From assembly GCA_000611775.1 (NCBI GenBank), contig KK106984.1, positions 3,821,341-3,885,340 on the forward strand: a DNA stretch of 64,000 nucleotides, in the 5' to 3' direction. Under the pieces are notes generated by a model that searched no databases, was not told where the DNA came from, and worked only from the letters and a program-made list of their open reading frames with translations. Source of the stretch: Umbilicaria muhlenbergii. Lineage: Eukaryota; Ascomycota; Lecanoromycetes; Umbilicariales; Umbilicariaceae. A program made the position numbers and the translations under genes. Of the stretch, positions 1-64,000 are shown one piece after another (position 1 is the first letter of the stretch; each line of letters begins with the position of its first letter).

Positions 1-300
1 GCCATGCTGAGTTTCCTCGACACCGTGTACCATCATATCATGAACCGCATCGAAAAAGGAGGCGATCGTGTGATCCAATTTGGCGGCCTGTATACAGAAA
101 ACCCGGAGGGCTGGCTCCAGCTGTATCTCGGCAATGCAAACAACCACCAGTTGACCTGGGGTGTCGCCGCCGCTGCTGTACAGGCAATGGCGACGTTCAT
201 GCAACAGGCCGGTGCTGGGCCGATTACCTGGCAGATCTGGGATGGTATGAATCGAGTTGGTGTGGGTTGGCTGCAGATTTATCGTCCTCCGTCAAATTAG
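1..300 (+). CDS. NNHQ-family small secreted protein, 3' part (cut by window edge)
   Basis: This is the C-terminal part of a gene whose start and first exon lie left of the window. The open frame runs from base 1 to a TAG at 298-300. It carries the family core NANNHQLTWGV (about codons 50-60 from the edge) and the tail motif IWDGMNRVGVG. These match three complete copies in this window, at 5087-5742, 34221-34876 and 38592-39249. In those copies this region follows a signal peptide and a phase-2 intron, so I infer the same for the missing part. Function is unknown. The first visible methionine at base 4 is probably internal, because the aligned copies extend well upstream of it. Confidence 0.72.
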   Translation, partial: AMLSFLDTVYHHIMNRIEKGGDRVIQFGGLYTENPEGWLQLYLGNANNHQLTWGVAAAAVQAMATFMQQAGAGPITWQIWDGMNRVGVGWLQIYRPPSN

Positions 301-858
301 TCGGGGTAAAGTAATACCGCTGAAAAAGGTGTAATAAAGAAGAATTAAAAATCCCAGAATCATATGCTAATAGTGCTACTGGACTCTGTGAAAGGGTTGC
401 ATATGTATGAAGCGACAATGCTACAGATCCTGTGCGGCTGAAGTCGGAACATGACCGTATCATATGAGAAGACTACGCAACCATATCTCAAGATTTCCCC
501 TGATTTGTGTGATTCTGGTGCTTTTGCCTTCTCGCTCTATGTGACCTGACGAGTCCTGGCAATGGCGGAGGCTTTAGGATCCGTGGCGTGTAATGAACAA
601 ACGCTACAAGGTGCAATGGCTCATCCAGAATTACCAATACAGATTTATTTTTTGTACACGTATACACCAATATTAGAGAGTCCATGCCTTGTATCCAACC
701 AACCGTTCCGAGGTTGCAATATATTACACTGCCCATTCAAACGCCTTGAAAATGCCATTTCACCTCTCAGAAGTACGCCCTCCGGCCCCGAATGCAAAGG
801 CAATGGCCCGACTCTAGATGCTGACCCTCAACCGCTCTATCACCCACTCTCACCCCCC
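301..858. other. Intergenic, no gene seen
   Basis: Short open frames here lack family resemblance. The plus-strand frames after about 818 are shadows of the minus-strand gene that ends at 859. The stretch lies between two convergent genes and probably holds both 3' untranslated regions. Confidence 0.6.
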
Positions 859-1889
859 TCACTCCTCCAACCCCATCATCCTCCTCCTCACACTCCCATT
901 AACCACCCCACCCACCCCAAATGCCGGCACAATCCTCGCCATCCGCGCAAAACTACTCCCCACCCAATCCCTACCCACCTTCCTCAGCCGCCCCCTCCAC
1001 CCCACTCCGGCCCCACTCCGATTATACAGATCCAAGCCCAACAAATGCAGCGGCGTGCTGAACAACTGGATCCCCGCCGGCGCCAGAAACTGCGCCACCG
1101 ACGCGCGCGAAACGTGTTTCTCGAGGTCGAAATCCAACGACGACGACGCGAGTGGCAGATACGGCGCCATGAGCGGCGGTAGATTGAACGACGCGAAAAC
1201 CGTCAACGAATCCCGCGCCGCAAACAAGAGGTAACTAACGCCCGGAATCCTCGGTTTCGGCGCGCCGCCCAGGGGGCCAAACAGGCGAGCGAATTGCGAG
1301 TCTTTGTATAAGCACAAGCTCATGTTGACGGAGCTGGTGGCGAGGAATTTGGCCGGCCCCGACGTGATGGTTTGGGAAGGGCGGTTGTGCAGAGTGGCAT
1401 GGAGGGTGTCGATGGTGTTGGCGGTTAGGTAGGTGCCGAAGTAGAGGGCGGTGATGAGGAAGAAGGGGCGGGAGAGGAGGAAGTGGTGGGGGCGGGTTAG
1501 GAGGGTGTGCAGGGAGGAGAGGATGGAGGCGCGTAGGGGGCGGCGGTTGGATGCGTTTTCGATGATGCCGCTATGCGTGTAGTGTTAGTTGCGCGGGGCT
1601 GGTAGGGTGAAAGGGCGTGGTGGATGTACCGGTCTATGATTGTGATTAGGGGCGCGACTAGACCGGATGCGCAGGCTGCGGCGGTCATGTCGGAGGCTAT
1701 TCGCCAGGGGAGGTCGATGGTGTTCCATTTGCGCTCTGGGTGCGGCGTTGGTGAAAGAGGAGTCTTCGGCTTTGGTACCGAGAAGGGTTTGGGGAGTGGG
1801 AGGGACACGGACGGGGTGGTGGTGTCGATGAGGTGGGAAGATGCAACGGCCAGCCTTCGAGGCTCATCGGGGCCGTTGTTGGAAGGCAT
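859..1889 (-). CDS. Conserved fungal mitochondrial membrane protein (C365.16-like 'sequence orphan' family)
   Basis: Two exons, 1889-1630 and 1570-859, encode 323 residues. The 59-nt intron (1571-1629) has GTACAT at the donor, a CTAAC branch point and ends in TAG. The join rebuilds an uninterrupted frame, ...IIDR|GIIENAS.... Conserved-looking segments include TANTIDTLHATLHNRPSQ, GPAKFLATSSVNMSLCLYKD and ARDSLTVFASFNLPPLMAP, with hydrophobic stretches near residues 70-90 and 115-135. From memory this pattern fits a fungal-only family named after S. pombe SPBC365.16, predicted to be mitochondrial. No reaction is known to me. Assignment to that family is recall, not a search; the coding call itself is firm. 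Confidence 0.8.
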
Positions 1890-2425
1890 TGTGGTGACGG
1901 CGGATCCAGTGACGTGGAAGTGGCTTTCCTGGGGGTGGAGTTTTCTTCACCGTGCCACGTTGATGGTGTCCAGGTATCTCCGCTCCTCCGGCGACATGAT
2001 GCCCCTGGGGTGCATCAGATTATGACGGAGGTGGAGCTCCTCTTGCGCGATCGAGTTTTTGCTCGGAGCATTTTCTATCGGGCTTGGATTCGCCGAATCA
2101 CCGACGCCAAAAGAGGAAATCAGGCACGTGCGTGTTTCTTGGGTCCTGGTCCAACGACACCGCCAATTTCTACATCCTCGGTAATTTTCTCGAGCAGATG
2201 CAAGAAATGACAGACTGGCATCCAATCGGCTTTTGTTCCCCGTGTTCTGGTGGAACTTTCGTTCCAAGATCTGGCAGAAAGCCACGGTTCGCACAACGCG
2301 TTCTCTATACATGTCACGCCAACTGTAATACTCCGCATGTGTCTGCCTGATGAAAGCTCCGACCGAGTATCCACAAGCTTCCAACGTTTCCAATCAACAT
2401 AGTCATGATAAAAAGTATCCTCTAT
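1890..2425. other. Intergenic with one doubtful minus-strand frame
   Basis: A 148-codon minus frame (2393-1947) begins only with TTG, shows no domain and ends by running into a possible GTGAAG donor. I could not splice it in frame to the gene downstream. I treat the stretch as the promoter of the 1889 gene plus the 3' flank of the 2426 gene. Confidence 0.5.
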
Positions 2426-2960
2426 TTAGATGTGAGCGAGAGAGTTAAGGATGTCGGTCTTCCGACGCAGGGTGTTAATCTGCGCGCTGTTGAAACGGAA
2501 AATGTGGCTCGCATAGAATACTGGAGTGGCCTTGAAATTGATGAGCTTGCTCGTCTGAAGCATGGCTGTTCCATATAGATCGCCGAAATTGACGATGATA
2601 CGACATGGTCGATCAAAACTCCAAGTGCAAGTAGGATGGAAGAATCCACATTCAACGAGGGTCGTAGTGTCAGTAACACTCATTGCGGACGGCCATATGC
2701 AGATAAGTGGTTTCGCTCCAGCGTCGTAGAAAAGAAATTGGTAGACAAGGACGCGGATTTCGGCTGGAAGCTGAAGAAACCGTGACATCTCTGGTACATG
2801 TTGAGCTGGGCGATCTGTATCTCGAGATAGTTCTCGGCCCAATGAGCTTTCTGGTTTGACTGGATAGATCAGTCAGCGGACTGGGTTGCGTTGAGCTGGT
2901 CAGTGGCTTACCTTGAAGACCACAGGTTGGGTCGCGACAGCAGCACGAGAAGGCACTCAT
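2426..2960 (-). CDS. Small F-box-like / 2EXR-type protein
   Basis: Two exons, 2960-2912 and 2850-2426, encode 157 residues. The first exon gives MSAFSCCCRDPTCGLQ. The 61-nt intron (GTAAGC donor, CCAG acceptor) joins in frame to ESSLGRELSRD. The segment FLQLPAEIRVLVYQFLF (about residues 37-53), followed by LLQTSKLINFKATPVFYASH-like text, is typical of the very large Pezizomycotina families of F-box-like proteins, where an LPxEIRxxIYxxLF helix starts the domain. The role, substrate recognition in a ubiquitin ligase, is inferred only; many members lack a proven Skp1 contact. The protein is shorter than many relatives and could be a truncated duplicate. Confidence 0.72.
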
Positions 2961-3179
2961 GTCTGCGAGTTAGAGTGTTACGGCTAAGACGACATGTAAC
3001 TATGTATAGACACCTGGATGGGATGAACGATTGAGAGGTGATAATGTATTCATGTACCAACAGCTGGCGTGTTGCTGTTGTGCAGGTGAAGTGAAGATGA
3101 ATCTCAGCGTCGAGATGAACCGAACTCGCTTAAGCAAGCACCGGAGTGGAAAGCCCTGAGCTCGGCCCACAACTGAGAG

Positions 3180-4152
3180 CTACAACTCCTTTTCCTTAAC
3201 AGCTCCCTTCTTTGCTTCAATGTTCAAAGCTTCCTGCCTTCCGGTCTTTGGCCGATGTCCCACAGCCTCCGGACCACCAAACGTCTCAAACCCTGTATGA
3301 AAAGCCCACTCCACGGCTTGCTCCACCGGCTTGTCGAACAAGAAAGGCAAAAATGGCACAGCAGCCAGACCGAGCTAGAGTATAAAGTCAGCGGTGATAA
3401 TCATCTACAAAGCATCAAACCTACCCCTATTGGCCCATATGACCGAATCCTAACATTCTTCACATCCTTCAATGCTCTTCCCGAGTACCTGACAATACTA
3501 TGTATCGTAAAGGCCGGAAGGCCCATACTGGCCACACTCTGAAAGACCGCTCGTTGCGCCATGACGCTTCTATAGTCCTCGATAGCAGGCACGTGACCCG
3601 GCTGCTCCACCATAGACACTGTCTCCCCTTTGTCCGGCCCTAAGCTCGCTGTTTTGTGCTTCTCATTCTCTACCTTCTGAGATAATAGGCCTGGCGCACC
3701 CGGATGCAGAACCCTCTGATTGCGGAGATAGGCTTTGTAGCCCTCGTGAGCTACATCACCGGCAAGGTAGGCCCAGGAGACGGCGTAGGCACCTCGGATG
3801 AGATAAGGGTGGGCGACGGGCCGGAAGGATTCGCCAATATCAGAGGTGTAGGCGACGTAGCGGTGTGCGCTGAGGAGGATGGTGCGGAGACGGGTTGCGT
3901 AGGCCGCATAGCGAACGTTGGAGTCGGTGGATTCATTGGCGCTGCGGTCGGAAAAGATTAGCACTTGTTCTAGGTCACAGGAGATCAACGGAGCACATAC
4001 GTCCCATCGTATAATCGCTCATAGAGTGATTCCTCATTGTCGACGATCTTCTGTAGTTCTGCAGGAAGTTTTTCTCGAGTAGGAAGCTTGCTCAAATCGG
4101 GAGCCTCTCCTTTCCTTTGTACCACACCATTTGTGGTATTATCTTTCGACAT
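3180..4152 (-). CDS. MTP18: Mitochondrial fission process protein 1 (MTP18/MTFP1 family)
   Basis: Three exons, 4152-4001, 3941-3425 and 3374-3180, encode 287 residues; the introns are 59 nt and 50 nt and both joins restore the frame. Family text is clear: SDIGESFRPVAHPYLIRGAYAVSWAYLAGDV, then RAVFQSVASMGLPAFTIHSIVRYSGRA, then GLAAVPFLPFLFDKPVEQAVEWAF in the last exon. MTP18 is an inner-membrane protein linked to mitochondrial division and morphology. Hydrophobic segments lie near residues 85-105, 185-205 and 220-240. The C-terminal tail is lysine-rich (KKGAVKEKEL). It is transcribed away from ATP19 across a 249-bp spacer, so the two mitochondrial genes may share control. Confidence 0.93.
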
Positions 4153-4401
4153 CTTCCCCGTTGTGCGTGATTGAAGGGGATCAGGCGATCAAAATTTGGG
4201 CTACCAAAGCATTGTATACCTTTCGCCCGCTTGGGGGTAACTGGCGCGCATTACCTTACGCCGATGTCATCGGAGCTGAAGCTGCACGCTTAGTCAGCCG
4301 GATCGAGTGGCGGCGACGACAACAGGTCACTTCAGTCTTCCATTGCCGAAGGAAACGTCTTTGCTCTACTCTTCAGACCTTACACAATTTCACCCTCCAC
4401 C
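4153..4401. promoter_or_regulatory. Shared divergent promoter of MTP18 and ATP19
   Basis: The 249 bp between the two start codons must hold both 5' leaders and promoters. I see no clear TATA box. A CT-rich stretch precedes the ATP19 start at 4402, which sits in the good Kozak context CACCATGG. Confidence 0.55.
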
Positions 4402-4800
4402 ATGGTTGTCACATACAATGTCCTAGGCCGCGAGGTTGGGTCACATGTCGTATGTAGCATTCTCTAACCCTGTCCGCGTTCTCGCACTTACAACCCCCCA
4501 AACCTATCATGCTTTTCATTATCTTCAGTACTGACTATGTTCTTTCGACGACAGCTGGCGATGATCACGTTAGGCACGGCTGGCGGAATCGGTGCCCTCT
4601 CGATGGGCGGCAAGCAGAAAGCAAAACAAGAAGGTCCTCCGATCAATGCTACGAGTAAGGACGAGGAGAAGTTCATACAGTACGCCCCTGCTTCCGGTCG
4701 TCCTGTTGTAGCATCTGGAGTCTTGACGGAAACTGATACCAAGTTCAACAGGGAGTTCCTAGACAAAGCGAACAAGGAGGGACAACCGGCCAAGCATTAG
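4402..4800 (+). CDS. ATP19: Mitochondrial F1Fo-ATP synthase subunit k
   Basis: Two exons, 4402-4449 and 4555-4800, encode 97 residues. Exon 1 reads MVVTYNVLGREVGSHV; after a 105-nt intron (GTATGT...GACAG) the frame continues LAMITLGTAGGIGALSMGG and then GPPINATSKDEEKFIQ. This is the ATP19 pattern: one N-terminal membrane helix followed by the PPIN...DEEKFI motif. Subunit k is a small supernumerary subunit of the membrane Fo part involved in ATP synthase dimers. About 30 residues beyond the FI motif form an unusual hydrophilic tail (ASGRPVVASGVLTETDTKFN and onward), making it longer than the yeast protein of about 68 residues. Confidence 0.93.
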
Positions 4801-5086
4801 AGTGGCGGCTTAAGGAAGGGAAAGGATACTTGAGCTGCAATCGCTTCGGTGCTGGACACTGCAGAGGGATCCGAGAAAGTATAGTAGACGTGATGGTTGC
4901 TTTGCTGGTGGTGTCGTGTCTGTATCATATAATACATTGCACCTGCGGACATTTCACACATCGCTCGCCAACGTATCATCGCGGATTAGCCTGACTACTT
5001 CTTGACTCCTCTTCCGCCCGAGTACCAAGCTTTGACGTTGGCTGGCACCTATTAAAACTGACTTTCAAACCTAAGGTCATCGGCAG

Positions 5087-5742
5087 CTACTCAATCGAGC
5101 CCTGAGCTACTTGGTTCGCACCATCATAGATACTAAAGGTCACCTTCCCCCCGGCGAGCCGATTCACATAGTTCCTCAAGACCCACATGGCTGCGGTCAA
5201 AACGCTGTAAGTCTGCTGATGGTTGTTGGCATTTGCTACATATAATTCTAAACTGTTCGCTCTCTCCATGGTGAACAGGCCGTTCGGAATCAGTCCATCA
5301 CCCGCTTGCTGAAGATGATGCACGAGGCTGGTGAAAGCAGCTTTGATAAGATTTATCACTGCGGACCCGGGATTGATTGGATAGTTGATTGTGAACAGCA
5401 CATACGTTGCACTACCTGGGGCACACCAACGGATGCTGGCAGCGCGGCGTGGTACTAGATTTCGATCTAGGAGGGAAGATGGAGTCACGCTGGGATAAGG
5501 GTCAGTGGTGGGCTCGACTCCACGCCAAATGACTTGGATGACGATGTCACTTACGCTCCGGCCACGATATTAGGATCGTTACCACAGGTTGGTTGACCTC
5601 GGATAGATAGGAATGGAATTAAGTCACTTTTGATGGGTCCTGCCAAGCTGAAGCATGTGAATAGGGCTAATGCAGCAACAGTGGTGATATGGATAGCTCG
5701 CATTCTGGTCATATGGGTGTAGAAGTACTTGGGAAGTTTCAT
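5087..5742 (-). CDS. NNHQ-family small secreted protein, complete copy
   Basis: Two exons, 5742-5555 and 5489-5087, encode 196 residues. In-frame ATGs at 5712 and 5703 are alternative starts; the last gives the tightest signal peptide, MRAIHITTVAALALFTCFSLA. After it come a CGNDP cysteine segment, the phase-2 intron of 65 nt (GTAAGT...CCCAG), then WCAPGSATYV with a second cysteine, the core NANNHQQTYSV, and the tail IYDGANQVAQGSI. Order, intron position and length match the copies at 34221 and 38592. Function is unknown; I predict secretion with one disulfide. Its GC-poor wobble use differs from the 34221 copy. Confidence 0.85.
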
Positions 5743-8700
5743 ACTGTATGCAAGTAGACTTCCAGAACGAACATAATGCTCAAAGGTCAATCAAAAAAAA
5801 GGACTGGTTTAGACAACTTGGATGGCATCAAACCGTAGCTTTGCGAAGCTGAACCGCGAATGCAGGAAGCCAATCATATATCCGCCGGATGGGGACCCAA
5901 GTGTTCAGCTCAGGCGTCAACACCGGCTACCCACGGTCCGTAAACCAAGTCCAAGCAGATTAGTCTGGCCTGAACGGCATGAAGTGCTCTAGCGCGCGAA
6001 TTGAAACTCGCAAACAGAAGTAAAGCCACGGAATCAAAGTGAGAGCTCGAACAGAATGATTTAGGGCACAGAGTCAAAAACAAGAGATGAAGCCTGCAGC
6101 AAGGGATAGAACTAGGCTGCAGGTATGATTTTAGCGTTTTTCCCTTAGTATGCACCACACGACAGCCGTAAGAACGTTGTAATCCCATCCAAACCGAGAA
6201 ACACTTCTCTGATTGTCAGTGTGGTGGAGTAATAGACCGCGACTCTACCAGTTTGTTATGATCCCGGTAAGCATTGATGGCGTCCTCCTATTGCAAGTCT
6301 GAGCGAGTTTCAATTGTACATCGTTGTTTCCACCACAAACATGCTCGGACAGTTGCATTTGAGGCTGGCGGCTCATGGTGTATCACATTTGACTAGTTGA
6401 ACGTCAAGGCGTTGAATTAGCTCTACGTTGTCTCATCTTCGAAAGATTTGTGCTTTGCCCTACCTTTTCGCGCATTTGAGTTCACTGAAGCACTTTGTCA
6501 TTCGTGATAGCAACCACCAGACTCCATCGAGACGACCGAGCAAATCTTTTCAAGTACAGCAACGGCTGACTGCACAGATCGGGAAGTATGGCGAGTCGCA
6601 TACTTCTGGCTCGTCTGCCTAGCCCTCAACTCCATGACCTGACCTTCCGGCCGAGTGTGCAATTATCCCACACTATTACGCTGGGTGCTGCGGAGTTCTC
6701 CGGTCATAAGCTGTATTGATGCCTTTGGGATTTTTTATGTTTGGGCGTCGCAGATGTTCTGCCATCTCGAGAGCCCTGGAAATAGCGCTAGCAGAGTTGC
6801 AAGAGCGCGGTTTCGAGACGTTGAGAGCGACGGAAGGAAGAAAGTTGGCGCAGTTTGGTGAAGGATAAGGCTTTCAGATCGGCAGTGCCTGTCCTGGGCG
6901 CGCTGCCTCAAGCAATCAAGTTCTTGGCCTCGAAAGGCGTCCCAAGCACGTAAGCGTGGGGCGCAGTGTACCTGGGTTCTTGGGTTGTTGTCGAGCTAAC
7001 TGTCGTAATGGCCCGGGAGAGGAAAACAACAGAGATGCCATGACCAGAACACATCCTTCTAAGGAAATGGAAACCAAGTGGACGAAACTACGAACTCTCT
7101 GACAATGCTCCGCGTTCATCGCGCAGGGCCTTGTCTGTGGCTTATGCAGCTCTAGTCTCTTCCCTCAGTGGAGTTTTCGGTATGTTATGATACCATTCTT
7201 TGTCTTGTTGGTGACGGCGGGCTGGCTTGCTCTGAACTCTGAGGCAGATAAAGCACTAGTTTGTTTCAGTGTAGCACCTTCTATGTTCTTCCAGGCAGTG
7301 TTTGGAATTTATATATCGCACGCCTCTTTATGGCGTGCTGTGATTTCAGCCGCTTCTATGGCTGTTTGTGCGATGTATTTTGAATGCGCGATGTGTGTTG
7401 CTTTCGGCGTTGCCGTCGATAGAGTCGTCACGCGTCCGTGGCCCCGAATCTTGACGGTTAGCATCGATACAGCTTCCTTATATAATATCTTTGTTCCAAT
7501 CGTGTATTATAGTTGTACCTATGAACCTGAAGAGACCATAAAGCCAAAATGGACGGACTTGCTGGGCTAAGGAATCAGCTGTACCACGGTCAGCTACTAC
7601 CCGCCTAAGCCGCCTCGCTCTCTATTCTACTTTCAATCCCCCACTCTACAGCTACTGGTAACCAGGTTACCCAATTCTACCAAGGATCGCTTTCGTTAGG
7701 AGAAGTCCTCGTGCAGCTAAAACATAGAGTGACTGCTTCACCGAAGACAAACTCGCCACCGAAGCAAGCCTTTACCCCCAAATCAACACCTGCTACCCCA
7801 CACTTCCCTGGATGACCGGAGACCAATTTCAGTATCCTCATGGAATTTGATTGGACGCGTACGCCCGACATTTAGCCCTATCGGACCGGGATAATGTTCA
7901 TGACTAAGCAGACAATCACGCTAGCGACGACATGCTCTCATTCCCGTGCAGCTCTCGCATAGTCCAACATTTATTGGGTCCGCTATCAGTTCCTTGGACT
8001 GGCTCGACTGGCTCCTCTGGCTCATGTGTAACTTCCCTCTTCTACCACCGTCGATTCACAGCCGACGTCATGGCTGGGCCCGAAGTTGAGCTTGAAGTGA
8101 TTGCGCAGTGAGCCGCTCTAAAGTGTTGACATTTCTCAAGTCTGAGATAACTGCACGGGAACTTGCACACCCAGAAGCAGCCGCCACGGCGCGACAGCGC
8201 CCACCTTATCTCCGTGTGCTGTTAAAATTTTTACCAGCCGAAGTTTTCTGATCGGGTGTAATAATGTCGATTGGAATGACATCCACGAGCCTTTCACACA
8301 TTCCGATGACATATCCATACCCTATTTCCTTGTTGCGGTGCTATCTCACCGGATTTCCTTTCTTTGGTTCTTCTCACTCAGTGTGGCATCTCGCACGCCA
8401 CAAAGTACATGTCCAGATTGTGTCTGCTTTTTTCAGTAGCCGTCCTACTCTTGCCACCTGTTTACCTGCTGTCTCCCATGCCTACCTACTTCGTGGTACC
8501 TACCCATCCAATCTATATCGAATGGAGCACTATGAATTCCTCACTTGACGGGAATGCTACCACTTGATGTCTGAGCCAAGCCTCTGGGCAGATAAGGATC
8601 TCCCCATGACGAGCCATATTGATCACATTTTTCTACGCGCGAGGATGGTTCTCCGTCCCAATTACAATGGGTTTTCTATGGTGTCGAGATCGCCACTTTT

Positions 8701-8833
8701 CCATACCTTATAATCTCCCACGTTCATGGCGGAGTGTCTTGTGATCAAAGAATCTTTTGCTACTAACTTATACCATATCCACCGGGCAACGAAGACAGAC
8801 CTAGCTTGTGCCGACTACTCTTACTAGACCGAT
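5743..8833. other. 3.1 kb gene-poor stretch
   Basis: Only short frames without family resemblance occur, apart from a doubtful 127-codon frame at 7187-7570 listed separately. No tRNA, terminal inverted repeats or recognisable transposon domains were found. The base composition is more AT-rich than the surrounding genes. Confidence 0.5.
7187..7570 (+). CDS. Doubtful hydrophobic protein frame
   Basis: An ATG-started 127-codon frame encodes an unusually hydrophobic product, with candidate membrane helices near residues 3-20, 28-48, 50-75 and 90-112 and a polar end EPEETIKPKW. I recognise no family. It stands alone in a gene-poor stretch without clear splice partners. It may be a small orphan membrane protein, part of a decayed gene, or chance. 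Confidence 0.2.
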   Translation: MIPFFVLLVTAGWLALNSEADKALVCFSVAPSMFFQAVFGIYISHASLWRAVISAASMAVCAMYFECAMCVAFGVAVDRVVTRPWPRILTVSIDTASLYNIFVPIVYYSCTYEPEETIKPKWTDLLG

Positions 8834-10759
8834 ATGGAGGACAAGAAGAGAACGCATCTCTTGCATGAACAGTTCAGAGAAGAGATCCGAAACCTCGGGC
8901 TTGCGTTGACTGGGGACGGCTACGTTCGATGGGATAAGCGGAGTCCAGCTCACCCAAGAAACTGGACAGCGAGGAGAAAAGCGTACGATATAGGAGTTAT
9001 TATTTTCTTGGAGTTCTTCACGTAAAGCCATTCAACTTCCACAGCTGATGCTTCGAAATCTGCTAATTGTCTATGGCTCAATAGGACCGCTATCAGCGCT
9101 GCTGGGGTGAGAATCAATAAGGGTCCCCAGATGTAGACACAGAATGACTAAATGTTTACAGACCCCTGCATCTGAGCAAGCTCGATATGAGTATGGCATC
9201 GGTCGCACCTTCGCCATTTTTGCATTCACATCCATGTGCGTATCGCAGTCCTACCCTGTCTTTGCTTATACCGGCCTTTACTAACAAATGCTTGTTTTCC
9301 ACCGTTCAGATACCTTTTAGGGCAATGCCTTGGCGCTGTCTTGTTCCCTTCGTATTCAGAAACTTTTGGACGCAAGCCTCTGTATACTGTATCGAGCCTC
9401 CTCTACTGTATCTTCTGTGTGATGATCGCGGACGTTCCGAACTTCGCAGCAGTGATAATAGGACGTTTTATAACTGGAGTTTTATCTTCCGTACCCACGG
9501 TTATTATTGCAGGCTCCATTGAGGACATGTTCGATACGGAAGACCGGATCTGGATGGTTTTTTCGTGGGCTGTCATTGCAAACCTGGGTCTGGTATTGGG
9601 ACCGATCATGAGTACATATGTCACATATTCACTTGGCTGGTCAGGGCTCTTCCCCTTACAACGTACATTGTGTCGTATAACTGACGCACCCAACAGGCGC
9701 TGGGTCTTTCACATTGCTGCTATCGTCATGACAGTAGTATTCGTGCTATCTCTCGGCATAAGAGAAAGCCGGCCCAGCCTACTCCTCGAACGGCGTGTAG
9801 CAGCTCTTCGCAAATCGACTGGCCATATATCTTTCCGTATCCGCAATCCAGACTACGTCCCAGACTTCAAAAGTTTTATACACACTTCTCTAATCCGACC
9901 CTTACATCTCCTCGTTGCGGAACCGATCGTCTTACTGGTCACAATCATGAGCGCCGTCTCCTTTGGACTCATCTATTTCTTCGCAGAAGCCCTTCCTGTT
10001 GTCTATGGCTCCTTTGGATTCTCAGAACGCCAAGCGTCTTTAGCCTTCATACCTGTTGGAATCGGCCTTGTAGGCGGTGTTTTCACCCGACTCTACGATC
10101 GCCGCATCCTCCAGTGCCGCCGCAAGCAAAACAAGCCGCTCGAGCCCGAAGACAAACTTGTAGGCTTTGCAATTGCAGCACCAGTCCTCGCGATTAGCCT
10201 CTGGATCTTCGCATGGACCGTCCCTCCACTAGTCCCACACGTCCACTGGATCGTTTCCATGTTCGCGCTCGTCCTCTCCGGCTTCGCCGCCAACGAATTC
10301 GACTGCACGCTCGCGGGTTACCTGTCGGACAGCTACACCATCTACGCGGCCTCCGCCTACGCTGGACTCTCATTACTGCGCACATTCGCATGTGCGGCGT
10401 TCCCGCTGTTCGGGCACCAGATGTACACGGGCCTTGGCTCGAACGTGGCCTCTTCGATCCTCGCGACCGTTGCGACAGTGTTCTGCATCTGCCCCATCAT
10501 CTTTCTCAAGTATGGAAAGAGGATAAGGGAGGCCAGTAAATTTGCGAGGTATAGCTTGACGGTGTATCGTGACAATCAACTTGAGGACAATGGGGACGAG
10601 GTGGATGAGGTGGGGAGGCAGATGGAGGATGCGTCGAGGGCTATATCGCTGGAGAAAAGCGATAGGCCTGTCTCGCTCGATGAGGCGTCGGGGTCGGTGT
10701 CACTGGCAGATACATCTAGGACTGTGTCGATGGAAGAGAAATCGGTGCTGGAGGTTTGA
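8834..10759 (+). CDS. MFS transporter, DHA1 type (drug/polyamine-like)
   Basis: Five exons, 8834-9021, 9085-9106, 9162-9235, 9310-9639 and 9697-10759, encode 558 residues. The N-terminus has the usual cytosolic lead (SPAHPRNWTARRKAYDIG). Helices follow, with the loop 2-3 signature GAVLFPSYSETFGRKPLY and the helix-5 type run GLVLGPIMSTYV. A long central loop and twelve predicted membrane segments fit proton-coupled drug:H+ antiporters of the DHA1 group. Substrate cannot be read from sequence. Exon 2 is a 22-nt microexon. The last intron (57 nt) is a multiple of three and stop-free, so it can be mistaken for coding; removing it restores SLGWRWVFH. The cytosolic C-tail is rich in SLE/SLD/SLA-type repeats ending about 60 residues after the last helix. 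Confidence 0.9.
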
Positions 10760-11160
10760 GCAGGTGATGTATGTCTTGGAATAGGAGTTTGGCTTTCGGT
10801 TATGATAGAGAGGGATACTGGGTATGGGGCGTAAGAGGATATTTACTGGATTGAATTTCTTAGAGGTTGGTTGTGCGATTCGGGCCATGAGAAATGGTCA
10901 GCAAGCCCTAATTTTCTGTCTCGCGCCGCAGTGTGATGGAGTGATAGTGGTAGATTAGCGGGGCTTCATACCGATATTTCATATGTCTCTCATATTTATC
11001 TTTTGCGTGCTAAAAGCGATTGTGATGCCGACGAGTGAGCAGAGCTCTCAAATAAAGTGTTGAAAAGGTATCAAAGATGGTCCTATGTGGCTCTATACTC
11101 CTAATGAATTTTTCGCACCAGCAACGCCGTTCCCTCTATACTGTACAATCCATACATCCA
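10760..11160. other. Intergenic between convergent genes
   Basis: No gene seen. It separates the MFS stop from the metG stop and should contain both polyadenylation regions; AATAAA-like text (ctcaaataaagtg) is present near 11050. Confidence 0.5.
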
Positions 11161-12716
11161 CTATGATGACGATGCCTGAGCCTCTGAATCTCCCAAGACC
11201 TGCCCCTGGCCCACCGCATGAAAGCCATTCAGAGTAACATTAACTGCGCCAGCTTGCACGAGCTACACCCAACAAGTCAGCACGATGTTTCTCTGACCCC
11301 ACCAAACGACCAGGTTTCAGCACTTACCGCACGACTCAAATCATCGATCAAGTCATCAGAGTCCTCAATGCCGACACAGAGCCTGATAATATCTTCGGGC
11401 ATATTTCTCTCCCTCCTCGTCTTCTCATCGATACTGGCATGACTCATCCGACATGGCATACTGATCAAGCTATTTACGCATCCAAAACTGACGCTGATGG
11501 CCCACAGCCTCGCCGCCTCCACAATGCGCTCACTGACTTTCACGTCACCGGTTTCGAAAGATAGGACAGCGCCCGCGCCGCGTGCCATGGAGTTGTGAAG
11601 AGCGTATTGCGGGTGCGATTTCAGACCTGGGTAGCGCACACGGAAGCCGTGGGATTCGAGGAATTCGGCGATGCGTTGCGCGTTGGATTGTTGCTGCTCG
11701 AGACGGACCTTGAGGGTTTTGACACCGCGCATCAGGAGCCAGGAGTCAAAAGGCGCCAAGCCACAACCCGAGGCATTGATGGTGAAATAGAGTTTATCGC
11801 CAAGCTTGGTGTCATTGACGGCTAGGACACCGGCCATGAGGTCGTGATGGCCAGAGAGGTACTTGGTGCCGCTTTCGTAGACGATGTCGGCGCCGAGGTC
11901 GAGCGGGTTTTGGAGGAGAGGGGATAGCATGGTGTTGTCTACAGCAACAATGGTGGTGGGATTGGCGGCGTGGGCGAGGGATGCGATTGTGGGGATGTCG
12001 ACGATCTTGATAAGGGGGTTTGTGGGCGTCTCGAGAAGGACCATGGCGGTTTTAGAGGAGAGGACGGCTGCGACGGCGGAAGATGTGGTGGTGTCAACGT
12101 GGTGTACGATGATTTCGCTGTTGGTAGCTAGGTATTTTAGCAGGCGATTTGTGCCGCCGTAAAGGTCGTCACCGGTGACTACTTCGTCGCCAGGCCGGAG
12201 AAGGCGGGTAATAACATCGAGGGCGCCCATGCCAGATGAGACGACGAGGGCGCGTTCAGCGGACATGATCTTGGCGAGATGACGCTCGAGATGGGTTCTT
12301 GTGGGATTTCCGGATCGTGTGTAGTCATATTCGCCTCCTCCGCCTCCCGATGTTTGTTTGAATGTCGCGGACTGTACGGCAAAGTAGCCTGTCAGCCTCT
12401 GAGTCACAAAATACCGCCGCCGTTGACCAATGCTGTCCCGTCGAGCGCAGAGAGCCACTTGGCCCGGTTCCATCGCTTCCATCTATTGTAGGTCCCTTAC
12501 CTGATATATCGGCACACTGCTTGCATTGTATTGATCACTGCTTTCCGTGTACACCAGCTCTGTCGCCAAAGCGTATCTTTTGCCACTGCGCGGGCTTGAT
12601 GGGGCGGGCGAAGGAGGTAGATCGTGACCGTCTAGGTCTATCTTTGACAAGGCTTTACTGAGAGCGGTCGCCTTTCCTGGCGCTCTGGGACTTGGAGGTG
12701 TTCCGGAGCCAGACAT
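11161..12716 (-). CDS. metG: Cystathionine beta-lyase (PLP enzyme of methionine synthesis)
   Basis: Three exons, 12716-12501, 12371-11328 and 11262-11161, encode 453 residues. Splicing rebuilds VPIYQ|SATFKQ at the first junction and LSRA|LVQAGAV at the second; both introns have GTAAG donors. The Cys/Met-metabolism PLP fold is plain: YTRSGNPTR, the aspartate segment AVDNTM, and SGTKYLSGHHD, where Lys-242 should bind PLP. The enzyme cleaves cystathionine to homocysteine, pyruvate and ammonia. I choose beta-lyase (A. nidulans metG / yeast STR3) over gamma-lyase because SGHHDLMAGVLAV and the RYPGLKSHPQY...MARGAGAVLSFETGD text fit that fungal group. The first 60 residues are proline/serine-rich and not conserved. 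Confidence 0.9.
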
Positions 12717-13304
12717 GGTAGCGTTGACGGAGAGGTACTGCTGGCTACCGATCCGGTGGGTGAAGAACGGCAGAAGCTTTCAGGCGTAATTGACCGTCGA
12801 TGGCGGTGGTGGAACAGCCTTTGCTCCGGTGTACGTTCACAATATCCGTCCCAATCTGCTGTGTGGAGTTCGACAAGTGCGAGTAGACAATGCGAAGCCC
12901 TTCGTTGCCTGAAATTGGGCGAATGTACGTGGTAGCTCCGTACATCGGATGCTTTGTATCATAACCTCGCTGACGCCATTTTAGCGACTTACGCGGTTGG
13001 GTATGCACTGGTATGAACAGTCGCGCGTGTACTCAGTACTACGTAGCTAGACCGAGGTATCGGGCTTTGTCAAAAGGATATGAACGGCACATCGCGTTGT
13101 CCATATGTCATGTCAGGAGGCTTGCGGTCAACCAGCAAGATACTGCCTTTGACTTGTTTGGAAGGAGTACTTTCGAATAAGTAGATATATCTAAAGGCCC
13201 CAGGCTCCGATTGCTCCAACGCTGTTATGCAAAGTCCTGCCTCAACATTCCTCTACCTAACGCCATGGCCCATGCAACATACAATAAATTCTTGGGTATC
13301 GTAG
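12717..13304. other. Intergenic, promoter of metG and 3' flank of MSP1
   Basis: No supported gene. An 87-codon minus frame (13008-12745) has no recognisable domain and lies where the metG promoter is expected. Confidence 0.5.
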
Positions 13305-14689
13305 CTAATCCATTGATTCTTCCGTGTCTTCCATCTCTTCGGTCTCTGACACTTCAGAGATTTCCGAGTCGGTCTTGGCGGCCTTGACATTCGTCTTCTC
13401 TGGCAACACCTGCATTCCGCCAGCAGAGCCGAAGAAATCCCCGGTTCGAAGCCCTCTAACATCGTCAGGATTGACTGCATCCATTCGTGCACCAGATGCT
13501 TTCTTTGCCCGGATAAATTCCCGAACTGGTACCATTGCAGCATCACGGCAAGCTTCTTTGATATCGCTCCCAGACATTCCTGCCATCACGCGAACCAAAT
13601 ACTCAAGGTCGAAGTGAGCCTTGTCAATCTTGGTGTCTTTAAGCACCAAGCCTAGGATGCGTAACCTCTGCGAGGCTGACGGTAGTGAAACGGGGAATTT
13701 CTTCGGCATGCGACGTAATATGGCTTCATCAATATCCTGTATTCGATTAGTTGCGCCAAGTATGAGGATTCGCTGCGGCTCTCCCGAAGCGTTCGCGGAG
13801 GACAGCCCGTCCCAGTGTGTCATGAACTCGGCCTTGACCATTCCACTAGCTTCGTGTTCGCCGCTTCGTCTTGTGCCGAGTACGGCATCTATCTCGTCGA
13901 TAAAAACGATAGTTGGCTGAAGCTTCCTCGCCAATGAGAAGACCGCATTAACTAGTTTATTTGAGTCGCCGTACCATTTCTCGGTCAAGGTCGATATATG
14001 CAGATTGATGAACGTAGCGCCGCTTTCATTGGCCAGAGCTTTTGCTAACATTGTCTTTCCGCAACCTGGAGGGCCATACAAGAGAACGCCCGATGGCGCA
14101 GATAGCAGTGACGATGAGTGTGCGTAGAGATGTGGCATCGTCAGTGGATAGATGACTGATTCTTTAAGCTCTTCTATAATCTGGTTGAGGCCACCGATAT
14201 CTTTTTACGTTGTCCCAGGTCAGCGTACGTTAACCACGAAAACGTGCATCCACCCTCACCATCAAATGAAACTGGTATATCCTCCGGCGCAACAACTTCC
14301 ATTGCAATCATTTGCTCATATTGATTGAGTTCAAGATCCTCCTTTCTGGTCCTATGACTGCTGGTATCTTCACTTTTGTGATCTTCCCCAATTTCCGGGC
14401 CATCTAACCGCCGAAGAACGGCGGCGGCAGCTGATTTCCGGTGAGCTTGCTCTTTTTTGTCTTCAGGTTCCAAGCGTGCCATAGCATAGCGGACGAGGTA
14501 GTAGACGGAGACATTCTATGGAACATAATGTCAGCCTCCACGCTGATACCTAAAGGCTCTCGCCAATATGAAGTGCCGATTGTGACCGGAGCAGTTGGCC
14601 CGGGGATCACACAGTGGATTACCTACGGCAGCCGCGATTAATATAAGATCTTGTAGAAACCCCAGCTTCCGTCCTGGTGACGTTGACAT
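13305..14689 (-). CDS. MSP1: Msp1/ATAD1 mitochondrial outer-membrane AAA ATPase
   Basis: Three exons, 14689-14627, 14515-14260 and 14200-13305, encode 404 residues. Exon 1 starts an N-terminal membrane anchor (LGFLQDLILIAAA|NVSVYYLVRYAM). The linker leads to IPVSFDDIGGL, Walker A GPPGCGKT (near 150), the aromatic pore loop KWYGDSNK, Walker B IVFIDEID, and the second region of homology ending ILRRMPKKF. Msp1 pulls mislocalised tail-anchored proteins out of the outer membrane. The last 40 residues are an acidic serine/glutamate tail. It is divergent from CSM1 with a 287-bp spacer. The first intron donor is taken as GTAGGT, which keeps the anchor in frame. Confidence 0.92.
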
Positions 14690-14976
14690 GATCGTTATCG
14701 GCACAGGAATGATCAGTGGGCCTGCGACGAGAACACACGGGTTGGAGGTATTGCGGTTTGGCCTGCTAGATCGCCACGATTGAACGATCAAGCCACATCA
14801 GCCTTACGGGGAAACACGCTAACGGGAGGCGCGATGGCGGCGCGAGTTCCAGCTTCAACTTCCGATTTGTTTACAGTGATTTGCGCTGCACGATTGAGCT
14901 TTGTCAAGAAAGACTGACCCTATACTCGGAGCGGGCAGGAAGCTGAAGCTACTCTACGACTTCTTTGCTGTTCATA
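14690..14976. promoter_or_regulatory. Shared divergent promoter of MSP1 and CSM1
   Basis: These 287 bp separate two start codons on opposite strands and must contain both promoters. No clear TATA box or repeated operator-like site is visible to me. Confidence 0.5.
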
Positions 14977-16707
14977 ATGCCGAAGACTAAGGCAGTTGCA
15001 TCCCTATCAGGCTTGATCGATTCCGACGTCGAAGACAGTGCCCTACACAGCGATGTAGATATGATGCCAACACCAGATTCAAATCAAGAAAATGCCGCGC
15101 CTGCAAAGAAAGGTCGAGGGAGACAGAAGGCTGCCACCAGCAAGTTCACGAAACCCAAGCGACGTGTAAGTGGGGGTTCAGTGGCAGGCAAGAAAGCGGG
15201 ACCTGCGAAGAAAGCTGCGGCGAAGAGAGCACCATTGAAAGAGCAAGCAAATCAGCAGCAAGCCAGCGACACCGAAGAAGTTGATGATTTCAAAGATCAG
15301 GGACAGGACAAAACGGACTCGATGGCTGCCATCTCGATCGACGAGCCTGACGGATCAGCGCAGGTGGGAAAACCCAAAGGAAAGCGAGGCAGGCCAGCGG
15401 CAAAACCCAAACAAGCCATTGAGGACAGTACGTTGAAAAAGGCCAACGCTACTGAAAAGGACGGAGAGTTCGAATATACCCCCACAGTCGTCCGGCAGAG
15501 CAAAGGCGTAAAGAAAGCTTCAGCCGCCGGGAGGCCAGCCGCTAGCAAATCTAAGTCGTCGGTCGAGCCGACAGTATCACAGAAAGTTATACCTGAGACC
15601 CAAGAAGTCCCCATGGACATCGATGAGACAGCACTACCCGAGGAGGACGAGGAAATCGAGGAGACAGCGCCACAGTCTGTCTTTCGACAGGCCCGTCATG
15701 CCCCCACCAAGTCGCGGCAACCACAAGCTGCTGTTTCCAGGAGGCGGGCTGGGAGCGCTTCTGATACCGAGAGAACAGGCAATGACGCGGCTACGCGGCG
15801 AAAGTTGGGAGAAATGACCAAGAAGTTTGAGAATCTTGACCTAAAGTATCGAAACCTGCGGGAGGTGGGCATTAAAGAAGCAGAGACAAACTTTGAGAAG
15901 CTAAAGAAACAGTCCGAGGACGGGACCAAAGGTGCGGGTTTCGTACTGATTGGAAGCAACGAATTCAGCACTGACTGGGCACAGCCGCGAATGACTTGAT
16001 AGCTTCCTTGAAAAAGGAAGTGGTAGCACAAAAGGCATTGGCACAAGAATCGCGTGCGCTTCAGAAGCAGATCAGCAGTAGGGACGCAGAGCTCGCCAAG
16101 GCTCAGACCAAGATTACTCAGCTCACTTCATCTTTATCGGAGTCACAAAACGAGAATAAAGCGCTCCAAGCCAAGCTAGCAGCTTCGCGAACCGCCTCCG
16201 CTTCGGTTGAAAGCGTTCATGCTAAGACACCAGGCAGCGCCATGAAAGGCAAGGGTCAAACGAGGACAATAATGGTCGGCAGCGCTGAGGCCGCGCATGC
16301 TGCTCAGGTGGCACAGCTCAAAGAGGATCTATACAGTGATCTGACTGGACTGATCTTACGTGGGGTGGAGAGAGGAGATGATGCCGACGTCTACGATTGC
16401 ATCCAGACCGGCCGCAACGGGAGTAAGTAGTCCGGAGGTTGGTGATTGGGCCGCTGACACTAACGGAGGCATTGTAGCTCTCCATTTCAAATTAGCAGTT
16501 GCCAATGATAGTGATGGCAAAGGCAATAGCTACGAAGACACCGAGTTCCAGTACACGCCACGACTAGACAGCAACCGCGATCGAGACTTGCTGGAGCTGC
16601 TTCCAGATTATCTCAGCGAGGAAATCACTTTCTCGAGGATGAACGCGGCGAAGTTCTACGGCAGGGTGGTGGAGACGTTGACGAAGAAGCGGGTTGAGGA
16701 GGAATGA
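14977..16707 (+). CDS. CSM1: Monopolin complex subunit Csm1/Pcs1
   Basis: Three exons, 14977-15931, 15985-16422 and 16478-16707, encode 540 residues. The first 250 residues are a basic, low-complexity tail with AT-hook-like PKGKRGRPAAKP and many Lys/Ala/Glu runs. A coiled coil follows (about 280-390: KLGEMTKKFENLDLKYRNLREVGIKEAETNFEKL and on). The C-terminal globular Csm1 domain (about 420-540) includes LYSDLTGLILRGVERGDDADVYDCIQTG, FKLAVA and EFQYTP. In yeasts this subunit dimerises by the coiled coil and crosslinks kinetochore/rDNA partners. The first intron (53 nt) carries an in-frame stop, which proves splicing is needed. An upstream TTG in frame is ignored because ATG at 14977 follows closely. 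Confidence 0.9.
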
Positions 16708-17204
16708 TTAGTGGCAGTTCACGTACAGTTTGGCGTTTATGAAGGTCGATGGAAAGGTCGATAGGGAGGAATGGAGTTACTCTTTTGGTCGTGTGGTTAT
16801 ACGATTCTCGCATGCGTGGCGGACACCGAGGGTTCACTGGAAGGTCTTTCTGGTGTTTGCAGCCACCGGCGTAGTTCTCAGAGGGCCGTTTGCTCTGGAC
16901 TACAAACAATTCTATGTATTCCATTCAGATAACAATGCTTGTCATCATAGTAATTCGTAGCGTGTGGAACAGCGATACATGCTGTTGATGGAGTTGAGAG
17001 GATGCGCATGCCGGCTAGACGTTGCACTAAAGGTACTGAACGTGGCTTGCCACGTGTTTGCGCGCCTGTGTGAAACCTCTCCTGCATGTCAATCTCGCAT
17101 CCCGTCCAAATGGAACACCAACCACGCATGCCATGAGGCTTACCAACCCCTATCAACGACCCTCAAGTTGACCTGTTTGGGGGGTGTTCCATTCACTCAT
17201 TACG
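16708..17204. other. Intergenic, MCD4 promoter side
   Basis: No gene seen. This is the 3' flank of CSM1 followed by the leader of MCD4. Short frames on both strands have no domain. Confidence 0.5.
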
Positions 17205-20200
17205 ATGGCACGCCTTAATCGATTCGGCTTCCTAGGGGTGGCCGTGGTCTTCCACTTGATATACATGTACTCGATTTTCGACATCTACTTCGTGAGCCCC
17301 ATTGTTAGTGGAATGAGACCATTCGCGGTAGAAAGACCAGCAGATTCCCAAGCTCCTGCAAAACGACTGGTGCTTTTTGTAGGTGACGGTTTGCGCGCAG
17401 ATAAAGCCTTCCAATCCTTCCCTGATCCATCGCCCTCAGATCCGAATGCGCCTGGCGCCCTGGAACCCCAACCTCTAGCGCCGTTTCTTCGTTCTCGTGT
17501 GCTCGAACATGGAACGTTTGGGGTCTCTCATACTAGAATGCCAACAGAGTCACGGCCCGGTCACGTTGCTCTCATTGCGGGGCTCTATGAAGATGTTTCA
17601 GCGGTGACGACGGGGTGGAAGCTCAATCCCGTCAACTTTGATAGCGTATTCAACCGAAGCCGGCACACGTGGAGTTGGGGTAGCCCGGACATATTACCGA
17701 TGTTCAGAGAGGGAGCTGTGCCAGGAAAAGTTGATGCTGAGGTCTATGGAGAAGAGGCGGAGGATTTCACCCAGGGTATGAGCATGGAAAGCCCATACAG
17801 GATAGCTAGGATGGCTGATGGCTAGTAGACGCAACACAATTGGATGTTTGGGTGTTTGACAAAGTCAAAGAGATGTTCAAGTCCGCCACTAAAAACTCGA
17901 CGTTGGATACTGCCCTTCGGGAAGACAAGAACGTTTTTTTCCTACACCTGCTTGGTCTTGACACTACAGGACATGCCTACCGTCCGTATTCCAAGGAGTA
18001 TCTTCACAACATCAAGATTGTAGACGAGGGGGTCAAGGAGATTACGAAATTGGCCGAGGACTTCTATGGAGATGGCCAAACCGCATTCGTCTTCACTGCC
18101 GACCATGGCATGAGCGATTGGGGGAGCCACGGAGACGGCCACCCAGATAATACTCGTACTCCACTGATAGCATGGGGATCTGGTATAGCGAAGCCGGTCA
18201 TCAGTGAAGCAGCCAAAGCGCCGGGACACGAGGATGGCTTCTCGGCCGATTGGGGACTTGATCAGGTACAGAGACACGACGTGGCTCAAGCTGATGTAGC
18301 TGCTCTTATGGCATATATAGCAGGGCTCGAGTTCCCGGTAAACTCGGTCGGCGTGCTTCCTTTGGCATATATAGCTGGAGACCAAAAAGAAAAGGCCGAG
18401 GCTGCTTTCGTCAACGCACAAGGCATAATGGAGATGTACCGTGTCAAAGAGGAGCAGAAGAAGTCTACTGAGCTAAAGTATAGGCCGTATGCACCTCTAG
18501 GTGACGAAGAGCACTCCGTGGAGTACCGAGTGGCAGAAATCAGGCGGATGATCGAGGCAGAGCAGTACGAGGAAGCCATTGAGAAGAGTAAGGATCTGCT
18601 CGAACTCGGTCTCCAAGGTCTGCGATACCTCCAGACGTACGACTGGCTGTTCCTTCGAGCACTTGTAACAGCTGGGTATCTCGGCTGGATTGCATTTGCG
18701 GTTACTACTGTCATTGATCTACATGTCTTGCAAGGCAAGACCGAGACATCTAGAAACATCTTTACCGTTATAATTTTCAGCTCACTCGGGGTCGCCCTTT
18801 TCTCAGTCCTCTGGGTGCAGAAGTCACCAGTCGCTTATTACGCATATGCTGCATTTCCGCTTGTTTTCTGGGAGGAAGTGATAGCGAGGAGAGCTGCTCT
18901 TGTCGCCGGGAAAAGTGTGCTTTTAGGCAAGGCAAAGTCCAGACACGAGACCATCTCATTGGCAGTAGAAGCATTGGCATTTGCGGGGCTCTTGGAAGCG
19001 CTTGTAAGTATTAGCCACTTCCTACGGTAGTCGGTGCTCTCTACACACGCAGGCCAGCTTATTTTCCCTTTCAGGTCTTATCATATTTCGTTCGAGAGTT
19101 GTACACGGTTTGTTTCCTCTTGGCCGCATTGTGGCCAGCATTCTATGGACAGGAGTTCTACGTCCATAATAAAGTTCTAATAGCGACTTGGGCTGTCGCA
19201 TGTTTTTTGATGAGCACATTCACCCTGCTGCCGGTTGTGAAGGTGGAGGATACCAATGTAATGTAAGCACAAGGCATCTTCTCCTTTGCCATTACCACCT
19301 CTTCCGCAATCTGGTTACCAAAGTCGCTTTGCCCCAGCGCTGTATGCCCCTCTTTGCCAGACCTGTTCACCCTTGTACAGTTCAACTGGATTCATTCTGA
19401 TCTTCGGCGTCAACAGTCTAATCGGCGGGTTTCTTATGCTGTTAGTCGGTGTACTATATTTGTTATTTGAGAAGAGCATTACTTCTTCATCACCATCCAG
19501 CAGCAAGGGTCTGGCATCACCGACTGCTGAGGGTCTTTCGCGAGTCATCGTCGGAGTGCAGATTGGTTTGATCTTCCTGGCCATGGTTGTCACACGATCT
19601 AGCGTTTCCTCGCTGCAGGCAAAGCGGGGCTTGCCACTGGGCAATCAGGTAATGGGATGGATCGTGCTAAGTAAGTGCATCTTGAGTGGACAAATCAGGG
19701 ATCAAAATCATTAACTATAAGCACAGTAACCTCATTATCAATACCATTCTTACACAGTCTCCAACCAAGCAATCATTACCTTCACCGACTTATCATCATC
19801 TTCCTCACCTTCTCCCCAGTCTTTATCATACTTACAATCTCATACGAGGGCCTCTTCTACTTCGTCTTCTGTGGCACTCTTCTCACCTGGGTCCGCTTAG
19901 AGCATCACATTTATACGTTCACCACGGTCCAACAGCCGTCGCCTCCAAGCCCAACTCCTTCACCAAAGCCACTAGGACCAGCCATATCCGCCATCTCCTC
20001 TCAACTCTCATCGCCCGACGGAGGCTCGCAATACCGTGCTCTGAGGTTGTCAGATGCCCGCATTGCCCTCTTCTTCTTCTTTCTTCTTCAGTCCGCGTTC
20101 TTCAGTACCGGCAACATCGCCTCCATATCTTCTTTCAGCCTTGACAGTGTCTACCGGCTGATACCTGTCTTCGACCCGTTTTCGCAGGCGGCCCTTCTAG

Positions 20201-20568
20201 TACTTAAGTTGCTTATTCCGTTCGCTGTAATGTCAGCAAACCTCGGTATTTTAAATCGAAGACTGGGCGTTGCACCGAGCAGTCTCTTCATGGTGGTGAT
20301 GGCCATCAGTGATGTCCTCACGATGAACTTCTTTTGGATGGTTAGAGATGAAGGGAGCTGGTTAGATATCGGTACGAGCATTAGTCATTTCTGCATTGCA
20401 AGTTTGCTTTGTGTATTCGTAGCAGGGCTGGAGTTCATGAGTGAGGTGTTTGTTAGCGGAGTCGACGTTGGTCTGGAGCAGGGAGGGAGGAAGATGAAGA
20501 CGGCGGAGGAGAGTTTGCTCCACGGCAACGGAGATTTGAAGACGAACGGGGTAGCTGAAGGAAGCTGA
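17205..20568 (+). CDS. MCD4: GPI ethanolamine phosphate transferase 1
   Basis: Five exons, 17205-17775, 17829-19003, 19075-19262, 19381-19670 and 19727-20568, encode 1021 residues, the usual size of Mcd4. An N-terminal membrane helix (8-30) precedes the lumenal alkaline-phosphatase-like domain: metal ligand Asp-61 in [10 protein letters not shown], nucleophile Thr-114 in [26 protein letters not shown] and [16 protein letters not shown]. The second half holds many membrane spans with the family text [14 protein letters not shown]. The enzyme adds phosphoethanolamine to the first mannose of GPI anchors in the ER. The third and fourth introns (118 and 56 nt) were placed by phase and by continuity with [12 protein letters not shown]; these two junctions are the least certain. 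The C-tail past the last helix is charged. Confidence 0.93.
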
Positions 20569-21340
20569 TCCGCCCAAGTGCTGTTGACAATATATTTAGA
20601 ACCTTCTGAAACATGGCCACCCGGTAGTTCATGCAGGACTCCTAGCATAATACTGTTCCGTCCCAAGGTAGGTCGATTCGATGTGTTTTTACCTAGGATG
20701 AAATCAATCGAATGCCCGGGTTGCTTGGAAGGTTAAGTGGAAGAGAAGTACCTAGGTACGGGAGCACCCATGTCCAAGCGGCTACATGAAGTGAATTGCT
20801 ACTGAAGACGAGCACGCGTCCTCGCCATCAAACAGGACTGCAGTCTCACACGCATCTACGATCTGAGGCGCACGATCTTAGATGTTGGGGGAAACAGCGT
20901 ACAATCCAGACACAATCCGATTACCAAATCCGTTATGCGGCTAACCTGCAGAGAGAAGCAGAGGTGTCGTAAGGTACATGTAGCTAACAGAGCAGGAGTG
21001 TAGAAGGGAAGCGGAGGAGAACGCGGAGGTAAGAGCGGAGGCCAGGCGGGAGCTAGGCTGCAGGGGCTGCTAGGCTGCTGCTCGAGCGCTGGGCAAAGGC
21101 GCAAAACCCCACACGAGACAGCAGCCGGCCTCCTCGCTTGGCAGCTGGAACGGCAGGGTCCGGTAAGGTAGATCACAATGGCCTAAAGAGTGCGTAAGGT
21201 AAGGTCTGGAGGGAGGTGGAACCCGTAAAAGTCCGACTCTGCGTCGTCACTCCCAACCGTGGTGATGCGTCGGGGCGAACAGGAACAAGAACAAGAATAC
21301 AAGAAGGTGAGAAGCTGATCGAGGGTGACAGACCGTCACT
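20569..21340. other. Upstream region of the CTF1-type regulator
   Basis: No supported gene. It is GC-rich toward the right end and contains a 12-bp palindrome GTACCTAGGTAC at 20748-20759. It likely holds the promoter and a long leader for the gene starting at 21341. Confidence 0.45.
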
Positions 21341-24300
21341 ATGGCTGCACTCTCCAACGGACAAGCAGCCGATGGCCCACTGCCAAACACCACCGCTGCA
21401 CCAAATTCGCAAACACCCGGCCACCCCAGCTTTAGAAGGTAGGTCCGGACTTGGAAGCCACCATTGTTAGAAAAAGGGACGCGCTGATGGTGTCTTTCAA
21501 CATGACAGGCAACGCGCATCCAGAGCTTGTGAGGTAAGGTTCCAAGACACTTCTGTGCCATCGTCAATGGTGACGAAGCCTCGGCACCTCGGTCTATGCT
21601 AATTCATCCTTTGGTGACAGACGTGCCATGCGCGAAAGGTGAGCCACTCACTACCAATCATCTTGAATCGAGGCGCTTTACAAGACCACCAGTTGGCTGA
21701 AAGGCGGTACTTAGGTGCGATGCGACGCTGCGAGTCTAGGCGTGCCGTGTACCAATTGCGTTGCCTTCTCCATCGAATGCAAGATTCCCGCACCGAAGAG
21801 GAAGAAGACCCAGAACAGGACGAAAGATTCGGATAGGTAGTGTAGCCCTTCTCTGAGTGCAGCGCATCCAGTCCACCTTACTGATTCACGGTCAGTGAGC
21901 GGGGCGATTCTGTTCATGCACATTCCCCCAAGCCAGAATCGCCGGGAGCCTACACCGCCATCCGAGGAACTACGGTGTACAATACTCCAGATGGCATGCC
22001 AGTTACCTCGCTGTCCGATGCTCAAGCCGCACAGCAGGCTACGCACAATACGCACTACACCCAGTTCATGAAACCCAAGTTCGCAAGAGCCCCCATAAAA
22101 GAAGCAGGGAGAGTGGCATATCTTGGCGAATCATCAAATTTGTCGTTGCTAGTACACGACAGACATGGAACCACGGATGTCGTGCACTATCCGCTGCCAG
22201 ACACAGTCAAAGGGACAAGAGCTAGGATGACCGAGTTGGACAATGTGGAGATCGACATTCTACATCAGAGAGGGGCATTTCTACTGCCTCCAAGGGCGCT
22301 GTGCAATGAGCTTGTCGAGTCTTTCTTCAAGTGGGTAGCTCCAATTGTGCCAGTCATCAACCGTAGTCGATTCATGCGGCGGTACCGAGATAATAAGAAT
22401 CCACCTTCACTACTCCTACTGCAAGCAATGTTGCTTGCTGGGTCTAGAGTGTGCACAAATCCACAGTTGATGGATGCAAATGGGTCCACGACACCTGCGG
22501 CGATGACTTTCTACAAGCGCGCTAAGGCACTGTATGATGCCAACTACGAGGATGACCGTGTCACAATCGTTCAGGCTCTAGTCTTGATGGGGTGGTACTG
22601 GGAAGGCCCCGAGGGTACGTAGAAGCTGGATGTGATCTCGATTGGTCAAAGTTATCTGACATCTCCGCAGACGTAACGAAAAACGTCTTCTATTGGAGCA
22701 GAGTTGCTACCATTGTTGCGCAAGGGTCCGGAATGCATAGAAGGTAAGCATAACCTTCGATCTGATGTCATAAAGCTAAGCCATCAAAGCGTTGAAGGAT
22801 CACAGCTCAGCAAAGCAGACAAACGCCTTTGGAAGCGAATATGGTGGACACTGTTTACCAGAGATCGATCGGTGGCTGTTGCGTTAGGGCGGCCCGTCCA
22901 CATTAATACCGAAGACTCCGATGTCGAAATGGTGTCGGAAGAAGACTTCATAGAGGACGAACTCGACTTTCCAGCGGAACAGTCACCAGATCCGGTACAT
23001 GTACAGTTTTTCCTCCAATATGTGAAACTCTGCGAGATTATGGGCCTGGTCCTGTCGCAGCAATACTCCGTGGCATCCAAGGCACGCAGGCAGAACGCCA
23101 TCGATCTTACCCACAGCGATATGGCTTTGGCACACTGGCTACAGCATTGCCCAAAGCAGGTATACTGGGAGAAGCCGAGGCATCATTTTTGGTCTGCCCT
23201 CCTCCATTCGAATTACTAGTAAGCCGCGTCCCACTGCCGCAATTAACGCAATTGCTGACTATCAGCAGTACCACGCTCTGCCTCTTGCACAGAGCTCATA
23301 TGCCTCCCGCGACATCTCAATCCGATACGCAATCCAATGGCTATCCCACGGATGCCGCTTATCCTTCACGCAACATCGCTTTCCAAGCCGCAGGAATGAT
23401 CACCTCAATTGTGGAGAACCTCATCGAACATGATGAACTTCGATATACTCCCGCTTTCATGTGAGCCCTGATTCCGATCATAAGTTCTATCGGCGCTGAC
23501 TTCGATAATAGCGTTTACAGCCTTTTTTCCGCATTGATCATGCATGTCTATCAGATGCGTTCACCAGTACCATCGATTGTCGCTGCGACGCAAGCGAGAA
23601 TACATGTCTGCATGTATGCTATGAAGGAGGTCTCGAAGGTATGGCTAGTGGCGAAGATGGTTCATACCCTGTTCGAATCTATCCTAGGTAACAAGGTGCT
23701 GGAGGAGAGACTACAAAAAGCAGCGGGTAGGAGGCACAAGAGGCCACGGCTCGATTCATCGCAGATTCCGAGCAGGGAAGAACCGCAGCAAAAGCGCAAG
23801 TATGATGACCTTGAACTTGGTTTCAGTGGTACTCCAGCCCCACAGGTCTCGTACGAACGATCACGACCACAAACTCCAGCGGTTACTCCATCCAGGGAAC
23901 TTGGAACCCCACATTTAGGAGCGCCGGGCACTACCTCGACGCCATCAGCTCACCTTCGCCAACCCAATGACACTTTTATGGGTAGTGGCAATTCGCGCAA
24001 CAACACTCGTCCTCCGACACCCTTCAACCCGTCCTATTCTGTACCTGCCAGCCCACCAGAGTTATATCTCGTCACTCGCAGTTCACCGCCAATCTCTCAG
24101 AGCCTTTGGGAGAATTTCCAGCCCGACCAGCTCTTCCCAGATGGCACGAACATGTCGATCCCCCATTATTCCAACACGAACCAGCAGAATCTCGACCCGC
24201 AGCTGCAGATGTCGATGCAGAGCCCCAATCTACAGCAACACTCTCAGATGCCAGGCCAACAACTACCTTCACGCGGTACGCGCGGGTCACAAGATGCCAC

Positions 24301-24607
24301 TTCCGACTCGAACTGGCAGGGTATGCAACAAGGCGCATCCGGCTTGCAGATCCCAAACGCGATGCAGAATCAAAACTGGTCGAACCACTTTGGGGGCGAA
24401 GTGCAGAGTCCCGATGATACTTGGAGTAACGGTAGTGGCATGGGACAGGCTGCACCAGCAACGTTGAACGTGGAGGATTGGTAAGCTTGGAACCCCCTTG
24501 TTTGGGGAGTCTGTTGGCGGTTCGTGGCTGATTAGTCGCGGTGGCACAGGTTTCAGTTCTTTGGCATTAACGGCGATCCTAATGGCCAGAGTACGGATGG
24601 TCTGTAG
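21341..24607 (+). CDS. ctf1: Zn(II)2Cys6 regulator of the CTF1/FarA (fatty-acid/cutinase) family
   Basis: Ten exons (21341-21438, 21509-21533, 21621-21638, 21715-21836, 21896-22614, 22671-22743, 22790-23218, 23269-23460, 23512-24480, 24550-24607) encode 900 residues. The zinc cluster is C-x2-C-x6-C-x8-C-x2-C-x6-C from Cys-40 to Cys-69 (CETCHARKVRCDAASLGVP and on), followed by basic PAPKRKK; it is spread over exons 2-4. The middle domain has the fungal transcription-factor text LWKRIWWTLFTRDRSVAVALGRP. The C-terminal third is Gln/Ser/Pro-rich and ends FQFFGINGDP. Relatives activate fatty-acid use or cutinase genes in the nucleus. Exon 7 could instead start at 22781, adding three residues. FarA and CTF1-beta cannot be told apart by eye. 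Confidence 0.9.
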
Positions 24608-25333
24608 GTTTAACAGGCGTGTACGATCTTTGACGACGGATGCACAGCATGCGTCTGTGTGTTGCGATAGTGGTGTCTTTTTCGGAATTGGACGAGTACG
24701 TGGCGAAACGAATACAAAGTAAGAGGGCCATCAGATGGTAGCTGGCGATGGTGTTTTGATATATGACCAAAAAGCAATCTCGATTTCTGTACAACTGGCA
24801 TTTCTGTGAAGCGTTATCGTGAGTGTCTTATCAATGAATGTTACTATGATTCGTATTGCTACTTTGTCGCCAAACACTCCCTGGAGACCCCCAGCTGGTG
24901 ATATTGACTCGTTGGACAGAAGAAGTGCATTGGATCTGCTAGTGTTGATGGGGGTATGGAGGGCTCCCGGTGAGAATATCATTTCGATTTAATGTGTTGA
25001 TTTTGGATTAGCAAACTTAGCCCAGGGGGTCCTCTGATAGTGACTACTCTTTGCAGACCTTCTAAGGGGCTGCAACCCGACACCGCGGTTCTGCGTACAA
25101 GGAGCGCCTCCGAGGTGTATTAGTTAGAAGCACGCCAATATGCTAGTAGTTAGCATCACTTCACGATACGCAATGAACGTTACTCAGGATGCCTCCTGCA
25201 TGTTCAGTCTCAAAAGGATGAGGTGAGGTGAGAGAAGAGGGGTCTCGTGCATCCTATCTGTCAATGCGCGCTTTTCTCTCCCTGGAGCCCCTCCGTCTCA
25301 TCGTCCCAACCCTTCTTCCTCACTACTAAGTTA
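24608..25333. other. Intergenic, nothing recognised
   Basis: 3' flank of the CTF1-type gene, then unassigned sequence. No tRNA-like fold or long frame with a domain was seen. Confidence 0.45.
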
Positions 25334-25816
25334 TTAGCTCTGCTTCATTTTATATGCGAAGGCCCTCAGAGGTGGATTCTTACTTTTACTGGCCCCGCCT
25401 TCCTCGCCCTCAATCTCGTCTTGAACCTTGGAGGACTCCTCAGCCATTAATTCCTGGTAACGACGATCCAGGTCGGCGACTATGGCCACGCGGTTCTCAA
25501 AGACTAGAACACGTGGGTAGTAGGAGTTCTTTGACGCCTTGATGACGTCGACGGTAACGCGAGTACCTTTGCCGTCGTCAGGGTGGTGGGGGTCCGCCGC
25601 TACCGTAAATTGTCAGCTAACGACGTTGATAACGGATTTAGCAGATTCTTACCGGGTCTTGTAACGAAGGTCCTTACGTTTCGTCATCTTGTCGAAGTTA
25701 TTGCAAAATTGCTCGACCGGCGGGATCTAATGATCTGGTAGGGGTTTTTCATTATATTTGATGGTAGCATAGGCACGCATGAAGGATTTGAGGTTAGTGA
25801 CAACTTTTGAGGCCAT
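25334..25816 (-). pseudogene. Probable broken small gene of unknown function
   Basis: Reading from ATG at 25816, a frame gives MASKVVTNLKSFMRAYATIK and on to KPLPDH. A TAG (25729-25727) interrupts it, and the same frame continues IPPVEQFCNNFDKMTK. A good donor (GTAAGG at 25677) and an acceptor (TAG ending at 25600) then join in frame to an 87-codon segment, ADPHHPDDGKGTRVTVDVIK and then YYPRVLVFENRVAIVADLDRRYQEL, ending TAA at 25334. The amino-acid composition looks coding, but I recognise no family. The alternative to a nonsense codon is a weak intron ending at the same TAG. It sits head to head with a broken kinase gene. Confidence 0.35.
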
Positions 25817-26035
25817 GGTGTTTTGTAGTGAGTTTGGCGGATGATTATTGGTGTAATCTGGAGTTGCGGAATTGAGGAGAGGATTAGAGTGGGTGGATTT
25901 CTCATACATCTGTGGAGTGCTCCAGAGGGTTGTGAATTTGCGTCAATTACCAATTGCTTTTAGTTCACTGCTCCTCTCGTTACGGCTTGGTTGCTCTTGC
26001 TAAACCTCATCTCAAACCACTGCAACAACCCAGCG

Positions 26036-27631
26036 ATGTCTTGTGGCCTACTCTACATTCAAAGCACGATGAGCTCCATCTTGAGATGGGCAATTCGTGC
26101 ACTTGGAGGCTCCAAGCAGAAATTGACACGAGCGAAATCCTCCGTTATCATCGAAGATCGACTGGTTGACGAGAAATCGATGCCAAATAATGTGCTCCAA
26201 CGGTACTACCCTGTGTCTCTAGGTGAAGTTTTCAACAAGAGATATGAAATGCTCGTCAAGCTTGGTTATGGCCGCTCCTCCATTGTTTGGTTGGCTCGGG
26301 ATCTCTTGTAAGTACCTTTGGTAAGCTTCACGCTATTTTTGTGCTAACAGTGTCCTTTCACAGAAGATGGAAACGACATGTGGCGTTGAAGGTACTCACG
26401 AACGATGTGGTGTCGCAATTCCGGAACCTGCATGGAAATTGAAGTCTCGAAACGCATCAAGAAATCAGCTAAAAAGCATTGGGCATCAAAGTGTGTGCGG
26501 TGTGTGACAGACACGTTCGAGATCCATGGGCCAGATGGCAAGCACACGTGCTTGGTCTACAAACCACTGCGCGAAGACCTTTATACCTTCCAGTATTATC
26601 TGAATGGACGCAATCTGAAAACCTCCAAAGTCAAGAGTATCTTGAAACATTTGCTTTCCGAACTTGATTTCCTCCATCGGCATTGTCTTGTCATACATAC
26701 AGGTATGCTATCATACAGTGCCGCATCCATTGTTTTCGTGGAAGCTACATTTGCCTTAGATACGAAGGCTAACGTGACGCTTCAGATATAAGAGCACAGA
26801 ACACCCTGTTCGAATTTGGAGAGGCTGGCGAGATTGATAGCTACCTAAAGGACGATGCCCAGGATCCGCTACCACATAAGGTAGTCTCCGATCAGATGCT
26901 TTTCATGTCAAGACCTCTCAGCAGACCAGAATACTTAGAGAAGTCAGTACTTGCTGATTTCAGCCATGCGAGGTTTGGAGAAGCAAAGCACTCTTCGAAA
27001 GTTCAGCCAGACGCCTATGAGCTCCGGAAGTAATCCTGCAAGGAGAGTGGGACTATAGTGTAGACATCTGGAATGTAGCTTGTCTTGTTTGTCTCCTCCC
27101 CAGTGTACACAAGGTACAGACGCTGATTAGAGACCTTACAGATATGGGATGTCTTTGAAGAGAAGCCATTATTTGATCCAGTGCACAAGGGGAAGAACGA
27201 CACCGAAGAACAATACAGTGAGTTACACCACTTGGCCGAGATCCAAGCCCGCATAGGTCCACCACCGGCCGACTTCCATGTGAACTATCCCGTAGGGGCT
27301 GGATTGTATCACAAAGGTAATGTTACAGTACTGCACTCTCAATACCCGATTGTATGGCGGCGGAGGTAATACTAACGGCTCTGGTGGTGTTAAAGGGAAA
27401 TGGCTTGGAGGCCTGAAGTTGAAGGACGCTTCAACGCTCGAAACCTCGGAACAGCGTCTTGAGGGGGAGGAGAAAAGGTTGTTCCTAAAATTCATGATGA
27501 AGATGCTTCAATGGCTACCAGACAAGAGAACTACGGCTCAACAGTTGCTTAACGATCCGTGGCTCAACTCGCCATCCAACGATGAGGAGGTTTGCGCACA
27601 TGTCAGCCTGTCGTCCCAGTCTGTCACTTGA
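26036..27631 (+). pseudogene. SRPK-like serine/threonine kinase, frame broken in two places
   Basis: Exon blocks 26036-26307, 26364-26702, 26786-27086, 27142-27316 and 27396-27631 spell an SRPK-like kinase: RYYPVSLGEVFNKRYEML, loop LGYGRSSIVWLARD, VALK lysine, FEIHGPDGKHTCLVY, catalytic HTDIRAQN, DFS in place of DFG, DIWNVACLIWDVFE, and the C-lobe end MLQWLPDKRTT. The frame shifts once between about 26392 and 26420, before the C-helix, and once near 27018, where one base appears missing inside the APE segment. A 70-nt intron (26392-26461) could bypass the first break only by deleting the C-helix. Lys-to-Arg in HxDxK and DFG-to-DFS also suggest lost activity. Such kinases form large variable families in Pezizomycotina. 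Two assembly errors are the alternative. Confidence 0.75.
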
Positions 27632-28392
27632 GCTCTGGAAATCGTTGCTCGTCGCTTGGAGTACTAGAATTTCCCGCATGATCATGCCGAACCTTTTGCG
27701 TTCCTGTAGATGTTGCCAGAGCACATCGCTTGAATGTACCAAAGGCGTTGTGTAAAATGGTTGCTCCGGCCTAGGCGTTCTAGCACGACCAAGCTGGGGC
27801 TTCAGTCCATGCTAACATTACATCACATGATGACGCCGTACGCTGCTGGTACATTCTACCGTGCCATCGTCCGCACGCCTCAATAGAAATCACATTACTA
27901 TTTCGCCTCATCTTGAAGTTTAGACAGACGATTTGCTGGAGCACTGATCCTCTCCGTTATGACAGGTAGAGGGGATTTGATGTGTAAACCCGTTGGCGAG
28001 CCTTTTGGATTATTCCAAGGGTACCGCTCTTGTAGGACACGTGAACAAATATCCCCACGGCGCTTCATGAGAGGTCCGAAAGTTGAGATCTACAGGAAGG
28101 GATTGGTGTAGCGCAGGGGAAGTTGAATCCCAGCATTGAGCATACGCCGCCGCTAAGATAATACCGCGCCTTACCCTATCCGACGTCAAAGGACGGACCG
28201 GCGATGACTTGGGCACCTACCGTGCACTATTGACTGCTCTACCTACCACCACCCGTATGGAGGGCGATGAGGCTCCATTGCAGATCACCCGAGGACGCAC
28301 CACTTCGGGTGATACACCATCACAGCAATAAACTCGACACGTAACGCCTTCATGCTTCCTCAATCCATTCGGCTACGTGGGCTTTTGCAGCC
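27632..28392. other. Intergenic, nothing recognised
   Basis: Only short frames without domains. The right part should hold the promoter of the LysM gene starting at 28393. Confidence 0.45.
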
Positions 28393-30099
28393 ATGAGCAC
28401 CGAGCTACCCATCACAGATAGCTCTGCAACTATACGCCCTCGCAGTCGCCGTTTGATCTCTGTTGATGAGGATGCAGCCGCTGCAAGTAGCGCTTTACCC
28501 AGCAGCACCCAACTCGAGGCCTTCGTCCCGTCGTCGTTCTCCTCAACGGCTGCATCGCCCATACCTAGCAAGCACCCTTCGCGCTCTGCGTCTTCGAACA
28601 GGGAATCCCGAAGGCCGTTAAGCAATGCTTGGCCTTTGGGCGCCTTCAATGTTGCAGGATCACAAGCTTCGTCCTCGACGTTTGCAACAGGACTATGGGA
28701 GACTTCCTGGTCATCATTGCAGGGCATCGCGTCTAACCTACTTGGTAGCGACACACTAGGGACTTCGAAAGACTATCCAAACGCCGCGCTCAGCCCGCCC
28801 AGAAGGCGGAAAGCATCCGAGGGATTCCGAAATCGTAAAGCGGACGCTGCACCACCAGCGCAGTGGGGACCGTCCGGCAATACTGAGAGGTATGTCGGGC
28901 ATGGATCGCGGGAAGACAGGCTGGCGCAAGTACAGGCAAAGAGGAGAGAGAGTCTGTTGGCAGCGAACGGTCATGCTCGTCCGGATTCTTCGGGTCGGTT
29001 CAAGCGACGAGGCTCCGATGAGAGGCCCTCAGTGTCCGCCCCACCCGCCGAATACGAGGACCGCGATGCACTGGTGTACGTTCACCACGTAAGGCCGAAC
29101 GATACGCTGGCTGGTGTCATGATCAAATATAATTGCCAACCTCCAGTCTTCCGGAAGGCCAACAGACTTTGGCCAAGTGATAGCATACAGGTGAAGAAGA
29201 CTGTTGTCTTGCCTGTTGAGGCTTGCGGTGTGAAGGGACGTAAGATACCAGAACCGTCAGAGTCCATTGACCTGTTTAGAGACGGTGCTATTGAAGACTC
29301 TACGCCAACGTCCAGCCATGCTACACCCTGGGGCGTGCCGGCACAAGATTCTCCTCCGAAAGAGACGCCCTTTTCAAGTATACCTACATCACCATCCATA
29401 GTGGCCTCGAATGGGGAGGAACCACCTTGGAAGCACGACTCATGGGTTATGATCGAAGGTCATCCTGCAGCTGTGGAGATTGCGCGCCTACCACGAAGAG
29501 CACTAGGCTACTTCCCACCTGGCCGTCGGAAATCTTCTTCATACTCCGACCTCGAGACTCCGCCCGCATCTTTGGACCTTCTGAGAGTACCCTATTCTGA
29601 TGGTTCGCCTCGGCGTGACAAGTCCCGCTCCTCATCAGGCGACTATTTCGTTCAGCAGCTGAAAGGTCCAGGCGGTGTTGGTACGCTTGGCAAGGAGGTG
29701 CACAGTCCCGGTCCTGCACAGGATGGGTTAAACAAGCTGTTCGCAGCGCACCTCCCGAGTGTGGCACCGCGAGCCAGCTTCGAGTCCACTACCTCCAACT
29801 CTTCGACCGGAATCGAGAACGTAGGCGGCGCGATTGAAGGATGGGTGAGGAAACTGGCGAGCAAAGCGGCTGCAACTGTCCAGCCGCCTGCTCCGGGCGG
29901 TAGATCCGGCGTTGGAGATTCGATTGAATTGAGCGATGCTTTTGAGATTGGGGACGACAATGGTGAGGTTTTGGGAGCCGATAATGGGCGTATGGGTCAA
30001 ATGGGTATGGGGAGTTCAAGGGACGATCAGGAGAGGTTGCTTACGGAGCGATTTCCACCTCGAGGTAGGGTTGTTGAGGATCGGTCAAGGCGGAAGTGA
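28393..30099 (+). CDS. Cytosolic LysM-domain protein
   Basis: A single exon encodes 568 residues. One LysM-like motif lies at about 226-275 (VYVHHVRPNDTLAGVMIKYN, then RKANRLWPSD and VKKTVVLPVEA). No signal peptide or membrane helix is present; the rest is serine/proline-rich and probably disordered, with many SP/TP sites. This layout fits the intracellular LysM proteins conserved in filamentous ascomycetes (and animal LYSMD relatives), not secreted chitin-binding LysM effectors. Role unknown. A conserved block HDSWVMIEGHPAAVEIARLPRRALGYFPP (about 355-385) is a further landmark. Confidence 0.85.
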   Translation: MSTELPITDSSATIRPRSRRLISVDEDAAAASSALPSSTQLEAFVPSSFSSTAASPIPSKHPSRSASSNRESRRPLSNAWPLGAFNVAGSQASSSTFATGLWETSWSSLQGIASNLLGSDTLGTSKDYPNAALSPPRRRKASEGFRNRKADAAPPAQWGPSGNTERYVGHGSREDRLAQVQAKRRESLLAANGHARPDSSGRFKRRGSDERPSVSAPPAEYEDRDALVYVHHVRPNDTLAGVMIKYNCQPPVFRKANRLWPSDSIQVKKTVVLPVEACGVKGRKIPEPSESIDLFRDGAIEDSTPTSSHATPWGVPAQDSPPKETPFSSIPTSPSIVASNGEEPPWKHDSWVMIEGHPAAVEIARLPRRALGYFPPGRRKSSSYSDLETPPASLDLLRVPYSDGSPRRDKSRSSSGDYFVQQLKGPGGVGTLGKEVHSPGPAQDGLNKLFAAHLPSVAPRASFESTTSNSSTGIENVGGAIEGWVRKLASKAAATVQPPAPGGRSGVGDSIELSDAFEIGDDNGEVLGADNGRMGQMGMGSSRDDQERLLTERFPPRGRVVEDRSRRK

Positions 30100-30410
30100 A
30101 TATGATGGCATTACATGGCGTTCATGTGGCGAAGAGAGCAAATACTAAGTGTCTGCTAGAGAAGTCCTCCATCCAATTCAACGTGAGTAGAATCGATCGG
30201 CTTTCGGAAACCAGAAGGATGTAGCGCAAAATGAACCGGTATCCTATGCCTCATCTAGTCTAATACGTTCTAGAGCATTTCAGAGGCCTCTTTATCTCTA
30301 TTGCACCGAAATGCGCCACTGGCCGACCATTGATTCGCAAAAGAAACGCCTTGCAATGCCAATGCTGTTACCTTTACGAAAACCTTCTCACCTCCACATG
30401 ACTTTTACGG

Positions 30411-31288
30411 TCATGCTTCTCGCAACAGCAGCCTCTCTCCCACGTCCGAATTATCAGGCCTGATTCCCAAGCCTCTCCAAAATTCCTCCCGCTCCCTCAG
30501 CACCTCCCTACACCACCCCTTCATCTCCTCCAGCTCAATCCTCTGCGCCACTCGCAGAAACTCTCCCAGGTCCAACTTTCCCTCCCCTCTTCTCTCATAC
30601 TCCATCATCTGCAACAACAGCTCCATCTTGTCGACATCATGCACAAACTTCGCCTCCAGCGTCTCACTATCCTCGTACTCCTGCCACACCTCCCGGACCG
30701 CCCTGCCTTGCACCCCTCCATCCACACCCCCCAGTAGCGTCCCCGTCAAGTAATCCATTGTCGTGCTCTCGCGCCTACTTTTCTCTTCCTTTGGGATGCC
30801 GTCCTTTGGCGTGATATCGCCCACCAGACTCTCCGCCATGTCGTGCACCAGCGCCATTTGGGTGCAGTGCGGAATGTTGAGGCGGTCGGAGAGGGAGGGT
30901 GGGGCCAGCATGGTCAGGATAGACATGCGGTACATGTGGTCTGAGATTGATTCGCCGTGGGCGATGCCGAAGCGGCACCAGCCTTCGCGTTTGGTAGTTT
31001 TGAGGCGCTCGAGGAGGTGGAAGAATGGGAGTGGACTTGTAGGGGCGGTGGAAGGAGAAGGTGTGGGGAGGGTGGCAAGCACTGTGCGGAGTGTCAGACC
31101 ATGTTCATAACTCAGGTATAGTTATCTTCATAGTGTGGGCAATGCAGTGAGGTTCACATACCTGCCTCTACAGACCATGGATCCGAAGGTGCAGGCTTGT
31201 TCGGGAGTATTGGAGTTGATGAGCTATCTAGGGCTGGACTCGTTATTGCGCTGGTCCCATTGGTTTCTGGCGCAGCCGGTGACACCAT
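30411..31288 (-). CDS. HD-domain 5'-deoxynucleotidase (HDDC2 / yeast YGK1 type)
   Basis: Two exons, 31288-31162 and 31081-30411, encode 265 residues, joined by an 80-nt intron (GTATGT...CACAG). The metal-binding HD pattern is visible: H in SDHMYRMSIL, the HD pair in LVHDMAESLVGDITP, and the distal D in FVHDVDKMELLLQ. HDDC2/YfbR relatives hydrolyse deoxynucleoside 5'-monophosphates. The first 45 residues are Ser/Pro/Thr-rich and unlike the domain. Starting at the first ATG of exon 1 is preferred since the second exon has no good ATG before the domain. Confidence 0.9.
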
Positions 31289-31807
31289 GCTTTTGTTCTC
31301 CGTTTCGAAAAGCTCAGCAAGAGCAGTCGGGGATGAAGAATGGGATTCCAGATAGACGACAAATGTGGCCTTCAGGTGTATTTATGGGCGCGATGGTGTT
31401 TGTCGTTTGTTGTAGAACAGGAGGTGAAGGCGCAGAATCCGAGGCGGTGATGAGGGTCAGACAAACAAAGGTCCAGCTTCGGGCGCTCGTGCTTGCTTAT
31501 GGTTAGTGCATGGCCCGCAGCAGCGTTTGGTTGAGGGTGTCGAGGGTAACGAGGGTGTTAAGCGTAGGCGAGCTCCAGGCACGTCAGGGACGCGCCGTCT
31601 GTGACTGGTCGCCATGATGCCCGTTGTTTACCCGCAAGTTTGACCGGGCCCGCTGTACTTTGCGCCAGCATCAACACAGACGCTCCATGTCCTCCCAACC
31701 CTTGTTGCACAACTGTCATTTGCCATGTATGACGATGTCCCTGTGGCAAAGCTCTTTCGTAGCAACGCAAGCGCCTGATGGCCCATGGCAGGTCTCCTGC
31801 ACCGGCA
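31289..31807. promoter_or_regulatory. Divergent upstream region of the HD-domain gene and the HAUS6-like gene
   Basis: These 519 bp separate two divergent start codons. Plus-strand frames here have no domain. No specific regulatory motif stands out. Confidence 0.45.
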
Positions 31808-34005
31808 ATGGCATCACTAATACCCTCGAATGCCGCAGTCTTTGCTACTAACCTGCGGCTTCTTGATTTGGATAACCGCCACGACTGGCCGTCGATCACA
31901 GCACAAACACTGTCGACCAAGGATGCACAGCAGAATCAGAAAAACCGCATTCGTTGTGTTGAATGGGCTCTATACCGCCTCTTCGAGATCTGGGATCCTG
32001 AGGAAACAAAAAACGTAAGGTTCTCCTACGCCTTCAGATCAAAGCAAGTTAACGCTCGTCTTGCCAGAAACTCCAGCCATTCTTCCCGCCCTTGGAGCCC
32101 CTACAGTCGCTCAACCTACGCGCCGCATTATACAGGGCTTTGGACACTCTCAAGAAGAACGGGGTCCTGGGTAGGGAGATAACTCTACGAAAGACTATGT
32201 TGGACGAATGCAAAGGGGACAGGTTTGAGGAAGTGCTTGTTGCCATCTCGACTATGGTGCTGAAACGACAAATACGGAATGAGAGTATAAGTGCGGGATC
32301 GGTCACTAGGGGCTTGGTTCTGGGACATTCTATCCCAGTAAGCCAGCAGGAGTCAATGTTGCCGTTAACAATCGCCCATCGAGCATCATTGACCGCTCAA
32401 CTACGGAAGAGGGAGGAACTGAAATCACGCTATTCTGCATTCGGGCGGTTGTTGGACCTAAAGGAGCACGAACTTGCAGATTGGGCTCGACAACTGAATA
32501 GAGCGTCTCAAAACAAATCGGAGGATATCGTACCTGCAAAGGCTGTTGATGAATGCAAGGAGCAATTAAAGAATCATTGGCTTGGGGATACGAAATGGGT
32601 AGAGACTATCGTCCTTGGACATCCACATGCAAGAGATGACTCTCTCCTCGATACTTCGTTCAACAAAGTATGGTGTAACGTTCGGAACGGAGCTGTTGCT
32701 AGTGTGAAAGCCACGGTTGGCAGGACACTGCTAGCAGACTTAGAAGTTCGGGCCGCAGGACAGCAAGCCAGACTGGGAAGGTGGAAGAGATTCCAGGAGG
32801 ACATGAAGAAGAGTGCTGCTTCAAGAGATGTCCCAATGAAAGCACACTTGAGCCCAAAGCAAGAGAGAGGACCCGGCTTTGAGTTCCGTCGTCACCAAGA
32901 TCTAGTCCCCAAGCTCAGCCATAGTCAGGGTGATCAATCTACCCAAGAAGCCGCGCACAGTCTTCCAATGACTACTATTGCCAGCGAATACCAAAAGTTG
33001 ATCACCTCAATGCAAGAAGAGTTGGCGAACGTAGGCAAGTCGAAGACTCGCAATGGTACGAGCTGGCGTGGAGCGTCTGAACAAGGAACCCGGGTATCAA
33101 AGAATGGTGTGGGTGTAGAGGGAATATCAACTTTGTCCGAATCGCCCTTCGAACGTGGTTCGCCACTCTTAAAAGACCATGAATCACTGGAAGAGAGATC
33201 ATCAATCTTTGCGCCTTCGAACATTCCAACAAGGACCCGAAGAGTTCATCATCGCACGACGAGCATCATAGATTCTGACAGTTTCGATAGTCCACCCGAA
33301 ACCTACAATGTTCCCCCTCCAAAGGAGTCATTGAGCATACTTTCTCCAAGCACATCTCCGGAGCAGCTACTGTCCGAGTGTACGACTTTTGGTGACGCAG
33401 AACCCAGTGTGCCGGCGCTGGAGCCTCCACGAACACAATACCCCGATGACCAGTCATCACCCCAGAAGGATGAAGACGAAACGCTTGCAGAGCAAATTCT
33501 TTCTTCAATAGTCAACGCAGAGCCATCCCCAGTGAAGCCCAAGCTTTCTCTCGCCGAACGGACCCGCAGATCGATGGCATATATCCACAACAAGGATCCG
33601 CCCTCAATGGCACCACCTCCCATACCACCCCCGCTACCGCAAATGTCGGAGTCTCCTGTCTTGCCATCTCCTGACTACCAAACTTTCGATAGTCGGGCCT
33701 CTCTCCTTGAACGAACCCGCCAGTCCATGTCTCTGCTTCCCACCAAACCTCGCAAATCCATGCACAAGCCTCGGCATTCCAAGATATTCCCAACGAATCA
33801 ATTTGAGACGCCAAAGAAACAGCACCCTGGCATGATCGACGATGTCAAAAGTCTGACACCCCCTGAGGAGCTCTTCAGCCAAGAGGCGGATTATGCTAGC
33901 GTCTTCAAGAGTAGGCCCAAGATCGGGCTGAGTCCAACAATCTCACCCGCAAGATCGGAGGAGATACCGAGTGAAGTGAAAGAGATGGTAAAGACGGCGA
34001 ACTAG
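31808..34005 (+). CDS. HAUS augmin-like complex subunit 6, N-terminal family
   Basis: Two exons, 31808-32014 and 32068-34005, encode 714 residues; the 53-nt intron joins ETKN|KLQPFFPPLEP in phase 0. The N-terminal third matches the HAUS6 N-domain pattern (NLRLLDLDNRHDWPSI, RCVEWALYRLFEIWDP, FEEVLVAISTMVLKR), followed by helical, coiled-coil-prone text to about residue 330. The C-terminal half is disordered and carries two copies of SLxERTRxSM (near 561 and 612). Augmin recruits gamma-tubulin to existing spindle microtubules. An ATG at 31778 would add ten residues, but MASLIPSNAAVF is the more typical start. Confidence 0.85.
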
Positions 34006-34220
34006 GATAGCTCGCCAGTGGTAAGGCTTGTAGGGAGAATTGGTGGTGTTTGAGGTTTCCTTGCGTGATATTGATACCCTAAGACTTGAGCAAAATTCAA
34101 TGTCACTTTTGCTTAATTACCTCCAGTCACGGCGGAGAGAATTAGATTGGTATTACATTTCCCCTGCCGCTTGACCCAAACACTTCAAAGACCACACGCC
34201 ACCACCAAGATTATCACCCA

Positions 34221-34876
34221 TCATCCCCCCGCCCCAAACGTCCCATTCCCCACCTGGTTCTTCCCATCGAAAACATCGAAAATCAGCGCCCCCGGCTGGC
34301 CCCCCGCCGCCTGCGTCATCTGCATATACCCTTCGAGCGCGATCAACGCCGACCCGACGACCCCCCACGTCTGCTGGTGGTTATTCGTGTTCTGGAAAAA
34401 CACCTCGACGCCGAGATCCTGATACGTCCACTCGCCGAAGATGATGATGCGGTCGCCGCCGCCGGTCTTGATCTCGTTGCGCGTGGCGGTGAAGGCGGCG
34501 TCGACGACGTGTTGGATGGTGCTCCAGGCGTGGGCGCCGGGCAGGGGCCGGGCGTAGAGGAGGGAGATGTAGGTTTGCGTGTTGGGGGTACACCAGATGA
34601 TGATGTCGGAGGTGGGGAGTTCGGGTTCGATGTCGGGGCGGGCCGTGAAGGTGCTGTATGGATGGTAAAGTAGAGTTAGTATATGGGGTGTGTGCTGCTT
34701 GGTGGGTAGGAGACGTACGTTCCGGGGACGGTGGTGGGACCGTTGTAGCAGTATTGTTTGCGACCGCGAGGAGACAGTATTGGTGATGAGTTATCTGTAG
34801 GTGGTAGGACAGTGAGGCTGAAAGATGGGGGTGGTAGCAATGTTAGTAAGGCTGGGAGGGTAAAGATCAGCCGCAT
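34221..34876 (-). CDS. NNHQ-family small secreted protein, complete GC-rich copy
   Basis: Two exons, 34876-34719 and 34653-34221, encode 196 residues. The signal peptide MRLIFTLPALLTLLPPPSFS is followed by YCYNGPTTVPG with the first conserved cysteine. Then come the phase-2 intron (65 nt, GTACGT...ACAG), WCTPNTQTYIS with the second cysteine, the core NTNNHQQTWGV and the tail VFDGKNQVGNGTF. Exon 2 is strongly G/C-biased at third positions, unlike the copies at 5087 and 38592. Function unknown. It lies between HAUS6 and the M3 peptidase gene, on the same strand as the latter. Confidence 0.87.
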
Positions 34877-35591
34877 GGTAGGATAATAATAGTCTTTCTA
34901 GATCGAGGAAAATGTATGGTTACGCAAGGACACTGAAAGAATGTGAATAGAGGAATGGAATGTTTATGGCTGCTTGTTGCTTCCGTAGGTGGTTTTGTTT
35001 TCCTTCATATCTGCGTTTCAAAAGCGCAAGAAATCATTGGCGCCAATTTAACTCAGTTCCATCAAAAACTCGCATGCTGAAGCGTGATACATATTGTTTC
35101 GAAGAAACCGCATGAGTGGCTCAGGTCTTGGCCAAGGGTAACAGCCGCATATGGGTCGCAAATATAGATGGGAGTAAGCGATCCGCTTCGCAAAGAGAGC
35201 TGGGAAAGACAAGATTTGTAGGCCGCGTTCGAGTCTCAATTTGAGACTCGACACAGCAAAACAACCTGATTGCAAACCTGAAGAGTTTCGGCATCTACCT
35301 GCTCAAGGATTGTCGGGATTACCGTCCTGATCCTGAGACAACAAATACGTCACCATCTGTCTTGAGAATGATCATACTAACACTCAGCCAAGAATTGGGT
35401 GTCACCCTGCTGTAGGTACACGGCAGCGCTTGTCTTTCCTTCTCCGCATCGCCATCATCATGATACAGCGCTCCTATCCCCCGGGTCACTCAGTCCACAC
35501 CTTCACTGATGGAACTCGGCACACTCATTTGAAGCAATGCGCAGCGGAGGAACTCTCGCGATCAGGCAGATCGCTCGACTATTCGTCACCC
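34877..35591. other. Intergenic, contains a perfect 21-bp palindrome
   Basis: Promoter side of the secreted-protein gene and 3' flank of the M3 peptidase gene. No gene seen; see the palindrome at 35230-35250. Confidence 0.5.
35230..35250. repeat. Perfect inverted repeat, 10-bp arms with a 1-bp spacer
   Basis: CGAGTCTCAA, then T, then TTGAGACTCG: arms are exact reverse complements. It could be a dimer-type protein binding site or a small hairpin. No T-run follows, and its link to either flanking gene is unknown. Confidence 0.7.
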
Positions 35592-37844
35592 TCACGCCAG
35601 GCCGAGTTCCCGATAGAAGGCCTCGGTACTGGGCTTCCGGCCCAGGAAGTCCTCAAGGGTCTGCATTTCATCCTGGCTGCCGCCGCGCTCAAGCACAGTG
35701 TGGCGGTAGCGTCTGCCTTCTTTGGGATTCATGGGGTCTTTGGCGAAAACTGAGAAAAACATGTCTGCAGAGTACACTTGGGAGCTGCGCACAAAGTAAC
35801 AAATCCCATCAGCACCGCTACATCTTCCACAGTAGGCGATAGAGGCGGAAAATACATACCTCAGATACCCGTAATAACCTGCATCATATCCACCGATCAA
35901 GTGCCCAAACGTAGCCTCGCCGTTGCCCCATGCATCGCCTTGGCCCAAGACCTCCGGCCCGTCCAGTTGGCAAACTTCTTTCCGTAAGGTATTGTACTTC
36001 TCTGACACCTTCAGTTTCTCGATCTCTTCATGATTGGCCGGTTCATGCACTGTCATGTCGAAGATGCCAAAATGCAGCTGTCGCAGATTAAACAGTGCGT
36101 CGTTGACGTGCTTCGTCTTGATGAGATTCGATATCAGTTCATCTGGGATCTTTTCCTTCGGCTGGGCATTTGGGTTTGAACTTGAGCCTGACGCATTGGC
36201 CTGCTCTTGCCACGCGGCCATGTACTCGGGTGAGAGGGATGAGTAGTGCTGGCTTAGCGCCTTCAACTGGGAAGGCGTCCAGCACCAGTTCTCCAGCATT
36301 TGGCTTGGCGCCTCCACGAAGTCACGGACGGTGCTTGTGCCATGGAAACGTGAGTATATCGTTCTGGACACGAGATCGTGAATTCCATGGCCGAGCTCAT
36401 GGAAGAGTGTCACGACCTCATCGTGCTTGAGCAAGCTTGGCTTTTTAGCCGTTGGTTTGGAGAAATTGCATACGAGTGCAGTGGCGGGATATCTACGGGT
36501 GCCGTTTGTGTCTATGAAGCCAGGTTGAATATTGAAGTTGGCAGCGTGCCCGTATTTGCCTTCGCGGGGATGCATGTCAAGGTAGAGATATCCAACGAAA
36601 CCACTACCTTCGTCTTCATCGTCCCAGACACTGAAGAGCTGCACGTCAGGGTGCCAGACAACGTCCTCGCCTTTTTTGGTTGGGGAAATAGACGCGCGGT
36701 CCTCGCCGGTGATTTCCACGAAGCCAAGGCCAAAGAGCTGTTCAAAGATCTCAAGCATGCCATGGATAGTTGTTTGTAGAGGGAAATATTCGGCAATCTT
36801 TTGTGCATCCAGTTGATAGTCTTGTTCTAAAAGCATTCGATCGTAGAACTTATGATCCCACAGGAAATAGCGTCCATCCAAGTCCTTTCCGGCGCCCCGT
36901 TCTTTCAAGTCTTTTTCTTTGAGACTTTTCAATACTTCTCTCTCCTGCGCTCCTCCTTTTGTAAGACGTTGGCGAAGATCGCCCAAGAAGTCGTCCACCG
37001 TCTTCGCTGTCTTCATCATCTTGTCCTCAATCCTGAAGGCTGCGTGATTTGGGTAGCCGAGCAATCTCGCCGCTTCATCTCGTAATACAATCGCTTCTTT
37101 GAACAATGGAACATTCTGGTTGCACTTGTTCTCGTTCTCGATGAACACCGTCTTCCGCGTTTCGGAGCTTTTGGCGTATTTAAGGGTAGGGAACAGATCG
37201 GGGTACTTGAACGTCAGGAAAAGCTTCCCAACATGTTCGCCCTCGCCCTTGGCCAGTCCAGACACGACGTCCTCAGGAACACCGTCAAGCTGCTGCGGTG
37301 TGAACCAAAGTCCTCCTTTTTCTTCGTTGAGATTTTTCTGGAAGATAATACTGATCTGACTTAATCTCTTCTTGATTTCCTTGAAGCGATCTCTCTTCGG
37401 GCCCTCAGGCAGTCCAAGCCCATTACGGATGTAGTTCTTGTAGTCCTTTTCCAGTAGTCGTTGGGATTCTGGATCAAGCTCCTCCTTGTTCTTGAGAGCG
37501 GCGTCAACAAGCTTATAAACGTCTTCGCGCATGGAAGACTCAATGGAAAAGTCATCCATCAGCTGGTCAGCTTCTGTCGAGGAGTCACGAAGGGCTTGGT
37601 CCGTGGACACTGATTGGTAGAAACCAAGGATGTGCGATTCGAGGCCAAATTCGTTCTCTTCTACCGCCATAGGTAGCACGACGTTTTGGAAGGTTGCATC
37701 ACTGGGCGTTATGCTGGCCGCTATCCTGTCCTGGACCCCTCGATATTTGTCTATGATTCTCTTCGTGTCTTTGATTAACGATGAAGGCGTTGCGGTGAAC
37801 AGCGGAGGTGCCTGCGGAGGCTTCTTGAACGCTTGTGGGGCCAT
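35592..37844 (-). CDS. PRD1: M3 family oligopeptidase (saccharolysin / thimet oligopeptidase)
   Basis: Two exons, 37844-35860 and 35784-35592, encode 725 residues. The zinc motif HELGH is at 482-486, in LFHELGHGIHDLV. M3 landmarks include GYPNHAAFRIEDKM, GYLYLDMHPREGKYGHAANF, and EAPSQMLENW, which gives the third ligand Glu. The enzyme cuts short peptides in the cytosol and, in yeast, the mitochondrial intermembrane space. The 75-nt intron (35785-35859) is stop-free and a multiple of three. Removing it restores GYLSSQVYSADMFFSVF, while retaining it would insert 25 residues. Upstream of this ATG the frame stays open for about 70 codons without another ATG. Confidence 0.93.
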   Translation of the reverse strand: MAPQAFKKPPQAPPLFTATPSSLIKDTKRIIDKYRGVQDRIAASITPSDATFQNVVLPMAVEENEFGLESHILGFYQSVSTDQALRDSSTEADQLMDDFSIESSMREDVYKLVDAALKNKEELDPESQRLLEKDYKNYIRNGLGLPEGPKRDRFKEIKKRLSQISIIFQKNLNEEKGGLWFTPQQLDGVPEDVVSGLAKGEGEHVGKLFLTFKYPDLFPTLKYAKSSETRKTVFIENENKCNQNVPLFKEAIVLRDEAARLLGYPNHAAFRIEDKMMKTAKTVDDFLGDLRQRLTKGGAQEREVLKSLKEKDLKERGAGKDLDGRYFLWDHKFYDRMLLEQDYQLDAQKIAEYFPLQTTIHGMLEIFEQLFGLGFVEITGEDRASISPTKKGEDVVWHPDVQLFSVWDDEDEGSGFVGYLYLDMHPREGKYGHAANFNIQPGFIDTNGTRRYPATALVCNFSKPTAKKPSLLKHDEVVTLFHELGHGIHDLVSRTIYSRFHGTSTVRDFVEAPSQMLENWCWTPSQLKALSQHYSSLSPEYMAAWQEQANASGSSSNPNAQPKEKIPDELISNLIKTKHVNDALFNLRQLHFGIFDMTVHEPANHEEIEKLKVSEKYNTLRKEVCQLDGPEVLGQGDAWGNGEATFGHLIGGYDAGYYGYLRYVFSASIAYCGRCSGADGICYFVRSSQVYSADMFFSVFAKDPMNPKEGRRYRHTVLERGGSQDEMQTLEDFLGRKPSTEAFYRELGLA

Positions 37845-38591
37845 CGTCGCGGTAGTCAGTGGTTTGACAAAGGCAGATGTTGGTTTGATCTTCAGTGGGT
37901 GGATTTGTTGGAAGATGGCTGAAACCCTTGAGCCAAACCTGATAGGAAGAGCCAGAATGAGGGCGAGAGAAACGAAGAGGGAGATGACGGCGAGCAGGAG
38001 CTTTGTAGACCGGGAGCCCGCCAGATTGACAATTTGGCCGCCTGTGTAGGGACTGAGGTGAATGGCGGTCGAAGGATATTGCTACGAGTGTTGACGGGGC
38101 GATGTCCGCACGGCTGGGTCCTTTACCCGACGGACTGTGGCAGACTTGGCAGTGACCTTGGCGGAATCTGGGTATTCTTACCACTCCTACAGTCTTGCAC
38201 TTGCTTGCTGGTATACTGTTGATGCTGAGGTTACCAACGTTGTCACCTCTGACAGATAACAGTGTGCAAGACAGTTGGACGGCTTCAAGCTGCTGAAAAC
38301 AGTGGGACAAAAAGGCTCAGCGCTTGAAACAACTGCCACCCTCCTTCGTGTGCTCACGACATCACGACCACTCATGATGGACTCGGAGCTGAATCAACCC
38401 AGCATCTAAGGATTCATTCCCAAGTTACTTGCGCTCTAGAGAAGCAATATATGGAGAGGGACGGATGATCGGTTCATACGGTTTCCTTTGTCTTTTCGCA
38501 TCGTCTTGTTAACGGGCCTTGCGGGATGTGTCGTTTGGAAATCAGTCCTGCTTTCAAGTCGTGCACCATTTGCTGCTGTGTGATAGTCAAT
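37845..38591. other. Divergent upstream region of PRD1 and an NNHQ-family gene
   Basis: No independent gene supported. The right part serves the 38592 gene, the left part PRD1. In the PRD1 frame, about 70 codons upstream are open and encode a hydrophobic run (STKLLLAVISLFVSLALIL), with no ATG. Confidence 0.45.
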
Positions 38592-39249
38592 ATGCAAATA
38601 TTTTGTCTGTCATCTCTTCTTCTGTTAGTCCGGTCCGCTGGTCCTAGCGTAGCCATATCAGTCAACACATCCTCGATCCTTGCTCGGAGCTCTTTTTGCG
38701 CCAATGCTCCCACCACCATTGCGGGAACGTGAGTCAAGAAACCCTCCCCTGCCCTGCCCTCCCTGCCACCAAGGCCACAAAAAAGTTGACCCTCGCATCG
38801 TCCCCAGGCTATTGCACCGCCGTGATATCGTCCCCCACGTCAACGAACGCACTTCCTCTCATCCCCTCCCTGTCCTCCGCGCCGGGCCCCATTCCAAAAT
38901 CTGGTGTGCCGTCGGTTCGAAAACCTACGTTACCTTCACAATGACCCGCATCATCCCTGGCCTCCGCGTCCTTGAAGTCCTGAATGCAGCGTACGTCGGC
39001 ATCACCGAGCACATCAAAGCCGTGGGCGACGGACTGCTGCCGGGGCCGGATGGTATCTTCATGTGGTTGGGACCGAACGGCCTTGAATTGCACACCCAGA
39101 ATGCTAACAACCACCAAACAACCTGGGGTGTATTGGGCGCGGCCATCATGGCTCTGGGGGATTACATGCACAGTTTCGATGTATATGGGGCCGTGGATTT
39201 CAACATCTGGGACGGCTTTAATCACGTAGGTCATGGAACGATTGGGTAG
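38592..39249 (+). CDS. NNHQ-family small secreted protein, complete copy
   Basis: Two exons, 38592-38728 and 38808-39249, encode 192 residues. A signal peptide (MQIFCLSSLLLLVRSAGPSVA) is followed by FCANAPTTIAG with the first conserved cysteine. Then come the phase-2 intron (79 nt, GTGAGT...CCCCAG), WCAVGSKTYV with the second cysteine, the core NANNHQTTWGVLGAAIMAL and the tail IWDGFNHVGHGTIG. An upstream in-frame ATG at 38526 would add 22 residues ahead of the hydrophobic core; the inner ATG gives the better signal peptide. Secretion is predicted; function unknown. Confidence 0.87.
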
Positions 39250-39480
39250 CCGAGTTAACGGAGAAGAAACGCTTGAGCGCTGAATGCAGTCTATCACCGC
39301 ACAACGGCCAAGACAACGATGGCCGGTGAGAGCCGAAGACAAGGTCCTAGTCACACATCTATCAAGCCCTACAAGTGTAGATGGCTGCCTCAATCCCCAC
39401 CCCGTAGCAGCGCCTCGCTAATACACCAAGGCCCCAGATGACTCCCAGAAACTCCACGACACACGAACGTCATCGCGCTG

Positions 39481-40797
39481 TCAGCCCCTTGCACCCGACT
39501 CCAACGCTGCATATTCAACCCACTCGCCACCAATGCTGGACCTCCACATGCGGACCTGCCCGTCATCGCCGACCGAGAGAAGCATGCTCGCTAAAACAGA
39601 TCAATATCTGGTAACCAATACTTCGACGAAAGGGCAAGCTTACTATTAGGAATCCATTTGAGGTTCCACGCGTTGTCATGCGGTAGCTCCGTAACCATCT
39701 TCGCCTCATGCTTGACCCGCCCAGCGTGGGCGCCTGTGCGCGCTTCCCCAGCGGCACGAGCCTGCCCTGCGACCGCAGCGCCAATGCCCGATACCGCATT
39801 GCGAGGCGCAGAGGTCTGGTTGACACCGGCTTGAGTGGTTGCGATTGAGTCGCGCAAGGACAGCGACGCGAAGTCACAGTTATGCGGAGTTGATACCTCG
39901 AAAACCCGGACGTACCCGTCAGTGCAGGAAGTGGCGATCCAGTCAACACCACGGGCCGAACCCGGCGCCCACGCTACGTCGCGGACCAGTCCTTGGTGGC
40001 CCACCAGCATGCCCACTTGCTCGAAGTGATAATCCCCGTTCCCGGCTTTCTCGGCGCGGTAGACGCGGACGACGTTGATGGAGGCGACGGCAAGCGACAA
40101 CGCCTTCTGGGACAAGCCGGCTACCACGGCGTTGAAACAGGGGTCCGAGTTGGGATCGAAGCAGAGCTTGAAGTTTGTCTCTTCACCACGCCCTGGTAGT
40201 TGTTCGCAGGCGTAGAACTGCTCTACTTCTTTGCATGTTGCTAAGTTGTCCGGCTCTGCAGGCTCCAGAAGGCTGATGATTCCGTCACGTGTGGCAAGTG
40301 CGATGAATGTCTCGTTGCTGATGTTTTTGAAGTCAAGCGATACGTACGGTTGCCGCGTTCGGGGAGACTGCGAGTAGATGCAACGAAATCGTCGACCGGA
40401 GTTGGGAGCCTGAGTCGAGTCTTCTTGCCATAACTTGAATTTCATATCCTCTGCCACGCTCCCAATCACCTGACCCGTGTTGCTGCCATTCCATTTCACC
40501 TGGTCAAAAGACAAACTGTCAGTCCAGGACGCGGATGCAGGGGTAGAGATGACTTACGGCTGAGATGCTCGCGTCATGTGCAGTCCATCTATCTGTAAGA
40601 CACAACGTGCCCTCCTCGTTGAGATCATACACCCCGATCTTGTGGTCTGCCGATGCAGTAACAAGACGAGTGCCGCGAGCGCTGTAGTCTACCGCCAGAA
40701 TGAGATCGAAACTGTCGTTCTTGAAGATTGTGAAGCCGTGCTTAGGTGCGTTGAATGGCTTCGCAGGAGTATCTTTGGTCCCATTGATGGCAGCCAT
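39481..40797 (-). CDS. SEH1: Nucleoporin Seh1 (WD-repeat protein)
   Basis: Three exons, 40797-40558, 40499-39644 and 39590-39481, encode 401 residues. WD-type blades read DLILAVDYSARGTRLVTASADHKIGVYDL, WTAHDASISA|VKWNGSNTGQVIGSVAEDMKFKLW, GLVRDVAWAPGSARGVDWIATSCTDGYVRVF and LLSVGDDGQVRMW. Seh1 is part of the Nup84 (Y) complex of the nuclear pore and of the SEA/GATOR complex at the vacuole. The last intron (53 nt) has an in-frame stop at its end and must be removed. An open in-frame extension reaches an ATG at 41085, so a 497-residue form is possible; I favour 40797 because the WD domain begins soon after it. Confidence 0.9.
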
Positions 40798-41365
40798 GAT
40801 CCTCTCGTGAGTTAACTTGCTTAGTGGACGTGCGTTCTTCGGGACTCGAAGTTGTGCGAAAGGTAATGCAGGTTGAGGTCGTTCACCGGTTAAGGCACTA
40901 TAATTGGCGTAGATAGGTACTGAAGGAGGAGACGGGTACGGAAGGAGCTCGATGTCACCATCTGATCCAATTCTCGATTCGGGTGCTTGCTGAGCATTGC
41001 GGTCGTGCTTTCGATCCTGCGCGCTGGAGTGATGAGTACTATTCGAGGACGAGACCGTCCTGGTCAGCCAGTCGCGCCTATTCATCTCAATACGGTAGCT
41101 GCTTGATTTTGCCGATCGGCTCGTATTAATGTTTATCCGATAAGGCGTCGGTACTTTCGGTGTAGCAGAGCGCGAGTGAGAGATGAGGTAAGGCGGTGAG
41201 GGCGGTGAGAGCTGGCAGAAGTCTATCGGGCCGCTAGAGGGCGAATTTGAAGAGACCACCTTGCGACTCTTTTTCACACACAAGCAACACTTGCGCGATT
41301 CTTTCCCGACATTACCGTGCTCGTTCGAACATGTGTAGTATGCTAGCGCCTCCAACCCGAAGATC
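40798..41365. promoter_or_regulatory. Divergent upstream region of SEH1 and ALG7
   Basis: The region separates the two start codons. Its SEH1-proximal part stays open in the SEH1 frame and could be coding if the 41085 ATG is used. Confidence 0.45.
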
Positions 41366-42882
41366 ATGAGCGTAAGCCTCAGTAGGGCAGAGACGTTCAG
41401 TCTCCTCGCCCTTTCCGCAGCATGTGTCGGCATCATTGCCAACACCTTCCATGGCGATGGCGAGCCTCTAATCGCATCATTGGCATTTAGCGGCATAGCA
41501 TTCACCTTTACATTCAGTCTGATACGATGGCTTGGAGATACCTTCATGGCGGCAGGGCTTAAAGGCAGGGACATGTCCAAGGTCAGAAAAGTTGAGATGT
41601 AGGTGCTCCCTACAAGAACGGTCGGCTTGTTGGCGCATCTCTCATTGCTGAGGCTGATTGGCGCATGGTGCAGTCCGGAGACCATGGGAGCTGTTTGTGC
41701 CGTCGTCTATCTCCTCACCATTATTATCTTCATACCATTTCCATTTTACAAGGATATAGTGGCAGCCACGTCCGGAGGAGGGAATAGGGACGTAGTGGTC
41801 GAGCTGCAGCAGGTGGAGACAGGCCGGTTCCTGCATAAATTTCCACATAGCAAGGTACGCACATGTGGCGAGACATACGAAGCCCACTGACACCGATGAA
41901 GCTTGCATCGTACTTGTCCGCAATCCTGTCCCTTCAGTCTGTCGTCATCCTGGGCATTGGCGATGACCTTTTCGACATCCGATGGCGGCACAAGCTATTC
42001 ATTCCCGCGTTCGCCTCTATCCCAATGCTGGTGGTCTATTTTGTCGACTTTGGTGTCACCAGAGTCGTTGTTCCTGTACCTTTGCAGAAGTATCTTGGAG
42101 AATTGCTTGATCTCGGGTGGCTTTACTACGTTTACATGGCTGCGATTGCCATCTTCTGTCCAAATAGCATCAACATCCTAGCCGGCATCAACGGCATCGA
42201 GGTTTCCCAGTCCTTGGTCATCGCAACGCTCTTGCTTGTCAATGACGCTCTCTACCTGGCCCCGTTCAGTCGGAATCCTCATCCTGCTACGGACTCGCAT
42301 CTGTTCTCGATTTACCTTCTTCTTCCATTTATAGGAGTATCTCTCGCCCTCTGGTGGCACAATTGGTACCCAGCCAAGGTTTTCGTGGGTGACACGTACT
42401 GTTATTTTGCAGGCATGGTGTTTGCAGTTGTTGGGATACTCGGGCATTTCAGCAAAACTCTCCTCCTTCTATTCATCCCTCAAATTTTCAACTTCATCTA
42501 CTCTGCGCCCCAGCTTTTTCGGCTCGTCCCCTGTCCGAGACACCGGCTTCCTCGTTTTAACGCTAGGACTGGTCTCCTGGAACCATCAGTCACACAATGG
42601 CAGCACCCACCTGGGAAGCCTGTAGCGAAGCTACTAAGAGTGCTTCATCAGTTACATCTGCTCAGGGTCGAAGAGAACCGAAATGGTGAAATTGTTGAAA
42701 CAACCAACTTTACTATCTTGAACTTGTGGCTGGTATGGTTTGGACCCATGCGGGAGGACCGTCTTGCCGTGGGGCTCCTCGTCTTGCAAACCTTGTGCGG
42801 GCTGTTGGGTTTGTTCATAAGACACAAGTTGGCGCTGTGGGTGTTCAGCCAGGACAACAGAGGATTTACCTTACTTCCATGA
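41366..42882 (+). CDS. ALG7: UDP-GlcNAc:dolichyl-phosphate GlcNAc-1-phosphate transferase
   Basis: Three exons, 41366-41598, 41674-41854 and 41902-42882, encode 464 residues; introns are 75 and 47 nt. Family motifs: MAAGLKGRDMSK in the first loop, VEIPETMGAV across junction 1, GIGDDLFDIRWRHK, NSINILAGINGIEVSQS and AKVFVGDTYCYFAGM. About ten membrane helices fit an ER multi-span enzyme. It performs the first, tunicamycin-sensitive step of N-glycan precursor synthesis. The C-terminal part ends NLWLVWFGPMREDRLAVGLL followed by a last helix and a short tail. Confidence 0.95.
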
Positions 42883-44107
42883 CCGGCCACTGCTTCATAT
42901 GGATGTTTGTAAGGCCCCGCATTGCCCGACAATCAAGCAAGTCCAAGACAGCGATTGCAGCGTAACATGACATGTTGTTGTGCCGGTCTGCAGGGTGAAT
43001 GGAGGCTGTACTCCGCATCTTGTGGCTTTTAAGATCTCTTCAGGATTCTGCATTCCTTGGCATCGAGCATCCATCCCACTCGCCGTACGTATCTCTGCCC
43101 CAGTTCGCGGGGGCTCTAGAGTTCAGGAGCAGAGCCTGTAGTGCCGACGCACTAAGAGGAAATGTCGCACCCTCACACCGCGGTGGCGCAGCGCTACCCT
43201 CAACTTTGCCAACATAGTAGAGTGGAAGTAAGAGTGAGGTACCTTATGGTGGGTATGGTTAGGCAGGCACGGCAGGCAGGGTGCATGCATGCCGAGCATA
43301 CGGCACGGAATCTAGCCGACCGTCCCAAGAAATCCCGCCGTACTAGGCCGTGCAGGGGGGAGTACAGCCAACCAAAAGCGCTTCGCTCTCCGTCTCCGGC
43401 GGCTCACGGTCGTGACTCGTGAGGAGATCCACCCGTACGAGGAAAGTAATCGATCCTGGCGGACCCGGCGTGCCCGCTCAAGTTCGACGACTAGAATATT
43501 CGGTATGGAGCGTATGATCAAGATAGAACCAGGGCTATCTTAGTTGGACTACCGGCGCAGGTGAGCGGCCCAAGCGAATCGGCCATCACCTGGGCAGGGT
43601 CATATCGTACGTCTTCAGGTTGGGAGTATAGCCATAGTTACCAGCAAGGCAGCAATCGTGTATCATGTATCATGGTGCCTTTTCGAAAGTGCGGTGTTCG
43701 AAAAGCCATATCGTGGCTACAGGCTACTGCAGAATTGCCATGCACAAGTCCCGCGGCGAGGGTTCGCTTTCTTAACCCAAACGGGTAATGGTGTGTGGCG
43801 TGGTGGGGATGGGGCTTTACTCGTCCATGATATGTAAAACTTTAGAAGGCTATGAAAGGCCGCAAAACCCTCCTATCGCATCGCAAAGACCTGGCGGTTC
43901 TTGGTGAGAGAAGAGGCTGTCATAGTGAAGTCCAAAGCGGTCGGGGGGGTGAGCTGGTGGCGAACTCTTTTCGTCACCCGCCGGTGACGCCAAAAATCTC
44001 GGCTCTTCAACGCACATCTCTCATTCTCCCGCCGTTCGTGATATCAAGCACTGGCGACACTCTCACCTCACGCCTGATAATGATGCCAAGGCCTACTGAG
44101 CACCGCA
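42883..44107. other. Intergenic, nothing recognised
   Basis: 1.2 kb without a supported gene. Short plus frames at 42999-43422 lack domains. The right end is the promoter of the zinc-cluster regulator. Confidence 0.45.
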
Positions 44108-46460
44108 ATGTCAGCATTCAGGCCCATCGCTCCGTCGACCCAGAATGACGCTTCCGCTGCGCCCTCCCCCTCCAAAGCCAACCAATCAAGTGGCGGCACG
44201 AGTGGTGGCGGGAGTGGCAGCAGTGGCAGCGGTGCACAGCGAAAACGCAGGATTCCTGGCCATGTCGCCCAGATCGCGTGTACGGAATGTAGACATGCAA
44301 GAGCGAAGGTAAGAAGAAGATGCTAGCACCCTCGTCTTGCAAATCTTGCATGGGAACGCATATACCATGTCGTGCTGTCTTCTGTTCTCGTGACACCGCT
44401 CCACGGTCGATATGCTAACCTTTGCAACCTTGCCACGTCTCAGTGTGATGGCGTTAGACCGGATTCTTGTAGCAGGTGCCTTGGCCGTAACACCAATTGC
44501 ATCTACGAACCTCATACCAAGACACACAAGGACGACTTGTTGCGGGAGATAGAAGCTCTTCGGGGAGACAATGCCGGGCTCCACGACGTGAATGAAGAGC
44601 TTCAGGAAACTACGGATAACCTCATACAAAAGAATCAAGGACTAAAAGAAGCCAGCGAGTGGATGACCTTCATCCTGGACGTTCTCGGGAGTGACGGCCA
44701 CGACCAAGAGATTATCAGACGCCTCCGAAGCGGCGAGTCGCATCAAACCATCGCGTCCTGGCTTGGTGGTCAGCACGAAGTCACGAATATGTTGGAGAGG
44801 ATACCAGCTTCACAACGCAACCTAGTCGACGTGATCAAGAGAGTGGAGGGGCAATATCAGGATGCCGGTAACCTTAAACGTCCGCGAGACACTGACGCTA
44901 CTGAACGGCGATGGACCCAAGTCACCTCGAGCCAAAAGCTTGTAAGACACCTGATCGAGTTGTATCTCACATGGGTACATCCGGTCCACATGCTGTTCGG
45001 CGACGTCGAGTTCCTGGAGAGTTTTCACAATAACGATACGTCCTACTGCTCCCACGCTTTGGTCAGTGCCATTTGTGCCATGGCTAGCCACCTGCTTGAT
45101 GACCTGGGAGATGTTGCCGCCGAGCGAGATGTAGACACAACCGCGCTACGGAAACTCTTCATGGACGAGGCTCGGAAAAGATTGGTCCCGGAAGAATATA
45201 GTAGAATCACTTCCGTACAAGCCTTTGGTGTCATGTTTCTAGCCGACCTGAGTTCGGGCAAAGCTCGCAAGGCTACTGGCTACCTTAGGGCTGCGGTGGA
45301 TAGTTTAAAGGCATTGGACTCAGACAGCACATCTCCAGAGATGCTGGAGATCTTGACCTGGGGTCTCCACTCTCTGAACACGTAAGTTCCGCGGCTCCTC
45401 TAAAGCTGTCGTCAGGCGTGTATCATCTGATCAATGCAGTGCATGGGCAGGGTTCACATACCAAAAACCGTTTGTTCCTGAATCCGCCAATGCAGTAGCC
45501 TTCTGCGAGGTACGAACCGATAGGGAAGATTCTCTGTGGCACTTCTATCGACAACCCGGAGATCAGCAGGTTCCGAGTCGCCGCAGTCACGCTTTATTGA
45601 CCGCGAGAAGCCAGGTGAAGCTTTATCAAGTTGTTCACGAGGCTATCAACGTTTTCTGTGGTACTAGCGGAAAGGCCACAGCCCAGTCGATCTTGCGGTG
45701 CTATGCACGATTCATCACCTGGAGGGACAAGCTGCCAGCCCCGATGAAGGATGTCGATGTTGACGGTCAACCGCTGCCCCACGTTCTCTATCTTCAGTAA
45801 GATTCCAAACCTTACATGACCTTCTCACTGAACCCCCTGACTCTGTTCTGTAGTATTCAATATCACACTGCTCTTGTGCATATGTTGAACCCTCTGGTGG
45901 AATGCGATAAATTATCGGGATCAGACCGTGCGAAGCTCAAGCAAATGGTTGTCTTTCACGGCCGGATTGGTCTTGAAATCCTAGAACACGCAGATCAGCT
46001 TTATTCCTGTCGCTATCAAATGCCACTGATTGCGTTTTGCATGCTCCATTTATCTGACGCTCTAATCCGCCATTCTCCAACTTATCCACCAGCTCCAGAA
46101 GTTGTTGCATTCTGCTTGAACCTTCTTCGCCAATCGTGTGGGGGTTTCGCTATCAGTGGCACGCTCCAGGAAATGTTCCGCCGCACCGCGGTTGAATACA
46201 ATGTGTCTCTGCCAGAGAAGATCAACGACCTAATGAGCCCCAATGCACCGTACGGACTGGACGACATATTGGACACTTGCACACGGCTCACCTACGTGCA
46301 GCCCACCGATCAATTTACTCATAATATCGAGGACTCCATTGGTATGGAGTGGCCAGAAGAATGGGAACGTGTCATGAGCTCTTCAAATGCGCCGTCTCGC
46401 AGACGGTCAGTCAATGACAACCGAAGGACTATGCATATCAAATCATTGCTCAACGATTAG
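44108..46460 (+). CDS. Zn(II)2Cys6 transcription factor, nirA/nit-4-like
   Basis: Four exons, 44108-44308, 44444-45381, 45440-45796 and 45854-46460, encode 700 residues. A Gly/Ser-rich lead is followed by basic QRKRR and the zinc cluster (Cys-58, 61, 68, 76, 79, 86; ACTECRHARAK|CDGVRPDSCSRC), then a coiled coil (KDDLLREIEALRGDN...). The fungal transcription-factor middle domain spans about 200-500 (LIELYLTWVHPVHMLFG). The layout fits the nitrogen-assimilation regulator group, but the target pathway is not proven by sequence. The intron at 44309-44443 splits the zinc cluster after its second cysteine. Confidence 0.88.
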
Positions 46461-47019
46461 GGAATGAGAGGAAGAAAGAAGCAAGCGAGTAATGCAGCAG
46501 AAGAAGAGCACGGAGAGACAGGCTGCAGTTGGAAGCGTTGATTTGGCTTACAGGCCACTTATCGGCTCTCGTCGCCGCCAACGAAATCATCGTGAACGTA
46601 GCTATGCGGGAATGCTATGCAGCATGACGGGAGGTGAAGCGAATACCATCGGAAACGGTCATCAAGTGGACACGCACGCCCCATGAGATGTAGCGCGTCT
46701 CATAGTGGATGTAGGACCGAGAGGGTCTGGCATTAGCTGCTGCGCTAGGAACCTCGGGAGCTGTCAGGCTGTCAGGTAAACTCAGTGTATCCAGCATTTA
46801 TACCTTTTGCTGCGTTGTGATCGCGTCGTGTCCTTGTTTTCTGCCTCGTCGCTCCTGACGTCGCTCGTTCTTCGACCCGGTATGATGTCGCCGAAGCCTG
46901 TCAGCTCCCAAACGAGAAGTCATTTATCACCGGCTCGCGAGACCTAACATTGCCGGCGGGACAGCGATGTCGAAGTTTAGCAACCAATGCGACATGCAAA
47001 CCTAGCTTTTTCTAGTGTT

Positions 47020-47583
47020 TCAGTGACCAGAATTCCCACTGGCTTCCCATCGCCGCCGCGAACTCTGTTTCACTGGTCCTAGCAAGCAACTCAGTAGCCG
47101 GACAGGAGGCCCTAATGAAGAAACGAACAGCTGAGAGGCAGTGAATAAGATAGGATTGAAACGGCTAATAGTGTTCCCGGTGAAGGTGAAGAAGCTAGGT
47201 TCGCACGAGAGCAGCTTGTTAAGTGCCTCCCACAGGCAATTTGGCTGACCATCGCGGTATGACGGATTGCAGCAGACGCACCTTCCCTCTGGAAACAAGC
47301 TGCGATAGCGCATGACCGGTAGCTTCTTCTTCGTGCTTAGTAGGTGGAGGCATAGTAAGGTGTTTGATGTCCGGAGAAGAGGATTGGAGGGAGATGCAGG
47401 ACTGACATTCTCATGCGAATGGCGTCCTTTCAGCTTCCAATTTTCCGTGCGTCCCACTGACTGCCTTGAGGGTTTCGGTGAACCCTGCATATCAGGCCCA
47501 TTGATCTCACATGCAACAACAGTCACGATCATCCAACTGACACTGAAGAAGAAGACAAGGAGGGAATCATATCCGGGAAGCAT
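47020..47583 (-). CDS. Possible small secreted protein (weak)
   Basis: An ATG-started frame of 187 codons begins MLPGYDSLLVFFFSVSWMIVTVVACEI, which resembles a signal peptide. It later has a cysteine-rich patch (RCVCCNPSYRDGQPNCLWEAL). No family recognised, and the second half is compositionally ordinary. The frame could be chance or include unseen introns. Low confidence. Confidence 0.25.
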   Translation of the reverse strand: MLPGYDSLLVFFFSVSWMIVTVVACEINGPDMQGSPKPSRQSVGRTENWKLKGRHSHENVSPASPSNPLLRTSNTLLCLHLLSTKKKLPVMRYRSLFPEGRCVCCNPSYRDGQPNCLWEALNKLLSCEPSFFTFTGNTISRFNPILFTASQLFVSSLGPPVRLLSCLLGPVKQSSRRRWEASGNSGH

Positions 47584-48288
47584 TCAACGCGACATCGACG
47601 CTGACCATCACACTGAACCGGGAATATAGCATACCCATTCATCGAGTCAGTGACGGGCCTTTTGTAGCGGTGCGATGGTGCAAAATCGTGGCGACGGAAT
47701 GATTCGAGCCGCACTGGGCCTTCCATCATCTTCCTTTCTGTCTCTTCTCTTCGAGATACCTATGCTATCCTCTGAGGCGCCATGTCAGGCCATGCCATGC
47801 CATGATCTTCCTCTGCTTCTGCCTCCGCCTGTGACGTTGCCTTTTCTGCACGTCCGAATTTTCACCCCTTGAGCGCCTGGAGCCTGGGGCCTGGGGATGG
47901 CCCAGGTTTATCCGAATAGATCATGCCGTCAACTCAACACAGCCAATGGCAAGCACCGCTGGCTCATGGCACTTTGCGATTCTTCACAATCCCACAACTG
48001 CACCCGAGTAGCGGCGTAGCGCTAAAGCCTAAAAGAGCATCCAAGGGCCTCGTCAGCCACAGAATCGCCACGACCGTTGTATCCCTCTTTGCCATTGTCC
48101 TGCCAGCGCCATGATCGCTCGTCGGCATATTAAGGTACACTTGAACTCCCCGTCCACAGTGTCTTCATTTCCATTCGAAATCTAGGTGGTACACCGACTC
48201 GAGCTCTCGCAATGATTCGTGCTCGCTGCTCGTTGCCTCCAGTTTGGGGGCGGTAAGAGCCAAAATGCCTTAATCAATCCCCAATCCA

Positions 48289-48304
48289 ATACATGTACAT
48301 GTAT
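48289..48304. repeat. Perfect 16-bp palindrome
   Basis: ATACATGTACATGTAT is its own reverse complement. It is an alternating purine/pyrimidine-type TACATG repeat and could be a simple repeat or a binding site. Confidence 0.6.
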
Positions 48305-48795
48305 GCAGCAGATCCCTTTAGGGTTCAACGGACTGCGCCCCACTTGAACCCATCGCGCTAATCCAAATACGTTCTAGGGGGTGAGCCACCTCCGGAGACA
48401 CCTCCGTAGTTGTGCAAATCTTCCGCACCAAGGCTTGTGAACACTACCGTAAGGTACATGTATGAATGCTTGATGCAGCAAACGGCAAGATTGATCGGAC
48501 ACCAGAGTATGGAACGCACGAGCGGACCTTGAAGATGCGGGACAATCAACAATCATGACTCCAAGTGCAGTTGGGTGCCACCTACTGACAGAACCATGCT
48601 ACGTCTCAGCGCTGATGTTGATGCGGTGGATGTGAGCATAGACTCTTCAGCATCCTCCCTTGTGCATGGGACCACAGTTAGACAATTGCGGAGAATTGAA
48701 CCGTTGACGTCTAGGCTACCTCAAACACCCCCAGGACACCGTTGGCGTGCTTCCCAGCCGGTCTCTACATGTAGTCGAAAAGAATGGAGGATCGG

Positions 48796-51513
48796 CTATC
48801 CCAAAGCAAACCATCTCAGCACAACCAGCGCTGCCTTGACCGGCCACCACGCGCACAGCAGAACATTCATCGTCACCCTGGCCGCCTTTCCTACTGTTAT
48901 GATGACGTTCAGCAAGATGAGCAGATACACCCCGGCCAGCACCAATTCCCTCACCGCGTGCAGGTAGTCCTTCACTCTCGCATCCTTCTTCCTGAGCATC
49001 CTCAGCGCCGGAGAGGCCGGGTGCAGCGTCATCAGGACGTGCTGCACCATTCCCAACAGTCTCATGTACACCCTTGTGGCCGTGCTCGATGCATGCAATC
49101 TCTTTTCCATCTCACACACCGCAGTCCACACCTCCAGCACTGTCTTCGCCAGAACGCTTCCCAGTCCCTCCTCCCCCTCCTCGTCGCCATCAGCACCCTT
49201 CCCCTCTTCCCCTACCTCCTCTACTCCGTCATGAGCACAGGCAACCTCGTCTTTCCCTTTTTCATCTCCCCGTTGCCCTGCAAATGCAAACCAAGCGGTG
49301 CCACCAACACTAGCTTCGCTATCAAGCGAGATGTCTCGCTCGGGTGCCTCGGCGACCTTCTCCTTACGTTCATTAGTCATAGCCATCATCTTCAGACCCG
49401 AAGTTCGGCCGTTATTCCCCTCGCACACAGTGCCATTACCCAGGCGGTCGTCGGTACGGATGCACCCAACCCCATCTCTGCCCTTGTTCTTCAGAACGTG
49501 TTCTCCGGTGGTGCTTCCGCTTCCGGGCTCGAGTTTCCTGTCTGTCATCTGTATCCCCTTGCTTCTTCGATAACGGCGCATGCTGCACTTCGTGCACATA
49601 CACGTGGACATGGTTTTCTTCCCTTTCCACATTTCGCCTACTTTCTTGTCTGAATTTGGCGCTTTCGGACCGTCTGCGTTGAGATCGGCTACTACCCATC
49701 CGTTGTACTCTTCTCCCTTCCCTTGCTGTTGGTTCGCCGGAGGCGGCTCGACTTTGACTCCTTGGGCTGCAGGGGGCGGATCCATTCTTTGAGGCTGCTC
49801 GCTCTTTTCTTCCTTCAGCTGCGTCTCGGTGTGGTTCTTCTGTTGCTCCCACCACTTTCTCTGTCCGTCGAAAGCGCGGTGGTTCGCTCGCGGAACGCTG
49901 TTTGTGCCGTCTAGCCTTGCTACTCTGGGTCTTTGCTTCTTCTCCGTAGTAGTGGTGGTGATGATGGGTGTGGTAATGGTGGACGCATGTTGGCCGCTCG
50001 GTTGCGTCTTCGGGTTCTCCAGGAGGCGCTGTGTCGGTTTGCGGTATGGTGCTGGAATGTTCGCGAAGTGAGACGGATGCAGGAAGGAGAGAGGGGGAAG
50101 GTACTCGCTCAAGGTCCGAAAAAGCTGCTGAGGCGCGAACGTTGCCTCTCCGGGATTGGGTTCCATCTGTCGAAGCGGGCTCGGCTTCGGAGGCGTTCTC
50201 AGCAGACAGTGGGATTGGGTAACGTTCGCTATCGGGGAGTTCTCTTCGTCCGGCTGTGGGCCTAAAAAAGGTCGCTGAGTATGACTTTGGTTCGGCAGTT
50301 GACCCCGATGGTCACGGTCTGAACGCTTTGAGGCAGGGCTGGCAGAAGAGCTTGGAGGAACGACCTTGACTTTTGGCGTTTTCCTCGTGCCGTTCCTCAA
50401 CATTGGCGATATCGCTGTAGCTGCGGTGGCTTGACGGGTAACGAGCACGGTATCCGTACTGTCATTCCTTTCACTCACGGCGCTCCCGACTTCTTTTCTC
50501 CGTATTTTCTGCAACTTACTCGGTGGGGTGCTCGGCCCCTCTGGTGTCTTTGCCCTCGGAGTGGGTAACGTTTCTGGATCCACGAGGCCATGATTGCCCG
50601 CGGCTTTCCTGTACGCCCTCTCCACACCCTCTTGGTAAAAGCGGATTTGCTGCGCCGTCACGCTTGGCGGATCGGGGTCATCGACCCCGAGCATTTTGAC
50701 GACAAATTTGTCCTCCACCTCTTCCACTGAGACACCGGGAACCGGTTCACTCCTCTCACCCTGTCGAGCCGGACTCGATCCTGGATCCTGAACCAGACTC
50801 CATCCGTTTTCCTTCTGCGTCCACTTTCCACTCGATTCCCTCGACTTTCCCGGCAACAACGTCTTTCCTCTCCCTCTACTCAACCAAGTACCGCCTTCTC
50901 CATTCTCATCACTCCCCTCCCACGGCGTCACAACCCCTGTCCTCGGGTTGGCCCCTCTGCTCACCAACTCATCTTCTTTACTAACCGTGAGCATCCTACC
51001 CCGTCTCCCCTGCCTCTCACTCTCCTCCCGCTCTTTCCTCGCCTCGTCCCGGCGCTCTTGCCTCTTTCTGTCCCACTCCTCCACCTTTCTTCTATGTGTC
51101 CTTCCGCGGAAATCGTCGAGCCCGTCGTCGGTATGGGCTTCTTTATATCGCTCATAAAGTTTCCTTGCTGGGCTACAGCCCCCTTCCTTTTCCCCGCCAG
51201 TCCGATCTCGAGATCGATTGCCTATGTCCGGCTCCGCACTTTTACTTCTCTTCTTGCGCTTATCTTTCTCCGTATCGGGGTACCCGAATACCTTGGCGGT
51301 ACCGTCGGTGGACCAGATGCCCGGAGCGACTTCGTAAGGCTCGGCAGGGCTCTCTTCGGGGCAACGCGGCGCTGGGCTGGGTTTCCGTTTGAATGGGTTG
51401 AGGGATTTTGTGAACGGGAAAGAAGAGGAGCGCTGATGTCTCCTGTTGTGGGATATGGTGGCGGCTGTGCGTGAGGTGGATGAGTCGGGGGGGAAATCGA
51501 GGTGGGTGGGCAT
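48796..51513 (-). CDS. Large uncharacterised, mostly disordered protein with C-terminal membrane anchor
   Basis: A single uninterrupted exon encodes 905 residues. It begins MPTHLDFPPDSSTSRTAAT. A basic Arg/Lys/Glu helix (about 130-180: RTHRRKVEEWDRKRQERRDEARKERE) and a block FVVKMLGVDDPDPPSVTAQQIRFYQEGVERAYRK (about 270-305) look conserved. A small cysteine motif CMCTKC lies near 635. The last 60 residues contain two hydrophobic segments (VYLLILLNVIITVGKAARVT, then NVLLCAWWPVKAALVVL). I recognise no family. The length, single frame and patchy conserved-looking blocks argue that it is real. The frame's antisense strand also has open frames, which are shadows. Confidence 0.75.
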   Translation of the reverse strand: MPTHLDFPPDSSTSRTAATISHNRRHQRSSSFPFTKSLNPFKRKPSPAPRCPEESPAEPYEVAPGIWSTDGTAKVFGYPDTEKDKRKKRSKSAEPDIGNRSRDRTGGEKEGGCSPARKLYERYKEAHTDDGLDDFRGRTHRRKVEEWDRKRQERRDEARKEREESERQGRRGRMLTVSKEDELVSRGANPRTGVVTPWEGSDENGEGGTWLSRGRGKTLLPGKSRESSGKWTQKENGWSLVQDPGSSPARQGERSEPVPGVSVEEVEDKFVVKMLGVDDPDPPSVTAQQIRFYQEGVERAYRKAAGNHGLVDPETLPTPRAKTPEGPSTPPSKLQKIRRKEVGSAVSERNDSTDTVLVTRQATAATAISPMLRNGTRKTPKVKVVPPSSSASPASKRSDRDHRGQLPNQSHTQRPFLGPQPDEENSPIANVTQSHCLLRTPPKPSPLRQMEPNPGEATFAPQQLFRTLSEYLPPLSFLHPSHFANIPAPYRKPTQRLLENPKTQPSGQHASTITTPIITTTTTEKKQRPRVARLDGTNSVPRANHRAFDGQRKWWEQQKNHTETQLKEEKSEQPQRMDPPPAAQGVKVEPPPANQQQGKGEEYNGWVVADLNADGPKAPNSDKKVGEMWKGKKTMSTCMCTKCSMRRYRRSKGIQMTDRKLEPGSGSTTGEHVLKNKGRDGVGCIRTDDRLGNGTVCEGNNGRTSGLKMMAMTNERKEKVAEAPERDISLDSEASVGGTAWFAFAGQRGDEKGKDEVACAHDGVEEVGEEGKGADGDEEGEEGLGSVLAKTVLEVWTAVCEMEKRLHASSTATRVYMRLLGMVQHVLMTLHPASPALRMLRKKDARVKDYLHAVRELVLAGVYLLILLNVIITVGKAARVTMNVLLCAWWPVKAALVVLRWFALG

Positions 51514-51945
51514 TGTTTAGGGATCAGCATTCCTCGCGTTGCCAGGGGAAAGGAAATTCAAGCGAAGGTACTTGTACAGAGATAAACGATAGCGTCGGGT
51601 TCCGGAATGCTGAACCAGTCTGAAGATGAACGGGAATCGAATCAAGTTCGGAACGAAGCGACAATGTAATGCTCATGATTTCCTGTCCCGGAAGGAACCA
51701 CGCAGGAGGACGTGGGAAGCGCAACGGGAAAGAGCTGGCTGCAGGGACACAAAATCAATTAGAACGGTCATGCTTCATTGGCGATAGTATCTTCGGGAAA
51801 AGCCCGAGCTGAGATTATTGTATTGCCTCCAGCACCTTTTGGTAGCGGCATGAGCAATATCTCCCCAACTAGGAGCTCCCCCAACCGCTTGAGGCAGTCC
51901 GTTACCCAAGCCATACTTTGAACATTTTCAACCCCGATACAGTTC
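51514..51945. other. Intergenic between two minus-strand genes
   Basis: Upstream region of the 905-residue gene and 3' flank of NUR1. No gene seen. Confidence 0.5.
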
Positions 51946-53397
51946 CTAGAATCTCCCGCTCTCCCTCCGAGCCGGGTTGCCCTGAAGATGGCTCCACCTC
52001 TGCTCGGCCCTCGCACCATTCAGTCCCCCAGGCACGCTGCTCCTCTTCAGCGGGCTACCTTCCCTTTCCCTCTCCCTTCCGGTCTTGACCGGGCTTGTGC
52101 TCCGCTCCCGTTCAAGCCTCGTGACCGGGAAGTTGGTAGACGCCGATTTTCTCAGCGGCGAGTTCGTGTGCGAGTAGACACCTAAGCTTCCGCCATCGCC
52201 GCGGCTGACTCCGTCGGTAAGAGCGACGCTGGGTCGGAATTGCGGCTGTCGAATCGCTGTTCGCGGCCGCAGGGGAGACGATAAGTCGCGCAAATGGGCG
52301 GGGGTTTGGAGGTTAGGCACCGGTGTGCTGGTGGAGAAACCACGAGAAACATGTTTGTTGGGCCGGTGGTCAAGACTGTCCCGATCGATGTGGTTGAGGT
52401 AATTGAGGTTGGGCCTTGTGTGGAAGCCACGATTGATAACGATCGTGGGTTGGTATGTTTCTACCGTGTTCGTTTCGGGTTCGTATTGGGGAAGATCAGA
52501 CGTTGATGTGCCTGTGGAGGAGTATTGCGTCCCCACATCACGGACGAGGGGCTGTGTGCGGGGATGCACGTATTTGGTGTCGTATTCGTGGAGGACTTCT
52601 TTTTGGATGACTGAAGTGTCTTTGCATTGTTGGGAGAAGTTGGCCTGGAGGAGCAGGAGCTGGGTGGATAGCAGGGCTGCAAGGACGATGGTTGTAAGAA
52701 CCGTTGTGCTTGGGCGAGGATCTTGTGGCGCGGTGGGTAAGAAGAGAAAATAGACTAAAATGTGGCCAGGGCTGAGGAGGCAGAACATCCGCAAGCATAG
52801 TGGGGTTGGGTCCCAGACGGCAATCTCCCACACATCGCGCGCCGCATCGGGGTGGGCTCTTGCGTCGGCAGACGTGGAGGCAATCATGTTTTGTAGGAAT
52901 CGTAGAGGAGAGGAGGAGAGTGGGGAGGAGTCCACGCGGACTCGGTGGGCTGAAGGCGTGCTAGGAGGAGCATCTACTGATTGCTCAAAAAGACGGTAAT
53001 AACGCTTGCGGTAGAAGGTGTATGCGGCATTGAGGAAGGACATGAGGGAGAGCAGGTGAACAATGAAGGCCGCCTAGACAACGTCAGAACTGCACAGTAC
53101 CAGCACACTTTTCGCACCCAGCGTTTCACGCACAAACCAGCTGAACCAGCCGCTCCCTCCTATATCATCTCCAAAGACATCATCTCCCATTCTTCGCCCA
53201 CCGGCGCCGCTGTTCGCCCTTGCCAGCATGAAGACGACGTTGAGCCCGAGACCGGCCGGTGTCGCCCACTCCTTCTGCCATCGATCCCAGTCGCTCGAGT
53301 CAAGCTCTTCTGACAACCATAGCAGGAAGTCCAGCGGATTGAGGTAGGCCTTGACGCGATCTGCCAGTGGCTGGCGGCGTATGAGTCGCGGCGGCAT
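51946..53397 (-). CDS. NUR1: Nuclear rim protein 1 (DUF2418 family)
   Basis: Two exons, 53397-53134 and 53073-51946, encode 463 residues. The 60-nt intron (GTGCGT donor, TCTAG acceptor) joins WFSWF|AAFIVHLLSLMSFLNAAY in phase 0; without it a TAG interrupts the frame. Family text: YLNPLDFLLWLSEELDSSDWD, VVFMLARANSG, FYRKRYYRLFE, DVWEIAVWDPTPLCLRMFCLLSPGH and a later helix TVLTTIVLAALL. Nur1 sits in the inner nuclear membrane and helps tether rDNA and heterochromatin. The C-terminal half is disordered, Arg/Ser-rich, and ends with RERERE text. Divergent to VMA7. Confidence 0.9.
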
Positions 53398-53729
53398 TAT
53401 GGATGAATGTAAGAAGGGCCCCGGATTTTGAGAGGCAACAGCTGCATATTCCCTCGCTCAGCTTTGCAAATGGCGCGGGAACTTGAGGGGCTTTGGGTAA
53501 GCTTCAAGAATGCTTTGTTTACAGCGAATTGGGTGTCTTCCTTTCGCTTTGAACGACAAGGAATCAAGGTGTACATGGCCCAAGCTCCATACAGGCATTT
53601 GGGGATAAGCTTTGCAGGGCATCATCTGCGATAAGGTAACGCTGCCGGTGTCACATCACATCACATCATAGAACATCACAGAACATCATACCTGAGCATT
53701 GCACTTGACACGCCGACCATTGTGCAATC
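53398..53729. promoter_or_regulatory. Shared divergent promoter of NUR1 and VMA7
   Basis: 332 bp between opposite start codons. It includes a CATCA-type short repeat at 53651-53690 just before the VMA7 start. Confidence 0.5.
53651..53690 (+). repeat. Short CATCA/GAACATCA repeat in the VMA7 leader
   Basis: TCACA / TCACA / TCACA units followed by two AGAACATCA-like units, about 40 bp. Probably slippage in the 5' leader. Confidence 0.6.
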
Positions 53730-54283
53730 ATGGCAGCACCGCCGGCAGCGTACAAAGACCGGCACTTCCTCGCTGTCATTGGTGACGAGGTCTCCCTGAC
53801 TTCTTTCCGTCGCAGTACCGAATCCAGCTGACAACTGGATCTAGGACTCCGTTACTGGCCTGCTGCTGGCAGGGATTGGGGTATGAATTCATGATTAGGC
53901 GGGACGAAAGGCGCTAACAGTTTCCTTTCCTAGCACGTCACGCAACCTCCCGACGCCCAGAAGAACTTCCTCGTCGTCGATTCCAAGACCGAGACCTCGA
54001 CCATCGAGCAGGCCTTTGACAGGTATACGCATGACCGGAAAGACATCGCCATCTTGCTCATCAACCAGCATGTATGTCAATCTGCGGACTTGATCTCTGG
54101 GCCATGCACGGATGAACTGATTATAAATGTTCCTGGTGGCAGATTGCAGAAAGGATCCGACACCGGGTCGATACCTACACGGATGCCTTTCCGGCGGTGC
54201 TGGAGATACCGAGTAAGGAGCATCCTTACGACCCGGAGAAGGATAGTGTGTTACGGCGGGTGAGGAGGCTGTTTGGGGAATGA
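53730..54283 (+). CDS. VMA7: V-type H+-ATPase subunit F
   Basis: Four exons, 53730-53789, 53845-53880, 53934-54071 and 54143-54283, encode 124 residues. Spliced text reads [48 protein letters not shown], then [40 protein letters not shown], the complete subunit F fold with its usual length. It belongs to the central stalk of the vacuolar proton pump. Exon 2 is only 36 nt. The first donor (GAG|GTCTCC) is weak, but the protein match forces it. Confidence 0.95.
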
Positions 54284-54738
54284 AGAGCTTTAGGCCCCGG
54301 CAGGCTCAGTCTGCGTTGGGTTTTTCAAGAGTCTCTTGCCGTGCTTTATACGGATATTTCGGCTTCGGCGGCGTCGATTATTTGAACAACCTGCTGGAGG
54401 GTCCCAAGTTTAGGCAGACCAGCAAAGCAGTGTTAGCAGCATCTCGGCTCGGTGTCCGGCAGCTATCACGATCACCACGTGTAGATAATCCTTTTGGCGT
54501 GCACGAGGGACAAGACATACGACATTCAATATCAATGTGTTGACCTTTCGAGTACCTGAAGCTGGCTCGCATACAAGCATGAGCAAAACTACACGTTCTT
54601 GCACACAAAAGGTATCTTGCCAAAACGACCTTCTCCCCGACCAAGCTAAACTAGAGTAATAAGTATCACAATCTCTGCCTGGCCAGTCCCTTCGTAGACT
54701 ATGTACTGGTGCGCCTGTCGTATGTCCTTCGCCGCTCA
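54284..54738. other. Intergenic between convergent genes
   Basis: 3' flanks of VMA7 and the lipid-transfer gene; no gene seen. Confidence 0.5.
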
Positions 54739-55355
54739 CTAAGAGAAGACCACCGTTGCTTCGAGACAAGTGATCCTGTCGTGGTCCTTTGTGTAAACGT
54801 CGGCGAGGACGGTGTATTTTCCCTGAATGGCTGGTAATCAGCACAAGCCGTCCAGTGGTTATCTGCGGATGTAGGAAGCTTACGGGTGGGATCTGTTTGG
54901 GTATGTCCACATCCTTTGTTATCTTCGTCTCACCTTTCTTCACCGGACACTCCTGGTCGACGTTCTTAAGCTGGTCGCATAGATCGGCCGTCTGTCTGAT
55001 CAAAGTGATCAGACCATATTTGACTGAAAGATTGACGTAGGCGCCCTTTTCGATGTCTTGGCTAAAGATGCCGACGGCTTCGATGGAGAGTGTATCTCCC
55101 CTGCGTACACCAGTTAGCGGCACAGCTTCCAACTATTCCGTAGGATCCTTACGCAGTTGGAGGGTTCGGTGTGAGGTTGACGTGCTGGATGGCAAGGATG
55201 TATTCGGAGGGGTCCTGACAAAAGGCCATCGGATTGGCGCCGGGTACGTTGGGGCCGCCGTCGACGATCAAAACGTCTTGCTTGCCAAAGGAGATGGACT
55301 GGGAGGTGGCGAGGGCGGAGAGCAACAGCGGGAGGACAACAGTGGGGAACTTCAT
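54739..55355 (-). CDS. NPC2: ML-domain PG/PI transfer protein (NPC2 type)
   Basis: Three exons, 55355-55153, 55100-54884 and 54822-54739, encode 167 residues. A signal peptide (MKFPTVVLPLLLSALATSQS) precedes the ML domain: VPGANPMAFCQDPSEYIL, VNLTPNPPTA|GDTLSIEAVG, DLCDQLKNVDQECPVKKGE and GKYTVLADVYTKDHDRITCLEATVVF. The cysteine pattern (PMAFC, LCDQ, ECPV, ITCLEA) fits the family disulfides. Fungal members bind phosphatidylglycerol or phosphatidylinositol, and NPC2 moves sterol in the vacuole lumen. Introns are 52 and 61 nt; both joins keep the frame. A longer upstream open frame exists, but this ATG gives the signal peptide. Confidence 0.92.
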
Positions 55356-56272
55356 AGCTGCGGTGGAATACGGTGAATAATATTCTGTTGATGGAGGCAG
55401 CAATAACGACAATGTACGAGTTACAAACCGTGGTACGGTTGTCGTTGCTTCGATAACGGATCGAGCCAATAGTGAGGCGGGGCGGCTGCTGCCTTGGAGA
55501 CAGTCGCGACAAGTCACATGCAACACTCAGTCGATGACGTTGATCATCTCACTCTCACCCAGTCTCTTTTGCTCTTGTGAGATGGAGTAGAATATTGGAT
55601 TCCACTGCTGAGCCTTGTCGCTTCCGCATCAATGTCCGTTACCTAGTCTATACAATCTAACGGGTCGGAGTGTTTGGCAAAATACAGAGGTACGGTCATA
55701 GCAAATCAGTCTGGCAGGCAAGAATGGGTGACCAGATTTGCGATTTGCGATTCGGACATGACCATCAGGCGAAGCATCAAATCAAGTGGCAGCCATCTGA
55801 TGAGGCCTCCCTCGATCTTCTGAGAGCACAGAGGATATCGAAGAGGGTTATATGCGCGGATGCTGAAGGTTGACGTTATTGAACTCTAGCACTGCCTTTA
55901 CTAAACAGCAATGTGCTGTGTTGATCATCGTCTTGATGATGAGAATCGGATTCCTCTGCTTTGCAGATGCCTTTGATGGTGCGCCTGGCATCTCTTCCAT
56001 TCCCAGATGTGCTCCAGACGAGTCTCTTGAATATCTACAGTTTCGTCGATGGGTGTGGCTTCTCCAAGGGTTTCGAGGGACATTTAATAATGGACGAGTA
56101 CGAGTTCCTCACTTCTGGATACTGAGTAAGGTATCCCGTAAGTACCTTACTCCGAGAAATGCGATGCAGCCACAAGATTGGAAGGCAGAATGAGTCATGC
56201 GCGAAAGGAGCAGCAAGCAGGGAAGGCCTGAGGAGCCAGAGCGCCTGGCGGTGATTGGAGCCACGGCAAAAG

Positions 56273-56335
56273 GGAGAGAAATAAGGAAAAAGGAAAAAGG
56301 AAAAAAGAAAAAGGAAAAAGGAACAAGGAAAAGTC
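56273..56335 (+). repeat. Purine-only GGAAAAA tract
   Basis: About 60 bp of near-uninterrupted A/G with GGAAAAA units. Homopurine tracts of this type can form triplex DNA or simply reflect slippage. Confidence 0.75.
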
Positions 56336-56587
56336 GAATGGCCGAGAGGAATGCAGGCTAGGCCACTTTCATCGCAAGCCGAGTGCCGTACCACAGGCCG
56401 CTTTTCGCACCAGATGTAAACATGTGCGAGTGCAGCCAAAGGCCCGGGCAAAGCAGTATTACGGCGTCCTTTGTACTCGCGGTGTTGGCTGCTTGAAGAA
56501 TAATGCAACTCACAACTGCCAGCACAGCGGCGTCGGCCATTCTGCGGGCCTGCCACCGGTCAAAGTCACAAGGCGGGCGCAGATCTG

Positions 56588-56645
56588 CCTTCTGCCTTGT
56601 GCCTTCTGCCTTCAGCCTTCAGCCTTCAGCCTTCAGCCTTCTGCC
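56588..56645 (+). repeat. 7-bp tandem repeat GCCTTCA/T
   Basis: Units GCCTTCT, GCCTTGT, GCCTTCT, then several exact GCCTTCA copies and a final GCCTTCT. The central exact copies look young; the edges have diverged. Confidence 0.8.
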
Positions 56646-56770
56646 AGTCTGCTTTCACACGAATATTATCAGCAGGTCAGCAAAGAATCATGCTGCCATG
56701 CCTCCCTTACCTGACCCAACCAACTCTTCGCCTTGGATTTAATCCACATGGCAGCAGAGCACAGCACAGG

Positions 56771-56814
56771 ACATCACCATCATCGTCATCATCATCACTA
56801 TCCTCATCATCAAC
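56771..56814 (+). repeat. CAT/ATC trinucleotide repeat
   Basis: Imperfect (ATC)n tract. It makes a histidine-rich open frame in one phase, which I do not regard as a gene. Confidence 0.7.
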
Positions 56815-58000
56815 ACGCCTTACTTACTTTTCCATCCTTCATACCTGCATACTCGCTCCTGCTCTTCTTGACCTGCACCTCCACCACCGACACCGACGCC
56901 ATCCCTCCTGCTAACATGGCCGAACAACATCCTTTCAGCGCAGTCATGGCCTCTCTGAATCATCCAGGCAGAAGCAGGTGGACTCGGCGGGGTTGGCAAG
57001 TCCACAGTCGCCCGGGTTGAAGGTCGAAGCTACGAGTGCGAAGGGCCATTCTTCGCTCACGAGAGCGCCCGGGGTTCGCCGCCCTCGCCGTTGCAAACGA
57101 CCTTGGCGATCACCATTGTGACTGACATCCCTACCGCCCGTCCAGCGCAGCACCGAGATCATCTCGAGCCAGCACAAGCAACACAAGCAACACAAGCAAC
57201 TCCCGTCGCAGCTGCTCGACAGAGACTCGACTTCGAATGCCAACCTGCATTTCCCGTATCCTCGTCCTTTATCCCTCCCCCCGGTGTGCCGCGCTGAGGG
57301 GCTCCTGCCTGGCTCCACGGGCCCTGATTGGGCGGCTTTAGCTTTAGCCGGCTTGAGATGGCCCTCAGCCTGAGGAGCCTCTCGCTTTCTTTCTTCCACA
57401 CCTGGGAGTCCGACCTTGATCTCTTTCCTGCTCTTACCCATCCCCTCTCTCTCCCCTCTTGCTTACGCCGCCGCCAACTCAATTAGTAATCCCATCGCCT
57501 CTCAAACTCATCGCTCGCTCTCGACAACCACTTTCTTGCACCACCACCTCGTCTCTCGTGTTCGCGCATCCCGATCCACGGCGCCCTCCCTTGTTTCCTG
57601 GCCCCCGGCTGGATCTCGCCTGCCGTCTTTTGGCCTCATCCCCTCCCTCGACAATCTCCTTGTCAACTCGACGCTCGAAAGCGAAGCACTTTCGGTCTGT
57701 TGACATTCCCAAAATCACCGAATAATCACGATCAACCCGATTTCCGAATCTCTTTTTCGGCGACGCTCTTCCTCTCACGCTTCCACGCTCACCGACTATT
57801 TTGTGTCCTGTCGACCATCCCACGGTCTCGACCAGGCAAGGCGCATTCGCAGAATCGATAGTGCCGCAACCTGGACCTTTAGAGCAGTCGGCCTGGCCGT
57901 CTCATCGCCTCACAAACGATATGCGACACCGACCCAAAAAATCCTGAACGACCCTACCCCTCTCCAACCAGACCACTGAGAGGAGATCGTCGGTCGTATT

Positions 58001-61000
58001 ATGACAGATCTCCCCTCATCTTTCAACCCGCAGACGGCGCCTTTCGTCGATCCCGTCGCCAATACCACACCTTCCTTGACGCAACCGGACGAGGCTTCGA
58101 CGGCTGTTCCGTACGTGGACGAATATGCCGAAGACTACACGATCAAGTGCATTTGTGCCTACAAAGACGACGACGGCAATACTGTTCTATGCGAGCGATG
58201 TGACACATGGCAGCATATCGAATGTTACTACTATTCCAAAAAAGTGCCAGAAGTCCACAACTGCACAGATTGTGAACCAAGGCAAATCGATGCGAGAAGC
58301 GCGACCGTGCGACAGAGGCGGAAGAGGGAGCAAATGGACGCGGGTGATCGAAGATCGAAGAAGCCGTCAACCAAGAGTCATAAGAAGAAGATCAAGATCC
58401 CGGAAGCTAATGTTAATGGCTGGTCTGTCGACAAACATGAGCACCCCTCCTCTCTCGACCACACCAGCAGGAGTTCTAGGGATCAACCGCCTCCGACCAA
58501 GCGCCCGAAGACTAGTCATAGAGCCTCGAGCTCAATGAGTCAAGTCCAGCTGTCCAACGTTGCCACTCATACCGGCAAGCGCTCGGTCTCATCTTCTCAC
58601 GCTCTGCAAAGTCCCAGCAAAACCCCGACCAGTAACTCACCCGGTGGTTACTGCAGCGAAACATTCAGCCTCGAGTTCCTGCAGCTCTACGACCACGATC
58701 CCGGCGATGTGCCTATGCAAGCCAATCTATTTGACAACATCAAGATCACGAACGATCTCTCGCTATGGTCGGAGGATGTGGAATCACTCGCACAAGCTAC
58801 GAATGGCCGATTGCATCAAGACATCTTCCAACGATGCGATCAGCCACTCGGCTCCATGACCTTCCCCGAACTTCGTCCAGAAACTAAAGAAGACCACATC
58901 ACAAGCTCTGAAGGACTGCACCCGACCTGGAAATTCCTTGTTGGCGAATCCTTCATACCCCAGAACGCGATAATCGGCGAGCTCAGAGGCAAGATCGGCC
59001 ATATGAATGACTATTGTCAGGATCCTGCGAATCGATGGGCTTATCTTCGACACCCGGTCCCCTTCGTCTTCTTCCATCCACACCTGCCGATCTACATTGA
59101 CACCCGAAGTGAAGGGACATTGTGCCGCTATTTGCGAAGAAGCTGCCGTCCGAATGTATTCATGAAGACAATCTTGGAAAATGGATCGGATTATCACTTT
59201 TGCTTCGTCTCAAACCAGAACATCGAAGCCGGAACAGAGCTGACTATCGGCTGGGTTTTGGATGAAAACATTCGGAAATGTCTCGACCGCGCACACTTTG
59301 GGCACAATACTAGTGATGAGATCAAGCAAGAAGGAGTCTCGGACGCTGAAGCCGACTACATTTCAGATTGGGTGGGCAAAGTCCTGGCAGATTTTGGTGG
59401 CTGCGCCTGCGACAATCCAAGTCAGTGCAGCCTTGCGCGGTTTGATCGTCGCAACAGCACCTCGTCGATTGATTCTGCAATATGCTTGTCTAATAGCAAA
59501 TCAAAGAGAGGAAGGAAACCACACAACAACGTTAACAACATTTCACCACAAAGCACTGGTCGAGCAACTAACAGTCGCGCTGGCAGCGAACGTCTAAAGC
59601 ATTCGGAGGATCCAGAGCAGGATGACAGCAGATCGAGTTCCGGTTCCATGCGCAGTAGACCACGAAGCCGAGACGTGACACCGGCTGATCATATACCAGG
59701 CGAGCAGGGCGTCGCCGTCGGCTTCGAGTTATCCAGCCGAGAACAGCGGAAGATCGCGGCGTTGGAGAAGAACTTCGAATTGCTCGAACAAGACAAACAT
59801 CAGCCGCCAATCAAGAAGAAGAAACGAGGTAGCGGTGCATCAAATCTCAACACACCTTCTGCTAGCTCTTCGGTCGGTTCTTCTAAATCTTCCAGTTTCA
59901 ACCTGAACCCAGATCAAGCTAACAAATCTGAGCAGAAGCAGCTAGGTCATCCCGCTACTTCCTTCTCTCAACCCACCACACCAGGCGTTACCTCGAAACC
60001 ACGATACATGGATGCAAGTACGGCTCAACGGCAATCCGGTTCACCCGCTTCTCGATCTCCTCAACCTCCAGCCATTCCGAACGCTTCTGCAAATTCACCT
60101 AAACGCTCATCGCAACCTCACACTCCATCAGTTGCCTCACCGCTGACTCGTCCGCAATATGTCAGCAGAGCTATGCAAACAGATGGCGACGAGAATGATG
60201 ACTGGTATCATTCGCTCACAGTTCCTGCGATTACACCCAAGCCTTACGTCTCACTAACGAAGCGCCTATTGATACGCAGTCATACCGACCGACTGAGACT
60301 GGAGGAACAAATGAAAGCGGAACTCGTTTCGTCCATTCACATACTACCTCAGCCTTTGCACGACCAGCCGGATACATCAGGAACAGTGGACATGAACGTT
60401 GGGATGGAACTTGACGCAGCCCTGGCGCAGCAAACGGACGAGGACGTTGAGATGCAAGACGCCCGGATGGACCACGAACGGCATCCTGGTGATCCGTCCT
60501 CGAATCCCCCCGTGGAGAGACTTCGACCTCCAGATATTCCATCCAATATCTCTGACAATCCGCATCAGAGCCACTCCGACTTCTTTAAGCCTCCACCGCC
60601 GCCATGGCCTACTTCCAACAATGCACTCCCTCCCAATGGATATCGCGTTGCCGATATGCGTGTCCAGTTACCTCCCACACCCTCCTTTTCCACCAACCCT
60701 GCTTCGATACTGGTCACCCAAAGCTCTTACACCAACTCCCTCGCTCAGTCCCCGTCCGGCCGCTCTGGCAGCAGCTACCCTCCCTTATCCTCGTCCTTGA
60801 GCGCCCCCCACCTGGTTCAACCTAGTCCAGTCAAGAAGAAACTTAGCTTGGGTGACTACATGAGCCGACGCAGCAACATCAAGGTGGAGCCGCCCGGTAT
60901 CGTGGGTGACAAGACGGGTAGCAGTCCCACCATGCAGCGAAGCTTGTTAAAGCCGCTAGCCCAAGAGGCGAAAGGCGACGAGATCGAAAGGAGTGCGATC

Positions 61001-61063
61001 GTCGAAACACCAAGCGGAGAGGATAGGGAGTTCTCGGAAGAGAACATGGACCAGAGGCCTTGA
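58001..61063 (+). CDS. SET3: Set3-type PHD + SET protein
   Basis: A single exon encodes 1020 residues. A PHD finger spans about 47-93 (IKCICAYKDDDGNTVLCERCDTWQHIECYYY, then NCTDC). The SET domain spans about 309-425 (WKFLVGESFIPQNAIIGEL, YIDTRSEGTLCRYLRRSCRPNV, FVSNQNIEAGTELTIGWV). Set3 anchors the SET3C histone deacetylase complex to H3K4-methylated chromatin. The usual SET catalytic NHSC and ELTYDY motifs read RRSC and ELTIGW here, so methyltransferase activity is unlikely, as in the family. The remainder is Ser/Pro/Gln-rich. A coiled coil (REQRKIAALEKNFELLEQDK) is near 575-600, and a conserved KKKLSLGDYMSRRS motif near 945 resembles the Set3 C-terminus. Confidence 0.93.
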   Translation: MTDLPSSFNPQTAPFVDPVANTTPSLTQPDEASTAVPYVDEYAEDYTIKCICAYKDDDGNTVLCERCDTWQHIECYYYSKKVPEVHNCTDCEPRQIDARSATVRQRRKREQMDAGDRRSKKPSTKSHKKKIKIPEANVNGWSVDKHEHPSSLDHTSRSSRDQPPPTKRPKTSHRASSSMSQVQLSNVATHTGKRSVSSSHALQSPSKTPTSNSPGGYCSETFSLEFLQLYDHDPGDVPMQANLFDNIKITNDLSLWSEDVESLAQATNGRLHQDIFQRCDQPLGSMTFPELRPETKEDHITSSEGLHPTWKFLVGESFIPQNAIIGELRGKIGHMNDYCQDPANRWAYLRHPVPFVFFHPHLPIYIDTRSEGTLCRYLRRSCRPNVFMKTILENGSDYHFCFVSNQNIEAGTELTIGWVLDENIRKCLDRAHFGHNTSDEIKQEGVSDAEADYISDWVGKVLADFGGCACDNPSQCSLARFDRRNSTSSIDSAICLSNSKSKRGRKPHNNVNNISPQSTGRATNSRAGSERLKHSEDPEQDDSRSSSGSMRSRPRSRDVTPADHIPGEQGVAVGFELSSREQRKIAALEKNFELLEQDKHQPPIKKKKRGSGASNLNTPSASSSVGSSKSSSFNLNPDQANKSEQKQLGHPATSFSQPTTPGVTSKPRYMDASTAQRQSGSPASRSPQPPAIPNASANSPKRSSQPHTPSVASPLTRPQYVSRAMQTDGDENDDWYHSLTVPAITPKPYVSLTKRLLIRSHTDRLRLEEQMKAELVSSIHILPQPLHDQPDTSGTVDMNVGMELDAALAQQTDEDVEMQDARMDHERHPGDPSSNPPVERLRPPDIPSNISDNPHQSHSDFFKPPPPPWPTSNNALPPNGYRVADMRVQLPPTPSFSTNPASILVTQSSYTNSLAQSPSGRSGSSYPPLSSSLSAPHLVQPSPVKKKLSLGDYMSRRSNIKVEPPGIVGDKTGSSPTMQRSLLKPLAQEAKGDEIERSAIVETPSGEDREFSEENMDQRP

Positions 61064-61935
61064 GTGTGGCCGTTACGGAGCGTTCCACCGTCGGCTGCTC
61101 TTGGAAGGATAGTATCTGGTATTTGGTCTGCGTTAATAGCGAGGTGTTATGTCGACGGTGTTCTCAGGTTCCTAGACTAGCATCTTATTGCTCATGCTCT
61201 ATCGAGGTCTGGAACTGTTTATGAGCTTCTCTATATGATTAGTGCCATCATCGTTATGGGCACGACGCTTTCCATGGATATATGCAATAGCAGGTAGCAT
61301 GAAGCAAGCCTTCTCTAGCTTCCAAACTTTTTGAAACTCTACCCTCTACTCACGCTTGACTCTTGATCCTGCTGTGAAACCGCCCTTCCACCAATGATCA
61401 GCTTCTAGCGGGTGTTCATCAATGCAGCTGCGTCGCATGATATGCTGGATCGGTCGTTTCGTGCCGAACAGATACGACCGAGTACCGACGGCATTCCACT
61501 CGCGGAGATTATATCATGTCGCCGCCTTTGCATGGTCAATCCCCCCTTGGCATATACGACCGCCAAGATGTATGTGACCGTCAGCTTTGGCCGCGCAATC
61601 AGGAGGCTCGGAGCGTTGATGGGCGCGTTGTGGCAGGCGTCTGCACCGGGGGAAGTATCGTTGAATTCACATCAGTCACCGCACGATGAGGATGATTTGT
61701 CGTGACAATTCTAGCGACTGCATACTAGAGTCGATGGAATGACCTTTGCATCACAGTCCAGCCTGAGGCTCCCTGGTGTTCACCGCTAACCTGGTATATC
61801 TCAATGACTTGTACATTTTCCAGAAGCGCATTTTCACGGCCGCCTTCCGAAACGCCTGTGTTCGACTGCCCGACTCCCCAAACGACCAAAACCATGCTGC
61901 CGTGACCCCAGTCCTTGTTATATTAAGCCATGATT
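61064..61935. other. Intergenic between convergent genes
   Basis: 3' flanks of SET3 and ROT1. Short frames (61412-61705, 61776-62009) have no domain. Confidence 0.5.
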
Positions 61936-62980
61936 TCAAAAGCAGAAGTAACCCACGCCCCCGATTGCCGTCATGCCGACCCCAATCCACCACCACTTGT
62001 CAGCATTGATCGGCTCGTTTCTCTTGCCCAAGACGTCCTTGTTCATCGGCTCGTTGTATTCTTCGAAGAGGCCCCTCTTCGACTTGGTCTTCCCTGTCGC
62101 TTTGGCGCCACCGGTAGCGGAAGCGGTGGTGGGGTTTAGCGTCTGTGTGGGTAGCATTTGAGGCGGGCTGTACGCGATGTACATTGGGTTCAAGGGTGAG
62201 CCGTCGAATCTGTAAAGGTCAAGGCGGAGGACGTTGTGGTAGGGGTCGGTGTACACGGCGTATCTCTGTCGTAGAAACGAAATCCTTGTTAGCTGTATTT
62301 CTCGAGAGAAGAGCAAGTGGCTGGCGCCATGTTTACCATGAAGTGTTCGCTCTGGTTGTAGCGTGTGTAGATGGCGCTTTGGTATGAACATGGGTTCGAT
62401 AGGAGCTGTCGGCCGTCGACTCCGAAGGGCGTCAGTTGGAGAGAGCCGTTTGGCGCCTGGGTATAAGTGCCGTGCTGCCATTGCATGATGCCTTCGGGAC
62501 ATTGAGGTGAGGTGGCTAGCAGGCGGTCAGGTGTGCTTGTGTGGAAATTCCCAAGCAATGAAAGACATACGATTTGATATGGCTTGGTAGTAGGCTTCTT
62601 CATAGAAGCCATCGGCGGTAAAGGAGTAGGAGAAGCCGGTGTGTGAGGGCTCAAACATCTTTTCATTGACTGGGTCGTAGAAACCCTGCATCGTCTTAGC
62701 AATGACCTCTCTTATCAAGTAGGTAGCTTTAAGAATCCCTCCGTCAGTCACGAGAGATTGTGTCGCAAACTGTGGAGCCATGATTGTTGATGGAACTGGG
62801 CTTTTCAGGGGAACAGCGACAGTGGCAGGGAAACATGGTACGTACGGGTCCGGTGAAGACCTGGTGTGATTTGGTTGACCATGTGCCCACCAATTGCGGA
62901 TTTATGGGCACAGTCTGGGCCGTTGCTACGGAGGCGAGGGCAGCGCCGGTCAAGAGTACGGCCCGTAACGACTGTAACAT
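61936..62980 (-). CDS. ROT1: ER protein Rot1 (folding/glycosylation chaperone)
   Basis: Four exons, 62980-62846, 62685-62571, 62515-62337 and 62265-61936, encode 252 residues. A signal peptide (MLQSLRAVLLTGAALASVATA) is followed by QLVGTWSTKSHQVFTGP|GFYDPVNEKMFEPSHTGFSYSFTADGFYEEAYY, SPQCPEGIMQWQHGTY, DGRQLLSNPC, YTRYNQSEHFM|RYAVYTDPYHNV, MYIAYSPPQMLPTQTLNPT and a C-terminal membrane helix (KWWWIGVGMTAIGGVGYF). Rot1 is an essential ER membrane protein in yeast, needed for protein folding and beta-1,6-glucan. The first intron is 160 nt; the others are 55 and 71 nt. Confidence 0.94.
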
Positions 62981-63170
62981 GGTGTGGAGTTGTTTAGATG
63001 GTTGTGGCAGTATGGAGAGGCGGAGGTTGAGAAGGCGAGAAGGTTGAGACGGCCAAGGTACAGGTCGCCAATATGGATACGAGGTAGTCGTAGAACGAAG
63101 AATGGGGCACAGGGGGCCTTTCAAGCGGTTCGTCACGAGTCACGTTTCGCGTTTCACCAACACAAAGACG

Positions 63171-63225
63171 AAGGGAAAGGGAAAGAGGGAAAGGGAAAAG
63201 GGAAAAGGGAAAAGGGAAGGAGGAT
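63171..63225 (+). repeat. Purine-only GGGAAA tract
   Basis: About 50 bp of G/A with GGGAAA and GGGAAAA units, 190 bp upstream of the ROT1 start. Confidence 0.8.
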
Positions 63226-63322
63226 CAACGTTCGAGCGTTCCTAGGGCGAAGCGGGATCTGCCTTTTGCCTCGACCTCTTTGCCGCCACCCAATGCTGGT
63301 CGTTGGCGCTTCAACGGCTATG

Positions 63323-63368
63323 TCTTTTCGCTTTTCGCTTTCGCTTTCGCTTTCGCTTTCGCTTTTCG
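63323..63368 (+). repeat. 6-bp tandem repeat TTTCGC
   Basis: Six to seven TTTCGC/TTTTCGC units. Translated on the minus strand it gives a Ser-Glu run, which is not a gene. Confidence 0.8.
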
Positions 63369-64000
63369 TATTATTGTCCATCATCTTCTCTCCTCGGGTC
63401 TCCTGCCGGACCTGTTCGAGCTTGTCTTCGGGAACAACAGAGTGCCTACTCATACTTTCCCTTCTAGTGAAAGACCAATAGCCACGTACCTACTACTCCA
63501 TACTCGGACGTTGTAGAATCTCGAGCGCCCTGCCATTCTTGCATGCATGTACTACAAGCTACTTGCACTCGCACATATACCCGCCACAAAACATCGGAGC
63601 ACCGAGCACCGCGTGCCGGAAGCCGGCTCTTCTGCCGGCCAGTCACCAATCACCCTGCTCCCACGGCAAGGCATTCGTTCGTCCCATTCATCCCATTCCC
63701 CATCAGCTCTCAAACCTCCTCTCTACCCGTACAGGGCATCGGCTCATATGGCAAAGTGGCTTCATTGCGTGGCGTGACATGCCTGCTGCTCCTGAAATGG
63801 CCCGTATCCTTCCCCAGCGTTTCTCCACGCCAGAGGCATCATCTACAACAAGGCCGTTCGTCCAATTTGTACTCTTCTCACCTTGATTCGTGCTTTCCAC
63901 CCTTGTGGCCTGGCGTCTCCCACTCTCCACTGCCTTGTGATTTCCCAATCAACCGTCTCGGCACGCAACTGACTCCGCCTCAATAATTTCGGAACCTTTC

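Follow-up and report, generated by a model that had tools for sequence, protein, structure and literature searches.

Among described proteins, the nearest in predicted shape to the family analysed here appear to be the KP4 killer proteins (PF09044), such as Zt-KP4 (PDB 8acx), the ginkbilobin-2/DUF26 family of land plants (PF01657), with its C-8X-C-2X-C motif, and the glycan-binding protein Y3 of Coprinus comatus (PDB 5v6i). The present family, called NNHQ after its core motif, differs from all three. It is structure-aligned with KP4 proteins, e.g., Zt-KP4, at 3–6% identity, its members usually have two cysteines whereas eight KP4 paralogues of the same genome have five invariant ones, and its NNHQ core is absent from KP4; it has neither a profile match to ginkbilobin-2/DUF26 nor a sequence match to Y3.

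The means by which lichen fungi recognise and retain their algal partners have long been an open question. According to the portions drawn on here of a comparative study that included Umbilicaria muehlenbergii, lichen fungi have 107–207 small secreted proteins; for U. muehlenbergii, 75% of these are called species-specific (PMC9232553). The same portions do not single out the NNHQ family. The family is apparently undescribed, as no description was found in the open-access literature searched, subscription papers and preprints being outside this scope.

Four NNHQ genes in the window

The window, i.e., the whole 64,000-nucleotide stretch of U. muehlenbergii DNA that was analysed, contains four loci which the earlier note had described as encoding NNHQ-core proteins with a signal peptide. 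The open reading frames and translations of the window bear this description out: the gene models of all four loci agree, and all are genes of one family.

1..300, + strand: copy 1, 3' part of exon 2, with NANNHQLTW core, IWDGMNRVGVG tail and stop at 298-300
5087..5489, - strand: copy 2, exon 2, with RWCAPGSATYV, NANNHQQTY, IYDGANQVAQG and stop
5490..5554, - strand: copy 2, phase-2 intron of 65 nt, GTAAGT...TCCCAG
5555..5703, - strand: copy 2, exon 1, with signal peptide and QPTCGNDPNIVAGA
34221..34653, - strand: copy 3, exon 2, with IIWCTPNTQTY, NTNNHQQTW, VFDGKNQVGNG and stop
34654..34718, - strand: copy 3, phase-2 intron of 65 nt, GTACGT...ATACAG
34719..34876, - strand: copy 3, exon 1, with signal peptide and QYCYNGPTTVPGT
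38592..38728, + strand: copy 4, exon 1, with signal peptide and SFCANAPTTIAGT
38729..38807, + strand: copy 4, phase-2 intron of 79 nt, GTGAGT...CCCCAG
38808..39249, + strand: copy 4, exon 2, with KIWCAVGSKTYV, NANNHQTTW, IWDGFNHVGHG and stop

Of copy 1, the window holds just the final 99 codons of exon 2, with the rest of this exon and all of exon 1 lying upstream; once the upstream DNA is added (stretch L099), copy 1 gives a 203-aa model with a 69-nt intron and is a normal member. Copies 2–4 have two exons, and in all four copies the short phase-2 intron directly follows a C-x-N-x-P-x-x-x-A-G-T block. Two details had to be amended. The length of about 192–196 residues becomes ~183–196 for copies 2–4, the start of copy 2 being more likely at 5703 (MRAIHI..., preferred by comparison with the family) than at the upstream in-frame ATGs reaching 5742, and copy 1 is longer; the W-C context of the second cysteine is found in copies 2–4, whereas copy 1 has F-C. 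The genes are indeed set among housekeeping genes: 7 of 10 long ORFs scanned in the window (9236–61063) match Pfam families, mostly of housekeeping type (MFS transporter, Cys/Met PLP enzyme, AAA ATPase, HAUS6, M3 peptidase, glycosyl transferase family 4, SET/PHD), and the other three have no Pfam match at E 0.001.

Family size and distribution

The published genome of strain KoLRILF000956 has 34,812,353 bp in seven scaffolds, 8,294 genes and a GC content of 47.12%, as given in the part of the genome report used here (PMC3999499); the GC content of the window is ~52%. We searched 34,788,950 bases in 7 contigs (C1–C7), which contain the window. DNA patterns for NNHQxT matched 50 places when followed by Y/F codons and 89 when followed by W/F-type codons, with few places shared, whereas the reversed control patterns had no match in the whole genome. 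With the full-length protein of copy 4 as query, the other copies were found down to E 6.6e-37, so that the shared motifs are not due to chance. Three protein queries gave at least 155, at least 154 and at least 150 matches (150 candidates scored each). After merging, the total is ~171 places, of which 163 have a protein-level match and the remaining 8 were found by DNA pattern alone; a family open frame is present in each of the four pattern-only places inspected (L061, L075, L085 and L095). This total was obtained by merging same-strand matches within 350 bases and adding some places picked by eye, and it is approximate, since broken genes may count twice and candidates left unscored are absent from it. 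What was first seen as a four-copy family is far larger.

Copies are present on all seven contigs, at 1.8 to 7.2 per Mb depending on the contig, and 8 places lie within 100 kb of a contig end, where 6.9 are expected. The family is mostly dispersed, as had been claimed, but the accompanying statement that it is not in tandem is too strict: 26 of 164 neighbour gaps are shorter than 3 kb, against a mean of 3.1 and a maximum of 9 in 500 random placings. Tandem amplification is nevertheless rejected as the main source of the family, the neighbour being the closest relative in just 2 of 14 neighbouring pairs (ranked from one member per pair). One cluster, at C1:5859200-5865000 (L062), has four members in both orientations inside 6 kb. 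Stops were observed within the exon-2 match at C1:7221103-7221471 and in a few other copies, most rows showing none; such copies may be pseudogenes.

Gene structure, cysteines and arginine sites

Gene models were obtained for 97 of 105 distinct copies (8 gave none). Most of these copies are from C1 and a portion of C2, fewer are from C3–C6, and C7 contributed none. Of the 97 models, 17 were then dropped, leaving 80. The first models were scored with a phase-2 bonus and with leader and family-score terms, and the 80-copy set was filtered on phase 2, a length of 150–300 aa, leader and family score. A phase-2 intron is present in 87 of the 97 first models. As this first choice was not neutral, introns were re-chosen on splice signals and open frame alone, which gave a strict candidate in 76 of the 105 copies, in phase 2 in 71 of these 76. 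A hydrophobic leader is found in 67 of the same 76 copies, in agreement with the secretion signals noted earlier.

The 80 models have a median intron of 70 nt and a median length of 187.5 residues, and their pairwise identity has a median of 35% and a maximum of 49%. With this length (<300 aa), the leader and named relatives in the Umbilicariales, the family has the features of lineage-restricted small secreted proteins. In the 80-copy alignment, conservation is strongest at the G-D of GDG, at N-x-N-N-H-Q-x-T and at D-G-x-x-x-V-G-x-G. Mature cysteines number exactly two in 43 models, fewer in 13 and more in 24. The two motif cysteines occur together (both in 62 models, neither in 11, one in 7; p 2.8e-8), as expected of a disulfide.

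Arginine following P, R or K is enriched ahead of the first cysteine (41 of 80 copies, against a mean of 20 and a maximum of 33 after shuffling) and in the inter-cysteine linker (61 of 80, against a mean of 36 and a maximum of 47), but not within the domain (15 of 80, against a mean of 17). At a single aligned column, arginine is present in 71 of 80 copies before the first cysteine and in 63 of 80 in the linker, which is itself among the low-confidence regions of the AlphaFold models. Cutting by a Kex2-type protease, possibly yielding two disulfide-joined chains, would explain this distribution.

Relatives and age of the family

A profile search of proteins gave 162 matches. Organism names are attached to 14 of the best 120, namely Lasallia pustulata (7), Hypocenomyce scalaris (6) and Umbilicaria vellea (1); a second search gave at least 35 proteins, four of them named, from Lasallia and Hypocenomyce. 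Both genera belong to the order Umbilicariales. As the protein search relies on shared 5-residue words, distant relatives may be missed. A pattern scan of bacterial and archaeal genome contigs gave 9 matches, none of them a relative.

The earlier note had left the family as either old or fast-evolving, and the results lean towards old. Among the best 120 relatives, 65 are 60–88% identical to one copy and between them account for 31 of the 105 copies compared, whereas the best paralogue of each copy has a median identity of only 41% and a maximum of 64% over 92 residues. A recent expansion is rejected: coding identity within the 80-copy set does not exceed 62.5%, and just two pairs among the 105 copies reach 62–64% protein identity, over 92–114 residues. 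In a tree of the 80 copies and 14 named relatives, terminal branches make up 86% of the length, and 15 of 91 internal nodes have support of at least 0.9. Window copy 3 pairs in this tree with L. pustulata FRX48_01845 (P0119; 66% over 174 aa, support 1.0), and two other copies pair with Lasallia P0098 (1.0) and Hypocenomyce P0041 (0.95). Both the cross-genus identity and these supported pairs show that at least part of the expansion predates the split of Umbilicaria, Lasallia and Hypocenomyce.

Part of the family may nevertheless change fast, since most of the 65 close relatives are metagenome sequences without an organism name and since 10 of the 14 named relatives are only 36–46% identical to the 105 compared copies; the other four (Lasallia P0119, P0080 and P0098; Hypocenomyce P0070) are at 53–66%. 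A RIP-type enzyme would limit recent duplicates and may be why such copies are lacking. The genome has four DNA-methylase matches, two of them strong (C6:814627-815778 and C4:3522938-3523849), and a candidate may be among them.

Predicted fold

The AlphaFold model of copy 4 has a mean pLDDT of 90.0, with ten-residue blocks at 96–98 from residue 31 on. In a structural search, each of two models has Zt-KP4 as its top structural row; Y3 is among the rows for one of them and LDL (4NDV) for neither. The Foldseek rows with the best E-values, mostly hot-dog thioesterases, were rejected, with TM of ~0.1–0.2 and rmsd of ~13–17 Å. The predicted fold appears to be an alpha/beta-sandwich of the KP4/ginkbilobin/Y3 type.

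This likeness does not extend to sequence. When 73 members were scanned against Pfam-A, 15 families appeared, each in one member, with a best E of 0.01 and none recurring; the family profile gave a single PDB row, at E = 2, and no entry of the viral structure library matched below E 0.001. The profile check that the earlier note had proposed found no characterised sequence family to which the NNHQ proteins would belong, and the note's impression that no described domain is present stands, the predicted fold being nonetheless apparently near KP4, ginkbilobin and Y3. KP4 (PF09044) gave no Pfam row for the 73 members or the four window copies, and KP4 homology is rejected, hhalign of 56 members against the eight same-genome KP4 paralogues giving a probability of 0.3%. 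PF01657 is likewise absent from the rows of the 73 members, and the cysteines number fewer than three in 56 of the 80 modelled copies, while the DUF26 motif is C-8X-C-2X-C. The same genome has 14 KP4 matches over the curated cut-off, on C1, C2, C3, C4, C5 and C7, one of which (C3:1814535-1814936) is ~0.8 kb from a family member (C3:1813292-1813732).

Proposed function

Our preferred reading, held tentatively and at somewhat less than an even chance, is that this secreted single-domain family of ~170 copies, with its predicted KP4/ginkbilobin/Y3-like fold, provides extracellular binding proteins for the glycans of partners. The small proteins would be secreted, trimmed at conserved arginines and held by one disulfide; outside the cell they would bind, most likely, different algal, bacterial or fungal surface glycans, and such varied binders would supply a broad receptor or ligand set for recognising and holding lichen partners. 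For products that appear secreted and disulfide-tied, with a predicted lectin/killer-type fold and ~170 deeply diverged forms in one order by name, recognition of partner surfaces fits best. The earlier note's suggestion that the proteins act in interaction or on the cell surface would agree with this, and gains a predicted fold as backing.

The main rival, which we consider unlikely, is a killer-protein-like antimicrobial arsenal, which in the manner of KP4 relatives would inhibit other fungi, algae or bacteria and guard the slow-growing thallus. The conserved PR/RR sites, which lie ahead of the first cysteine and in the linker and are reminiscent of Kex2-processed killer toxins, would suit it, as would the top rank of Zt-KP4 and the true KP4 matches in the same genome; it has to face the absence of KP4 sequence homology, the usual two cysteines instead of the five of the same-genome KP4 paralogues, and the retention of some orthologues across genera, as weapons might turn over faster. 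In another lichen fungus, Cladonia grayi, a gene labelled 'KP4 killer toxin-like' has a value of 150, presumably a fold change, in the part of a coculture gene table used here (PMC6652019), which also speaks for an arsenal. As lectins are, with this KP4-like gene, among the coculture-discussed genes in the same excerpts (PMC6652019), the Cladonia observations are compatible with recognition and arsenal alike.

The proteins could also be effectors acting on the algal partner Trebouxia, damping its defence or altering its wall, like mycorrhiza-induced small secreted proteins, a reading that we hold to be improbable. Their small size, secretion signal and lineage restriction, as far as seen, would be in keeping with it, but there was no recent burst of copies and some orthologues are shared across genera. 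Early resynthesis in Gyalolechia flavorubescens induces most lineage-specific small secreted proteins, in the portions of the study drawn on here (PMC9232553), but this concerns another genus and different proteins. About as improbable is a bolder form of partner recognition, in which ~170 deeply diverged, long-maintained proteins of lectin/killer fold, cut by a Kex2-type protease ahead of the first cysteine and again in the linker into two disulfide-linked chains, would form a system of the Umbilicariales' own that reads algal and microbial partner surfaces and decides on acceptance or exclusion. Least probable of all is a purely structural or adhesive part in the fungal wall or extracellular matrix, without any role in recognition. 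Secretion signals, high copy number and conserved polar turns would suit such proteins, but the median pairwise identity of 35% is lower than expected of a uniform building block, and the chains end soon past the last strand, without repeats (by eye).

U. muehlenbergii can be cultured as a yeast and transformed, according to the part of the genome report used here (PMC3999499), so that glycan binding, the effect of deleting members and their expression during contact with the alga can be tested directly. With relatives in Lasallia and Hypocenomyce, the NNHQ family is not species-specific. It may make up much of the U. muehlenbergii small secreted set called 'species-specific', and it bears on the published figure of 75% in that at least one family is not (PMC9232553). 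In a genome with 8,294 annotated genes (PMC3999499), ~171 places belong to this one unnamed family, which has relatives in three genera of one lichen order and a predicted fold common to lectins and killer proteins. By this predicted resemblance to fungal killer and sugar-binding proteins, its members would be good candidates for the recognition or control of lichen partners.
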